Shown one piece after another: positions 1 through 64,000 of a DNA stretch of 64,000 nt. Source of the stretch: Mrakia gelida (lineage: Eukaryota > Basidiomycota > Tremellomycetes > Cystofilobasidiales > Mrakiaceae). The stretch lies in the NCBI GenBank assembly GCA_024345305.1, contig BRON01000001.1, positions 744,001 through 808,000 on the forward strand, written 5' to 3'. The position numbers and the translations under genes were made by a program. Below the pieces are notes generated by a model, which saw only the letters and a list, made by a program, of their open reading frames with translations, was not told the origin of the DNA and did no database searches. Position 1 is the stretch's first letter, and each line of letters opens with the position of its first letter.

Positions 1-759
1 CAAGAAACCTGTACAGTTACCACCGCCCGCTTCTGCAGTTTTGGAAGGACTCTCGATTTAGAAGCTGAGAGTTCAAACGAGGGAGGAAAGCGAGGGCTGA
101 ACGAGACATCGAGCTGGCAAGCTCTCCTCGAACCGCTCTGCCTACAGAAAGCTGGTAAAGTGGCGGGGGTCTGATCTCTACGACTGGATGTGACCCTAGA
201 GAACGTTCTTCCAAAGCTGAAAGCTCAAGAAGAGGTCAAAGGAAGGTATCGCGTCGGGAGGTCGTTCCTTGGCGCGCTGATTATCGAGGTGAAGTCCTCG
301 ACGATGACTGGAAAGAGGTCTGAGCAAATCCTCTGCCTGCCTCGAGATCCAGGGATTCGAAGTATACCAGTGTTCCTGGTCCCGAAGCGTATCTAGGAGT
401 CAGAGCCGCCATAATCGACCAGGAACCGAGGGGGAGAGGGGGGAGGCGAAAACGTGAGGTTCGATTTCGTCCGAGCTCACTCACCTCTTTGCTTGGTTTT
501 GAGGGATTTCTCTATACCAACCACCACCGGAGCCTTGGCCTGTGTCTCTTCCATCCGCCAAGGTTCAGCGTCCTGAAAATGTTCGCTCCCCTCCAACCAT
601 CATCGTCTGATTCCTATCAGCAAAACGTCTCGACCTCGCCTCCGGTCCTTCCTTCCCTCGCTCCCTTCCCTTCACCTTCCCTCTTCGGGTCCAGGCTCTC
701 GATCCTCAGCCTCGCTCTCAGGCCAGCTCACCACTTCCACCACCTCCAACTTCAAAATC
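1..759. other. Upstream region of the ENA ATPase gene, no gene resolved
   Basis: No convincing coding sequence is visible on either strand. From about 640 to 759 the plus strand is strongly pyrimidine-rich (runs of CTC, TTCC and CACC), which matches the CT-rich leaders in front of other start codons in this window, so this part is probably promoter and 5' leader of the ATPase gene starting at 760. The open frames here are short and lack the codon pattern of the surrounding genes. Confidence 0.5.
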
Positions 760-3700
760 ATGGCTCACACCAATATCTTTGTCGCTCCTGCTCCTCCCCT
801 TCCTGGACCAGCTCATACGACTGATGCTGAGGAAATCGTCAAGGCCCTCAAGTCCAACGTTCGTCTCGGTCTCTCGGATGCCAAAGCGCTCGAGCTCAAG
901 GGAATTTACGGTCTCAACCAGATCAAACCTCCTGAGAAGCCATCAGTGAGTTCACCTTCCCCTAGCTGGTCGTTCCTTGGTCTCGTACGAGCGAGCGAGC
1001 TCGTCGAGAAGGAGGGAGGGGCCGGCTGCAGCGAAAGCGAGCTGACTTTGATCTTCCTCCTCCTCGTCTTCTATCTCAGCCTTGGAAACTTCTCGGTCGT
1101 CAAGTCGCCAACGCTATGACGTGAGATCTTACCTTCCCAGCTCTCGCGTAGAGTCAACAAGTGACTGATGATATCCTTCTTTCTCTCCCTCAGCGTCGTT
1201 CTTCTCGCCTGCATGGCCGTCTCTGTTCGTCTGCTCTTCCCTCCTTCCCTCCGATTCGATCGAACCCATGCTCACGCCTCCCTCTCTCGCTTTATCTACT
1301 CAGTTCGGAACTCAAGACTGGATTGAAGCGGGAGTCATCTTCGCTCTCGTCGTCCTCAACGTCTCAGGCGAGTACCGTCGATCTACTCCGCGTCGCTTCG
1401 TTGTTTGGCTGACCTGCTCACTCCCTCTCTCTTCCTGGATCTCGCAGTTGGATTCTTCCAAGAGTGGAAAGCAGAGAAGACAGTCGCTGCTCTCGCCTCC
1501 GTCGGATCTCCCACTGCTACAGTCATTCGTCACGACGCTGCCGGCAAGGCTGGGAGCGATGGAATCACGTCGACGATTGAGGTTGAGGACGTCGTCCCGT
1601 GAGTTCCTTGCTTCTTCTCCTCAACCGTGCTGCGAACTGACCAGAAACCCCGTCTTTCTCTTCACCAGCGGAGACATCATCCTCCTCAGCAACGGAGACG
1701 TTGTCCCAGCCGACGCTCGAATCATCCCCGACTACATCTCCGCTCTCGAAACCGACGAGGCTCTCCTCACTGGAGAATCGCTCCCCGTCTCGAAAAAGAC
1801 TGCTCTTCTTACTGAGGTTGAGTGCCCTGTCGGAGATAAGAAGAACATGGTCAGTCTGCTCTGGGCTCCCTCTTTTTCGTCGCGTGGAAAGGAAGCTGAC
1901 GACCCTCGTTTTCATTCGTTCGACGCGTCTAGGTCTTCGCCGGATCTCAAGTCACCAAGGGTCGAGCTCGCTGCATCGTCGTCGCCACTGGAATGGGAAC
2001 CGAGCTTGGGAAGATCGCCGAGGCGATGGAGAGGAAGGAGGTCATCAAAATTACTGGATTCCGAGCCAAATGGTACAAGTTCAAGGTCATTCTCGGAGTT
2101 GCAGGAACCACACCTCTTCAGATCAAGCTCAACACTCTCGCCTACATCCTCCTCGGAATCGCTCTTCTCCTCGCCTTCGTTGTGGTAGCTTCTACTGCCT
2201 TCACGGACGTGCCCATGTCCAGTTCGTTTCAACTCCTCCCTTTCTCGAACTCTCGACTTCTTTGCTGACCCATCTCTGCTCTTCCTCTTCTTTCAGTGGC
2301 TACCTACGCCGTCGCTACCGCCGTCTCGATCCTTCCCACCTCTCTCATCGCCGTCGTCTCGCTTACACTCGCCACCGCTTCTCGAGAGCTCGCCTCGAAG
2401 AACGCCCTCGTTCGACGAATGGATGCCATCGAGTCGCTTTCGGTCGTGACCGACATCTGTTCAGATAAGACGGGTACGATTACTGTTGGGAAGATGGGTG
2501 AGTGCTCTTATAAAGTCCGCGAGTCGAAGGGATCGTGCGAGTCGTCCGCGTCGCGTTCTCGGCGAGCTGACCCTCACGCTTCGCCTCCGTTCTTTCTTCG
2601 CAGTCGTCAAGAAGGCTTGGATCCCGGTCTCTACGGCCTTCCCTACCCAGGAACGAGCTGCTCAGATCGACATCGTTCGAGGACAGGCCTATGCTGCCGA
2701 GTCGGGTTCTGAGTCAGTTCTTCCTCCATCCCTCCTCCTCTCTTCTTGCGAGACGCGTCCTCCTTTCCCCGTTCACTCGTCTGACTCTGAGCCTCCTTCC
2801 TCTTTTCCAGCCCCTTCTACCCTCGAGGAACCGTTCGAGCTCTCACTCAGTCTCGAATCCCCGGTCGAACTCAAACCACCGACTCCGGAATCACCACTCT
2901 CTCGACGACTTCCGAGGAGCAAGAAGAGGAAGACGACATCAGCTCGGAGGACGTCATCCGACCCAGCGAGATGGAGGACGCGTTCAGGAACCTGGTCCTC
3001 TGCTCCAGTCTCTGCAACATGGCTACGATCCACAAGGGGAAGGAGGATCGATGGGAGGCTGCTGGAGACGCGACTGGTTCGTTCGACTCTCTCTTCGTTC
3101 TTACCCACTCGCTGACCTCTCGTTCGTCTTTATCTTCTTTTCAACAGAAATCGCTCTTCAGGTCTTCGCTCACAAGCTCGGTTACGGAAAGCCCCATCTC
3201 ACCCACCCCAAGAAGAGGTCCGCTGTCGGTGGAGATCACCTCGCCGCCGTCGAGACTCGAACGAGCGAGAACGGAGGAGCCAAGAAGATCGCTATGGACG
3301 GACACTACGAGATGGTTGTCGAGCACCCCTTCGACTCCTCGGTCAAGAGGATGAGCACTGTGAGTAGAAACCCTCCTTTCCCTCCATCCTCGAATCGTCA
3401 AGCTGACTCCCTTCCCCTTTCTCGTTTCGCAGGTCTGGAAGTACGAGGACTCCCAAGCCGCCGAGAAGGCCGACATGCTGGTCTTCATGAAGGGAGCCGT
3501 CGAGCGAATCCTCGACCGGTGCTCGTTCGTCGGACTCAGCCCGGATACTCAAGTCAAGATCGACGACGAGAAACGAGAGGAGATCATCGCTCGAATGGAC
3601 ACGCTCGCTGCCGAAGGCCTTCGAGTCCTCGGTCTCGGAGCTCGGGTCATGCCTCGAGAGATGGAGGACGAGGTCAGGGAGATGAAGCGAGATAATCTCG

Positions 3701-5878
3701 AGAAGGAGTTCTGCTTCTTGGGTCTCGTCGGAATCTAGTGAGTTCGAGTCTTGTTTCGCGTCGAATCGAGAAAGCACGAGACTGACGAACGACTCCCTTC
3801 TATCTTCGACTCTCAGCGATCCTCCTCGACCTCAGTCTCGTGGAGCCGTCCTCGAGAGTCAGCAAGCTGGATTGACCGTTCGAATGCTCACTGGAGATCG
3901 TGAGTCTTTGATCCTTCGACCTGCTCGCTACCTCGATCTTCTCTCAAACTGACCTTCCCCTTCCCTCTACTCCATCCAGACCCCGCTACCGCCGCCGCCA
4001 TCTCCCTCTCCGTTGGAATCCTCGACGCTCAAGCTCCAGCTGGAGCTGTGATGACCGGAATGCAGTTCGACGCTCTCACCGAGGAAGAGATCGACGCTCT
4101 TCCTTCCCTCCCTATCGTCGTCGCTCGATGTGCTCCCGAGACCAAGGTCCGAATGGTCGAGGCTATCCATCGAAGGAACATCGAGGGTATGCGCTGCAGC
4201 TCTGTGATGACCGGTTCGTACCTTTTCCGAGCCATCCCTCGCCTCGAGCGATCACCTTTCTCGTCGAGTCGAGCTCATCTTCAATCCTCGCGTGTACTGA
4301 CTCTCCTCTTCCTTTCTTCAATCATAGGTGACGGAGTGAACGACTGCCCTGCTCTCAAGCGAGCTGATATCGGTTTCGCCATGGGCCAGAACGGATCCGA
4401 CGTCGCGAAGGGTGAGTTGGTTCGACGCGTCGAAAGCACAAGTTGGAACTCTCGCTGATCCTGCTGCCTCCTCTCCTCAGGTGCCGCCGATATTGTCCTC
4501 GCCGATGATAACTTCGTGAGTGGATACTCTCTCGTCGCCTCCAGTCTCCGAGCGAGAAAGATCGTGAGATGAACCGCGTCGAACTGACAACTTCTCTTCC
4601 CCTTCTTCCAGGCTACCATCACTCGAGCTATCAAGAAGGGACGAGGAGTGTTGATGAACCTCCAGAAGTTCTTGCTCTTCCTTCTCTCCGGTAACATCGC
4701 CGAGGTGGTCGTTCTCGGTGAGTCTCGCTTTTTGCTTCGCCTCGCCCCTCTTCATTCGAAAGCTCGAAGCTGATCAGCCTTTCCTCCTCGTTCGTTCGTA
4801 GTCGTCGGACTCGCTTTCAAGGATCGCGATGGATACTCCGTCTACCCTATCAACCCCGTCACCGCTCTCTTCGGTGAGTGCTGCTCTCTCGCTTTGCTCG
4901 AACGCGTTTTCAATCGCAATTCGAGGCTCACGCGTCTCGTCTTCGTCGCTTCTTTTCCTCCTTCAGTCAACACCATCGCCGCTGGACCTCCTGCGCTCGC
5001 TCTCGGACTTGAGCAGACTGCTTCCGATGCCATGTTCAAGGGACCTACCTCGTTCAGGACCATCTTCACCCTTGGATGGTGGGCCGAGTGAGTTCAAACC
5101 TCGACGCGTCTGCTCGTTTGCTCCTAGCTCACCCTCTTCCCCTCTTCTTTTCCCCCTCTTTCTCGCCATTTCCCCCCTCTCTCTCAGCCTGTTCTTCTAC
5201 GGTTTCCTCATGGGAAGTCTCACGATCCTCAACTTCGTCATCGTCGTCTTCGCCACCAACATCGTTGGAGAGAAGGGAGACCTTGGATTTGGATGCAACG
5301 ACGGAGGCTATGAGCCTAGGTGCGAAAACGTATACCGCGGTCGAGCCACTGGTTTCGCTACCTTAACTCTCGTTATCATGCTTCACGCCTGTGAGTAGCC
5401 GGCGTCCACCGCTTTCTTCTGGCTCTTCTTTCGCGCCTCGAGCTCACTTTTCGTTCCCTCTTTCTTCGTTCGTTTTCAGTCGAGTGCAAGCATCTCGAGC
5501 GAAGCATCTTCCACATGAACCTCCTGGACAACAAGATCCTCCTGTGGTCGTCCGGAATCTGTGCTCTCTCGGTCTTCCCTATCATCTACATCCCCGTCAT
5601 CTCCGACTACGGTGAGCCTCTCTCTCCCCCGTCTGTCGAATCGAGTCGACGCTGAGCTCTCTTCTCCTTTCTTTCCTTTCCTTTCAGTCTTCCAACTCAC
5701 CGGCATCGGGTGGGAGTGGGGACTCGTTGCCGCCGCCGTCCTCGTTCACCTCGCCTCGACCGAGCTCTGGAAGTGCGGACGACGATTCGCCAGCCGCAAG
5801 AACAACGGAGGAGGAAAGGTCGTGACGGAGAAGAACCTCCCTCGATTCGACACCGCCAACGAGGGAGAGAAGTTCTGA
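760..5878 (+). CDS. ENA1: ENA-type (P-type IID) Na+/K+ efflux ATPase, about 18 exons
   Basis: This is a plasma-membrane P-type ATPase that should export Na+ or K+ using ATP. Exons visible include 760-945, 1080-1120, 1194-1224, 1304-1367, 1448-1598, 1669-1849, 1933-2221 and 2297-2497, continuing to the TGA at 5876-5878. The start ATG at 760 follows a CT-rich leader. The spliced protein shows the actuator loop LLTGES, the phosphorylation motif CSDKTGTIT near 2457-2480, the nucleotide-domain motif FMKGAVERIL, the hinge GDGVNDCPALKRADIGFAMG near 4330, and paired C-terminal membrane helices. The combination SDKTGTIT...GKM...KAWIP and the absence of a long N-terminal extension point to the fungal ENA family rather than PMR1 or PMA1. 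The intron after 1367 starts with GC instead of GT. An acidic stretch rich in Glu and Asp lies before MEDAFRNLVLCSS (around 2920-3020). Ion preference cannot be told from sequence. Confidence 0.93.
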
Positions 5879-6256
5879 CTCGAGCTGTCTCTTTCTCGCA
5901 TCTGTACATCACCATCCACCTTCTTAAATAGGCGTTTATCTCGCTCTTCCACTGTATTTATCCTCCCACCTTCATCTCCTCCTTTGTACCTTTCCTTTCC
6001 GCGTCGCTCTCGTTTACTACCCGAGTACGTGTTATCTCGTTTGCTTCTGACCTCGAAGTATAGATATGCTTGTTCGAACCACTGGGCTCGCTCTTTCGCT
6101 TGAAGGTGAGGAAGATGAGCGGAAAAGGAAACAGACAGTCTCGACGTTGAGCCACGAGCGTTCGATTGACGCGTCGCTCACAACGCGTTCCTCTCTCATG
6201 CCTATACACTGCTAAACACGAGGTAACGCAGCCGAGGAGTGTCTTATCTATACCTG
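5879..6256. other. Convergent 3' region between ENA ATPase and the next minus-strand gene
   Basis: This interval separates two genes that converge, so it should hold both 3' untranslated ends. No coding sequence is supported. One copy of the GACGCGTC palindrome lies at 6168-6175. Confidence 0.4.
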
Positions 6257-6919
6257 CTAGCTACTCCTTCCGCCTCGTCCCCTACAAGCTCTTCCTCCTC
6301 CGCCAGCAGGCGCTCCTCCTCGGCGGCTCTCCCTCTCTTCGACCCTTCCTCCAGGGGCGCAATGGTAGCTGAACCGATTCGAAGAGAACCAGAAGTACGT
6401 CCGAGTTAGCTCGTATCCAAAACCTCTCCAGAGTAGCGAGCTCGAACCAGAGACGAGAGATTCACCAAGGCAGAGGATCGCGGTCAGAACGACCACCACC
6501 GGGGCCATACTCAACGCGAGCCATCCGTCTCCCCCTCCGCCAAAGAACATAACCTGGCCAATCCCTAGCCCATCGAACTCTGCAACTCTACAGAGCGTGT
6601 GAGCTTGATACCACCCTTCCGACGGCTTGGGAGTGACGACGTTTCGCCGAACAAAGAAAGGGAGGAGCAGCTTGGAGTTGATGAGGACGGAGAGGGGGAA
6701 GTAGAAGATCCAGAACAAGCCTGAGATGCGAGAGAAGGTTGGATCGTCGGTTTCGATGAAGATGTTGGGGAGGAGGAGGGTGTAAGGGATGAGGGAGGTG
6801 AGGAAGAGGTAGGGGAGGAGGGTGCGAAGGGGAGAGGGGGATGAGGGGGAGGAGGAGCGGAAGAGGGAGTGGAAGGTTCGGGTGAGGATGTTGGTGGTGA
6901 TTCTGCTGGAGGAGGTCAT
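6257..6919 (-). CDS. Orphan multi-pass membrane protein, 220 aa, intronless
   Basis: I do not recognise the family. The single open frame starts at an ATG at 6919-6917, directly preceded on the minus strand by a long CT-rich leader like those of confirmed genes here, and stops at 6257. Predicted hydrophobic segments are around residues 33-51, 64-85 and 130-150 (LALSMAPVVVVLTAILCLG). The N-terminus is Ser/Thr/Arg-rich and the C-terminus ends in a low-complexity Gly/Arg-rich tail, so that tail may not be under strong constraint. The gene converges with the ENA ATPase. A missed upstream exon is possible. Confidence 0.55.
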   Translation of the reverse strand: MTSSSRITTNILTRTFHSLFRSSSPSSPSPLRTLLPYLFLTSLIPYTLLLPNIFIETDDPTFSRISGLFWIFYFPLSVLINSKLLLPFFVRRNVVTPKPSEGWYQAHTLCRVAEFDGLGIGQVMFFGGGGDGWLALSMAPVVVVLTAILCLGESLVSGSSSLLWRGFGYELTRTYFWFSSNRFSYHCAPGGRVEERESRRGGAPAGGGGRACRGRGGRSS

Positions 6920-7862
6920 CCAGGCGGAGGTGGACTCAAGTCGAAGGAAGGTGGTGGGTGGTGGAGGGAGGGAAGGAAGAGAAAGGGAGCATGAGGAAGG
7001 GCGAGGTCGAAGGAGGAACTCCGACGGATGGTGAGTCGCGCTCGTCTATTTTGGCTCGTCCGTCATCCAAAAGTCGAAGAAGCTGGTTTGAAGGAGAGAA
7101 GTGGATCTGGAGGACTGAAAGGTGATATCTCCTGGGGCCGAGACAGACGAGGGAGAGAGATAGGGAGGTCGAGCGTGTCAGGATCGAGACGGCGAAGCTG
7201 CTCGAGAAGTCGAAGATCTGGACTGTACCGACCGAGAGTCCACAGCGAAGAGCTGTACGGAGATAATCGAGGGAAGCGCCTGCAGCAGCACGAGGAGAGC
7301 GAGTTCATCCGAGAGCGAAAGCTGGAGGAGGAGGAGGCGGAGGGGAGAGGGCAAGGAGGGAGGGAGCCTGGAGGAAAGATGTTGACCTCGCCGTGTTCCC
7401 TTCCCCGTCCTGCGAGAAAAGTGGTTGCGAGCGATCAAGATTCAAGAGAGTGAGGCAGAGCACGGACGAGCTCAATACGAGAATGAGTCTGAAGAAAATC
7501 TTGCGCAGGCTGCGTCGGCGTTGAGGTCGAGAACGAGGGAGGAAGCGTCGAGCTCACCCGAAACACCTCCACCGACCTCCTCCCTCAGTCCTCCTCCTCC
7601 TCCCAGCTTCCAGGTCGCGTTGACTCTACACAGCCGAGAGTTACTTGAGAAACCTTTCACCTTTCCACTCTAGCTCCAGGAACGCTTCTGCTTTTCAATT
7701 TGCTGTTTTGCTTCAGGACCAGCTCGTCGGACCTGATCGAAACGAGCCCTGAGTCTACTTCTTTCCTCAAGAGCCGCTTCCTTCACTACTCTCTCTCCTT
7801 CACTCCCAACAACATCCTTCACCCTTCCCACTTTACGAACTCACCTTCCCTGCTCATCCGCT
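6920..7862. other. Intergenic region with unresolved coding potential
   Basis: From 6920 to about 7030 the minus strand is CT-rich and is probably the leader of the gene at 6257-6919. Between about 7390 and 7611 the plus strand reads as an Ala/Glu-rich helical stretch (REKWLRAIKIQESEAEHG and onward) ending in a Pro/Ser run and a possible donor after 7611. I could not connect it to a start codon or to the exon at 7863, and a purine-rich strand will read as charged helix by chance, so I do not call a gene. Confidence 0.3.
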
Positions 7863-9284
7863 ATGTATACCTCCTGCATCCTCCCTCGACTTGTGGGAGC
7901 CCTCCTTCGACGGACTACGACCTCCTCTCCCTCTCCCCAACCTTCTTCCATCCTCGCTTCCCCTCCCTCCGACTTCTACCTCCAGCAGGCTGCTTACCAC
8001 TTCCCCTCCACCTCGACCCTTCGCCACTCGCCCTCACATCCTCCTTCTCCCTTCGTATGGAGAGTAGACTCCCTCGGAAGCTTCGTTAAAGCCGGAAACA
8101 ACCTCGTTCCTCTCCTCAACCTCCTTCTCGGTTTGGTCGTCTTCTTCGTTCTCGTGGATGACAGGTGAGTTCGAGCAAAGTGTGCTTTGAGTCGAAGAAG
8201 ACAGCTGGAAAGGGATGCAACAAAGCTGGTTGCTGGGAGAAGGAAGGGAAGGGCGTTCGGATGAGCTCTCCTCGGCTCGTTCCTGATCAAGAAGCTCACC
8301 TCGTCCGTTTCCTCCCTCTTCGCATCAGGGCCGACAACATCCTCAGCAACTGGTGCAACTCGCCCTCCTCCCTTCCTATCGACCCTCCCTCTCATCAATC
8401 TCATTCTGGCGACGTCAAAGGTCGCTCTTCCGCCCTCGTCGACGTCTCCCAGCTCGACGAGAAGGTCGACTCCCTCGCCGCTCCGACTCAACCTCAAAAA
8501 CGATCTCGGAAGTTCACCTCAGTCTTCGAGGAAGCCCTCCTCCTCACCATCATCGTCTCAGTAATGCTCTCGATGATCTTCGTGTGAGTCCAAGCGCCTT
8601 CTTCACCTCGTCGTGATCTCTCTCTCCGTCTCCGGCTGAATCCGTCGACGCGTCGCTTGAGCTGACCTCTGCCTTGCTTCCCTTTCCTCGTCCACTCACT
8701 CTGCTCCAGATCCAACTCGGTCTTCGACAACTTCGCCATGCACCTCCCTCCAACCATCGATCTCACCCTCCTTCTCCCTCTCGCCGCCCACTTCGCCTCC
8801 TTCACCTTGCTCGTCCTTTTCCTCCTCGTACGTCCCCCGCTCTCCCTCGGCTCGAACCCCTCCTCGTCGATCCTTTCCTCTCCTGTCGTTGTTCACGTGA
8901 CTGATCTCCTCTCGCTCCACTCTTCGTTCATTCATTCCCCTCGTCCGACCGAACAGTCCTCCCTCCTCTTCATCCTCCTCTCATCCCTCCTCAGCACCTG
9001 CAACCGGTCAAGAACCTCTCCAGCAGCTCCTCCCTCTTTACTCTCTGATCTCCATCATGTCCCTCGTGCTCCTCGCGACGACAGGTCTCTCCCGCTTCCC
9101 TCTCGCCATCGTCACCCTCCTTCGACCCTCGTTCTCGACGGCGAACTTCGATCTCCCTCACCTCGCGCTGCTCGTTCTGGAACCGGGAACGTTGGTTCTG
9201 CTGGGTGCGTGGGTGGCGTGGAGGTCGAAGGTGGAGGTGAAGGACATGAGACGAGGTATGAGGAGAGGAGAGGAGGTTGTTTGA
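7863..9284 (+). CDS. Orphan multi-pass membrane protein (about five helices), spliced
   Basis: No family is recognised. The ATG at 7863 opens exon 1 (7863-8164), which joins exon 2 (8329-8583) and exon 3 (8710-8827) through GTGAGT donors and CAG acceptors with consistent phases. The last exon ends at the TGA 9282-9284. Hydrophobic stretches are LVPLLNLLLGLVVFFVLV (exon 1), LLLTIIVSVMLSMIFV (exon 2), LTLLLPLAAHFASFTLLVLF (exon 3), and two more in the last exon, including LALLVLEPGTLVLLGAWVAW. The end of intron 3 is uncertain: an acceptor at about 8957 has a good branch site but the wrong frame, while one near 9021 keeps the frame that encodes the last helices. The first 60 residues are Ser/Pro-rich, so an upstream start cannot be excluded. 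Confidence 0.6.
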
Positions 9285-9671
9285 GACGCGTCGAGCCTTG
9301 CCTCTTTCGTCGTTTTGCTTTGGTTTCGTTTCGTTTCTCGTCTTAATCTTGTACTACATACGTGCGCATGGTTTTGCATCCGAATTAGAAGCGGTAGTAT
9401 ATATATGCACGCTCCTGTCTGAGCCGTTCGTTCTCGAAAACGTTGACCCTCTCGAAATGAAGTGCGACGAGGAAGGGCGAAGAACGAGGTCCGTCGTCTT
9501 CGTTCACAGCTCTCCGGCCCTCTTTCGTCCAACCGATCTCGATCTACGCAAGATCATCAGATCAATATCGACCGCGAGCACAAACCCAAAACACAAGAGA
9601 AACAAAAGCAAAGCGAACCGAAACGAAAGCATCTAAAAAACAAAGTCACCCAAACCTCCTCCTCAAGGTCA

Positions 9672-11934
9672 CTACTGCACCAACACCTTCTCCCTAATCT
9701 CCTCCTTCTGTCCCACCTCCACCTCCTCCAACTCTCCCTCCCCTTCATCCTCCTCAACCACCACCTCCGGAATCCTCTCCCTCTCCTTCTCCCTCTTCTC
9801 CAGCTCCACCTTCCTCTCAGCCCTCACCCTCTCCTCCTCAAGTTTCCCAACCCTATCCCTCGCCTCCCTCTCCTCCCCCTCCTCCAACTCAACCCTCTCC
9901 TTCTCAGCCGCCTCAACCCTCTCCCTCGCCTCCGTCTCCTCCTTCAGAAGTCTCTCCTCTCGCTCCTTCTCAGCCAAAGCAACCCGCTCTCGAGCTTCCG
10001 CTTCCTCCTTCTGAGCTTCCTTGACCATCGCGTCCAGCTCGGCTTTGAGCTCGGCTTCCTCGATCAAGGCGGCGTCCGGGTCGGCTGCGTTGCGAGCGAT
10101 CTCGCCACCGGAGGAGATGACAGCTTCGATTTCTGCGTGGTCGGCGAGAGCGTCGGCCATGTTGTCCATGGTGAGATCGATGTTGGCGCGTTGGAGGGAG
10201 GGGGAGGAGAGGAGAGTGACGAGAGTGGCGGTGGAGGTTTCGTAGGCTTTCATGATCTGAAAACGAAGAGGCCAAAGCGAAACCGGGATGTCAGCGTGCG
10301 AAGGCGAAAGGGAAGGAGTTCGACGAAACGAAACGCGGAAAAAGACGCGTTCGCGAGCGGAAACACTCACCTCGATATCCCCAGCAGCTGTCTCGACCTT
10401 GATGAGCACGTTCTGAACGATCTCGAGGCTACCGAGACGCTTGGCGAGGAGGTCTTCGTACGTCTTGCGAGAGCGGAGGTGCGAGAGAGCGATGGGTTTT
10501 TGGTTGTTCTTGAGCGAGTAGGAGAGTTTGTTGGATTGGCTGTTGAAGGCGAAAGAGCGATGGATGAAGAAGAGTGGTGGTGACAGAAGTGGAAGAGGGA
10601 GGAGAGTGGGTGGTGGGTGGATGGGTTGAGGTGCGTCAGTGACGGAAGGAGAGGATGGGAAGAGAGGGAAGGACGACGACGACGCGTCTCGTCGGAGGGA
10701 CGAAGGGAACTCACTCGTGGATCTTGACCTCGAGCTCTGAGATCTGAGCTTGAAGAGCGAGGAGGGTGGTGCTCATCTCGAGAACTCCATGGTCTACGGA
10801 GGAGATCGGAGGGATGGTGGTCGTGGTGAACGGGTCGAATTTGATGACCTTCGGACGAACAAAAGGAAACGTCGAAAGTCAGAAACGAGCTTCGTTCTCT
10901 CTCGAGCTACCTTTGATGAAAGAAAAGATCGTCCAATGAAACTCACGTGTCCCTCTCGCAACAGAACCTTCCTATCCCTCTCGAGGAACTTGAGCACGAC
11001 GTCGATCTCGTTGTTGGAGAGGACGACGTTGGGGAGAGCCTTGGACGCGAACGTCGAGCGGAAGGTAGCTGTCGAGAAGAGCATGTCGGTGATGGAGGAG
11101 TGAGGAAGGGTTTGGAAATGACTAATGAGGTTGTTGGCGGCTTTCTGTTTCGGTCGGTACGTACGTGAATCAAAAGGAAGAAGGCAGTCAAGGTTAGCTT
11201 CTCGAGTTTCAGGAAGAACGGACTGCGTCGTCTCGGTGGTTGTTGTTTGAACAGAAGACAAGCAAGCAAGCCGGATGAGGAGCGAAGGAAGGGGAAAAAA
11301 CTGACCTCGAGTGTAGATTTTACGACGTACTTCCCCTGAGCTTTGGTCCAACGCGATGCTGTTGAGGATTGAACGTACTCGTCCGAGCCGACGATGTTGA
11401 GTTGCTGAAGACCCCACCAGAGAGGCGAGACGATCAACGTCGACGCTATCCGGAAAGGGATGGAGGGGACGGCGAAGATGGACGAGGAGGCGGAGAGGAA
11501 CGATGATAGAGGGAGGAGGGATTGATCGGACACCATCTCGTTCTAAGAAAGAGATGAAAAGAGAGGCAGAAGGATCGTCAGGGTTTCCGGAAGGGAGCGA
11601 AGGGACGAAGGGAGAGCGAGGGAGGTGAGCTCACCACGACTGAACCCAAACCGATAGCTCTTCCTCCTCCTTCCTGCCTCAAAGCCTCAACCAGAGCATC
11701 CCCCACGTCTATCACGATAGCTCCTCCTGCTCCCTCTGTTGAAGGGAAGTAGGCCTTCTCTGAAGCTGCTTCGAGGACGGACTTCCACCAGACGAGGTTG
11801 GCTTGGAAACCAGGAGGGTTCGATCCTTTCTGAGGCCCAAAGTCCGAGTAGAGAACGATAAGACGGGCTGGGGAGACGGACGAGAACTGGGGGAGAGTGA
11901 GGATCGAGTGAGTTACGGTGGGAGTAGAGCTCAT
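9672..11934 (-). CDS. CHM7: Chm7/CHMP7-like ESCRT-III family protein, 6 exons
   Basis: Chm7 is the ESCRT-III-like protein recruited to the inner nuclear membrane for nuclear envelope surveillance and sealing. Exons on the minus strand are 11934-11635, 11542-11306, 11144-10947, 10848-10715, 10539-10371 and 10256-9672; they sum to 1623 nt, exactly 541 codons, and all phases agree. The N-terminal half carries the winged-helix-like region typical of CHMP7 (VLYSDFGPQKGSNPPGFQ, VWWKSVLE). The SNF7 part begins around ALQAQISELEVKI and includes LRSRKTYEDLLAKRLGSLEI and MDNMADALADHAEIE. The C-terminus is a long Glu/Arg-rich helix ending REKVLVQ. Calling it Chm7 rather than Snf7 or Vps20 rests on the extended N-terminal half. 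Confidence 0.85.
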
Positions 11935-12678
11935 GGCGAAGGAAGGGGAAGGGAGGGATGTGGTTAATGAACAAAAGGGACGGGAGAGCTCGAGCTCTCG
12001 AGGGCGGGCCTTTTGGGATTCGAGACCTCGCTCTCCTCCTTCTTCCGAACCCTTTTAGACAACTTTTCTCAACTCCCGACCATCTAGAACCAGTTTCAAG
12101 ACTTCCGACTTGAGGATGATCCCATCAGACTGAAAATCAAGCTCAGCTTTGGGCGAGAAAACGAGTCCTCAAAGCTGACCTGCCTGACCCTCCTCGTCGT
12201 CCCTCCTTCGGTCTCGTCTTCTCAGTCCTTCCTGCCAGGCTCGCCTTCACGTGGGACTTCTCGTCGACCTTCTCGTCCAATATATCAGAGCCCGCCATAT
12301 CGACTCCCCAGAGACCCCAGTCTGGCTGGCTTTCGGTCTTTCAAAACGACTGGTGTTGAGCTCGACCTTCCTTCGACGCCCCTAGGGCTCTCTCTTTCTC
12401 CCATCACCTCGGTCCACAGCTTCCCTCCTTCTGTGCCTCTCCTTCCTCTCCTCGGAGAGCCCTGCTTGTCTCTCTATCTCTACATCCTCTTCACCTCCAT
12501 CTCCCCTCGTCAACAGTCTCAGTCTTTCTAGCTTTGCGCTCGACGGCAGCGAAATCAAAGTCATCAAGAATCGAACGGACGAGCCGGCTCCCCCCTCCCT
12601 CCCCTGCCCTCTTTTCCCATCTGTTTCCCATGAAGCCACTCCCGAACCACCACCCCCTCTCATCTCATCTCTCTCACC
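11935..12678. other. Divergent promoter region between CHM7 and the methyltransferase gene
   Basis: The two flanking genes start outward from this interval, so it should contain both promoters. No coding sequence is supported. A CACGTG box (bHLH-type site) is present near 12249-12254. The last 200 bases before 12679 form a CT-rich leader on the plus strand. Confidence 0.45.
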
Positions 12679-15048
12679 ATGTCCTCCAGCTCGGAAAGCG
12701 AGAGCTCCTCCTCCTGCTCAGACGCCTTCGACGACTCTGCAACGGAGACCGATTCTGATGTGAGTTCTGATGAGCTCAACCTTCCCTCGTCGCTCTCCTC
12801 CGCTCCCTCCCATTTCTTCTCTCCGATACAGAACCCGAGCTCACCATGCTTGGTTCGTCTTTCCTCCATGTATACAGTCTCTCTGCACTCTCACTGAGTC
12901 GCTCGCAGCTGCTCTGCTGGTGGAACGAGGAGGTCAGTGTCAAAACGAACCATCCCTCCAAACTCGTCCTCCCTCCTCTCTCCCTGCCTTGCCTTGCCTT
13001 GCTTTCGATCTTCACCCCTAGGAGTTAGCAACCAGCAGCTGACTCTCTTTCTGCTCTCGGTTCAACGCAGGAAAAGCCTACTCGTCCTACAACGAAGAGT
13101 GAGCACCGCACTCACTCCCAACCTCGCTCTCGCTCGTTCTCACCGCCAGCGATCGAGCTGACCTCTCCCTCTCTCTCTGCCCTCGGTTCCCTCCTCGCCT
13201 CCGCCTCTTTCTCAGCTAGTAAGTCCGTCCTTCCCCTCTCTCTCCCGTCTCTCGACACCTGATCCGCTCTCAGTCTCGTTTCCTGCGCGAATTCTTGCCT
13301 AATCCTCCTGCTCCCCTTTCTCGCTTTGGTCGGTTCGCTCTCAGTCGTCTTCCCTTTGACGACCTCATGCGCCAGGCCGAGCGCTTGACGAACCTGATGG
13401 TACTGAACATGTGGGAGGGATACTGGGAAGCTGAGGAGGAGAAAGGATACGTGGCGAGGTTGTTGAGCGCGCCGGGAGGAAGGGTGTTGGATGTTGGTGA
13501 GTCGTAACTCGTGAGACGAGGAGAGAGAAGACGCGATGCTTGGCTGCCGTGAGAAGAGACGAGCACTGACGTTACTGAGCGCTTCTTCGTTCTCTCCCAC
13601 GAAGGATCTGGAATGGAAGGTGAGTTTCCCCTGTTTGAGCTCTTGACGAGGATCTGTTCGTTCGAAACGCTGACCTCGCGTCGCTTTTTCGCTCTTCGTC
13701 ACCGCAGGTCTCTGGCTAGTACGAATGGGACAGCTCTTTCCCAACAGCGAGTGTGTAGGTCTCGATCTGGCTCCTACGGAACGATCGTGAGTCTCGGTTC
13801 GCCTTCTCGTTCGGAGCGAAGATTAGCGACGCGTCGTATTCGTTCTCCTGGACTGATCTTGAGTGTTCGCTTGATTGATTCGAAGATTCACTCCTCCATC
13901 AGTAAGATTTGAAGTCTGGGACGTGACAGAGGGGATCCCTTATCCTGACGAGTACTTGTGCGTGTTTGGCATTCGACGTCTCGCTCGCTGTCGAGATCGA
14001 GTCGTTTGGCTGATCAGCTTTGCATTGTTTTTCGTTTGTAGCGACGTCGTTCATGTGAGCAGCTCGTCAGACTTGTACTTCGTCTCTGCGCCTTAAGACG
14101 AGAACCGCTGACCCCGTCGCGTCCTCCTCGTCTTCGGCAGATCCGAGGAACGACGCCCTTCACTCCCTCCTTCCCCACCCTCCTCCAGCACATCCGACGC
14201 GTTCTCTCGCCGGGAGGAGTGCTACTCATGTCTGAGCACGGGTACGCATCTTTTCTTCGACTCGTCTCGTCTCTTCTTCCATCCTTGCGTCTGTCGTCTG
14301 CCAGCGCTGACCTTCTTCTCTTCCGTCCCTCCCTCTCCCTTCTTCCCACCTCATCTCGCCTTCTTCGAACCCCCCAGATGCGAGCTACACGACCACAGCG
14401 GCAAGTCCCTTGACTGGTTTACCATCTCCGCTCAACACGCCTTCCTTGCCGACGGAGAGCTCTCAACGAGCAAGTTCGACCCATGGAAAGGAGCGAAGGA
14501 GTTTCGAGTCCTGAAGAAGATTGTCGAAGCGTCAGGAAGCACGTCGACGACGGGGATTCGGTACGGAGATGGGCTGGGTGTGGTGGAGCCGGATGGGTTC
14601 TCGCAAGTGTACGAGACGATCAAGGAGATCCATCTCGGGACGAGAGAGGAAACTGGTGAGTTCCGATCTCGACGCGTCGTTCCCGTTTTTCGTTTCGACG
14701 CTCGAGCTGACCTCGCGTCCCCTCTGATGCTCCACACGATGATCTGAAAGAAACTCAGATCTCGGTCCAGATGCGAGCTATCGTGATCGCTCACTGGATG
14801 GTCCAAATGCTCCAGCTCGACGGAACTGCAGCAGCCTCCGAGGCGTTACAAGCTCAAGTCGCTCTGCTCACCGAACGCGGCTCAGGCCTCTTTCAGGTTC
14901 GCTTCGTTTCCCTCCTCATTCCCTCCTCAAGAGCACACCCTGACTCGCTTGCTTTTCGGTGGTGTGGGAACAGACCTGCAAAGGGATCTACGCGAAGAAG
15001 AAGGGCTGGGTCGATTCGAAAGGAGGAGGGGAGTTGGACGTGTTGTAG
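12679..15048 (+). CDS. Class I SAM-dependent methyltransferase (LaeA/UMTA-like), multi-exon
   Basis: The product should transfer a methyl group from S-adenosylmethionine; the acceptor is unknown. Exon 1 is 12679-12759, a Ser/Asp-rich N-terminus (MSSSSESESSSSCSDAFDDS). Several small exons follow, including one with GKAYSSYNEE, and then the clear fold: motif I VLDVGSGMEG split across two introns near 13495-13620, LFPNSECVGLDLAP (acidic residue for the ribose), FEVWDVTEGIPYPDEYFDVVHIR, and VLSPGGVLLMSEHGCELHD. The end is the TAG at 15046-15048. The AERLTNLMVLNMWEGYW stretch before motif I resembles the region preceding the fold in LaeA-like enzymes. Boundaries of the small exons between 12760 and 13280 are not certain. 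It converges with the MFS gene at 15284. Confidence 0.8.
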
Positions 15049-15283
15049 TTTTGAGAAACCCGTTTCTCTCGTTGGTTTGGTTCCGAGCTCGATATGGATG
15101 TGTTGTAGCCCGTGTTTGAGATCCTCCCTCCCTATCCTGACCTCTTGATCTTCTTGCACTCTCACTTCCGCCCACTGAAAAGACGCGGAAGAAAAACATA
15201 TCGATTCGCGTCTCTCGTTTCCCTCCTTTCCAGCCCAGCTGGAGACTACACAGGACGATTACAACACGCGAAGCGAACAGTGT

Positions 15284-18197
15284 CTAGATAGCGTAATATA
15301 TGTAAACAACCCAAGCGGTGACGAGCGAAGCAGCTCCAAACGCAAGTCCCACCCGCGTCCACGTCGACGATGCACCTCGAATCCCTCGCGTCTTCTCTTC
15401 CTCCGTCTCGTCCTCCCACAAAACCAGCAGCTCCTTCTGCGATGCTCGAAGGTAGCCGTTGAGGTATCGACCGTCGAACCAGAGGTAGAGTCCTCCGAGG
15501 ACGAACTCGAATGATTTGAGACCGATGAGGAGGTAGAAAACGCCCGAGTACTGACGAGTCCCTGTCGGTGTCAGATCCTGGAGGCGAGACGGATGCAAAA
15601 ATAAGAAGGTATCAGACTCGAAGCCGGATGAGAGAAGAGAAGAGAGGGCAGCGAGAGGCGGGGAGGAGATGGAACGCGAACTGACTTGCAACGCTCCCGA
15701 CGCGACGTTCACGATGCTCTCGCCGCAGTTCGAGAAAGCCTTCCAGACTCCGTAAGCTGAGCCCATGTTCTCTTGGTTGGGTACGAGAAGAGGGATGGCG
15801 GCGACGAAGGGGACGACGTTGAGTGCGAGGGCGAGGGAGCCGATGATGATTGGAGCGAAGGCGTTGACGTTCGTGAACCCCATGAGTGAGAAGGTGACGA
15901 TCCACAGTGCAGCAGTGGTGGAGACTGGAAGGCGAGGAAGGTGAAAGAGATCAGCGACGACCAACGGAGTTGAAAGAAGGCGAGATGGCGATAGACGCAC
16001 TGACCGTAGTGCATTCGAAAGCCTTTCCAATCGAAGAGAGCTCCCAGAAGAGGGCAGATGACGACGGGTAGGACTGGAAAATCACCGACGTCAGTAAATC
16101 TTCGAAAGAAGAGGAGTGTGAGAGACTAACCTTGAGCGACGGCGGACTAGGAAGGAAAGAAGACGCGTCGAGTTCTCGTCAGTGCTCAAGAGCGTCGAGA
16201 ACACGAGCACCAAAGACTCACGGTATATCCAGCGGTGAGTTTCGAGGCTCCACGAGTGACTTGGACCATCTGTGTGAGGAAGAGAGCGAAGATGAGCGAA
16301 GGTTCCCTTCGACGAGAGAAGAAGGAGTCGCTCACGTCGGCGACGTTCGAGAGGTATGTGAGAGCGGCGCCAGCTGCAGAAAGAAGGGAAGTTTAGCATA
16401 CCATTGAGGCGTAAAGAAAAATGGCGAGACTCACATTGCAGGAGCTGAGTGATACAGAGAAGCCAGAAAGCACCAGGGAGGGACGACATGCTCGACCGGA
16501 TGTACCTCCACTGTCGAACGATGTTCGGTGGCCTCTTTCCGGGGGCGGCTCCACTCCGTTTAGCAAATCGAGAGGTTTCCTTCTCCTTCTGCCGACCCGT
16601 GACGAGCTGAGAGGAGTTGGGAAGTGTCCGTTCGAAGAAGAAGTAGGCGAAAGCGGCGAGAAGGGAAACGAGGCTCATCATCGCGACGACCTGTAAGCAA
16701 ACGAAGAAGAGTCAGGGTCGGGGACGAGTGGTGATGGAGAGAGAGTTTCGCACCCAGAGAGTCCAGACCCAATTTCCTCTTGACCTTGCGATGGGGTAGG
16801 AGGTGAGACTTCCAGTCACTGGCGGACGAAAGGCATCGACGCGACAATGATCAGCGGGAGCGAGGAGAAGTACGAGACACAAGGGAGAGGACGGACTGTG
16901 GTAGGCTCTTCCGATGGCAACGTCGAGCTTTAGAAGAGATAGGGGGTGTAAATGGGTCAGACGGGTTGGGATCAGGCGAGAATGAACGAGAAAACGAAGG
17001 CTCACTCCAAGAATCAAACCCAGACTCGAGCCCTTGAACCAGAAGACGTAGAGCTTGTTCTGAACTGTAGAGGAGCGAGAGGGAATCGTTTGTCTATTAA
17101 TGAAGGATGGAGACGGGGAAGGGGAAAGAGGAAGAACGAACCGGCTGCACGAGCGACGAAAGGGAAAGAGGGTGTGAGCTCGAGGCGTCTTCCTCTGGCT
17201 CTCTTTCGCTGGTCGAGGCGTGATGAGTCAGGACTCACTCTCGATAGATATACTCCCAAATCCAAGGACAATGTGACCAACGACGAGACTGTTTTGGGGA
17301 AGCCAAGAAGAGGGACAGGGAGATGAACGAGACGACGGTTCAACTTCAGACGCGCGAGAGCGACACAGAAGGAAGAAAGGAAGGCCGACTGACAGAGGGT
17401 AGTTCTTCACCGTTCCTCCAATTGCACTCAGCACCGTCCCAGTGAGGATGAACGCACAGGAGACGATGGCAGCTCGTCGAGGACCATAATAACTGTCGTT
17501 CCGTCGGACGCGAAGGATCGAAACAACTTCTGGTCAGTGATCTATTCGAGACTTGGAGTGAGTGAGAGTCGAAGAGGGCAGCTTAGAAGGAAGAGAATCT
17601 CACTCGACAGCGACTTGATATGAGAGGAAGCAAGGAAGAAGGGAAAGAGGTCAGCGTTCAAGTTCTTCGAGCAAGTGTAAACCTCGACGCGACGTGCGAG
17701 AATCACTCACGACCTGTGATAACGGGAAGAATCGTGTTGACGAGCGAATCAGCAGCGGCCAGCACTGCATATTGAGAGTTGCTGATGTCGAGATCCGACT
17801 TGATCGTCGACTTGAGAGGTCCAAGACTCGATCCAGCGAAACCTGATCCGACTGAACGAGCGAGGGCAAGGTCAGCGACAGTGTGCTCTTCCAGAAGGCT
17901 GATCGATGGAAAGCTCGACTCACGAACGAAGAGAAAGATTAGAGTCAACGAAATGACCTTCTGCGACATCGGAAGCAGAACTATTTCTCCTCCTTCGTTG
18001 AGGTCCCGGTCGCCGTCGACCTTCGACTCTTCAAGCTCGCCGGCCCGAGAAGGGATCCCATCGAGAGAACTCTTGAAAGGCTTGCCCGAGTTCTCGAACT
18101 GAGTGCCGGAGACCAGGGTTGCTCCAGAAGCTCCGGTTGAGGATCGAGAAGGAGGAGGGTAGGTCGTTGACGCGTCGTCGTCGAGGGTTCTCAACAT
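15284..18197 (-). CDS. MFSD1-like major facilitator superfamily transporter, multi-exon
   Basis: The predicted product is a 12-helix MFS carrier; related animal MFSD1 is a lysosomal dipeptide exporter, so a vacuolar role is plausible but inferred. Exon 1 is 18197-17924 (ATG at 18197), a soluble Ser/Asp-rich N-terminus followed by KVISLTLIFLFV. The next exon has GSSLGPLKSTIKSDLDISNS and then QYAVLAAADSLVNTILPVI, the signature that suggests MFSD1. Later exons give MMSLVSLLAAFAYFFFERTLP and VTFSLMGFTNVNAFAPIIIG. Near the C-terminus come IPLLVPNQENMGSAYGVWKA and a final helix LGLAFGAASLVTAWVVYIYY-like segment before the stop at 15284. About nine introns interrupt it. Middle exon boundaries were not all resolved. 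Confidence 0.75.
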
Positions 18198-20082
18198 GGC
18201 TCGCTGTTATGGGAGGACAGAACGAGGAGGAGAGGATGGTGGTTCGTGGAGAGGAGGGACGAGAGAGAGAAAGGTTTGGGTTTCTGTATCAGATCCTGCC
18301 TGGCCATCTCGGCAGGAGAGAAGGCAAAAAAGAAAGGCGGGGACTCGAGGACGAACCGCGGGCTGGCCGAAAGAACGGACGAGGAAAAGCTTGGGACTCT
18401 AGATCTTGATAGTCTGGGAGGGTGCATGGTAGTCGAGACTCGTGTGAGAGTATGGCGAGAGCTTGATAGGTTGAAGGCGAGAAGAAGAAAGTCAGCGATG
18501 AGCGAGGGGGACGGTGAGCAAAAGCGTCGAGCTCACCTCCTCTTTTTGCAGTTCGTCACGACCCATGCGATCTCTTCGACTCCGCGACTGTCCCATTCCC
18601 GATAAAGTGAAAGCGAGCGGCAGCTCGATCTACACATCTGTGGGGGTGACTGTGCGCAGCGTCGAGGGTAGAAAGAGAGAGAGCCGAGACGACGTCGGCT
18701 TTCCTTCTCCTGTCCTCTCCCTCAAATGGTGCCTCTGTCAGCGGCATCGCTCCACCTTGTACTCGTTCAAATACGATTATGTCTCACCCGCGTACCGGTA
18801 CGTATGAAAAGAGACGAGGTCAGCTTTCGAAGCGATGGAGGGGGAGGGAAGGCAAGGAGAGGAAGGAGAACGAAGCTCACCAATGCGTCCCTCCTTCGAT
18901 CCTTGTTCTGGTAGACCTCAGTGACACTGCGGGAGTGAGGGTCGGTTCAACAGGGATCTGCTGTTAACTTGGGCATCCTACCAGATGCTTTCAGCCCTAA
19001 AGCGTTGTCGTGGTTCGTGCTCTTCGTCCCCTCGCCTTTTACGTCCCTCCCAGCTCCTTCCCTCAGCGAGCTCGCCTTCGCCTTCTTCGCCTTCCGCTCC
19101 CTCTTCTTCGTCAAAACAACATCTTCCAGCACTCAACGAACTCGCGCAGGGCTTCAACAAGGCTGCAAGAAGCTTTCATCGCTGAGCTCGAACGATTCTT
19201 CCCCATTGCTCCTGCCTCTCGAGTCGACCGCTGCCCTCCCTCCTCGTTCGCCCCTTCGGACCTCCATCCACCCGTCCGAACGTCTTCCGACCCCTCTTGA
19301 CGCTTCTCCTCACTCCTCAACGGCTCAAACCCCTCCATCCTGTCATCAGAACTTGCGAAAGGTCTCTTCATATCGCCTGAGGAGCGACAGGAAGGAGGGA
19401 AGAGCGAAGGCTCGAGCTCTGATCCGATGCTCGCCCTCCGTTTCGCTCTCTTCCAGCCCCTCTTCCTTGAACATGTCGAGGTTTAGCCGTAAGAGATTCA
19501 TCTCTGCTAACCGTGAGTGTTCCTCCTCCTCCCCCGCCTCCCTCTCTTCCTGAATCCACCCGCGCTCGACGGCGGCTTTGAATTCGAACACGACGCGTCT
19601 TCGACGGCTGACCTCCTCCTCTCATTTACAGGTCTTTTGAAACTTCCGCCCTCCGATCAATCGTCTTTGACCTCCGTGGAGCCTCGGCTCTCTTCCATCC
19701 CTGATCTCCAACAGAGCCGTCGCCTTCGAAACCCAGCCGAACTGGATCAGCCTCTGAAAACTCGTTCGTGCCTCAATCAACTCGCTCAGTCGCAAGGAAC
19801 CCTTTCCAAGCCCTCTGGCTGTCTCGCATCAATCAACTGACCTGAATTTGTTCCTACCTTTCGACCAGCAGACCTCTCTCTTAGCTTTCCCGTCGAACGC
19901 AGCAAGGCTTCGTCGAAATGCTGCAAAGGACGGTTTCTCTTCGCTCTTCCTCGACTACCATCACACACTTCACTTCCTTCTACCGACTCTCGGCACTTGA
20001 GTTCATCTACCTACCACTGCCACACCACTTCAACCCTCTCCGATCAATCCTTCACGTTCTCTTCCTCCTCAACTCATCGACA
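18198..20082. other. Intergenic region with weak coding signals, none resolved
   Basis: The first 230 bases are the CT-rich minus-strand leader of the MFS gene. Farther right there are splice-like signals on the plus strand (donor near 18513 with acceptor TTTTTGCAG near 18552; donor at 19513 with acceptor near 19632). One open plus-strand frame runs from about 18969 to 19512 and continues after the second candidate intron to a TGA near 19840, containing MSRFSRKRFISANR. It has no upstream ATG. A hypothetical protein gene may lie here, but I cannot define its start or exons. Confidence 0.3.
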
Positions 20083-21329
20083 ATGCTTTCCCTCCTTGCC
20101 GCGTTCACTCTCGCCCTCTCCCTCGTCAACGCTTCGCCCGTTCCCACCTCCAACGAGGTCGATGCTCGAGATCTTGTAAGTGAATCTCTTGACATCGTTC
20201 ATTATCTTCCACTCCCATCAACTCGAGTCGATGGCTGACTCGCTCTCTTTCTTCTTCGTTGAGGTGATCTCGTCTCTTCAGCTGGGAGTCCACGGCGCGC
20301 TCGTCTCCTCAGGCGGACTCACCGAACTAGGAACAACAGTCTACGCCGACATCCCGAAGGTCGCCAAGTCTCTGTATCTGCTTTGGCATCCGTACGTCTT
20401 TCATCTTCTCGCTTTTCACTCCTCTCGACGCGTCGAGCTCGAGTCTCGACTGCTCTTGACTTCGTACGATCTGACTTCCTTCTCACTTGCCTTCTCTTTG
20501 CAGGTGGATGTCGACGGCGTCAAAGTCCACGTCACCCGAGGAGGCAAAGGTCTTCTCGGAAACGGTGGACTTCTCGGGACTGGGATCGGCGCTTGCCCTG
20601 GACTCCTCGGAACTGGCTTGCTCTCGGGATCCGAGTGCTACCACTGGACTGCTCCTACTGGATGGGCTCGACCCTCGTGGTACGAGTGAGTGGATCCCTC
20701 CTCGTTGATGCGTAATGGAAGAACAACGGACCAGATCTGACTTTTGAGGCGTCGTCCTTTCTCGCTTTGTTTCGTCGCTCGACAGATTCGGCTTCTTCCA
20801 CCCCGATACCGGAGCTTGGATCAACAGTCAAGTCGAGGTCATTGCTTTCTTGAAAGGGTTGGCTTTCGCCGAGGTCCGTCTCTCCTCTTCACTCGCTCTT
20901 CTCGTCTCTTCCTCGACTCGGTTTTCGATTCCTCGGCTGACTTCATCTTCCCCCCTCTCTCTCTCCCCTTACTCTATTCCTCCTTCAAATCGATGCAGAT
21001 CTCCATCAACAGCGCCTACCCTCTCTTCCCTTTCACTTCTGGCCACTACCCCATTAGAGCTCTCGATTGGACTCGACGAAACCGATTCGGATGCTGGAAC
21101 GACGCTGGGCTCTTCATCGACCTCGACCTCGATATCGCCGTCTCCATCCTTCTCGGCTCGTGCGGATACAGTCGAGTGAGTTGCAGTTCCCTCCTCTCCT
21201 TCTCTCCGCCGACTTCTCGACCACTTCTCCTCTCGCCTCCCGTCGCGTCCATCGAAACTGAAGCTGACGCTCGACGTTCATTCGTCTGCCTCCCTGATTC
21301 TCGTCACGCCTCCTTCACAGATCCTCTGA
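20083..21329 (+). CDS. Putative secreted protein with Gly/Leu-rich repeats, orphan
   Basis: The family is not recognised. Exon 1 (20083-20175) encodes a classic signal peptide, MLSLLAAFTLALSLVNASP, followed by a possible dibasic-free propeptide. Exon 2 (from about 20281) has LGVHGALVSSGGLTELGTTV. The third carries VDVDGVKVHVTRGGKGLLG and then a short repeated element, GLLGTG / GLLGTGLL, with cysteines in GACPG and GSECYHW. Further exons contain FGFFHPDTGAWINSQVEV and YPLFPFTSGHYPIRALDWT, ending in LLGSCGYSRIL and a TGA at 21327-21329. The junction between exons 2 and 3 is not settled because the first donor choice breaks the frame. Four or more cysteines and small size suggest an extracellular or cell-wall protein. 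Confidence 0.6.
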
Positions 21330-21661
21330 GTCGCATCTCTGTAAAGTTCTATCTACCCTGCATCCCTCCCTTCGTTTCTATCCTCTCTCTCTCTACTCTC
21401 CAACGTCCTCTCCGGGTTCTCGCGCTCGTTGATCTCGACGTTTTCTCCTCGTCCTTTGCTTTCCCTTCTTCTCTTGGGCTTGATGTTGTTCTCTGGTGTA
21501 CCTTATCAAAGAAGCTTTCCGTCCGGACTTGCATACTTCGAGAGAAGCACCGGGTTCATGAGGAGTCGAAACGGATGCGCGTCGACACGGCGCAATCTCT
21601 GCCGACGAAAGATAAATAAACCGTGATCGTGAGGAACAAGAAGAACAAGACCAAGCGAAGT

Positions 21662-24541
21662 CTAAGCTGAGATACGAGGCTCTATCGAAAAGCCCTGCTC
21701 CAATGGATCTAACCGGCTCGTCGCTCCTCCAGCACCCTCCTTCCCCTCTTCACTTCCCATCCCCATCTCGGACTCCTGGCCCAAAGTCCCTTCCACAGAC
21801 CCGACCGTACGCCTCATCTCCGTCTGGGCGAGCTCTTCTCCGGTTTCCTCGAGGGATAGCGGTGGCTTCGTCGTCGTGGAAGGGGGAGGAGCGCGTCCCG
21901 CCCAACGCTCGCCGAATCGAATCACAAGGAGGAGGAGCAGAACTCCGGAAAGAGAAACGGCTGCGACGATGGTGTTCGCAACTCCAACTCCGACGGCTTT
22001 GACGAGAGGGAGGATACCGGCCGACTGGAGAGACGGAGAAGACGAGCGAAGGAGGAGGTCAGCTCGACGCGTCGAGACAAGTGAGGCGCGGAAGACTCAC
22101 AGCTCCAGCAGCAGCGAAGTATCTCATGCAGATGGTCTGGAGGTATAACAAGAGGTGCGTGTCAGTTTCGAGAGGGAAGAGAAGGGAAAGCTGGAAAGGA
22201 AGGACTCACGATGGCGATCGTTTCCGATGAACGAGAGGGATCACAGTCGACGCAGCTGCACGCGAGACAAAGGAGGTGAGTTCCAAGAGATGCGAAGACT
22301 GAGATGCCCGATGAGCTCACTAGGTATTTGCCGGAACTAGCACAAACATCTGGGAGACTCCAGCGAGGACTGATGAGACGAACGAAGGTCTACAGGTCAG
22401 CTTATCGTTCGACGCGACTCTTTCACCCCTTCCCCGTTTCCAAATTCGAACCAACCTACTCACAAAGAAAAATGCATGGCAGAGCCAACCCTCCTTTCCC
22501 TGTTTCCATCGTCCAACCGGCACCGAGAACGGAAGCAGGAAAGACGAAGAGCCCGCCGACGAGGGCTGCTCGTAGTCGATCCTCCGGTCTCCCTGAACGA
22601 GAAGGAGAGAGAGAGAGAAGGACGGCGTCAGTTTCTCGTTCTCGACCAGACAGAGAGGGAAGACGGGAGCCGGACTCACGATATCCTCGCTTCTTGATCC
22701 ACTTCGCGGTCGTTCGATCAGCCCATCTTCCTCCCAGACGCGATCCCACGAACGAGCCGAAGCCTGAAGGGAGGAAGAGCGTTCCGATGAGGGCGACGTT
22801 GGTGAGTCCGTATCTGGGAGCCAGGGTGTACGCTGAGAGCCCCGAAAAGAGGAGGGAAGAGAGGTCAGCGAGACTGAGAGCGCGAAGGCACGACGGAGAG
22901 CGACGGAATTGCGAACGAACTGAGGGGAACGAGAAGGACGTAGGTTGCGAGTAGAGTAGTGCTGCTGTTGATCGACTGTGGGAAGGTGAAAGGGTCAGTG
23001 CCTGCTAGCTTTTCGGTGGAAGGGAAGTGACAAGAAAGACTCACGATCAAGAGGATGTTGGGATTTCGAAGAAGAGCGACGGCTCGAAACGGCGAGAACC
23101 AAAAGAAGACGAAACGTTTCCCCGTCGCCTTCTTCGCGAGATCATGAGGTGTGGGACCATGCGAGGTATTGGGTCTGGAGTCGAAGGTAAGGTCGGAGTT
23201 AGCTTTCGTCGCTGGAGAGGGGGGAGGGAAGAGCAAGCACTGACATGAACAAAAATATCAGGACGAAGACGAGACCCCCAGCTGCAGCGAGGAGAGCCTG
23301 GAAAGATCGCCACTCCGGACGAGTGTACTGCTGCAGCAGACCTGCTATCGCAGGAGCGAGAGCGGGACCGACTGAAAGAGAGGAAGAACCGAAGAAGGGT
23401 CAGCTCTCGAGGTCGGACGCGTCGAGGACTCGTTCAACCTCTCATCCCTCCTCGTCCTCAAAATGCGGAGTAGACTCACGAACAACTCCAAGATAGTAAA
23501 GTCCCATAGCCGTGCCACGTTCCGTGGGAGCGTAGATGTCTCCGATCGTACCCGCTCCTACGGAGAGGGCAGCGCAGGCTCCTGAGAGAGCGAAACGAGA
23601 AGGGTCGTCAGTCGCCCGTTCGTGCGTCTCCTCTCCATCACAGCTTGACTCAACTAACTCACCAATGGCCTGTATCACTCGAGTAGCAATGAGGACGCCG
23701 AGAGTGTTGCTGAAGACCACACCGATCGAGCCTGCGACGTGGATCGGTAGGGAGATCACTGAACAAAGCGGGACGAAGATCAGGTCAGCGAACTGGACGA
23801 TTCGAAGCGAGGCTCGTTTCCGGGGACGTACAGTAGATGGATCGTCGACTGTAGAATCCTGCTAAGGGAGCCCAGATGAGAGGAGCAACTCCAAGAACAG
23901 CTGTGAACATGGCGACGGTGTAATCTGTGATGCAAAGATGCGGTCAGCTCGAGCTCGAGCCCGCCAGAGAAAGACCGAGGGCCCACTCACTGATAACTTC
24001 CGGAGTCGTATGCACACTCTCAGCGATGTTAGGGATAGAAGGAAAGAAAGCAGCCGAGGCGAGGGCTGGAAGAAGGGAGGAGGGATGAGCTCGGTGAAGC
24101 GGCGAGGAATGAAAAGAGGCGAGAGCTGCTGGACTCACGAGCCAAGATCGCTGAAAGGGAGATAGTGGCTACGATGAGAGCCTTTCTACGAGCTAGTGGA
24201 ATGGACAGTCAAAGAGAGCGAGTCAGCTCGGGAGTGATAACGAGGAGAGGGAGGGAAGGAAGCATGGATGTTGAGCTTTTCGCTTCCTTCCTTCCGCCAA
24301 CCTTCCCTCCCTCCCTCCCTCCCTCCCTCCCTCCTCCTTCCCTCGCTCCTTTGATATACTCACGAGAGAAACGAGTAAAAGGATCATCCTTGTCCAGCTC
24401 CGAACCCTCCTCTACATCTGTAGGCGTCCGTGGCGAGTCCGTCTTCTCCTTATCGACGGCAACCTCCAACGAGGGTGCGAGCTCAAGGACAGTCGCATCC
24501 GAGCTCGTCCTGGTCGACATCGGCAGGGATTCCACTGCCAT
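21662..24541 (-). CDS. DHA1-type MFS drug:H+ antiporter, many short exons
   Basis: The product should be a plasma-membrane exporter of the 12-helix DHA1 group (Qdr/Dtr-like). I place the start at the ATG 24541-24539 (MAVESLPMSTRTSSD); an open frame extends farther upstream only through non-ATG codons. Recognisable parts in order are DDPFTRFSR and KALIVATISLSAILA (helix 1), LGVAPLIWAPLAGFYSRRSI (motif A region), VAGSIGVVFSNTLGVLIATR, and GDIYAPTERGTAMGLYYLG. Motif C follows as VGPALAPAIAGLLQQYTRPEW. The C-terminal half includes LGTLFLPSGFGSFVGSRLGG-like GSFVGSRLGGRWADRT. It ends after a cytosolic Glu/Ser-rich tail at 21662. Around eleven introns were seen. Substrate cannot be inferred. Confidence 0.8.
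24305..24334 (+). repeat. (CTCC)n microsatellite inside the DHA1 exporter gene
   Basis: About seven tandem CTCC units lie in the first intron of the minus-strand MFS exporter, between its N-terminal exon (ending near 24362) and the next exon. Confidence 0.8.
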
Positions 24542-25464
24542 CAGAGACGAGTCGAGACGAGCTCTGAAGAGGAGAAGGGAAGAGGGGGAAGAAGGAGTTC
24601 TGAAAAGCGAGGTGGCGAGCGTTGGAAGAGAAGAAGAAGGAAGGGGAAGGGGAGGGAAACTCAAAGCTCGACGAGGTGGAAGCGCTTCGGAGAAGTGCGA
24701 CCGATCAAATTTCTACTGTCTGGCAGGGGTGGAGCAGATTTTGCTGCCAGAAAGGGCAGGTGCTTAGATCTGATTAGTTTTATTGACTGCTGACTCGCTC
24801 GAAACTTGATTCTAAGGGGAAGGAAGGGAAGTCGTGTCGGTGCGACGCGTCGAGCGCCTCTTCACCCTTTCCTCCTTCTTCAACCGCTTGAAAAGAAGGC
24901 GGACTAAGTGAGAGGATCTCCCAAAGTATTGATCGCCCGCAGGTCAGGCTGAAGGGACTGATGGGGATCTGCGAAACCGGTCAGCTAGCCCTCGAGACGC
25001 GCGCGACGAGGCAGCGAGAAAGCGAGAAGGAGAGCTCGAAGGTGAGCTCGGCGACGATGAGACTCAAGAGACATCAGAGATGAGAGGCCCATCTTTTGTT
25101 GCAAGAGGAAGGCTTCCTCGTGGCTTCCTCGTGTAGCTGTAGACGCTTCAGAGAGCAATCAGTTGAGGACCGTCGGTCGACTCGAAGAACGAGTCCCAGT
25201 CGAAGTCTCACGAGCTGAGCGCTCGAAATTCTGCCCCGGAAGCATTTTTGCAAAGCCAGATATTGTACCCGATGAAGATTTTCCGGAGAACAGGGAATTC
25301 GAGAGGGAAAAACGTGGCTCTGAAAATGACGCGTCCAACGAGGTAGCCCCCTTCGACGCTTCCCTTCTTTTCGTTTCCTGCTCCTCCCTCCCGCCTCTCC
25401 CCTGCCCTCCATCTCCCTTCTTTCCCCGAAACTCAACTCTTTCGACCCACTTCTTCTTTCCACC
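24542..25464. other. Divergent promoter region between the DHA1 exporter and TPS2-like gene
   Basis: Both flanking genes read outward. No coding sequence is supported. GACGCGTC copies lie at 24844-24851 and 25328-25335. The 100 bases before 25465 are CT-rich and end in the start context CCACCATGG. Confidence 0.45.
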
Positions 25465-28400
25465 ATGGAGATCTCGCTCACTTCCATTCAAGAACCTCCC
25501 AAGACTGCCAACGTCCCTCTCTCCACTCTGAGGGAACAGATTCAGGCTCTCGAGGACGCCCATCTGGAGAAGGGAACCAAGCTGTCAGGCAGGATCCTCC
25601 ACGTTTGCGTGAGTACTCTCGACCTTTACGGAGCACTCGGAGGAACTGCTCTCCAGCAGGAAGGGTCGGGGTCAGTCGAAGGAAGGAATGGGAGAGGAAC
25701 GAGAGGGAAGCGAGATGGTTGGGAACGTTGGGGCTGCAAGGAAGGAGCTCAGCTTTTCCTTCGTTCGGGATATCCTCGCACACCTACAGCTCATCCTGAG
25801 CTCTATAGACTCGAACACCCTACCCCGAGTTCTGGAAAACCTTTCCGAGCTTGGCTGTCCATCTCTACAGGCCCCAATCAGGCGAGCTGGAGCTGACCTC
25901 AACCTTCCCCTCCCTTCCTTCCTTGGTTCCCCGCCCTTCCAGCACTACCTCCCCATCCTCCCAACTCTCAACCCGTCTACACCAGACGTCCCATCGGATG
26001 TCATCACAGCTCCCGTCACCCCTTCCAACGGATCCGCTCCTCCAGTCTCCTCCGGACTCGTCGACGAGCTCACTCACGCCGCCGAATCAGTCGTCAACTC
26101 CATCTCCTCAGCCCTCTCTCCCTCCTCGCCCACCTCAACCTCAGCTCAGGTCCCACCAGGTCCCACCTCTTCCTCCGTCTCCTCTCGATGGTCTCTCTCC
26201 ACCCGACGAGGTCACACCGCCATGGTCTCCGGTATCCGCTCGCTCTCCCAAACCCACGAGCAGATCGTCATCGGCTGGACGGGTTCCATCCATCCCAGCG
26301 TCCTGGGAGCTACAGGGGAGGACGGAAGCACTCCCGAGCTTGGAGAAGAGGACATCTCGGAGGAGGACAGGAAGGTTCTCGAGTCGGAGATGAAGAACTT
26401 CAGCGTTGAGGACGAGGAAGGCGACGAGGTCGTGCCCTCGGCTGGAGTACCCATCGACGGAGGCAAGAAGATTCAGTACGTGCCTGTCTGGCTCAAGAAG
26501 GAGGTCGCTAAGGGTCACTACGAGGGATACTGCAAGACTAGTGAGTACCAACGTCGTTTTCGGTGGCTAGCTGGAACGAGGGAGGTCCTGACCGAAGGAA
26601 GGAAGCGCGAGAGGAAGAGGGAGAGAGCTGACCTTGAGCTTCGCACGAACGTTTCTTCTTGTTCCCTTCAGCTCTCTGGCCTTTGTTCCACTACCTCCTC
26701 TGGCAAGATTGTGAGTCTACCCCTTCACCGTTGGTGTTCCGAAAGCATCAACCGGAGACTGACCCTCTTCGACCGCTCTCGCCCTCTCGACTCCTTTTCC
26801 TCCAGACACCTCCGAGTTCCCGGTCGACGATCCCACCTTCAAGGCTTACACGGAAGCCAACAGGATCTTCGCTGCCAAGGTCGCTGAAGTCTACCAGCCT
26901 GGAGATCTCATCTTCATTCACGACTGTTCGTTCGCTTTCAACCGATCGCCTTCTTCAACGAGAGACGGCTCGAGCTGACCTCCGCCTCCGCGCTTCCTTC
27001 GCCAGACCATCTCCTCCTCGCTCCTAAGATGATTCGGGACATCATCCCCGAGGCCAACATCGGACTCTTCGTCCATGCTCCCTTCCCTAGTTCGGAGATC
27101 TTCAGGTGTCTGCCTCGTGAGTTTCAGCTCGATCTTTTCGTTCAGTCGCTCGCCCGTTCTCCTCCCTCACCTCGACTCTCCTCTGACCTCTGACCTTTCC
27201 CCTCTTTCCTCGCTCAGGTCGAAGGGAGATCCTCGAAGGAATGCTCGGAGCCAACCTCGTCTGCTTCCAGGTTCGTCGACAACGACCTCTCCTCCCAGAA
27301 CGCGGTCAAGCTGACCTTCCTCGTTTCTCCCTCCAGACGTACTCGTACTCTCGTCACTTCCTCAGCACGTGCATCCGAGTCTGTGGATTCGAGTCGTCAG
27401 CTACCGGAGTCGACCACGACGGAAGTGTCACTGCCATCGGATACTGCCCCATTGGAATCGACGCCGAGAGAGTCGCCTTGGATCGGTGAGCTCGCTCTTC
27501 GCGTATCTCGTCGAAGTGGAGGTGATCTGACCTCCAACTCCTTTTCCTTTCAACAGCAATCGAGACAGCGTTCTTCCCAAGATCGATGCTCTCCGAGCTT
27601 TGTACAAGGGAAAGAAGATCATCGTCGGTCGGGAGAAGCTCGACGTGTCGAAGGGTGTGCTCGAGAAGGTCCGTTCGCTCGTCTCACCTTCGCGTCCCTC
27701 GTCTTGTTCGCCCGTCTGACCCCTTCTCTTTCTTTGGATACAGCTCGAAGCCTTCGAGAGGCTGTTGGAAAGCTACCCTGAGTGGAGAGGAAAGGTCGTT
27801 CTGATCCAAGTCACTCAGCCTGCTCTCAGCGAGAGCGCGAAGCTTGAGCGTTCGGTGTCGGAGGTGAGCCTCTTCTTTCTGCGCAGGCTCGAGACTCGAT
27901 GGACTTGACTGACTTTCCTTCTCGCTTCGTAGCTCGTCTCGCACATCAACGGAGTCTACGGATCTCTCGACTTCACTCCTGTTCATCACTAGTGAGTCGA
28001 CGTCCTCGTCTCAACCTCGAAGCCGATTCGAACCTGACTCTTTATACCCTCCTTTCCTTCAGCCATCAAACCATCGATCGAGATGAGTACTTCGCTCTGC
28101 TCTCGGTCGCCGATCTCGCCCTTATCACCGCTCTTCGAGATGGCATGAACACCGTCAGTCTTCTCCTCGCCCTCGACGAGCTCCTTTTCTCTCTCGACTG
28201 ACGCGAACTCGCTCCTTCTTCACGACCTCTGCCGCCCCATCAGACTTCCATGGAGTTCACCATCTGCCAAGAGAAGACCAACAAGGCTCCCCTCGTCCTC
28301 TCAGAGTTCCTCGGATCAGCAGCTTCCTTTTCGTCGGCTCTTCTCATCAACCCTCACGACATCGACGGAGTCGCCGACGCGATCAACCAAGGACTCGTCA

Positions 28401-29938
28401 TGTCGGACGAGGAGAAGCAGACTCGACACGCCGAACTCTACCAAGAGGTCACCAGCTACACCAGTCACTCCTGGGCCGCCGGAATCGTCAAGCAGCTTCT
28501 CGAGAACATCGATCAGCAGCACCAGGCTCATCAGACCCCGTTCCTCGACCAGAAGGCTCTGAAGGCGAAGTACGACGGAGCGAAGAAGAGACTTCTTCTT
28601 TTCGACTATGACGTGAGTCCTTCTTCCATCTTTCTACTCGTCTTGCGCGAGGAGAACCTGTTGAACGCGTCGAACTCGGGCTGACTTTCGACTTGGTTGC
28701 GCTCGCTCTTCTCTCAACAGGGAACCCTCACTCCCATCGTCAAGAACCCCTCCGACGCCGTCCCCACTCCTTTCACCTTCGAAACCATCACCAAGCTCAC
28801 CGAGGATCCTCGGAACGTCGTCTACCTTATCTCAGGTCGAGACGATGCCTTCCTGCTCTCGAACTGGGGCGCGGTCAAGAACCTCGGTCTCTCGGCTGAG
28901 CACGGATGCTTCGTTCGAGCTCCTGGATCGACGGAGTGGAGGTCGTTGACGGACAAGCTGGACATGGGTTGGATGAGCGAGGTCAAGGAGATCTTCCAGT
29001 TCTACTCGGAGAGGACGGCTGGAGCGTTCGTTGAGGAGAAGAAGGCGTCGATAACTTGGCACTACCGAGCTTCTGGTAGGTCGTCTGGACTCGATCATCA
29101 CCTTCGGTCGAGTCGTAACTGATTTGTGTATCCGCTCTTTCTCAACTCCAGATCCTGACTTCGGGTGAGTCGTCGCCTCGTTCGTCCTCCTCGTCTTCGA
29201 ACTCGTTCGCTGACTTCGATCTTCTCTTTCTTCCGTCCTTTCCCCTCAGATCCTTCCAATGCAAGCAGTGCCACGACCTTCTCGAGAGCACCCTCGCTCC
29301 TCGTCGGCCGATCGAAGTCCTCGTAGGAAAGAAGAACCTCGAGGTTCGACCTCTCGCCATCAACAAGGGAGAAATTGTCAAGCAGATCCTCTACGAAAAC
29401 CCCGACGCCGATTTCGTCTTCTGTGCCGGTGACGACAAGGTGAGCCCTTTGCTTTCTGTGTTTTTCTAAAGGAGGAGGCTGGAGTGGAGGAGAGAGAGGA
29501 GGAGGGGAGGAAGTCTCGGTTCGATCTCGACGACGCGTCGCTGACTCCTGCCTCCCTCCCTCCCTCTCCTTTCCGTCCCAGACCGACGAGGACATGTTCA
29601 GGTCCCTTCGAACCATCTTCCCCATCGCTGGCTCCGGACCCGCCGTTATGAGCGCACCCATCGCCGTTACCTCGACTTGCACGCCAGCCGAGATCGAGGC
29701 GTTGAAGGACGTCGAGCTCAGCATCACTCCCGAAGACTGCTTCTCGACCGCCGTTGGACCTCCAGCGAAGAAGACGCTCGCTCGGTGGCACGTCACGACT
29801 CCAGAGGAGGTGAGCTTTCTCTTCCACTCGTTTTTTCTCGTGGATACGCGCGAAGATGAGTCTCTCGGGTGCTGATGACGGTTCGCCTCTTCTTGTTTTG
29901 ATCCTCAGGTCGTTCAAGCGATGGCTGCTCTCGTGTAG
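25465..29938 (+). CDS. TPS2: Trehalose-6-phosphate phosphatase, Tps2-type (TPS-like plus HAD phosphatase)
   Basis: The enzyme removes phosphate from trehalose 6-phosphate in the cytosolic trehalose synthase complex. Exon 1 is 25465-25608 (ending GRILHVC) and exon 2 starts at 25943 (HYLPILP), so intron 1 is 334 nt, much longer than others here. The N-terminal two thirds is a GT20-like domain (YVPVWLKKEV, DLIFIHDYHLLLAP, NIGLFVHAPFPSSEIFR, ALITALRDGMNTTSMEF). The C-terminal third has the HAD nucleophile motif LLLFDYDGTLTP split by an intron near 28613-28720, then VVYLISGRDD, LSAEHGCFVR and FCAGDDKTDEDMFR. It ends QAMAALV at the TAG 29936-29938. An acidic Pro/Ser insertion follows HYLPILP (about residues 55-130). 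The intact DxDGT and GDDKTDED motifs support real phosphatase activity, so TPS2 rather than TPS1. Confidence 0.93.
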
Positions 29939-30603
29939 ATTTTCTTCCCTCTCTCCCTCTTTCTCCTAGCATAGACTGTCGCACCCGTTTTCCTTCTCTC
30001 TTTGATGCCCCTAACGTCGTAGATCCGTTCCGTTCCTTCTCCTTCACATCGTGTCGAAGGAAGCTCCCCAAAGCAGGGGCGAGGAGTTGAACGAACATCG
30101 TCTTCTTTTCTTCTCTTTTTTCCTCCCTCTCTTTGCTCTTTTGTGCACATCTTTGGGTATGTGGATCTAGGATGCCTTCTCGTCTCTACTACGATGGTGC
30201 GAAAACATCGGCGAACGCGAACAAGAAGAAGCTTCAAGAGCTACCGAGAAGGGCACGCACGAACGCAGGACTGGAATCGAGCCTCTCTTTTTCTTCTCTG
30301 CCCCCCCAACCACGACCTTCTTTCCCTTTTTCTTCTTTCTTGTTCTCTTCAAGGCTTCCCCCTCCCCCTTCCATCTTATCCCTCACGCCCTTCTTCCCCC
30401 TTCCCTTCACGAAACCTACGAAACGTCCCAAAACGAAGCACACCAACGCTCGACGTCCTCCTCCCCTCCCCTCCCCTCCCCTCCCCTCCTCCTCGCCAAC
30501 TCCGCCATCCATCCTCCCTCACGAACCCGTCCCGTCTATCACGTACACGCTCAAAAGAGCGTTCCCTTCCACCACTTAGACTCTTCTCGTCCTCACCTTC
30601 ACG
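29939..30603. other. Intergenic: TPS2 3' end and CT-rich leader of the next gene
   Basis: No gene is supported. The region becomes increasingly pyrimidine-rich toward 30600 and contains a CTCCC tandem repeat at 30461-30489. Long open frames on both strands here are low-complexity by-products of this composition. Confidence 0.45.
30461..30489 (+). repeat. (CTCCC)n microsatellite
   Basis: Almost six tandem copies of CTCCC lie in the CT-rich leader upstream of the start codon at 30604. It is a length-variable tract by nature; no function is implied. Confidence 0.85.
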
Positions 30604-31402
30604 ATGCCTCCCGTAAGTTCCTTGAGCGAGAGAAGGAGGGAAGGAGGAGAAGGAGAACGAGCGAGCGCCAAAAAGCTCACCTCCTTGCCATCTTTGCTCC
30701 TTCCAAACAGGCCCGTCCATCCAAGAAACTCTTTCCAGTCTTCATCGATCCTCCATCCACTACGGCAACCTCCCTACCACCATCCCTCCTAGAAGCCTGC
30801 GCCGCTCTCTCCCTCTCCTCCTCAACCTCTCGTCTTCTTCACGCGAAGGAGAACGTCGTCGTCGCCCTTCCTTCAGGGAGTGGTCTCGCCCTCAGAGAGA
30901 AGAAGAAGGCGTCTTTCAAGAGTCTCGGTGTATGCTCAGAGGAGCAGCCTAAGAAGAGGAGGATAGCGCTGAGGGATGTCAGTCAGGAGTACGACGTGGA
31001 TGGAGAAGAGCCGGAAGGATTCAGAGAGGTCGTGAGTTGACCTTCTCTCTCTCCCTTCCATCCTTCCTTTCCTTCTCCCCGAGCTCGAGCTCTGACTTTT
31101 TATTGGACTTTCATTTGCTCCTTCTTTTCTTTCTCCAGCCCATCCTCAAACCAGAACCCGCTTCCCAAAAGCTCAAGATCTTCATGGACACCGACGAGCC
31201 TCTCCCTCCGTCCAAATCCAAATCTCAGCCTCCTCCCTCCCACGACGTCAAACCCTCCTCCTCTCGCAGAACCTTCACCGTCTACGCCTCTCCCCCTCAC
31301 CACACCACCTCCCTCCCTCCCATCACCACCTCCAGCACCACCGCCGTCAAGCGAGGAAGAGGAGCAGGTCTCGGAGGAGGAGGGAAAGGACTCAGAGGCT
31401 GA
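30604..31402 (+). CDS. Small KEN-box and D-box protein, securin candidate, 3 exons
   Basis: No conserved domain is recognised, but the short linear motifs are specific. Exon 1 (30604-30612) is only 9 nt and encodes MPP; exon 2 is 30711-31031 and exon 3 is 31139-31402, ending KGLRG and TGA. Around residue 50 there is a KEN box (LHAKENVV). About 40 residues later RIALRDVSQ matches the destruction box of cyclin B and related APC/C substrates (Arg, Ala-Leu, Asp, Val at the right spacing). The remainder is disordered, Ser/Pro/Lys-rich, with an acidic KLKIFMDTDEP stretch in exon 3. An N-terminal KEN box followed by a D-box in a small disordered protein is the layout of securin, which inhibits separase until anaphase. 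Any other small APC/C substrate or inhibitor would look alike, so the function is a hypothesis. Confidence 0.7.
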
Positions 31403-32952
31403 ACGACTGTGCTCGGAGGGAAACGACGTGCACGAAACACGACCTCTTAAGAACTCCTTCACGAAACCCAAACGATACCATCTCTCTCTCATCACGATAC
31501 ACAAAGGACGACAACAGGAAACAGCTCAGCTCGCTCCTCACGGATACACTACGACGGACGATCACCCCACCTGCTCTTTAGATACTCTCTTTGTTTTCGG
31601 TTCGAGCTCTCGCGCGAGGGGGCGACGAGGGAAATCAATCGCGTCCCTCGCGTTTTTGTTTGACCTCACCCTCATCCTCAACCCTCTCGCCCTCCTCCTT
31701 CGCCTTCTTGTCCTTTCTTTAGACACTTACTCCTTGACGTCTGCATCCCCTTCCCCTTTTTCTTATCCCTTCATCAGTCGTTTGCCCTTCTTCGTTTCGC
31801 GCGCTCGCCTCACTCAACCTCACGTCTTCTCTTTTCTCTTTCTTCGCTTCGGCTCCTCCTCTCCGGTCCTTCATCTCTTAGGTTGGTTTGCATCTCCATC
31901 TCTCATCTCCGCCCTTTAGCTCTCTCATCTCAGTTCGCATTTTTTTGGTTCGAAAGGATGGTTGGTCGATGGTCGGCTTCTTGTTTTTGGTTCTCGCCTT
32001 TGCCGTTTCGATTTGCTCCTTCTTGTTCGGTGCTGGATGGAATTGGAATGCCTGCCTACCTTTGCTCCTTCTTGGATGGCTCCCTTGAGCTTGACTGCGA
32101 GGGATTTCGAGCGATGGATGAGCGAAGGAGCGACCGAAGGCGGAACCGTCGCGAGCGAGCTCACCAGCGACGATAGAAGCGTGATTCTTCGCTCTTCTGA
32201 TTGAGAAACAAACGAACTCATCGGAGAAGATGAAGTACTGACCGCTCGAGGTAAGATGCTGGAACAATCTGAGGAGGAAGAACAGCGCAACAGATACGCT
32301 CGCTCTCGCCCAACGCTCCTCTTCGAGCGAGCGCGTCGTTCGGATCTTCTGCCTTTCCAGCGGTCTCGGTTCCCTATCCCGCAAATGCCCTTGCGCATCA
32401 AGATCCGAGCTAGAATTTTGCCGGCGGACAAACCAAATCTCGCAGAACAGATTTTCGAATGAGAAGCGATCCTACCCCACCTCGTCCGAGTCGGAAGAAG
32501 ACGCCTGAAGGTCTCGAAGCGGCTCTCGTCCTTTGCTCTCTTATCTCTCCCACCGACGTCCATCATCGCTTCCGAGGTCGAGCGCTGATACCTCTGAGCT
32601 TCTACTCCCTCTCCTCCTACTGACTCGCTTCAAATCTCTTTCCAAGGAAGCAGACGGACGCGACTGCTGAATTGAGCTGAGAAGTCGAAGGAGGGTGGAG
32701 CCAGAACGAACTCCACCTTCTCCTTCTCTCTCCCGCTCTTTCCTCCCACTTAGAACCATGGTCCCCCTCCTTTCGTCATGACGATCCTCTGTGCTCTATA
32801 TACAGGGCCCAAGCCCTTCCTAGCTAGCTTCTCTACATCTTCGCGGTTCCCTCTGGGTCTCCCACTCTTTTTCTCTCGTTTCTTCCCTCCTCTTCTCGCC
32901 TCAACCATCTCCACCATCCCCCCCCCCCCCCCCCCCCAATCGAAACACAAAC
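31403..32952. other. 1.5-kb intergenic region upstream of the sugar transporter
   Basis: No gene is supported. Open frames exist at 31428-31919 (plus) and 31925-32566 (minus), but they lack family resemblance, begin without a CT-rich leader and show no splice signals in the right places. From 32690 to 32940 the plus strand becomes a CT-rich leader that ends in a poly-C run. Confidence 0.4.
32918..32937 (+). repeat. Poly-C tract, 20 nt, 15 nt before the start codon
   Basis: Twenty consecutive C residues sit in the 5' leader of the sugar transporter, ending 15 nt before its ATG at 32953. The exact length may be affected by sequencing error. Confidence 0.85.
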
Positions 32953-35900
32953 ATGCCATCCCCAGCGGCGAGTACCATATCCAGCACTGATGCTGCACCT
33001 CTCAAGGCTGAGAAGCCTCTCGGTAGCATCCAAGTGAAAGAACACGAGAAGGGAGGAGAGGCCACGGATGAGCGAGGGAGGAGAGTTTTCAGGTCAGTTC
33101 GCTTGAACGTTCCGAAGTGCCATCATCTCGCTTCGCTCCGATCTGACTCCTTCCGTCTTCGCTCGTTCACTTCTTTGTCGAACAGATCTACCACTCCTTG
33201 CGTTCGTGAACCAGCTTGGGCGAGATGGATCCCTGGAGGTGTGAGTGTTTCGAAACGAAACGAGCGAGTCGACTCGACGGCGGTCGCTCGTCGTTTCTTT
33301 CTTCCCTTCCGAACTCTGGCAACTGACTTGACTCGAGTTTTACCTCATCGACAGTACAACCAACACCTACAAGTCCCTTTCCAAGGAAAATCAATGATGT
33401 GGGCTATCCAGGCCGTCTGCGGTCTTGCTATCCGTTCGTTCCCTTTCCACCGTCGAACATCGCTGATCGTTCGGTCTTTTCTCCCTCGCTGACCTTTCAA
33501 TCTCTTTCGCCTCTCAGTGTTCTACGGATACGATCAAGGAGTGATGAGTGGAGTGAACAACAACCTCGAATACCGAGTGAGCTCGTTTTTCTGCCCTTTC
33601 GACGTTTTGGTTCGTCGAAGTCGAGGGAGGAAGACAACACTGACTTGCTCTCTGCTTTTTGTTTCTCAGCGACTGATGGGAGTGGACTCGCAGGAGAGGA
33701 CTGGAGCTGAAACGTCTAGGGATTCAGCTGCTATCGGAGGAATCGGTGAGCTCTCAGTCTTTCTTTCTCGCTCCGCCTGAGTCGAGTCCTCGACGCGTCG
33801 AGCACCCTCGCTTCGGAACTGACTCTCTCCTTATCTTCCTCTTTCTCCCTCGTCAGTCGCCATCTACTACGTCGGTACCTTAATCGGTGGGTTTTTCGGA
33901 GGATGGCTTGGAGATAGCATCGGCAGGATCAAGACGTGAGTTCGATCTTCAAGCAGAGTTCATCGAGTCGAAAGCGAACGACTGAACGCGACGCTTTCTC
34001 TTCTCTTTCCAGCATCGAGATTTCGTGCCTCTTCTCCATCTTTGGCGCCGGACTTCAAGCTTCGGCCGAGAACATTACTTGGATGATGTGAGTAAACCTT
34101 TCGTCTCGCGACTCTTTCTCGATCCCGTCCTTCGTCGAACTGACCTGAGCCGCGTTACTTCTTTCTCCTCAGGTTTGGTCGAGTGATCACAGGACTCGGA
34201 ACGGGAGGACTCAACGCTATCGTACCCGTCCTCAGCTCGGAGCTCGCCACGCACACTGCTCGAGGAGCCATCATGGGGTGAGTTGATCTTTCGTTCGAGT
34301 TTCAGATCGACGCGTCGTCTTTTTCGTTCGTCCCTCGGCTGACCCGTCTTGGTTCTTCTTCGCCCACAGATTCGAGTTCTTCCTCAACATCGGTGGTCTT
34401 GCTACAGCCTAGTGAGTTGCATCCCCTCCTTGATCTCGCTCTTCCTCGCTCACCGTCTGACTCAACCCTTTTTGTCTTTTTGCAGCTGGCTTCAATTCGG
34501 ACTGAAATGGACGACGGACCGATCCGACTCCTTCAATTGGAGATTCCCTCTGGCTTTCCAGATCGTCTTTCTTTTGATCCTTCTCTTCTCCATCTCGATC
34601 TTCCGTGAGTCTCGAATCTCTCGCCTCTTCCGCGCGAGCTCGTCGAGGCTGATCACCGAGTCTTCTCTCCCTTCCTCAGCCGAATCTCCTCGATGGCTCG
34701 CTCAAGTCGGTCGAGAAGCCGAGGCGAGACACGTTCTGGCTGTCTGCCGAACTCAGGTAAGCAAGTGTCGTGCGTTGAAGCTCACGCTCCCACCTCGCGT
34801 CGCGCTGACCCCCGATCTCCCTCGCCCTCGTTTCTCAGGACGGGAACGAAGACGACGAGATGGTCTCTGCTGAACTCTATGACGTCAGTATCACCTTCTA
34901 CCTCCTCACCTTTGTTTCGCAGGATGGGAACGAAGACGGGGAGACGTTTCATCACACCCTTCAGCTTCACGACTCCCACTTACTCAGGCTCTTCCTCCAT
35001 CCTTCACAGATCCTCGAAGTCGTCGAATCCGAACGTCAAGTGAGTATTTTGACGCGTCTCACTCGCAAGATTCGCGTTGTCTGACCCACTCGGTCCTTCG
35101 CTGCAGCTCGACCATCTCAACAACTACTTCGCCATCTTCTTCGGTTCTGCGGACTCTTACCATCTCAGAAGGCGGTCCTGGCTCGTCGTATGCTTAAAAA
35201 TCATGGCCGAGGGTTCCGGGTGTGTATACTTCTCTCTGGAGCGAGAAGGGCGAGCAGATCCCGGTCCAGAGCTCTCGCTGACGATTCGACCCTTCCTTCA
35301 GGATTGGCGTGATTACCGTCTACGCCTCTACCGTTTTCACTCAAGCTGGCTACTCAGCGCACAAGGCCGAGCTTCTCTCCGGAGTGAGTCTCCCGTCCTC
35401 TTCGTTCGCTCGATCCTTTTGGGACCCTCGCTGACCTCGCCTCTTCGCTCTTTTGTAGATCAACGATATTTGCTACATGCTCAGGTATGGGCATATCTCT
35501 CTCTCTCGTGCCACGAGTTCAGTTAGCTGATCCTTTTGCTCTTCTTCCAGTGTTCTCGTCGCCGTCTTCACCGCTGACAGGGTCGGGCGAAGGGTCACGA
35601 TGTTTTCTGGGTCGACGGCGAGTTCTCTCTTTCTTTCTTCCTCCCTTTCTTTCCGTCCTCGCTAACTCAGCTTTCTCTCTTTCAGATCATGGGTTCATGT
35701 CTCATCATCGCTGGTGCTGCTGCGCGATATGTTTACGTGACGGAAGGGGCCGCGAGAGATCGATACGGGTTCGTCTTCTTTGTTGTTGTTCCCCTGTCGC
35801 TCGATCTCTTCTGACTGGGACTCAATCCTTTCACTCGTTCCTCCCCCCAACAGAGCTGTCGTCACCACCTTCATCTTCATCTTCACTTCGACCTACGGTG

Positions 35901-36690
35901 CTACGTGGCTCACGGTTCCTTGGTAGGTCTTCGAGACACTCGACCTCCCTCGTCCTCGACGCGTCGTTGACCTTGCCTTCGCTCGAAACCAGGCTTTACC
36001 CCACCGAGATCTTCCCTCTATTCATCCGAGCTAAAGGAGGAGCCGTGTCCGTCCTCGGTTTCTCTATCGGTAACGGAGTGATCACCGAGATCACACCCTT
36101 CTTGTTCCACGCGATCAGTCAGTTCCCTCCCGCTCGCTCGTTCGTCTCGTCTCGACCTTCTTCGTCCTTACCTTCCTTCCGCTTTCAGCCTACTGGACCT
36201 TCATCCTCTTCGGGATCCTCAACTTTATCATCCTCGTGCCTGTCTACTTCCTCTACCCCGAGGTGAGTCCTCTCCTCTAATATCTCTCGTCTCTCGTTCA
36301 ACTCGCCACCAGCTCGTTTCGACGCTGACTCCGACTCCTCGGTTCCTCTGCTACCAGACTGCTGGTCGAACTCTCGAGGAGATGGACATTCTCTTCTCCT
36401 CAGACTCGCTCCTCGTCCACAGACAAGAACGAGACCTCGCTGCCATTGCTGAGTCGGAGCCCGAGGTCTACAAGGCGGTTCGTCCCTCTTTCTTCGTTGT
36501 CCTCGTCTCGATACTCCTCACTCTCGCTCGATCTGACCCCTCTCCTCTCGCCGTTTTGCAGATGAAGAGTGGCAACCGACAAGAACTGCAACGAAAGCAG
36601 TCGTATCGACCGAAGGACACCGACGAGCGAGTGGAGAACGCGCGTCGAGCCCCTTCGCCGGACTACGACTCGACGAACTCGATGGTTTAG
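32953..36690 (+). CDS. MFS sugar transporter, about 20 exons
   Basis: This is a 12-helix hexose-type sugar porter of the plasma membrane. The ATG at 32953 follows a CT-rich leader. In order the spliced protein shows LFYGYDQGVMSGV in helix 1, the WLGDSIGRIKT loop, GRVITGLGTGGLNAIVP, the diagnostic FPESPRWLAQVGR near 34680, then the large central loop, TADRVGRRVTMF, PWLYPTEIFPLFIRAKG (with the usual E-x6-R) and FLYPETAGRTLEEMD. It ends with a long hydrophilic tail at the TAG 36688-36690. The central loop has an oddity: the 45-nt exon 34839-34883 is followed in the next intron by a near copy of its acceptor and first 24 bases at 34923. Family, orientation and ends are clear; the substrate is not. 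Confidence 0.92.
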
Positions 36691-36964
36691 ACACCGCTCC
36701 CTTCCTTTGGATAGCTTGTTTCTTTAGACGTAGTATTGACAGTTAATATAGTCTCGATACGATGGCGCAAAAGACTATCTCTGTTCGGAAGGAAAGAGGA
36801 GGAAAGGGAAAACTCAGCGTCGACCTCGACGAGTTGCTCTGCCTCGATTTTCATCCCGTCCTTCGTTCCCAGCTCTTTCAAGAAAACTCACAGATACAGC
36901 TCAACAGCTCCACGACCTAACTCTACACCCTCCCAACCAGTATTCTCCCTTCCTCTCTCCCCTC
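36691..36964. other. Short convergent 3' region
   Basis: This stretch lies between two converging genes and holds only their 3' ends; nothing else is seen. Confidence 0.35.
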
Positions 36965-37288
36965 CTACTTCCCACCTCCAACCTTCTTCTTCTCCGGCCC
37001 TGATCCTCCATTCACCCCACCGTTCTTCCTCGCCTCGCTGTTCTCGTTCAAAGCCTGAAGCCAGAGCTGCCATCCCACTATCGAGATCAAGATCGTCCCG
37101 GCAGCTTGGAACCCTCCTCCGAGGTCGGCGATAACGAGAGGGAAGGAGAGTTGAAGGTAGAAGTTCCTCGCTGTGATACCGCCGAATACGGTGAGGGCGA
37201 TGAGGCCTATGAAGAAGAGAGGGGAGGAGGGGTTGGTGATGTTGCTGAGGAAGTCGGGGGAGGCTGGAGCAGGAGGAGGGGGAGCCAT
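36965..37288 (-). CDS. Small two-helix membrane protein, 107 aa
   Basis: The family is not recognised. The intronless frame begins at an ATG at 37288, with a CT-rich leader on the minus strand, and ends GPEKKKVGGGK. Two hydrophobic segments are evident: LFFIGLIALTVFGGITARNF (about residues 24-43) and FQAAGTILISIVGWQLWLQA (about 60-79). The first 15 residues are Pro/Ala-rich and the C-terminus is Gly/Lys-rich. This layout resembles small organelle or ER membrane proteins, but no assignment is made. Confidence 0.6.
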   Translation of the reverse strand: MAPPPPAPASPDFLSNITNPSSPLFFIGLIALTVFGGITARNFYLQLSFPLVIADLGGGFQAAGTILISIVGWQLWLQALNENSEARKNGGVNGGSGPEKKKVGGGK

Positions 37289-37817
37289 GGTGTTTGTTGG
37301 TGGGAAGAGAAGGGAGGGGAGGGGGCGAGGAGGAGGAGAGTTTGGATTGATGGGAGGGAGGTTGGGTCGAGCGAGAGTGGGTGCTCCCTTCTTGCTGACG
37401 AGTTTTCGCGGGGAGTAGAGATGTGAGTGCGAGGTAGGAGAGGATTGGATGCGAAAAAGGCTGAGGTTGGTGGATGTAGTTGGGAGTAGTGAGGAAGGGA
37501 GAGAGGAGGTGGCTCCATTGATGAATCGAGCGAGGGCTGAATGTTGAGCTCGCTCGCATCTTCCTCCATCTTCCTTCCTCTCCCGCCTCCATCATCCCCT
37601 TCTCGGGCTTGTTCACTCTCAGGCATCGACGGCTTCCCAGGTCTCATCATTCATGAAAGATCTCGTTTTAGCTCCTCGTTCTCGGTCATCCTCAGGCGTC
37701 GCAAGATGAGGAAGGCGACTTGCGACGAGTGCGTCTTCTCCTTTCCTTCCTGGCGAGAGAAGCTTTTCCCTTCGAACCTCAACTTCCACAGTCCTTTGCT
37801 CTCCCCTACCTCCATCG

Positions 37818-39894
37818 ATGCTTCTCCATAGAATCGCTCCTCTCGTCCGAAATCGGCATCTCTCTTTGTTCCCCCCTCGCTCTTTCTCATCCTCCTCGAT
37901 TCCAACTCGACCTCCTCCTCTTTCCTCTCACCCTCACCTCCTCACCACCATGTCCCCCCCTCCCAAAAAGACCACGATCCTCATCATCGTACCTCTGGAA
38001 CCTCCATCGGTCCTCGAGAATCTGAAGAAGAGTCTTCCCTCGGGCTACGAGATTCGCTATTTCCCACACAACGAGAACGAACAGCCGACTCAATATTCGG
38101 GCGACAACGACGTCGTGCCTTCGGACCAGGACTACCTCGAGGCGGACGCTATGTTCCTCTTCAGGTTCCCGAAAAATCTGTGAGTATCCTATGCGCGAAG
38201 TTTCGGAGCTGTTGGAGGTCTGGGAGGGAAGATGGTGAGCTCGGAAAAACGCGAGAGGGAAGGAGAGTTGAGCTCGCGAGCTCAAGACAAACGAGGGCGG
38301 TCGTGGCTCGTTCATTTTCGCTTCTTGCTTCGGTCTGAAGGAGCTGGAGAAGAGCAGGGGCCTCCCATGTCCTCGTTCCATGCTTGCAGTCGACCAGGCG
38401 CGGCTGGCAGAACCGCTGGAGGGACATCCTTCGTCCAGCCCTCCACCGACCTCTCGCTGACTCGACCACCTCCTTTTTTTCGTTCTCTCCCAGGCTCTCC
38501 GTCGACCAAGTCCCGAACCTCAAGTTCATTCAGCTTTCTTCCTCAGGTGCCAATCAGCTCAACAACACTCCCTTGTAAGTGTCAGACAATCTTCCATCCC
38601 ATGGCGAGCAAACTCTGACTCGACTCGTTCTTCTCCCCTCTCGCCTCGACTCATGCAGCTACAACTCCCTTCCCGCCTCCCACCCCCTCATCGTCTCGAC
38701 GGCAAGTGGGATCCATGTTACTGTAACCTTCTTCCTTCCGTTTCCTCTTCTCGATCTTGCTCTTTTTTTTTGTCTGACAACTCTCCTCCGTCGCTCAATT
38801 CCTGATCCGCGTCGCAGACCATCGCCGTTCGTCCCTCGTCTCATTTGGCTTCCCTGTCTACACCGAACCCTTTGCTGACCTCTGCGATTTGTCCTATCCT
38901 TGGTCTTTGCAGGAGCACGTCATCGGAACCTCCATCATGCTCCTCCACCGACTCCCTCAGTTCCTCCTCGCAGCTCGAAACGAATCTCGCTGGACGAAAG
39001 CTTCCGACCTAGGGTTCTACGTAAGAGAGATGAGAGGTCTCACGATGGGTGTTCTCGGGTAGTGAGTTTGCAGCACCTTTTTGGGGGGGGAGGACAGGAA
39101 ACGAGGACGAGAAACGAGAACGAGAAACGAGAAACGAAGGAACGAAAACTGACGCGTCGTTTCCGTTTTCGTTTTAGCGGCCACATCGGACGAGAAGTCG
39201 CTCGTTTAGGCCAAGCCTTAGGGATGAACATCATCGCTGCTACTCGCTCAGGCAAGAAAGCTCCTATCGGAGGGTTCTTGCTTCCTGGAAGTGGAGATCA
39301 TGAAGGAGGTGAGTTAAGTTTCGGCGCGCGTTGCGTTCCGTCTTTTCTCTGCTCACTCTCTTCCTTCCCCACCACCCCCCCCCCCTTTTTTTATTTCGTT
39401 CGACAGACATCCCCTCCTCCTGGTACTCCACCTCCTCCCCCTCCTCCCTCCACTCCTTCTATGCCTCCTCCGACCTTGTCGTCAACATCCTCCCTTCCTC
39501 CCCTGGAACCGACCTCTCCGTCAACGAGTCCTCCTTCCGGTCGATGAAGAACGACGCTATCTACATCAACGTTGGACGAGGACAGACGAACGATGAAGGA
39601 GCGTTGGTGGAGGCGCTCCAAAACGGATTGCAGGCCGCGAAGGAGGGCAAAGGGAACGAGGGAGAGGCAGGGGAGTTGAGGATCGCTGGTGCGAGCATCG
39701 ATGTGACTGGGGTCGAGCCGCTCCCGAAGGAGAGCCCGTTGTATACGTTGGAGAACGTGGTGCTGACGCCTCATGTGAGCGCGTTTACGGAGAAGTACTG
39801 GAGCTTGTGCATGGAGGTGTTTAGGACGAACTTGGGTAGGGTGTTGGAGAGGGGGGAGGGGGGGTTGAACGCTGTGAGGGGGAGGGGGGAGTAG
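37818..39894 (+). CDS. D-isomer-specific 2-hydroxyacid dehydrogenase, NAD(P)-dependent
   Basis: The enzyme should oxidise or reduce a 2-hydroxy/2-keto acid with NAD(P). Two in-frame ATGs exist: 37818, giving an Arg/Ser-rich N-terminus without acidic residues (MLLHRIAPLVRNRHLSLF), and 37950 (MSPPPKKTTILIIV) inside a CT-rich leader. The domain begins at TTILIIVPLEPPSV. Exon junctions rebuild the Rossmann motif VLGYGHIGREVARLG near 39061-39215. Further family signatures are VNILPSSPGTDLSVNES, IYINVGRGQTNDEGALVEAL (catalytic Arg nearby), DVTGVEPLPKESPLYTLENV (Glu) and LTPHVSAFTEKYW (His). It ends at 39894 after a Gly/Arg tail. An insertion of Glu/Gly-rich sequence follows LQNGLQAAKEGKG. The exact substrate is unknown. 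Confidence 0.88.
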
Positions 39895-40122
39895 AGATAA
39901 ACGACGAAGCAGACTTAGAATCAGTTCACCTTTCAGTAGATGTCGTAGACTTTGCATAGATGCTTGCTTGACTCGCGAAGGATAGCACCGGCGAAGGAAA
40001 GGGAGAGCGACGGGCGTCACCCTTTCGGCTCCTCTCGAAAAACAAAAGTCAGTCGCGAACCGAAAAGCTCAACGTTCCCTCAACTCAACCATCGACCCGA
40101 CCCCTCCCCCTTCCCTCTTAGG

Positions 40123-43100
40123 ATGCTCGCCTCTCTGTTCAAGAAGAGACATCTCTCTATCGATACGGAATCTACACCAACAACAACGGATCAACAACAG
40201 CAGAACGTAAGGAACTCTTTCTCGAATGAAAGTGAGTCGAGCTTTGTCCTTCCTCCCTTCCCTTCCTTCGTTTCCTTTGGCTCTCGTTCCCTCTCCATCC
40301 ATCTCGTTACTGACTCCCCCTCTGCTCTTGACTCGTAGATCCCTCTTCCACCCACCCTGACCACCCCGCAGCCCACTCTACCTCGTCCTCGTCCTTCTTC
40401 AGTGGCCCTTCTTCTCCTTTCGGGAAATCCAAACAACAACTCTCGAATCGATCCTCATCCAACAACGATCTCCTCAACCTCCAGAATCAATCCTCCTCAA
40501 CTCCCATCCAGTCGCCCAAACGAAGTGGTTTCTTCAGGAGGAGGCACTCCATCGAATCCCTCGTCGTAGAGGGAGACGAGAACAGCACGGGAGGAGGAGG
40601 ACGAGGAGGTGAAGGCATCAAGTTGAACGAGAACGTTGACAGTCCTTCTTCTGTCAGAGTCACAGCGAGCGAGAAGAAGAGGAGGTTCAGGTTGGTTTAT
40701 GATGGCATGAGCTCAGTCGGTGAGTCCATGCTTCTTCCGTCTATATCTGCTTGAGTTTGGATGAGGAGGAGGAGGACGACGAAAAGCAAAGGAGGAAGGG
40801 AAGGAGAAGGTCATTCAGCTCTCCGTTCCCTTCGTCCCATCACTCCCTTTCTCCCATCCCAACAACAGCGAGAGTCTGATCGCTTCTCTGTCACACTTCC
40901 CCGCAGGCAAATCTTCCTCCTCCTCCCCTTACCGATCCTCCACAACCCCAGCAGCTCGCTCCTCCCCGGACGTTTCCATCGCGAGATCACCTTCGACCGA
41001 AGAGGCCTTCTACTCCTTCGTCCTTCCGGAACCTCTCCCTGCTGGGACGCCTACGACTGGAAGGAAGGGTATCCTCAGGGAAGGACAAGCTCCTGGGACT
41101 GGGAACAGCGTTCGTTTTTTCTCGTGAGTAGCTTCTTCTTCTTGGTTTTCCTTCTGCTCGTTGAACCTGACCTGAGCTCGCTGTTCTTGATCTTCGCCCT
41201 CTTTCAGTCGAGACAACATCCGCATCATCTCCCCAGCACCCTCTCCAGACGTCTCTCACAGCTCTCAACTCTTCGCCGACTCTCGAAACTCCCCTCTCCA
41301 CCAGGAGCACGACTTCTCGCAGGAGGACACCAGCTTCGACGAGGAGACAGGAATCGATCAATCCCTCGCCATCGGAATCACCTCCTCCCCTACCTCCTCG
41401 ACCAACCAAGACTCGCCTCCCTCTCAGTTCGCTCACCGATCCCAGATCGAAGTCCCTACCACTCCCCTCATGGCTTCGACGTCTTCCTTCCTCGCGAGGA
41501 TCAGAGACATGTCTCCCTCGACACCGGATCATCACCATCAGTCGTCGTCGTCGCTCGGAGGGAGCAGGAACACCGTCACCGTCGGAAGGAGGTTCGAGGA
41601 GGAGGAGGTCACCCTCGAGATGCTCTCCACAGCCGCGGAGAGGTCCAACCGAAGGAAGAGCACAACTCCCACAGGATCGCCGGCGATTCGTGGCTCCCTC
41701 TTCCCTCCTCCCTCAACATCGCCCATCAACCGAAACTCTCCTCTCACATTCGGATCAGGCTACCTCCCCATGGACTCCCCTCATCGACTCTCTACCATCG
41801 CTGGATCGACTTCGCCGAGAGGAAGCATGCTCGGAGGAGGAGGCGGATACGACGGAGAAGACGAGTCGTTCACTTTGCTTCCCTCGATGGACTTCCCAGC
41901 TCCTCCGGAGGACATGTCGAACCTGATGGGAGACGTTTCAAGGCAGCCAGGGATGTCGGTCTCGGACTCGAACGTCACGAGCACCACGGATCAGGAGGAG
42001 GAGGGAGACGAGGACGAGAGTCGAACCACTCGAGGAGGAGGCGGACAGGACGCGACGACGAGGATGTCGAGCTCGTTCCCTTACCTCTCGATGGAGAGCT
42101 CAACCAGGTCGTCCTGCGACGAGGAACGATCCTCCTCTGCCAACCCTTTCCGATCCTTCGAATCCAACGGCCTTTCGTCCTCTCGCCAACCCAAGGACCG
42201 TCGTCGCGAATCAGCCTCCTCCACCCTCTCCGTCATCTCCTCCCAGGGCACCATCACCGAAGCCATCGACTACTACTCCCAACCTTCGGACGCTGCTCAA
42301 ACCCAAACTCCACCTCGACCTTCCCCTTCCACCCCCAATGCGGACCTCACCATCTACCACACTCCAGGTCCTCTTCCCACCTCCTCGCGAAACAGGTCTT
42401 CGTCCTCCTACCTCCCATCCTCCTCTTCGGCAGCAGCAGATCTCACCGTCTACCACACTCCTCGATCAGCCAACAGCAACAGTCTCCACTTCGGATCCAT
42501 CAGCTTCAACACTCCTCGAACCCCCCTCACTTCCACCAGAGGAGACGTCTCGACCTTCCTCAACAACAACAACACCAACCCGGCCGACGCGTCCTTCGCG
42601 AGATCCATCGTCGAAAAAGGGATCACTCCCGGACAAGTCGGCTCGCCTTCCGCTTCGTTCTACTTCAACCTCGACGACCAACAGTCTCCCTCCGTCGTTC
42701 ATCACCGCAACGGAGAGATGGTCCTCGTCCCTTCCGGCCTCTCACCCAACGACGTCCTCGCTCTCAACACCGAGTTCTACGAATCGCAACAGGAACTCAT
42801 CGAGTCCTCTCGAGCGAAGTACGCGCTTCAGTTGGAGATCTCGAAGACGCTGGAGGCGAGTTTGGCGAAGAGGGAGGAGGAGTTGAGGGGTTTGAAGAGG
42901 AAGTTGGTTGGAGGAGAGGGAGGAGCTGGGAGGGCTGAGGTTGGGGTTGAGCAGGTTGGGGGAGGAGTTGAGTCGGCGGTTGGAGAGGTGAGGGACTTGG
43001 AGGTTCGACTGGAGGCTGAGCGAAGGGAGACGGAGAAGGTCCGAGAGGAGAGGGACGAGGAGAGGGAGAAGAGGAGGGAGTTGGAGATCGGGTTGGAGGA

Positions 43101-45812
43101 GTTGAAGGAAGGGTTTAAGAGGCTCGAGGCGGAGAGGAGGGATAGGGAGATTAGGGGAGTTGGGCGAGGAGAGAGTGAAGGAGAGGAAGGAGTGGGTTCG
43201 GAGCTGGTCGTTCGCCTGAGGGAGAAGATCTCGGAGAGGGAGTTGAGCTTGTGGGAGGTTCGAGCGAAGCTTCTGGAGCAGGAGAAGGAACTCGAGACGG
43301 CGAGGGAGGACAACGGAACTATCGCGAGACAGGTCGACGAGCTTGAGGAGAAGGTCGCGACTCTTACGGAGGCCAAGTCGTCGCTTGTGGGAACGGTCGA
43401 GGAACAGGACAAGGTCATCGAGGGTCTTTCGACCAAGCTGAGGAACCAGGCATCGGAACGCGTCGAGGTCGAGAAGGCTCACCAGCTCGAGCTCGAGAGC
43501 GTCCGATCCTCTTCTTCCACTCTCCTCGTCGGCGGCGACAAGTCTTCTCGCTCCCTCCTCGCCACTTCCACCACTACCGCCGCCAACATCACCACCTCTC
43601 CCCTCCCCTCCTCCGACCTCCAATCCGGAATCCTCCCCGTCGTCGTCGCCGCTCTCCGTCGAGACCTCGCCACCCGCACCTCCCAATCCATCCGCGACCA
43701 AGCAACCATCAAGATGAACTCCGAAGAGCTCGAGAACCAGTGGAAGCGAGCGGACGAAACCTACGACGAGATCACCAAGCTCAAGCACCATCGAGATCAG
43801 CTCCAGGAGACGGTCACTCGAATGGAGGAGGACTACGCTTCGTTGGATCAGCAGCTCGTTCAGGTGTCGGCGGAGAAGGAGAGCTTGCTTGACACTCAGG
43901 ACGTGTTGATTGGACAGAGGGATGCGGTGATTGCTGAGAAGGAGGAGTTGGAGAATGGAGCTGGTGGGGCTGGGCAGGAGCAGGAGGAGTTGGTGGAAGA
44001 GAGGGACTTCTTGCTTGAGGAGAGGGATAGGATCGTTGCGCAGAGGGATGAGGCTTGGGAGGAAAGGGATGAGCTGAAGGTGATGCTGGAGGAGGCGGTG
44101 TCGGTGGCGGAGGAGAAGGAAGGAGAGGTTGCTGAGATCAACGAGGTGAGTTTTCTCGAAGACGCGTCTCGCGCTCGACTTTCTTTCGTTTCGTTCCTCG
44201 ATCGTCGAGTGCTGACTTCTTCGATGCGCTTTCGTTCTTCCTCGATCAGCAAATGGCTCTCCTCACCGAAGAAATCAACACCCTCACTTCCCAACGAACG
44301 ATCGACATCGATCAACTCGTTCGTCTTCGAGCAACCAACCTCGAACTCGTCTCCCTCCAAGACGCCCAAACCACCAAAGATCGAACCCACCAAGATCACC
44401 TCGACTCCCTCACCTCCTCCCTCACCCTCAAAGACACCCAACTCAAAGACCTCAAATCCCAACTCCACTCCCTCGACGAATCCCACTCCAAGTCCCTCCG
44501 CACCCAAACCCTCGCCCTCGAGCTCGCTCAGGAAGACTCCGAGAAACGCGTTCGAGACCTCACTCGGACCATCAAGGACCAGACTCGACGGGTCTCGACG
44601 CTCGAGAAGACGAGGGAGGAGGAGAGGAAGATGTTCGAGGAGGCGATTGCGGAGAGGGCTTCGGCGGAGATGGAGGCTCATCTGAGTGGGTCGAGGTTGG
44701 ATGCTGGGGAAGGGGAACTGGAGAGGTTGAGTAAGCTGTTGGAGCATTTGAGGAGGGAGGATGCGAAGAAGGAGGTGACCATCATGAGGTTGACGAGGAC
44801 GAAGATGGAGTTGAAGGAGGAGTTGGAGAGTTCGGAGATTGCGTTGGAGTCGAAGCAGCAGGAACTCGAACTGGTGAGTTTGCGCGACGCGACCTCTCTT
44901 CTTCTTCTTCTTCCTTTCGAATCGCCAACTGACACCCCCTTCCTCTGTTTTGCTTTTTGTTCGCTTCCTTTGCAGGTCAAGAGGAAGTTCGGAGTTCGAG
45001 GTGTCGCAGGATCCACTCCAGCTCCCAACCGAGCTCTTCACTCGACCCACGCCCACGCTCTCTCGACCGTCTCGCGGCGACAATCGATGGCTTCTGCACC
45101 CTTCACTCCCGGTCCAGCTCCTCCCATCCCTTCCTCCTCCTACCCAGCAACTCCCTCCACCATCGTCCCAGAAACCCCAGGACCTCTCGCTCGAACAGCA
45201 GCTCGTCCTCGATCCTCGCTCGCCATGGGAACGCCCATCCAACCCGCTCCTCCTCGCTCGCGATCCTCCCTCGGAGTCTCCTCCTCCTCCTCCCACACCA
45301 CTCAAATCCCTCAACCTCTCCCACCTTCCTCAACCACGGCGAGACCCAGGTTCTCCCTCGCTCCCGCTCCTCCCGTCTCCTCCAACAGCAAGATCCCAGA
45401 CGAGTCGCCTACCATCCTCACCAGGTCCATGAAATCGGTCGCAGCTTCGGCATCGTCTTCTTCGCTCAGGAGGTCCTCGTCGGCAGCAGGAGGAGCTACA
45501 CCTCTCGCGACCTCAACCTCTTCCAGCAGCGTCAACAGCAACTCGGCCGCCGTCGTTCAGGCCACCCCTCAGCCGCGTCGAACGTCCATCGCCCCTCCTT
45601 CCTCCCGTCGAAGCTCCATGACTCCCGGCGGAGCTCGAGGGAGCATGGCTCCTCCTGCTTCGGCACCGGGACCTACCAGTTCGAGGAGCATGAAGCCCAG
45701 TCGAGTGATGGTGAGGAAAGCGAAGAGTCAGAGCGCCGAGGAGAGGATCGAGGAGGGGGATAAGGAGAATGAGAACGAGGTTGAGAAAAGGGGGGTGCCA
45801 ATGTTGGCCTAG
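40123..45812 (+). CDS. Long coiled-coil protein with Cut12-like motif, possible spindle pole body component
   Basis: The product is about 1,750 residues. Exon 1 starts at the ATG 40123 (MLASLFKKRHLSID) and runs into a donor near 40232; the largest exon is about 41210-44143, followed by exons from 44251 and from 44976, ending VEKRGVPMLA and TAG at 45812. The N-terminal 650 residues are disordered and Ser/Pro-rich. Around residues 200-225 the sequence KGILREGQAPGTGNSVRF resembles the GIL..PGT...VxF motif of fungal Cut12-type spindle pole proteins. Residues of roughly 740-1450 (42780-44870) form a nearly continuous Glu/Arg/Leu-rich coiled coil. The C-terminus is basic and Ser/Pro-rich with many RRSS and RPRFS phosphosite-like motifs, and a KEN box in GDKENEN. 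Coiled coil is certain; spindle pole role is inference. Confidence 0.75.
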
Positions 45813-46771
45813 TCTAGCTGTTGATCCGTCTCTGGGTGCGCGTTTTTGTTTTGTTTTCGTTCCGGATCATCGATTGATCGCGCTTTCGTCTCCTCTCGTT
45901 TTGCTTTTGGATTTTGGGCTCTTTTTCTTACGTTACTATACCCTTGGCGTTTTGGTAATGACTTGATACGATTCTTTCTTCTTTCTCCCTTTCTTTCGGA
46001 GGGAAGGAGCGTGGAGGGCGGCAGACGAGACGAGGGCGACTACGGCGACGCGCTTTTGTTTCTCGTACGAGGTGAGTCGAGTCTCAAAGTCTAGGAGCTT
46101 TCGTCTGGATCTCGTCTGCTGACTCCTTCTCGTATCTTCTGCTGAACACTGTAGGCGAGCGCTCCCCTTCGAGGAGGAGTGAGAGCGATGAAGGGAAGTG
46201 CTGGGCAAAGGGATCAGGTCGCGTTGAGCGCTCGTTTCCCATCCTCCCTTCGCTTACCTTCTCGCCTATCACTTCTCTCTCTTCTTCGCAGGTCATACGA
46301 CACCTGGGAAACTCAGGTCTCTCTTCTCTTCTCTCGGTACTCTCAGAAGAAGAGCTGAGGAAGACAGATCGACGCGTCGGTGAGCCTTCCTTCTCCCACC
46401 TCCCCTCCTCGTATATGTGACGAGCTCATCTCCTTCTGTCCTTCACCCCCACTCTTCCCCAGCGGTTTGGATCCTTCTGGAAGGACTCTCGGTGTTTTCT
46501 GGCTTTCTTCGCAGCCCGGTATCTCTGCTCGAGAGCGTCGGCTAAGTCGTCCATCCGACATCTCGATTAACCGGAAGTTTATCGACCCCTTGCGACCCCT
46601 GCTGAGCTGCCTATGCAGGTCAGACGATCTGTTTCGAACGCTCCAACAGAGTTCTCGTGTGGATCTACTCCTTGGCTGGCCCTCAAAAGGAGTTCGTTCT
46701 ATAGATCCTCCTTGTTCGTCCTCCAACACCCATCATCTCCCCCGTCGCTCTAAAACCGACCTCTCCACACC
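45813..46771. other. Intergenic region upstream of the acetate transporter
   Basis: No coding sequence is supported. Several GTGAGT and CAG signals (for example near 46072 and 46297) could mark introns in a 5' untranslated region, but this is not provable from sequence. A GACGCGTC palindrome lies at 46371-46378. The last 100 bases are CT-rich before the ATG at 46772. Confidence 0.4.
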
Positions 46772-48414
46772 ATGTCCACCGCTCTGCACCAGTCCTCGTC
46801 CAACCACTCTTCCGATGCGAAGGGAGAGATCTCTCACCATGAGAACGCTCCTCCTCTGCAGCCCATGCTGACTCCAGGTGAGTTGAGCTTTCGAAGACAT
46901 CGCGCGTTCGATCCGAGTTCGAGATGGTCGAGCTTAACCCTGTCTCTCTCCGTCGCTCTCTTCACAGGTGGACACGCCGTGGATACTTCTCAGCCATCCA
47001 TGCCCGTCTACCACAGGAAGGTGAGCTCTCGATCCACGGTCCAACGGACCGCGGAGATCAGGGGATCGGAGGAGAGGAGGACGAGGGAAGCGCGGGAATT
47101 CAGCTCGTCTCTTCCCTCTTCCCTCCCCTCCTCCTCTACATCTCGAAGTCATTCATCTCTCGAGCTCACATCCATCTCTTCCTCTCTCTCCTCTTTTGCT
47201 TCAGTTCGCCGACCCAGCTCCCCTCGGACTCTTTTCATTCGGAATCGCGACCTTTGTGAATGCACTCTACGTTCTCAACGCGAGAGGCATCACTCACCCC
47301 AACCCAATCATCGCTGTGGGATTCTTCACTGGAGGGCTCTGTACGATCCTCGCGGGAATGTGGGAGTTTGCAGCGTCAGTACATACGTTCCGAAGCGATG
47401 CGAGCGATCTTTCGTTTCTCGTCTCGAAGCTGACCTTTCCTTGCTCTCCTTCGTTTCGCAGTGGAAACACCTTCGCCGCGACTACCTTCACTTCTTACGG
47501 AGGATTCTATCTCTCGTTCGCTGTGCGTAATCGGGTGGGGAAGGTTCGAGAGTCGCCGCGTTCAATTCGACGCGTTCTGACCCTCGTCGTGCCTCTCTTT
47601 CTCCTTTCGCCTCCCAGACCGCTCTACTGTACGTTCATCTCTCGACCCGATCTCTCCTTCGATCTTGTACCTGTACTGACCTCACTGACTCTTTATACCA
47701 GCCCCGCAAGCGGAGTTCAAGCCGCCTACCTCGTCGACAAGAAGGGAGCGTTGCTCGTCGGAGCTGCTCTTCTCAAAGGATATGCTGAGCTCGGAAACGC
47801 TATTGCGGTCTGGGTGAGTACATGCCTCGCGGCTATCCACTCTCAGCGCTGCGCGAAGGGACTGCTCGCAGCGCGCTTCTCGAGCTTGAGCGATAGCTCT
47901 ACTGACACGACTCTTCCCTCTCGCCAACAGCTCCTCTCCTGGATGATCCTCTCCTTCATCTTCGTTCTCGGCTCCTTCAAATCGAACGTCGTCATCGTAG
48001 GGATGTTCGTCTGCACGTTCTTCCAGTTCCTCTTGTACGTCTTACTCTCTCTCTTTACCTTCGTTTTCCTCTCTCTCAATCGCAGCGCGTCGTCCTGATC
48101 CCTCCCTCCCTGTTTCTTCGTCCCTCAGTCAAGCAGTCGGATACATGAACTACGCCAACCACATCGTCACAGGATCCGCTAAATGGTTCCACGTTGCTGG
48201 ATGGTGAGGGGAACTCTTCCTTTTTTTTTGAGTGAAACAAGACCAAAAACGAACGCTGACTGTTTCGTTTCGCTCGCCCAGGTTCGGATGCGGAACAGCA
48301 GGCTTCGCTTTCTACATCGCCTTTGCCGCTCTGATCGCTCCTGGAGGAGTCACCTACTTCCGACTCCCAGTGGGTCAGCTCGGAGGAAACAAGGCAGAGA
48401 AGGAGGGCCACTGA
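46772..48414 (+). CDS. ATO: GPR1/FUN34/YaaH (AceTr) family acetate transporter, multi-exon
   Basis: Members carry acetate or ammonium-linked flux across the plasma membrane. Exon 1 begins at 46772 (MSTALHQSSSNHSSD) and ends at the donor near 46879. After a short exon with GGHAVDTSQPSMPVYHRK comes the family signature FADPAPLGLFSFGIATFVNA at about 47204 (the FxNPAPLGL motif with Asp in place of Asn). Further helices read IIAVGFFTGGLCTILAGMWE, GNTFAATTFTSYGGFYLSFA, LLSWMILSFIFVLGSFKSNV and FGCGTAGFAFYIAFAALIAP. The end is GGNKAEKEGH with TGA at 48412-48414. The six-helix length and conserved motifs fit the family well. About seven introns are present; boundaries in 47520-47720 are only approximate. 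Confidence 0.87.
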
Positions 48415-49054
48415 TTCTTGCGAGCGAGGTCGACGCGTTCGTTGTTTGCTGTTTTGTTTTCGCTCTCTCGAGGGTTCTCTTTGTGTTCGATTCGCTTCGT
48501 GAGGGTCGCGAGGTTGTAGTTTTGGGTTTATTTAGTTTCTTTTTACGCTCGGCTAATGCACTGTTATGACTGGATTTCTATTGTTTCGTTTCCAAGGGCC
48601 AACGAGAAGGTCTAACGAGAAGGACGAGACGTGGCAGCGATGAGGGCTCGCGCTTCCCTTTGATGCTGCCAAGGAGTCTCGTTGGTGTCACACAGCTGTT
48701 CCACTCAACATCATCGCAAGAAAAGAGAAGCTGAGGGAGAGAGAAGTCATCGTCGAGAGCGAGACGCCGACGCGTCGCCGTCTTCCTTCCCTTGCTCTTC
48801 CAGCTCATGTCAGCTTCCTTCATCGTTGCCACTTTCTGAGATTTGAGCTCTCAAGTCGGCTCTTTGGATCTCCAAGAGATCTCTGTGTCTCTCATCGAGT
48901 TAGCGAGCGAGTGTAGGGTGACGACGCGAGGAGAGAGCCCGGAGGAAAGATGCTCAACGCTGAGCAACGACGTCGAAAGAAGCTGCTTCGAGAGCTCGTT
49001 GTGATAGAATCAGACGCATAAGCGCCTTAGTAGGCGTCATCCAGCTCAAGTGCC
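48415..49054. other. Intergenic region, no gene resolved
   Basis: A minus-strand ATG frame of 84 codons (48832-48578) exists but has no family resemblance. One GACGCGTC palindrome is at 48769-48776. Otherwise nothing is seen. Confidence 0.35.
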
Positions 49055-52000
49055 ATGAACGAAAATCAGAACAGGCTCGCGACGCGTCTCAATCGAACTC
49101 TCCCCACCGTCTCTCCTTCCCATCGCTCTCCGGTCCCTGGATTCAGTCTCAGACCAACTCCCTCACCTCAGGTTTCTCTCGAGACCCTGAGACTTTTTTT
49201 TTTCGCTGTAATTGGAAGTTCTGTTTCAGACGGATGATGAGGACTACGCGCTTCCTCAACGTGGCCAGGCGAGGCGAGCTCCTTCCTCTCTCTTCCCAAC
49301 GGCTTCCTTCTCTTTCCTTCCCCCCTTCCCTCCCCAAATGCCCTCTCCGATCCAGATCAGCACACCTACCTACTCCCCTGCTCCTTTCATCGACGATGCC
49401 ACCGGGATGTCTCAATCTATGAGCCATATGGCTTCAGGAGGAGGAATGAGGTCGCCAACTTCCCCTCGGCCTTCGTTCCTTCCCTCGTTCAGTGAGTCCC
49501 ATTCCTCCCTCCCTCCGAGTCTTCGTCCCTTTCTCAGGTAATTGACTCCGTCTATACGTTTCTTTCCCTCCAGTGCGACGACCTCGAGCTGCTACGAGCG
49601 ACTCCATGTCTCGCCCTCCTTCTCACCAGCTCGAGTCTTCCTCTGGCGTCGCTCCGTCATCTTCTTCGTCGCACCCTTCTTCGTTCCACTTCAACAACGG
49701 AGGTCCTCCCTCACCTCAACCCATCCCTTCATCATCAGAATCATTGCAATCCCCTTCAACTCCTCCTCCGAACCATCCGCCATCCAGTTCTACGAACAAC
49801 AACAGGAGGAGGACGACTACCAACTCGCCCGGCGGAGGAGGAGGAGGTCTCCCTTCGCCTCCCCTCTCTTCTTCTCACCAGCAGGATCCTCTCGCCGGAT
49901 TCGGACATCGTCTGCTTCGAAGGATCTCCAACCAGGGAGGCTCGTCGAGCGCAGGAGGAGCTGGTTCCGCTACTAGTTTGAGACCTACATCGGCGGGAGC
50001 GGGAGGAGGAGGAGGAAGAAGCTCGAGCACTCCGCCTGCGCCGTCCCACGCTTTCGGCCTTCACCAACGACCAGAGCAGGAAGGACTAGAGCTACAGAGG
50101 GAAACTCCTAGAGGAGAACATGCTCGTGAGTTCCTACGTCTTCTCGTTGCCCGTTCGGAGCTGGGCCGATCAAGCGAAGGGGAAGGGAGGGGACGTCCAA
50201 AAACGAGGTCCTCCCCTCCCAAGGGAAGAGCTCGAGCGACGATCGACCTCAACCGAAGCGATATCGTTTTGATCTCTCTTTGAGCTGATTTTGCTTCCTC
50301 CTTTCCTCTTTCTTGCCCATCCCACAGCTACCTCGACCATCATCATCACCAACCCATCCAACCCCATCCCCTCCTCTCCCTTCAACTCCGTTCCTTTCGT
50401 CCTCTCCCCTGGCGCCGAGTCCGACCCTGTTCCCGCATCCCAAGCCTCCCTCCTCCCTCCTACCACTCCCAACGTCAACCTCACCACCTCCTCCCCGTCC
50501 AGCTCAGGCTCAGGCTCAGGATCCACCGCTATCCATCGACTTCGACTGGTTCCTCTCCTCGACGCTTCCCACTCCCTCCCTTTCGACCCTGTCGTTCGAG
50601 ACGTTCGCGAATCACCTGGAGACTCGCCTTCCTCGTCCTCGGACGTGTTCGCTCTCAAGATTGGAAGGTTCACCGACAAGCAGAGTGGAGCAGATGGAAC
50701 TCCTCGAGGTGGTGCGCTGAACAGCACGAAGGTCGCGTTCAAGAGCAAGGTCGTGAGCAGGTGTCATGCTGAGGTTTGGGCTCAGGCTGGCGGGAAGGTG
50801 AGTACTTTCTCGTCACTTCTCTCTGTTGATCTCGTGGAGTTCTGGGTCAGACGTAGGAAGGACGTCGTAGAATCTGAGGAGCTGGTGGTGGTGCTGGAAC
50901 GAACAGCTCGTCTCTTCGTTCGACCTTCGCTGACTTGCTCTCTTTCGTTCGGTTTCTCAGTTCTTCGTGAAGGACACCAAGTCTTCGTCCGGGACCTTCC
51001 TCAACCACATCCGACTCTCTCCTCCGAGCGTAGAGTCCAAGCCTTTCGCTATCAAGGTAAGCCGCCTCTCCCTCATCGTTCTTGCTAAGGAATCCGTCCC
51101 TTCGTCGACCCACCTCGCTCGAGGCGGCCGCGTCGAGGTCGCGGTTCGATTCTCGTCAGCCCGCTGACCTTCCCTCTCCTCTCTCCTTCCCCTTTTCCTC
51201 GCCCTTTGACTTCGGCTCTACCAGGACGGAGACGTGATTCAGCTCGGAGTCGACTACCAAGGAGGAACGGAGGAGATCTACCGATGCGTCAAGATGAAGG
51301 TCGAGCTCGGTCGAGGTTGGCAGAGCGGAGCGAACACGTTCAAGTGAGTTCTTTTCCTCGTCTTCTCGCATCTCTTGGTGTTCGAAGAACCGTCTCTCGC
51401 CGTCTCGAACTGGTGGAGAGAGTGAAGAAAGAGATTCGAAGAGCTCTGCACCAACACTGACGCGTCGCCTCTCGCTTTTGGTTTGCGTTTCGTTCGTTCA
51501 GCACCAACGCTCTCAAGCAGCTCAACGCTCTTCGAGGGGACGAGAGCTCGCTCGAGGCTGGACCTGGGAAGGAGAAGGCTAAGAAGATCAAGGCCAACGT
51601 GACGGATTGTGTGATCTGTGAGTCGATTTCCCTTTGATCAGTCCTCGTCAACGAGCTCGCGTCGAAACGAGATCCTGACCGCTTCCTTTCCTTCTCACTT
51701 TTTCTAGGCTTGTTCTCGGTCACCATCTGCCAGAGCTTGTTCATCGCGTGAGTCCTATCTCTCTCGCTCTTTCACACTCCTTGCTTGCCTCCTTCGTTCT
51801 CCGTCGCTGACCTCGTTTTGCCTCAACTCTGCCTTTTAGTCCCTGCTCCCACGTCGTTCGTCCTCGATCCCAGACTCCTCATCTTCTCTTCTCCCTTCGT
51901 CGTCTGACCTTCTGCTTTCTTCTCCTCTTACCCACAGTTCCACTACAAATGCATTCGACCTCTCCTCTCCCTCCACCACCCAGGCTTCTCCTGCCCCGTC

Positions 52001-52840
52001 TGCCGCTCCTTCGCCGATCTCGAGGCCGACGTGGAAACCGACGACGTCTACGAAACCTCCTCTCGACGGGAATCCCTCATCTCTCGCAAAGGATCCCTCA
52101 AGTCCGTCCGACAAGCCTTCGAACAAGCTCTCGGATCAGCTCTTCACGCCTCTGAGGTCGACGACGCAGACAACGACGACGACGAGGAGGAAGGTCAGGG
52201 CCACCACAACCCCGAACTCAGTCGCAGCGGTCTCCGACCTTTCGGATCACCAGTCGGAGCAGCCTCGAGGTTGGCAGCCGAGGAAGGCTCGCGACCGGAA
52301 TCGTCAGGTCGACCAGAGACAGCCGTCGCTCAGCCTCGAACGGCAGATCTGGGTTACTCTCCCTCGGCTGGATTTGGAGAGAGGTTGGCGGAGGCTTCGA
52401 CGGCGGAGGAGTTCGCTGGAGTCATCAGTGGAGGAGGAGGATCGAGACCCATCCCGGAGCGAAACGAGACGCTCTCAAACGACAACGACGAGGAGGACGT
52501 CCACGCCGAGATCGGAGGAGGAATCTCGACCAGCTCCCACCCTACCCTCACCGCCTTCCCCTCATCCACTTCGTCTCTCGGTCTCGGAGCTGCTCGCGTC
52601 GAGTCCCCGTCGGGAGGAGCAGACCACGAGGAAGGGACTCGTCGCGTCTCGTTCGAGGAGGAACTCGCTGGATCAGGTCTTCTCGGACGAGTCGAGGAGT
52701 TGGACACCATCAGCGAGGGAGGAGTGGTCGTCGAAGGTGGAGAGGGGATGGTCAGGAGTGTGAAGGAGGGTGCTGGAGAGCCAGTCGCTCTGGGGGAGGA
52801 CGGCGAGGGAAGCACCGGAGGGAGCTCGTCGGGAGTTTGA
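49055..52840 (+). CDS. DMA1: FHA-RING E3 ubiquitin ligase, Dma1/Dma2-type
   Basis: Dma-type ligases act in mitotic checkpoint, septation and spindle-position control, binding phosphothreonine through FHA and ubiquitinating through RING. I place the start at the ATG 49055 with moderate confidence. The N-terminal 350 residues are Ser/Pro/Gly-rich. The FHA domain spans about 50650-51340: ALKIGRFTDK, FKSKVVSRCHAEVW and FFVKDTKSSSGTFLNHIRLS, with the phosphopeptide-binding Arg, Ser, Arg-His and Asn residues present. The RING reads DCVICLFSVTICQSLFIAPC, SHVFHYKCIRPLL and FSCPVCRSFADLEADVE. One coding exon inside the RING is only 16 nt (51840-51855) and supplies PCSHV. The C-terminal 260 residues are acidic and Ser-rich, ending GGSSSGV with TGA at 52840. 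Family identity is clear. Confidence 0.9.
51840..51855 (+). other. 16-nt microexon encoding the RING CSH core
   Basis: Joining ...ATCGC (before the GTGAGT donor at 51748) to this exon and then to TTCCACTAC at 51938 rebuilds IAPCSHVFHYKC in frame. Without it the RING would lose a zinc-binding Cys and His. It is flanked by TTTTAG and by a GTTCGT donor. Confidence 0.8.
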
Positions 52841-53428
52841 GCTTTCCTCTTCTCTTTCTTTTCGCTCTCTTGCATTTCTTCCTCTCTCCTCTTCCCTTCG
52901 TCCGTTCCCTCTCATGCTTGTATACCTGTCACAACTAGATGTCTTTCTTACTCTCTCGCGTTTCTACTCTCTCACACGACCTCGTCCTTTTGTTCAATAC
53001 GCGTCGTTCGCGTCTGCCATTTCTCGCTTTCTCTAACTCTACGTGCTACCTTGCTCCTGCTCGTCTCTATCCTACGCTACGCTACGCTACATATCGTCTT
53101 TTACTCTGGATGCTCGACCCTTGCTTCCCTTCTCGACGATGGCCAACGAAAGATCGACGCGGCCGTCGCTCACAGGACAGCTTGTTCGTGAGTGTGTCGT
53201 TCTTGGCCTCCGCTCGAGCGCGGCTGTAGAAGCTGATCCTTCTCTCTTACCTCATCTTTGCTCTGTCAAGAAGGGAAGAAAACGAGCGAGAGGTCGAGTC
53301 ACAGAAGAACGAAGGAGCGCTCGGGGTCTCCTCCGACGATTCGATTTCGATTCGAAGAAGCTTGACTCAGGAAGGCTTCCTCCCTCCGACTACATCTCTC
53401 TCTCTTTTTTTCAAGCAAATCTCCCAAG
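52841..53428. other. Intergenic: DMA1 3' end and BCAT leader, with CTACG repeat
   Basis: No gene is supported. A tandem CTACG repeat (just under four copies) is at 53072-53090. An ATG at 53139 opens a short frame upstream of the aminotransferase start; it could belong to the 5' leader, or to an alternative N-terminus if joined by splicing, which I could not confirm. Confidence 0.4.
53072..53090 (+). repeat. (CTACG)n short tandem repeat
   Basis: Nearly four copies of CTACG lie between DMA1 and the aminotransferase gene. No function is implied. Confidence 0.8.
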
Positions 53429-55625
53429 ATGACCGTCGTTCCTACTCCCTCCCTCGCTCCTCTTGACGTGAGTCAAAATCGACGTACTGCAGCTCGTCGA
53501 AGGGGATGGGAACGAAGGTCGAGCTCGAGGCTGAAACGAATCCCTCCTTCCTTTCTTCCTGGCTCTGTTCCTTTTGCTACGAACAGCCCTCCAAGCTCAT
53601 CATCAACCTCACCGACAAGCCCAGCACGCTCACAACGCCGAAACCTTTCGGATCTGGTTTCGTGAGTCTTCGGTTTCGCTTTGCGCTTCGAGAAAAAAAG
53701 GGATTGGGGAAGAATGAAGACGCCGAGCTCACCTCTTTTCCCCATCCCTTCTTCGTCGCAGACCGACCGTTCGTGCCGTCCCCCAGCTCTTTCCTCGACC
53801 AACTCTGACCCCGATCTTTCCTTCGTGTTTGCGCAGACATGTTGACGGCCAAGTTCGTCCCAGGATTCGGTTGGGAAGCTCCAAAGATTGGGCCTCTCGA
53901 AAACCTCTCCCTTCATCCTGCGTCCTCCGTTCTTCACTACGCTCCTGCCTGCTTCGAGGGTGAGCACTACCCGCTTTTTGGATACCAGAGAACGTGTGCT
54001 GACGTTATGTCCGTCGCCATGGTTCGCTTTTGCAGGAATGAAGGCCTACAAGACCGCTGAGGGCGGGGCTCGTCTCTTCCGACCTATCGAGAACGCTATC
54101 AGGCTGAATCGGTGCGTTTATCTGCTTTCTGTAGAGTCTTCGAAGGCCTTACGACCCTCGCATGGACTGATACTCGCTCTCTTCCTCCGATGGATAGGTC
54201 TGCTGCGAGGGTTGGACTGCCTGTTCGTCTCGTTCTCTTCTTTCTTCACGACGCGTCGTCGAGCTCCTCGCATCTTCCTCGCTCGTGAACTGACTCTGAA
54301 TCGGCTCTTCTTCCTTCCTCTACCTCCGCTCTGCTCAACTCTAGCAATTCGACCCCGAAGCCTTCGTCTCTGTCCTTCAAACGCTCGTCAAGATCGATTC
54401 GCATCTCATTCCCTCGGACCCTGGATGCCTCTACCTCAGGCCTACGATGATCGGAACCGCTCCTCAACTCGCCATCGACGTGGACGAGTCGTGTACCTTG
54501 TTCGTCATGTGAGTCTGCGTTTCGCTCTGTTCTGCCTGTCTGTCTTGGGAAGGCGCGTTTGCTGACTTCTCTCCTTCTCGCTTCGCTTCGCGCGTTGACA
54601 GCCTGAGCCCCGTCGGACCTCTCTTCAACCCTGGATCCAAGGGTATCTCCATCCTCGCCAACCTGGATACTGTCAGAGCGTGGCCTGGAGGAACAGGAGA
54701 TCACAAGGTTCGTTGTCGTTCGAGAGACTTGTTCGTTCTGCGCGACCCCGACGAGAGCTGACGGATGTCCCCTTCTCTTCGTCCCTCAGCTCGCCGGTAA
54801 CTACGCGCCTGCCTTCCTTCCTCAGCAGAAGGCAAAGGAGCTGGGATACAACCAGAATCTGTGGTGCTTTGAGAATCTGGCTCAGGAGTGTGGTGGCATG
54901 AATCTGTTCGTCGTTGTCAAGTCCGAGGTCGGAGGTGAGTCGCGTCTCGCTCTCGATCTTGCTTCGACGGTTCCAGAGCCCCGTTTTCCCATCCTTGATG
55001 CTGATTCCCAATTCCCTACCCCATCCCGTCCTTTGAACAGTTACTCGACTCCTCACACCTCCTCTGAACGGGCAAATTCTCCCCGGAATCACTCGAGACT
55101 CGCTCCTCAGACTCACTCGAGCCCACATCGCAGGAGAGATCGTCATAGAAGGGCTTCCTACGTCGAACTTCGCCGTCGAGGAGCGAGAGTTTACCCTGCA
55201 GGATTTGAGGCTGTGGTCGGATCAGGGACGACTTCTAGAGTGTTTCGGAGCTGGAACTGCCGTCTGTGAGTTTCGCGTTCTTTCGTCTCTTGCCAGCTTC
55301 GAGAAAGCTTTCCCACTGACTTCGACTCTGCTTTCTATACTCAGTGATCACTCCCGTTGGACGGTGAGTTCCTCGTAGGCCGATCGCAAGCTCGTACGCG
55401 TCCCTTGAACTGACTTTCGTCCCGTCGTCGATTCTTTCGCGTCTCTTTCGTCTCTTCGACAGAATCGGTATCCCTGCACCCTCTGGAGAGATCGAGGACA
55501 TCACTGTCGCTACTGCTCTCGACACTGGGATTGGTGCTGTCACCAAAGCCTTGCTGGACCAGGTCAGTGGCATCCAGCAGGGACGACGCGCTGGTCCCAA
55601 AGGCTGGTCTGTCCTTTGCCAGTAG
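53429..55625 (+). CDS. BAT1: Branched-chain amino acid aminotransferase, class IV PLP, about 12 exons
   Basis: The enzyme interconverts Leu, Ile and Val with their keto acids using pyridoxal phosphate. The ATG at 53429 gives [13 protein letters not shown]; no clear mitochondrial presequence follows, so this form may be cytosolic. In order the spliced protein shows [90 protein letters not shown] and [20 protein letters not shown], in which the Lys is the PLP-binding residue. [17 protein letters not shown] follows, and the protein ends GWSVLCQ at the TAG 55623-55625. One exon is 7 nt (53762-53768) and another 25 nt (54198-54222). All conserved landmarks are present. Confidence 0.93.
53762..53768 (+). 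other. 7-nt microexon completing TDHM in the aminotransferase
   Basis: The exon ACCGACC, between a CGTCGCAG acceptor and a GTTCGT donor, joins to ACATGTTGAC at 53837 to give T-D-H-M-L, the conserved stretch of fungal branched-chain aminotransferases. Skipping it breaks the frame at once (TGT TGA). Confidence 0.75.
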
Positions 55626-56582
55626 CCTGTGAGGTTGTAGACTAGCACTTGGATAAAAACGTGTACGAGATCTACTGGAAGATTCATGTCGGAGCTGCTC
55701 CTTTCGTCTCGACTCAGCTTGCTGCTCGAGTTGAATCGAAAAAAAGAGGCGCGTCGCGACCTCGAACTCGATCAAGCCGAGTCGGTGCCGCGAAACTTCT
55801 CGATCTTGCAAACTCCTCTTCTGTTTGTGTCTCCACAGCGTCAATGGTGACGATTCCGAGCTAGCGCATCGGTCAAATAAAGCTGGAAACGGCGCGTCGA
55901 TCCAAGTTCCGTCGTCTTCCTCCCTCCCTTTTTGGTCCTTTTTTCCTTCTCGAACAGCGACAGATGAGCTTCAAAATGACGTACATCGCCTCTGAGAAGT
56001 GTGCTCTCGGCTGAGCCTCATCGTCGAAGCTTTGACAGACATTTCAAGCTGAAAAGCACCGAGAGGCAGCATCAAAGGGAACGCGAGGGAAGGAAGATCA
56101 GCCGAAACTCGCAGCCAAATTTGCGAAGAGCATTCTATCTCTCTGCAGGGGTGACTCCCATACCTCGGTTTCCATCTACTACTCCATAAGGATAGACACG
56201 AGGAAGGGAGGAGAAGAGGAGGACAGGGCGGGGTGGGCGAGGCTCAGCGCGAGACGCGCCGCCCAAACCTCCAAGAGAAGTTAGGGATGAAAGGGAAGTA
56301 CGAATATCTCAGGCTTTTAGCAGTCTCTGTACATCATGGAGCACCTGTCCCCTAATCCAGGAGCAGCAAAGCATTCAGGAACGCTTGGGGAAAGAACATC
56401 GACTCGAAGGCCGCGACGAGGAAGTGACAGGCTGGCCTTTGCATCTCGCTGTCAGTTTATTTTTTTAGACTGTTCAGGGACGCCCTCGAAGATCCTAGAG
56501 GTTCGTTCATTAAGTTTTATCGGAACCTGTTGCTCGATGCGAGCCGAGAGAAACGAAGGAGACGCAGGCTTCTTCTTCTGAA
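55626..56582. other. About 1 kb without a recognisable gene
   Basis: Short frames are present on both strands but none has a supported start, splice pattern or family resemblance. The base composition is less GC-rich than the neighbouring genes. It should contain the aminotransferase 3' end and the promoter of the HMG-box gene. Confidence 0.4.
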
Positions 56583-59273
56583 CACGACCTATTCCCCCTT
56601 TTCTCCTTCAACCACCACCATCAACAGTCCCAACAAAACGCGTTATCCCTTCCCTTTCCCTCCCTCGTAGCCTTGAAAGGTCTGAACCACCTCGGATCCC
56701 GCCCACAGACGGCCTTCGCTTCAACGCTCTTCCGTCGACAGGAGCATCGCCGTCTCAAGTTCAATCGACACCACCAGCTTCCACAGCTCTTCCACCAGTT
56801 TTCTCGTCTCGAGAGCACCGAGATGAGCTAGCATCGCAGCTAGGTGAGGTGAGTATCATCTAATTTCCCATCGCAAGGTCGTGTTTGACGTCGAAGAGAA
56901 CACCGAGAGCTCACCTCCTCCTCTCTGTCCTTCCCTTTCTTTCCTCTTCCTTCCATTTTCCCAAATCGAACTCCATCAGGTCGACCACATCACTAGTGAA
57001 ACTTTCGTCTCTACTTCTTCATCCCTCGGCCACCGTCCTCCTCCCCTTCGACCCTCATTCGAACCCTCGTCCTCGTCGAACCGGACGGTCCATCCGTCGT
57101 CGTCGAACTCCCCCACCTCCCCTCACCAGCACCCCTTCCCCTCGCACGCAATCTCTACATCCTTTCCTTCGCGAGAAGGCGGAGAACGATTCGCTTCGGG
57201 CTTCGAGGTCTATTCTGCTGCTCCCTACGGCCTCGACCAACTTGAATCCAACCCCTCCCACCCTCCTCCGCCGCTTCACACCTACTCCTCCCCTCGTCTC
57301 GACTACCCCGACCTTCAGAACCATGGCCAACTCCCTTCCTCCCACTCTTCCCTCTCATCTCCTCGCTCGCCTCATTCGTACTCCTACGCGTCAAGACCGC
57401 CGATGCCCTCGCGATCGAAAACGACGGACAGTGTCAGTCGACCCAGATCCTCGCCAAATCCGTCCTCCACCTCCCACACCTCCTCTTCGGCCATTCGAAG
57501 AGGACGGTCCTCCTCTACCTCGTACAATCAAGCCGTCTTCACTCCACCATACCATCCTTCGCACCCCTTAGCGTCGTCGTCGGCCTCGACTTCGCATCCT
57601 GCTCGACCCTCTTCTTCGCCCAACCCAGCCACCACCACCTCCTCCTTCTTCCTCCAAGAACCTTCGACCAACGTCCTCACTTCTCCCCAGCCTCCTCTCC
57701 ATGCTCCCCGACCTCCCAACTCTTGGATCCTGTATCGTTCTGACACAATACGGAAGATGCGAGACGCGAAGGCTCGAGGAGAAGAGTTTCCGAGTGGGAA
57801 CTGGGACGAGTCGTCGATGGGTGCTGCAGCTGAGGGAGCGTCGCTTTCGCCGCGGCAGGGAGATGTTGGAAGGATGATTGGGGCGCTGTGAATTCGAACG
57901 AGAGCAAGGAGGTCAGGACGAGGTATGGCGAACTGAGCTTGACGAAGAAAGAAGAGGTTCGTCGTCCTTTTTTCGTTCACCCATCGCGCTCCTTCTTCTC
58001 CCTTCACGACAGGCTGATACCTATCGACTTTCCCATCTTCGAACAGCACGCTCGTCTCTATCCCAACTACAAGTATCAACCTCAGAGGAGGAACCCAAAC
58101 GTCGCCACCAATTTTGGTTCGCCCTTTCCCACCAGCAGACCATTCCCTCCTCCTTCGCTCTCCGAGACGGTCACCACTCCCGTCCCCGACATCCTCGCGG
58201 CCTCTTCTTCGTCCTTGACTACATCTCAACTCTCTTTTGCGCACGGGAAGGTCGGAAACAAGGAACCTCGAGCTCGAAACTTGCCTTACGCTCGGGCGGA
58301 GTCGTCGATGCAGCCTCAACCAATGGATACGTCTCTTCTTGTGCAGGGTTGGGACGGCTCAGACCCATACAGGTCGGAGGTAAGTCTTCCCTTCCATCCT
58401 GTTCTCTCGTCAAGTCGCACTCCGAGGTCGAAAGACGCGTCGCAACTTGAGCTGACCGTCGTGCGTTCTCTCTCGCTCGTCCTCTGCTCCTCCTCCCCTC
58501 AGAATCACCACCAACAATCTCAAGCCATCTACGACTACCAGTCAACTCACTCGCCCATCTACTCCAACCAACCCTACGAGGACGCCTACATCCCTCCCGC
58601 CTCAGGTCTCCTCCCCTCCAACTACCTCCCCTCTTCCTCCTCCTCCTCTTCCTCCTACGACTTCGCTCAACCTCTGCCCACAACCTACGACCTCTCCGTC
58701 TACGACAGCTACCCTCATCCTTCCTCATCCCACTACACCCCCTACGACCACTACCGCCACAACACCGGTGAATCGTCAACAACCACAACCACAACCACAA
58801 CAACCTCCTCTTCCTCCTCGTACCATCTTCCCTCCCCACTCTACCCTCCCTCTCCCGCCGGTCTCAACTCCCCTCTCGGTCCCAACGAGGACGCACAAGA
58901 CCCAAGCGACTACGCTGCAGCCTGGAGTCTTCTCGAAGAGGACCTCGTTAACCAACCAAGCGAGGACGCGTCGACGTCGTGGGTCGAGGGGACTTGGGAT
59001 TTGGTTGAGGAGGGAGGACGAGGAAGAAGTGCGGAGACGTCGATTCAGGGAGAAGGGAGGAGACCGAGTCAGTTGACGATGGGGGAGTTGGTGAGGGCGA
59101 GGTGGGAACAGGATCGAGCGAGGTATCGAGGAACTGAGGGAGGAGGAGATCAGGTCGAGGAGGAGGAACGACGCGACGAGGGCGGGGAGGGAGAGAATCC
59201 AGGTCGGCAGTTTGGAGGAGGCGGAGAAGGAGCGCAGGGAGGAGCTGAAGCAGGCTGGAGGTGGGGGTGGTAG
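56583..59273 (+). CDS. HMG-box (MATA_HMG-type) transcription factor with apparent 1-nt frameshift
   Basis: The product should be a nuclear DNA-binding regulator. A Ser/Pro-rich N-terminus precedes the box, which begins RPPNSWILYRSDTIRKMRDA near 57710. It contains a Gly/Ser/Ala insertion, then QGDVGRMIGAL, and continues in another frame as NSNESKEVRTRYGELSLTKK followed, after an intron (donor near 57957), by HARLYPNYKYQPQRR. The frame breaks at about 57889-57891: in phase the first frame hits TGA, while one extra G would give the expected Leu-Trp-Asn. The C-terminal region (58381-59273) is rich in Tyr, Ser, Thr and Pro, with a polythreonine run from an ACA/ACC repeat at about 58780. The first exon ends near 56849 (DELASQLGE) but its ATG was not found; 56583 marks only the open frame. 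Coordinates of the start are therefore provisional. Confidence 0.7.
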
Positions 59274-59973
59274 AGGAGGAATCGTGGAGGGACGAGTTTG
59301 GAGAAGACGAGGAGACGGGAGGGAGGGAGATCGGTTGGAGAGAGGCAAGCAGATCAAGGGATCTTGGGGTCGCACTTCACTTCTTAGATTGGTTTCTTGG
59401 TGTTTATTCATACCTGTAGTATCGCTCTTCGGAGTGATCTAGGTCTCGCGCGAAAACTGGCCGAACGAACAGCGACGCGTCGTCGTCGGTCCAGAAACGA
59501 GAGGAGCGGGAAGGGAGATCTAAACGAGTCTAGTAGTAGAGCTGCGGAGACTCCCCGATTCAGTCGGTGAGCTCGTGTCACCGAGTAAGCGGGTTCTGAA
59601 TGGGGCTGCTGATAAGACAAGAAGGGATCGACGGGAGGCGAGAAAGGGACGAACGAGCGAGAAGAAGGGACGAAGACCAGGGTCTGCCCCGTCCTCTCCT
59701 CTTTCTGTGCAATTTTTGACCTTTGAGCGGAAGGAGGGAGGTTCGCAGCTTCCTAGCAGGAAAAGGAGAGATAATGAAAACTGACGCGTTCATTATGGAC
59801 GGACGGCCGAGGGAGTCGCCCCCTCCGAGGCTCCAAAGCGAGTGCCGCTCTCCTTCCGTCCTCCACTTTCGCTGCTAGTTTGAACCTCAACGGCGACGTC
59901 CTCCCCCCATCCAGCTCCTTCGGGTTCTTACCTTCGCACCTCACTCTCCCGACCTCCAACCAACACCCACATC
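59274..59973. other. Intergenic region downstream of the HMG-box gene
   Basis: No gene is supported. One GACGCGTC palindrome is at 59474-59481. The last 100 bases are CT-rich ahead of the ATG at 59974. Confidence 0.4.
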
Positions 59974-60786
59974 ATGCTTGGACTCGAGCATCCTTTTCGA
60001 CCTCCTACTCGTCAACGAGGGACGTCCTCCTCCAACTCTCCTCCTCGACGTTCCGTTCCAGCTCTTCCTTCCAAGCCCTCGTCCCCCAAGAGACAGGATA
60101 TCTCCCTCTTTGAGACCAAAGTGTCTTCTCCAACTAGCGTGGTCGAATTCGTGGGTCCTTCTTCGACTTCTTCTGTCTGTGGAACGTTCGCGACGGAGGG
60201 GCAAAAAGGGAGGAGAGGGAGGGGGCTCATGTTGACCTTCGAGCGAGCGCTGACCGTTTTCATCTCTTTTTTTTTGCCCTTCCTCGTTCCAGGTTACTCC
60301 CGACTGGCAGCACAACATGTCCTCTACACACGTCCTCAGCTACGAGCACGAGCTGTCCTCTTCTCGTTCGTAGAGCCGCTCTCTTTCTCGATCCTTCTCG
60401 ACCCGAGCTGATCATCGACCGACCTATTCTCGTTCTCGTCTTCCTGCCCTTCCGTTCTTCTAGTCACTCGACCTTCCCCCTTCAGACCCCTCTCCTCCTC
60501 AGGATCCAACTCTTCACCACCGAATCTGCCTCAGTACCACCAAGACGATAACTCCAACAGCAGCAGCAGTCCTCCAACCTCCGAACCGTCCTCCTCCCCT
60601 CCGATCTCAACCTCCTCTTCCCCTGCCCGCTCACCCACCACAACTCAGCATCGTAACGACCACAGAGGCTCAGGAGCTGGATCGGGATCCTTCCCCTCTG
60701 ACTCGCCAGTCTTGGAAACTCTGAGGGAAGAGCCGGAGGAGGGAGAGTCAACCGCGGAGGAGGGCAAGCAGCCAAGGTCAGGGTGA
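59974..60786 (+). CDS. Orphan disordered protein, 3 exons
   Basis: I do not recognise this protein. Exon 1 starts at the ATG 59974 and is Ser/Pro/Arg-rich (MLGLEHPFRPPTRQRGTSSS), ending KVSSPTSVVEF at a GTGGGT donor at 60151. Exon 2 begins after the CAG near 60293 with VTPDWQHNMSSTHVLSYEHE and ends at a GTTCGT donor near 60367. Exon 3 begins after CTAG near 60463, is Ser/Pro-rich, and ends EEGKQPRSG with TGA at 60784-60786. Phases agree at both junctions. The only region likely to be ordered is that in exon 2. No membrane segment or catalytic motif is seen. Confidence 0.6.
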
Positions 60787-61376
60787 ACGCGAATCTCGCT
60801 CAGCCATCGTCGTTTCGTTTCCTTCTCTTGTCCTCCCTTCCTCCTTTAGGGTTCTCATACAAACTGCACTCCTACACACACTGTCTCGCTTACACTCCTA
60901 TACGCTTTTCAACGATCTTCTGCCTCCCACCTGTATCTCTTGCCCAGTTCTTTCGTCCTTTCGTTCTCATTCACGATGACGACCCCCGCTTTCGCGCTTT
61001 TTTTGCTTGCATCTTTCTTAATGTCCTTTTGCTTAGACTACGCCACACACGCACGGCTCTCGGGCTCCATTCGGAACGCAGCTATACACTCATGTTGCTC
61101 ATAGCTGACTGGAGGAGGAGAGAGCGCGCCTCGTCTTCGATTCGACGCGTTGAGCAAAAGGCTTCTCAGTTTCTCTTGACTCGACGCGGACCCGACAAGC
61201 TATTAGATCCTAAGCTACCAAAAAGAAACGACACACTAGACAAGACGTACGAGACAAGCTAGGATATCAAGAAAGATGCACGCCTCGCTCTTCGTCCTTC
61301 CTCCTCTCCCTCGCCGTCGACTTCGCTCGAGCTCGTTCGTCCTCAACCGAACCCAGCAGTGTTCCATCGCAAGGTC
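60787..61376. other. Convergent 3' region, no gene
   Basis: This interval lies between two converging genes. Its frames are short and without resemblance to known proteins; it is taken as 3' untranslated sequence of both neighbours. Confidence 0.35.
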
Positions 61377-64000
61377 TTAAGACCTGAAGGAGGAAGGAGC
61401 GATGAAGACGTTAGCAAGCTCGCCCTCGTCGAACGAACGAAAGACGGGGAAGACTCACCGACGACGCGACTGACTCATACACTTCGTTGCTCCCTTCGCT
61501 TGACCGGCAAGAGCTCTCAGAACCCCCTGACAAAACGACGACGAACAAGGGAAGCGACGAGTCAGCTTCTCGTCCATCCACGTCAGGTCGAGCTGAAAAA
61601 GAGACGAAGACGAAAAAGAAACGAAAAAGAGACTCACATCATCAGTTCCCAATCCCTTCGCATCGTCTCCTCCCACGTCCGCCGAGCCCTTCCACCCCGC
61701 CTCCTGCTCCTCATCCACCCTCCTCCAGAAATCGCAATCCCCCGGCGGTGGTCTCTGAGGCGGATCCGGCAATGCTTCCCAGACTCCCTCCATCGGCGCT
61801 GGCTGCCACAACGACGGGTCGAACGAGGTTTGCGATAGGTGTGAGGGAGCGTTGGGTTGGTTGTTGAGAGGGAGAGGTGGGAGGAAAGCTTCGGTTGGGG
61901 TGACGTGTCGTTGAGTTTGAGGTTGAGGTTGGGAGTAGGAGAACTGACGAGGAGGAGGAGGAGGCTGAGCAGGAGGGAGAGGTTGGTAGGTTGTGAACGG
62001 TTGAGGTGGTGATTGGTGGTAGGTTTGGAGCAGGGGATTAGATGATGGTGCTGGTTGGAATTGAGGAGGAGGGAGGAACGTCTGTTGTTGTGGTTGTGGT
62101 TCGAAGTCGAAGGGAGGAGGTGGGTAGTTCGAGGATGAGGACGAAGCGGACGAGGGACCTCCTCCGTGATTCGAACTCTGCTGATGCCGCTGCCGCTGAG
62201 GACTTGGAGGGAGAGGAGGTTGTCGAGGAGGAGGTAGGTTGACGTCCCAAGGTTGAGATTGGGCGAACGACGTGACGAGGTGAGAAGGGCTAGGGAGGCG
62301 ATTCGGTTCGAGCGGCGAAGGGAAGTCCAGGTAGCGATTGGACGACGACGGCTCTCCTCCTCCTCCTCCTCCTCCGAAGTTCGGGAACCCTGGACTCGAT
62401 TCTCCCACGAATGCTGAGCCTCGATGTGGCGACGAGACGACTTGTCTTCCTGGCGAAGGACCCGGCTCGGAGGACCATGGCGACGACGGCGCGTCTCGAT
62501 GGTCGAACCCTTGCGAGGGAGGACGATCCAGAACGAGGTTCGACGGCGTTCAGCCTCGGCCAGCCATAGGAGGAGGTGGTGGTGGTGGGAAGGAAGACGG
62601 AGGCTCTCGCGGACGGTGGATGTTGGTGGAAGGAGGTGGAAGAGGGTAAGGGGAAGTGACCGAACGCGACGACGACGAGGGAGACGCGTATTGATTCGAA
62701 CCTCCTTGATCCGACGACCAGGATGAGCGAGCCCTCGACGGTCCGGGTAGGTACGGCTCCTTGTAGACGGGTTGAGACGTCGACGGTGAGCCCGAGGAGG
62801 AGGAGGAGGTAGTTGGTCTCGAAGGATCGAACGTCAACGACGGTGCTCGTCGACGAGGAGGAGGACGTCCGAACTCGCTGCTCGATTGGCCTCGAGAATC
62901 GTCCGCTGGCTGCTGAATGTACTGAGGCTGAGGTGGGTAGGGTTGATGGGGAGGAAAGCTTTGATTGCTAGGCGAGTAGGCGGAGTAGTGGTAGGGAAGC
63001 TGGCGATGTGCGTTCGGATCCAAGGGGTTTGGTCTGCGAGGTTGAGTCTCGGGAGGAGGATAGAAAGCCTGATAGGATTGATGCTTCGGAGGATGGAGAG
63101 GTGATTGAGGAGAGTTTTGGAAGGGAGGTGGAGGTGGTCGAAAGGGTGGTGGTGGTGAAGGCCCGACGTGACCTGAATGTCGAAGAGCCGAGTAGGGATT
63201 TTGGAGGAATGGCGCGACCGGGTTCGGATGATCGCGAGGTGTCGAAGGGTTGGGATGCGAGGGACGTCGTGGCTGTCGAGTTCGATGACTTGTGGACGTG
63301 GAGGGCTGGGAGGAGGGAGGTTGGTGTGACTGGGAGGGTTGGGAGTGGGTTGAGTGCGTCGAGAAGGAGGAGGACTCGAGATCGGCGGAACGACGCGACT
63401 GTGGCTGAGGATGGACGAGTCCGACTGACGATGGATCCTCTCCTGAGAGTCGAGGGAAGGATGAGATATGACTCGCCGAGTGAGAAGCCTCGTGGGTATG
63501 GGAAGGTCGACTGGAGGAAGATGATGGCTCGAAGGGTGAGGGTGGTGGTTCCTCGTTCGTCCGATTCGAAGGCGACGGCCTAGGCGATCCTTCCGACCTC
63601 CTCGAGCTCGACGAAGCTGCTCCCATCTCGTCTGTATTCGGAGACGGCAGGGAAGACATGTCGCTGCTCACTTCGCGTCTTCCTCGATCGACCTCTTCTC
63701 CTCCTGAACCCTTCGACGTCGACCCAACGGTCTCTCTCTGCTTCCCCTTGCCCTTCGACTCCTTCGACCCCTCCGCCGACCTCTTCCCTGCGTTGATGTC
63801 CTCCAGCGCCGTCTTCAAGTACCTAATCCGAGGCATGAGCTTCGACGCGACATCCGAGAACCTCCCTCGCTCCCTCCAGCTGAGCAGGTCTCCAAACTCC
63901 GTCTTCGAGAGGTCGGCGGCGAGAGGTTTCGATTGGATGGAGCGGTCCAGGAGGAGTTGGATCTCCACCGAGCTGAGGGTTGGTAGGGAAGGGAGAGGAT
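61377..64000 (-). CDS. Pro/Ser/Gln-rich protein, partial at the window edge, with one in-frame TGA
   Basis: The 5' part lies beyond the right edge. The first visible segment, SVEIQLLLDRSIQSKPLAAD followed by KTEFGDLLSWRERGRFSDVA, is the only ordered-looking region; I do not recognise it. The rest is rich in Pro, Ser and Gln (activation-domain-like), which suggests but does not prove a transcriptional regulator. The frame from 64000 reaches a TGA at 62552-62550 (after PPPPPPMAGRG), then continues open in the same frame for 365 codons to a donor after 61638. Two small exons follow (61526-61459 and 61383-61377) and end at TAA 61379-61377. The downstream half has no start codon of its own, so both halves belong to one gene. 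The stop could be a CGA-to-TGA change, a sequence error or true readthrough. Confidence 0.6.

Follow-up and report, generated by a model that had tools for sequence, protein, structure and literature searches.

A palindromic octamer in the Mrakia gelida genome

The region described here (the window) is a 64-kb stretch of one contig of the basidiomycete yeast Mrakia gelida. It contains a P-type Na+/K+ efflux ATPase gene and 34 copies of the eight-letter palindrome GACGCGTC (Table 1). Gene models are self-trained predictions, which we checked on the ATPase gene and by Pfam searches, where 3 of 3 spliced proteins gave matches and three single-ORF translations gave none. According to these models 22 of the 34 copies are in introns, the two thirds originally reported, although introns cover only 16.6 of the 64 kb; another 10 are intergenic and 2 are in exons.

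Table 1. Positions of the palindrome and other features in the 64-kb window. Repeats are the distance from the preceding site expressed in units of the spacing lattice.
Feature	Position	Strand	Predicted location	Distance from preceding site (bp)	Repeats	Remarks
GACGCGTC	1922..1929		intron			
GACGCGTC	2752..2759		intron	830	about 5	
GACGCGTC	4424..4431		intron			14-bp palindrome
GACGCGTC	5103..5110		intron	679	about 4	
GACGCGTC	6168..6175		intergenic	1065	6.3	off lattice
GACGCGTC	8647..8654		intron			
GACGCGTC	9285..9292		intergenic	638	3.8	
GACGCGTC	10681..10688		intergenic	1396	8.3	
GACGCGTC	13828..13835		intron			
GACGCGTC	14671..14678		intron	843	about 5	
GACGCGTC	16162..16169		intron			
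GACGCGTC	18169..18176		intergenic			
GACGCGTC	19592..19599		intron			
GACGCGTC	20427..20434		intron	835	about 5	14-bp palindrome
GACGCGTC	22066..22073		intron			14-bp palindrome
GACGCGTC	23416..23423		intron	1350	about 8	
GACGCGTC	24844..24851		intergenic			
GACGCGTC	25328..25335		intergenic	484	about 3	
GACGCGTC	29532..29539		intron			
GACGCGTC	33792..33799		intron			14-bp palindrome
GACGCGTC	34309..34316		intron	517	about 3	
GACGCGTC	35051..35058		intron	742	4.4	off lattice
GACGCGTC	35958..35965		intron	907	5.4	off lattice
GACGCGTC	39151..39158		intron			
GACGCGTC	42586..42593		exon			
GACGCGTC	44161..44168		intron			
GACGCGTC	46371..46378		intergenic			
GACGCGTC	48769..48776		intergenic			
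GACGCGTC	49081..49088		intergenic	312	about 2	
GACGCGTC	51459..51466		intron			
GACGCGTC	54250..54257		intron			12-bp palindrome
GACGCGTC	58434..58441		intron			
GACGCGTC	58965..58972		exon	531	3.2	
GACGCGTC	59474..59481		intergenic	509	about 3	
CpG (in phase) / TpA (antiphase) wave, ~170 bp	1..64000					from 264-kb and genome-wide data, not the window alone
P-type Na+/K+ efflux ATPase gene	760..5878	+				21 predicted introns; gene-model check

The original prediction, made from this DNA alone, set 34 copies against about two expected by chance, and our counts bear it out: the numbers expected in the window under Markov models of orders 0, 1, 2 and 3 are 1.48, 1.98, 2.13 and 3.5 (1.5–2.1 for orders 0–2). 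The GC content given with it, about 58%, becomes 55.9% on recounting. GACGCGTC is the most frequent palindromic octamer in the window, the runner-up being CGAGCTCG with 19 copies. It is also grossly over-represented genome-wide. The genome-wide count that had been proposed as a check yielded 15,647 copies in 34,857,517 bp (34.86 Mb), approximately one per 2.2 kb, versus 87 copies of a control word with its letters reversed. For closer analysis we used a 264-kb sample, of which the window is the first 64 kb and which has 139 sites. The noncoding DNA of this sample contains 118 copies compared to 6.5 expected (order-3 model, motif masked). Among one-letter variants, only AACGCGTC (position 1) and GTCGCGTC (position 2) reach 4-fold enrichment; of the six variants that alter letter 3 or 4, four are at 0.4–0.7 of expectation and two are at 1.1 and 1.7.

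Outward from the octamer, G or T is the preferred flanking base. Perfect 14-bp palindromes surround four sites and a 12-mer surrounds a fifth (Table 1), so the longer palindromes that had been pointed out do exist at the places named, but they are not above chance given this flank preference: the first left and right flanking bases match palindromically at 45 of 118 noncoding sites, whereas base frequencies predict 52.7. We therefore rejected the extended 12–14-bp palindrome as the true unit.

The excess is shared by introns, intergenic DNA and exons

In the 264-kb sample there are 78 intronic copies against an order-2 expectation of 3.9, and 40 intergenic copies against 2.0, which is about 20-fold in each case; the excess over composition is thus not specific to introns. 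The word also occurs in exons beyond what codon constraints would give, with 19 copies against 3.0 ± 1.6 (maximum 8) in 200 synonymous-codon shuffles. From these compartment counts we infer that introns look favored mainly because coding sequence tolerates GACGCGTC less.

Gene bodies and the DNA downstream of them hold most copies, and the word is thin just around and after ATGs. Intronic sites number 8 in 17.4 kb within the first 600 bp from the ATG and 55 in 35.5 kb farther away, as anticipated by the doubt originally expressed over a promoter MCB role. Intergenic sites show no concentration in promoters: divergent intergenic DNA has 4 in 21.0 kb, compared to 27 in 37.3 kb for tandem and 9 in 10.9 kb for convergent gene pairs. 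The number of genes without any site (34 of 84) is near the chance expectation (37.9), and therefore there is no one-site-per-gene rule.

An element acting in splicing or as a seed of intron RNA structure, as first proposed, is a very improbable explanation. Introns do hold 22 of the window's sites and 78 of the 139 in the larger sample, and 78 of 647 introns carry one copy while none carries two, but the excess is equal in intergenic DNA and extends to exons, 569 of the 647 introns lack the word, and only 5 of 116 first introns have it. The claimed placement between donor and CTGAC is real to the extent that 63 of the 78 intronic sites in the 264 kb are upstream of the branch site, but this is close to the 70% given by random placement (p = 0.047). 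Intergenic and exonic sites also share the spacing lattice described below, and with the equal intergenic enrichment this led us to reject an intron-specific function.

Copies are spaced at multiples of about 171 bp

Genome-wide, copies of GACGCGTC are mostly near multiples of ~171 bp from one another. We counted pairs over the whole genome by start-to-start distance in 31-bp windows, for which uniform scatter would give about 218 pairs. Crests were found at 150–180 bp (641 pairs), 318–348 bp (606) and 477–507 bp (602), and troughs at 68–98 bp (35), 230–260 bp (28) and 400–430 bp (46), with 211 pairs at 119–149 bp. Over 239 sites (the 139 in the 264 kb and 100 listed genome-wide) the best period is 172–174 bp, and periodicity is strongest at distances of 100–700 bp (R = 0.64), lower at 700–1400 bp (R = 0.35), with nothing clear farther out. 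None of 2000 compartment-preserving shuffles matched the periodic power observed in the 264 kb, where the control words GGAGGAGG, CTGACC and CTCACC reach an R of only 0.07–0.09 at 172 bp.

The spacing is quantized, not even. Even spacing, which the window alone had indicated (CV 0.66, p = 0.007), was lost in the 264 kb (CV 0.95) and among the 100 sites listed genome-wide (CV 1.11). Not all neighboring sites keep to the lattice; those at 34309, 35051 and 35958 are examples of departures from it.

That the sites are the footprint of a mobile element, or belong to tandem repeats, is scarcely credible. One repeat family, judged by eye, supplies 10 of the 35 out-of-phase pairs at 68–98 bp, but the sequence between paired sites varies among the pairs listed at 150–180 and 318–348 bp, and no clear target-site duplication was seen in the flanks of the 139 sites (equal 4-mers at 2, with 0.64 expected; equal 5-mers at 1, with 0.17 expected).

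The sites ride on a CpG/TpA wave

The CpG and TpA spectra of the 264-kb sample both peak at 170 bp, with no comparable peak for GpC, and the CpG peak is seen separately within exons, introns and intergenic DNA. At the scale of the whole genome there are 25,732 pairs of CGCG at 152–182 bp versus 11,302 at 234–264 bp, while the control GCGC has 3,023 and 2,517 pairs in the same distance classes. CpG is rich in phase with GACGCGTC sites and TpA is rich out of phase. CG and TG+CA are in antiphase, their sum being nearly constant at ~0.16–0.18 per base, and there is no overall CpG excess (CG density 0.070–0.080 by compartment, observed/expected ~1).

When the wave is computed as CpG minus TpA with the motif masked, its crest half holds 124 of the 139 sites (R = 0.68), and it does so in introns (70 of 78), intergenic DNA (36 of 40) and exons (17 of 19) alike; with a GpC wave as control, 72 of 139 sites fall in the crest half (R = 0.09). 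The earlier suggestion of a site for a factor acting on DNA survives, with its tie to introns replaced by a lattice of ~171 bp across all three compartments. Introns without the motif also tend toward crests (367 of 569; R = 0.10 when phased on motifs), but we give this no weight, because the composition of introns may contribute to the wave and because the intron label shows some power near 170 bp on its own.

Where the nearest GACGCGTC is over 1.2 kb away (142 places) the wave strength is 2.05, and at 178 places near a copy it is 1.88. The motif is therefore not the creator of the wave, and we discarded the idea of GACGCGTC as an anchor that generates it. The wave is also about as strong just after ATGs, where the motif thins.

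A nucleosome interpretation

A period of ~171 bp is close to the usual nucleosome spacing. We think it probable that GACGCGTC is a highly iterated palindrome locked to a lattice of ~171 bp that represents the nucleosome repeat, nucleosomes being represented in our data by two proxies, the period and the antiphase TpA. The lattice would be a nucleosome array in which the CpG-rich, TpA-poor crests are linker DNA and the CpG-poor, TpA-rich troughs are nucleosome cores, and GACGCGTC may have been kept since a putative sequence-specific DNA-binding or DNA-modifying protein reads the word in the linker. The pattern suggests that packaging is written into the DNA sequence itself. An excerpt of PMC12749792 describes an expanded histone gene set in the order containing this yeast, which may thus have generally unusual chromatin.

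The opposite polarity, with crests and motif on the nucleosome cores, seems to us improbable. In its favor, the 10-bp rotational signal that cores should show is weak when anchored on the motif (null runs reached the observed value in 6 of 150 cases for A/T steps and 22 of 150 for G/C steps), and when phased by the CpG wave it is not significant for A/T steps (26 of 200 null runs in noncoding DNA, 32 of 200 in all DNA) or G/C steps (177 of 200 and 35 of 200). A rotational proof of cores was dropped since the signal is weak or absent. The TpA-rich DNA of the troughs and their weak A/T-step signal in one of the two tests nevertheless argue for cores in the troughs, and a protein target would probably be kept more easily in accessible DNA.

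Another explanation, which we regard as unlikely, is that the palindrome is a by-product of mutation or repair bias in accessible DNA between nucleosomes, and has no function of its own. The wave's independence from the motif agrees with this, the antiphase of CG and TG+CA has the appearance of a gain of CpG in crests or its loss in troughs, and a model of such a kind is described for iterated palindromes in an excerpt of PMC4390886. However, composition alone does not give the excess of one exact octamer, which we estimate at ~11- to 18-fold, and a by-product leaves its thinning just after ATGs unexplained, as the wave persists there.

Returning to the linker reading, a fuller version that we put forward tentatively is a DNA-encoded nucleosome lattice in which ~15,600 palindromes mark linkers at a phase of ~171 bp, mainly in gene bodies and beyond, and are recognized by a dedicated protein that binds or modifies linkers. 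The extent to which sequence dictates nucleosome positions in vivo is a long-standing question; if this version is true, much of the nucleosome map would be predictable from sequence, and the palindrome would be a pointer to a novel protein or base modification acting in linker DNA.

Comparison with known systems

In one literature collection, represented mostly by titles and the beginnings of abstracts, we found no prior report of this pattern; judged at the level of title and abstract start, its articles on highly iterated palindromes concern cyanobacteria or other bacteria only, and none has GACGCGTC as its subject. The MCB element ACGCGT is bound by MBF, and GACGCGTC contains this core, but differs in being genome-wide and thin around gene starts. 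It occurs about twice per gene if a gene number of 8,918, the prediction for another strain (excerpt of PMC12749792), is assumed. Linker 6mA, described for early-diverging fungi (excerpt of PMC13297926) and Tetrahymena (PMC6245762), is similar as a fungal or protist mark that avoids nucleosome cores, but it is ApT-based and located around transcription starts, whereas GACGCGTC contains no ApT and is sparse close to gene starts.

In algae such as Emiliania and Micromonas, CG methylation is confined to linkers, as described in excerpts of PMC9246332 and PMC5728721. The likeness is that CpG and a nucleosome-scale period are tied together genome-wide here too. The M. gelida crests might accordingly be CG-methylated linkers in which a cytosine methyltransferase acts preferentially on GACGCGTC and the methylation repels nucleosomes, a possibility that we find doubtful. 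An exon-by-exon search, which can miss genes, gave one match to the C5-methyltransferase domain PF00145 in the genome. The predicted protein is divergent, at 25–33% to its relatives over 20 matches and 27–31% in alignment, where the catalytic cysteine is aligned. Algal Dnmt5 is a fusion of SNF2 to a methyltransferase, whereas Pfam finds the methylase domain alone in this gene model, with SNF2 not found in the predicted protein. CG frequency in algal genomes with linker methylation is reportedly well above expectation (Huff and Zilberman 2014), whereas CpG here is as base content predicts, and TG+CA is higher in troughs, not crests. A dominant palindrome, as found here, is absent from the excerpted algal descriptions.

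The purpose of the cyanobacterial iterated palindromes is still debated. Of these, HIP1 (GCGATCGC) occurs about once per kb (excerpt of PMC4390886), compared to one per 2.2 kb for GACGCGTC, and in both cases a single octamer palindrome is far above expectation genome-wide, in coding and noncoding DNA. GACGCGTC differs in being another word, with a CGCG core, locked to a lattice of ~171 bp, and in having a eukaryotic host, a basidiomycete yeast. A trait of highly iterated palindromes is a cognate methyltransferase for an inner sequence, and in M. gelida the single PF00145 match would at most be a candidate for such an enzyme. HIP1 and the CG-methylated linkers of algae are the nearest precedents, and the DNA-encoded lattice, if true, would be a eukaryotic counterpart of the cyanobacterial iterated palindromes.

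Excess of the palindrome

All 34 copies of GACGCGTC originally noted in the window were confirmed, against expectations of 1.5–2.1 copies under Markov models of orders 0–2 and 3.5 under order 3. Counted across the 34,857,517 bases and 25 contigs of the Mrakia gelida genome, the word occurs 15,647 times, or once per 2.2 kb, versus 87 times for the same letters in reverse order. The exact word is 18-fold above an order-3 model of noncoding DNA in which the motif was masked. Under the same model, with both orientations pooled, the one-letter variants AACGCGTC and GTCGCGTC are 4.1- and 4.4-fold above expectation; CACGCGTC, GGCGCGTC, TACGCGTC and GACCCGTC are at 1.7–2.3 of expectation, GACACGTC is at 1.1, and GCCGCGTC, GAAGCGTC, GAGGCGTC, GATGCGTC and GACTCGTC are at 0.4–0.7. 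Read outward, the bases flanking the site are preferentially G (62%) or T (23%), independently on the two sides.

Other words are also over-represented in noncoding DNA of the 264 kb formed by the window and the next 200 kb: CCCCCCCC (89 vs 5.9 expected), AGGTCAGC/GCTGACCT (90 vs 8.3), which we read as branch-site context, and GAACTCAC (55 vs 6.9), read as the donor complement. The palindromes CGAGCTCG and GCTCGAGC are likewise common in the 264 kb and show partial phasing with GACGCGTC (R 0.25 and 0.40); copies of CGACGACG are phased among themselves (R 0.52).

Distribution among introns, intergenic DNA and exons

Results that depend on annotation come from one genome and this one 264-kb stretch of one contig, with self-trained gene models. 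We trained a small gene finder on the stretch, keeping its content scores neutral over the motif. It predicted 131 genes with 647 introns, giving 127.2 kb of exon, 66.4 kb of intron and 70.4 kb of intergenic DNA (UTRs are counted as intergenic). GC content is 55.7%; another M. gelida strain is listed at 55.8% (PMC12749792). The best matches of the first gene in the table are to Mrakia frigida (92% and 83%, at query coverage of 80% and 86% respectively) and to Phaffia rhodozyma (67%, at 99% coverage).

Coordinates of the features discussed
Feature	Sequence	Position	Remarks
Window	G000:C1	744001-808000	G000, M. gelida genome; C1, contig
P-type Na+/K+ efflux ATPase gene	window	760-5878	identity from best matches
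Off-lattice neighbouring sites	window	5103-6168	6.3 repeats
Off-lattice neighbouring sites	window	34309-35051	4.4 repeats
Off-lattice neighbouring sites	window	35051-35958	5.4 repeats
C5-cytosine methyltransferase match	L029, locus on G000:C10	148-4713	predicted 898 aa, 22 exons
Repeat family	G000:C22	10005-13048	
Repeat family	G000:C22	223632-228113	
Repeat family	G000:C5	10563	
Repeat family	G000:C23	40823	

The 139 sites in the 264 kb comprise 78 in introns, 40 in intergenic DNA, 19 in exons and 2 that straddle a boundary. The proposed intron enrichment holds as a matter of density (1.17 sites per kb, compared with 0.57 in intergenic DNA and 0.15 in exons), but the excess over expectation is not confined to introns. 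Against Markov models built within each compartment, with the motif left in the training data, the excess in introns, intergenic DNA and exons is about 20-, 20- and 6-fold at order 2 (3.9, 2.0 and 3.2 expected) and about 10-, 8- and 4-fold at order 3 (7.6, 4.9 and 4.8 expected). The 19 exonic sites compare with 3.0 ± 1.6, and a maximum of 8, in 200 synonymous-codon shuffles. Since the excess extends to all three compartments, the pressure bears on DNA generally rather than on introns. The suggested donor-side placement is visible, with 63 of the 78 intronic sites upstream of the branch site, but 70% would be expected there by chance (p 0.047).

Spacing between sites

Distances between sites are quantised. 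In a set of 239 sites (the 139 in the 264 kb plus 100 at other listed genomic places), they cluster near 150, 325, 495, 660 and 830 bp, with gaps between clusters, and the clustering blurs onward to about 1350 bp. Periodicity is stronger at 100–700 bp (R 0.64) than at 700–1400 bp (R 0.35), the best period being 173 bp in both ranges, and nothing clear is seen in this set past 1400 bp. When sites were shifted at random within 2 kb in the same type of compartment, the observed power was reached in none of 2000 trials.

The whole genome has the same pattern. Scattered uniformly, 15,647 sites would by arithmetic yield about 218 pairs per 31-bp distance window; the observed counts are 641 at 150–180 bp, 606 at 318–348 bp and 602 at 477–507 bp, versus 35 at 68–98 bp, 28 at 230–260 bp and 46 at 400–430 bp (repeat copies among these last). 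The window at 119–149 bp holds 211 pairs. The first crest is broad, the 25 listed distances in its 150–180 bp window spreading evenly over 151–177 bp, and three pairs of neighbouring sites lie off the lattice (see table).

One repeat family on contigs C22, C5 and C23 carries GACGCGTC pairs 85 bp apart (76 bp on C23), with a pair span of 92 bp, and supplies 10 of the 35 trough pairs at 68–98 bp. Part of it shows a 509-bp step, roughly three times 170 bp, and one copy runs into TTAGGG repeats.

The CpG/TpA wave

The lattice is also present in base composition. Around sites, with the motif itself excluded, CpG varies from about 0.060 to 0.095 per base and peaks about 160, 335, 505 and 680 bp away. 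TpA runs in antiphase (about 0.008–0.032 per base) and is 3–4 times higher in troughs; GpC changes little (0.044–0.060), and G+C content is slightly higher on crests. In motif-independent spectra of the 264 kb, CG has a 170-bp peak of 2.54 (vs 0.7–0.8 at 110 and 210–220 bp) and TA one of 3.0 (vs about 1 to 1.2), with smaller peaks for AT (1.8), GG (2.9 vs 2.0) and G+C content (1.1 vs 0.6); the GC dinucleotide has no comparable peak there (1.0 vs 0.7–1.0). Taken alone, each compartment has the CG peak (1.5 in exons, 2.3 in introns, 2.4 in intergenic DNA). The whole genome has 25,732 CGCG pairs at 152–182 bp vs 11,302 at 234–264 bp; for control GCGC pairs the counts are 3,023 and 2,517. Away from the sites (142 places, each more than 1.2 kb from the nearest) the wave is as strong, at 2.05, as it is close to them (178 places, 1.88); together with the motif-free spectra, this indicates that the motif is not required as a reference for the wave.

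Most sites sit on the crests of this wave. With the motif and its flanks masked, the crest half of the combined CG and TA wave holds 124 of 139 sites (mean offset 1 bp, R 0.68): 70/78 in introns, 36/40 in intergenic DNA and 17/19 in exons. CG alone places 115 and TA alone 118 of the 139 in the crest half, and a control wave based on GpC places 72.

Three further observations concern the wave. In the 264 kb, TG+CA is in antiphase to CG at about 170 bp and the two add up to an almost steady total (about 0.16–0.18), a pattern that gain of CpG on crests or its loss in troughs could produce. Among predicted introns without the motif, 367 of 569 are centred in the crest half, as would be expected if exons sat on nucleosomes, though intron composition may contribute. 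ATGs of predicted genes of at least 150 amino acids tend towards troughs (only 30 of the 84 are in the crest half; p about 0.01), so that start codons would sit on nucleosome cores if crests are linkers.

A proposed nucleosomal reading

The period of about 171 bp, with coherence lost after about eight repeats, is what would be expected of nucleosome arrays; we know of no other structure of about this size that acts throughout a genome. We infer the polarity, placing the CpG crest, and hence the palindrome, in the putative linker. With the period fixed at 171 bp, inter-site distances show a shift of about −14 bp, although period and shift trade off in the fit. By calculation only, a nearby −16 bp would follow if 147-bp nucleosomes with 24-bp linkers abutted 8-bp sites directly. 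A 10-bp rotational signal in troughs, anchored on the motif, is suggestive for A/T steps (matched by 6 of 150 null runs; 22 of 150 for G/C steps). Phased by CpG, this signal is not significant in noncoding or all DNA for A/T steps (26 and 32 of 200 null runs) or G/C steps (177 and 35 of 200). Cystofilobasidiales are described as having more histone genes than other fungi (PMC12749792), which is compatible with unusual chromatin here but is no proof of it.

Thinning at gene starts and a possible reader

Sites are sparse near gene starts. Introns downstream of their nearest ATG hold 8 sites in the 17.4 kb that lies no more than 600 bp from it, vs 55 in the 35.5 kb farther away (p 0.0004); this comparison excludes another 11 sites, in 12.0 kb for which the nearest ATG is downstream. 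The word occurs in 5 of 116 first introns but in 73 of the 531 others (p 0.004). Intergenic sites number 4 in 21.0 kb between divergent genes, 27 in 37.3 kb between tandem genes and 9 in 10.9 kb between convergent genes. Upstream of ATGs, noncoding DNA contains 4 sites in the 15.5 kb at 0–200 bp and 28 in the 38.4 kb at 200–1000 bp, so the thinning on this side is short. Wave strength is about equal at all ATG distances compared (1.75–2.19).

Composition alone does not seem to explain either the specificity for one word or its position. A putative protein that reads or modifies GACGCGTC, active in linkers and away from gene starts, would account for both. Two matches in the genome are possible candidates. 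A search for C5 DNA methyltransferases gave a single match, at L029, which is distant from its relatives (25–33% over 20 matches, 27–31% in the alignment); its motif IV reads SCPPWS, with the cysteine aligned to the catalytic cysteine of PPCQ in relatives. A search for KilA-N (MBF-type) domains gave one weak match with a stop inside.

Comparison with known systems

The over-representation resembles that of cyanobacterial HIP1 (PMC4390886), and the nucleosome-scale CpG pattern resembles that of algae with linker-confined CG methylation (PMC9246332, PMC5728721). A 2026 review of fungal methylation mentions 6mA in relation to linkers in early-diverging fungi, and the parts of it covered here do not describe a pattern of this kind in basidiomycetes (PMC13297926). 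In the covered parts of their sources, neither HIP1 nor algal linker methylation is described with one palindrome held in phase with nucleosomes, the combination that we infer in M. gelida, whereas each half of it, the iterated palindrome and the nucleosome-scale CpG pattern, has a precedent.
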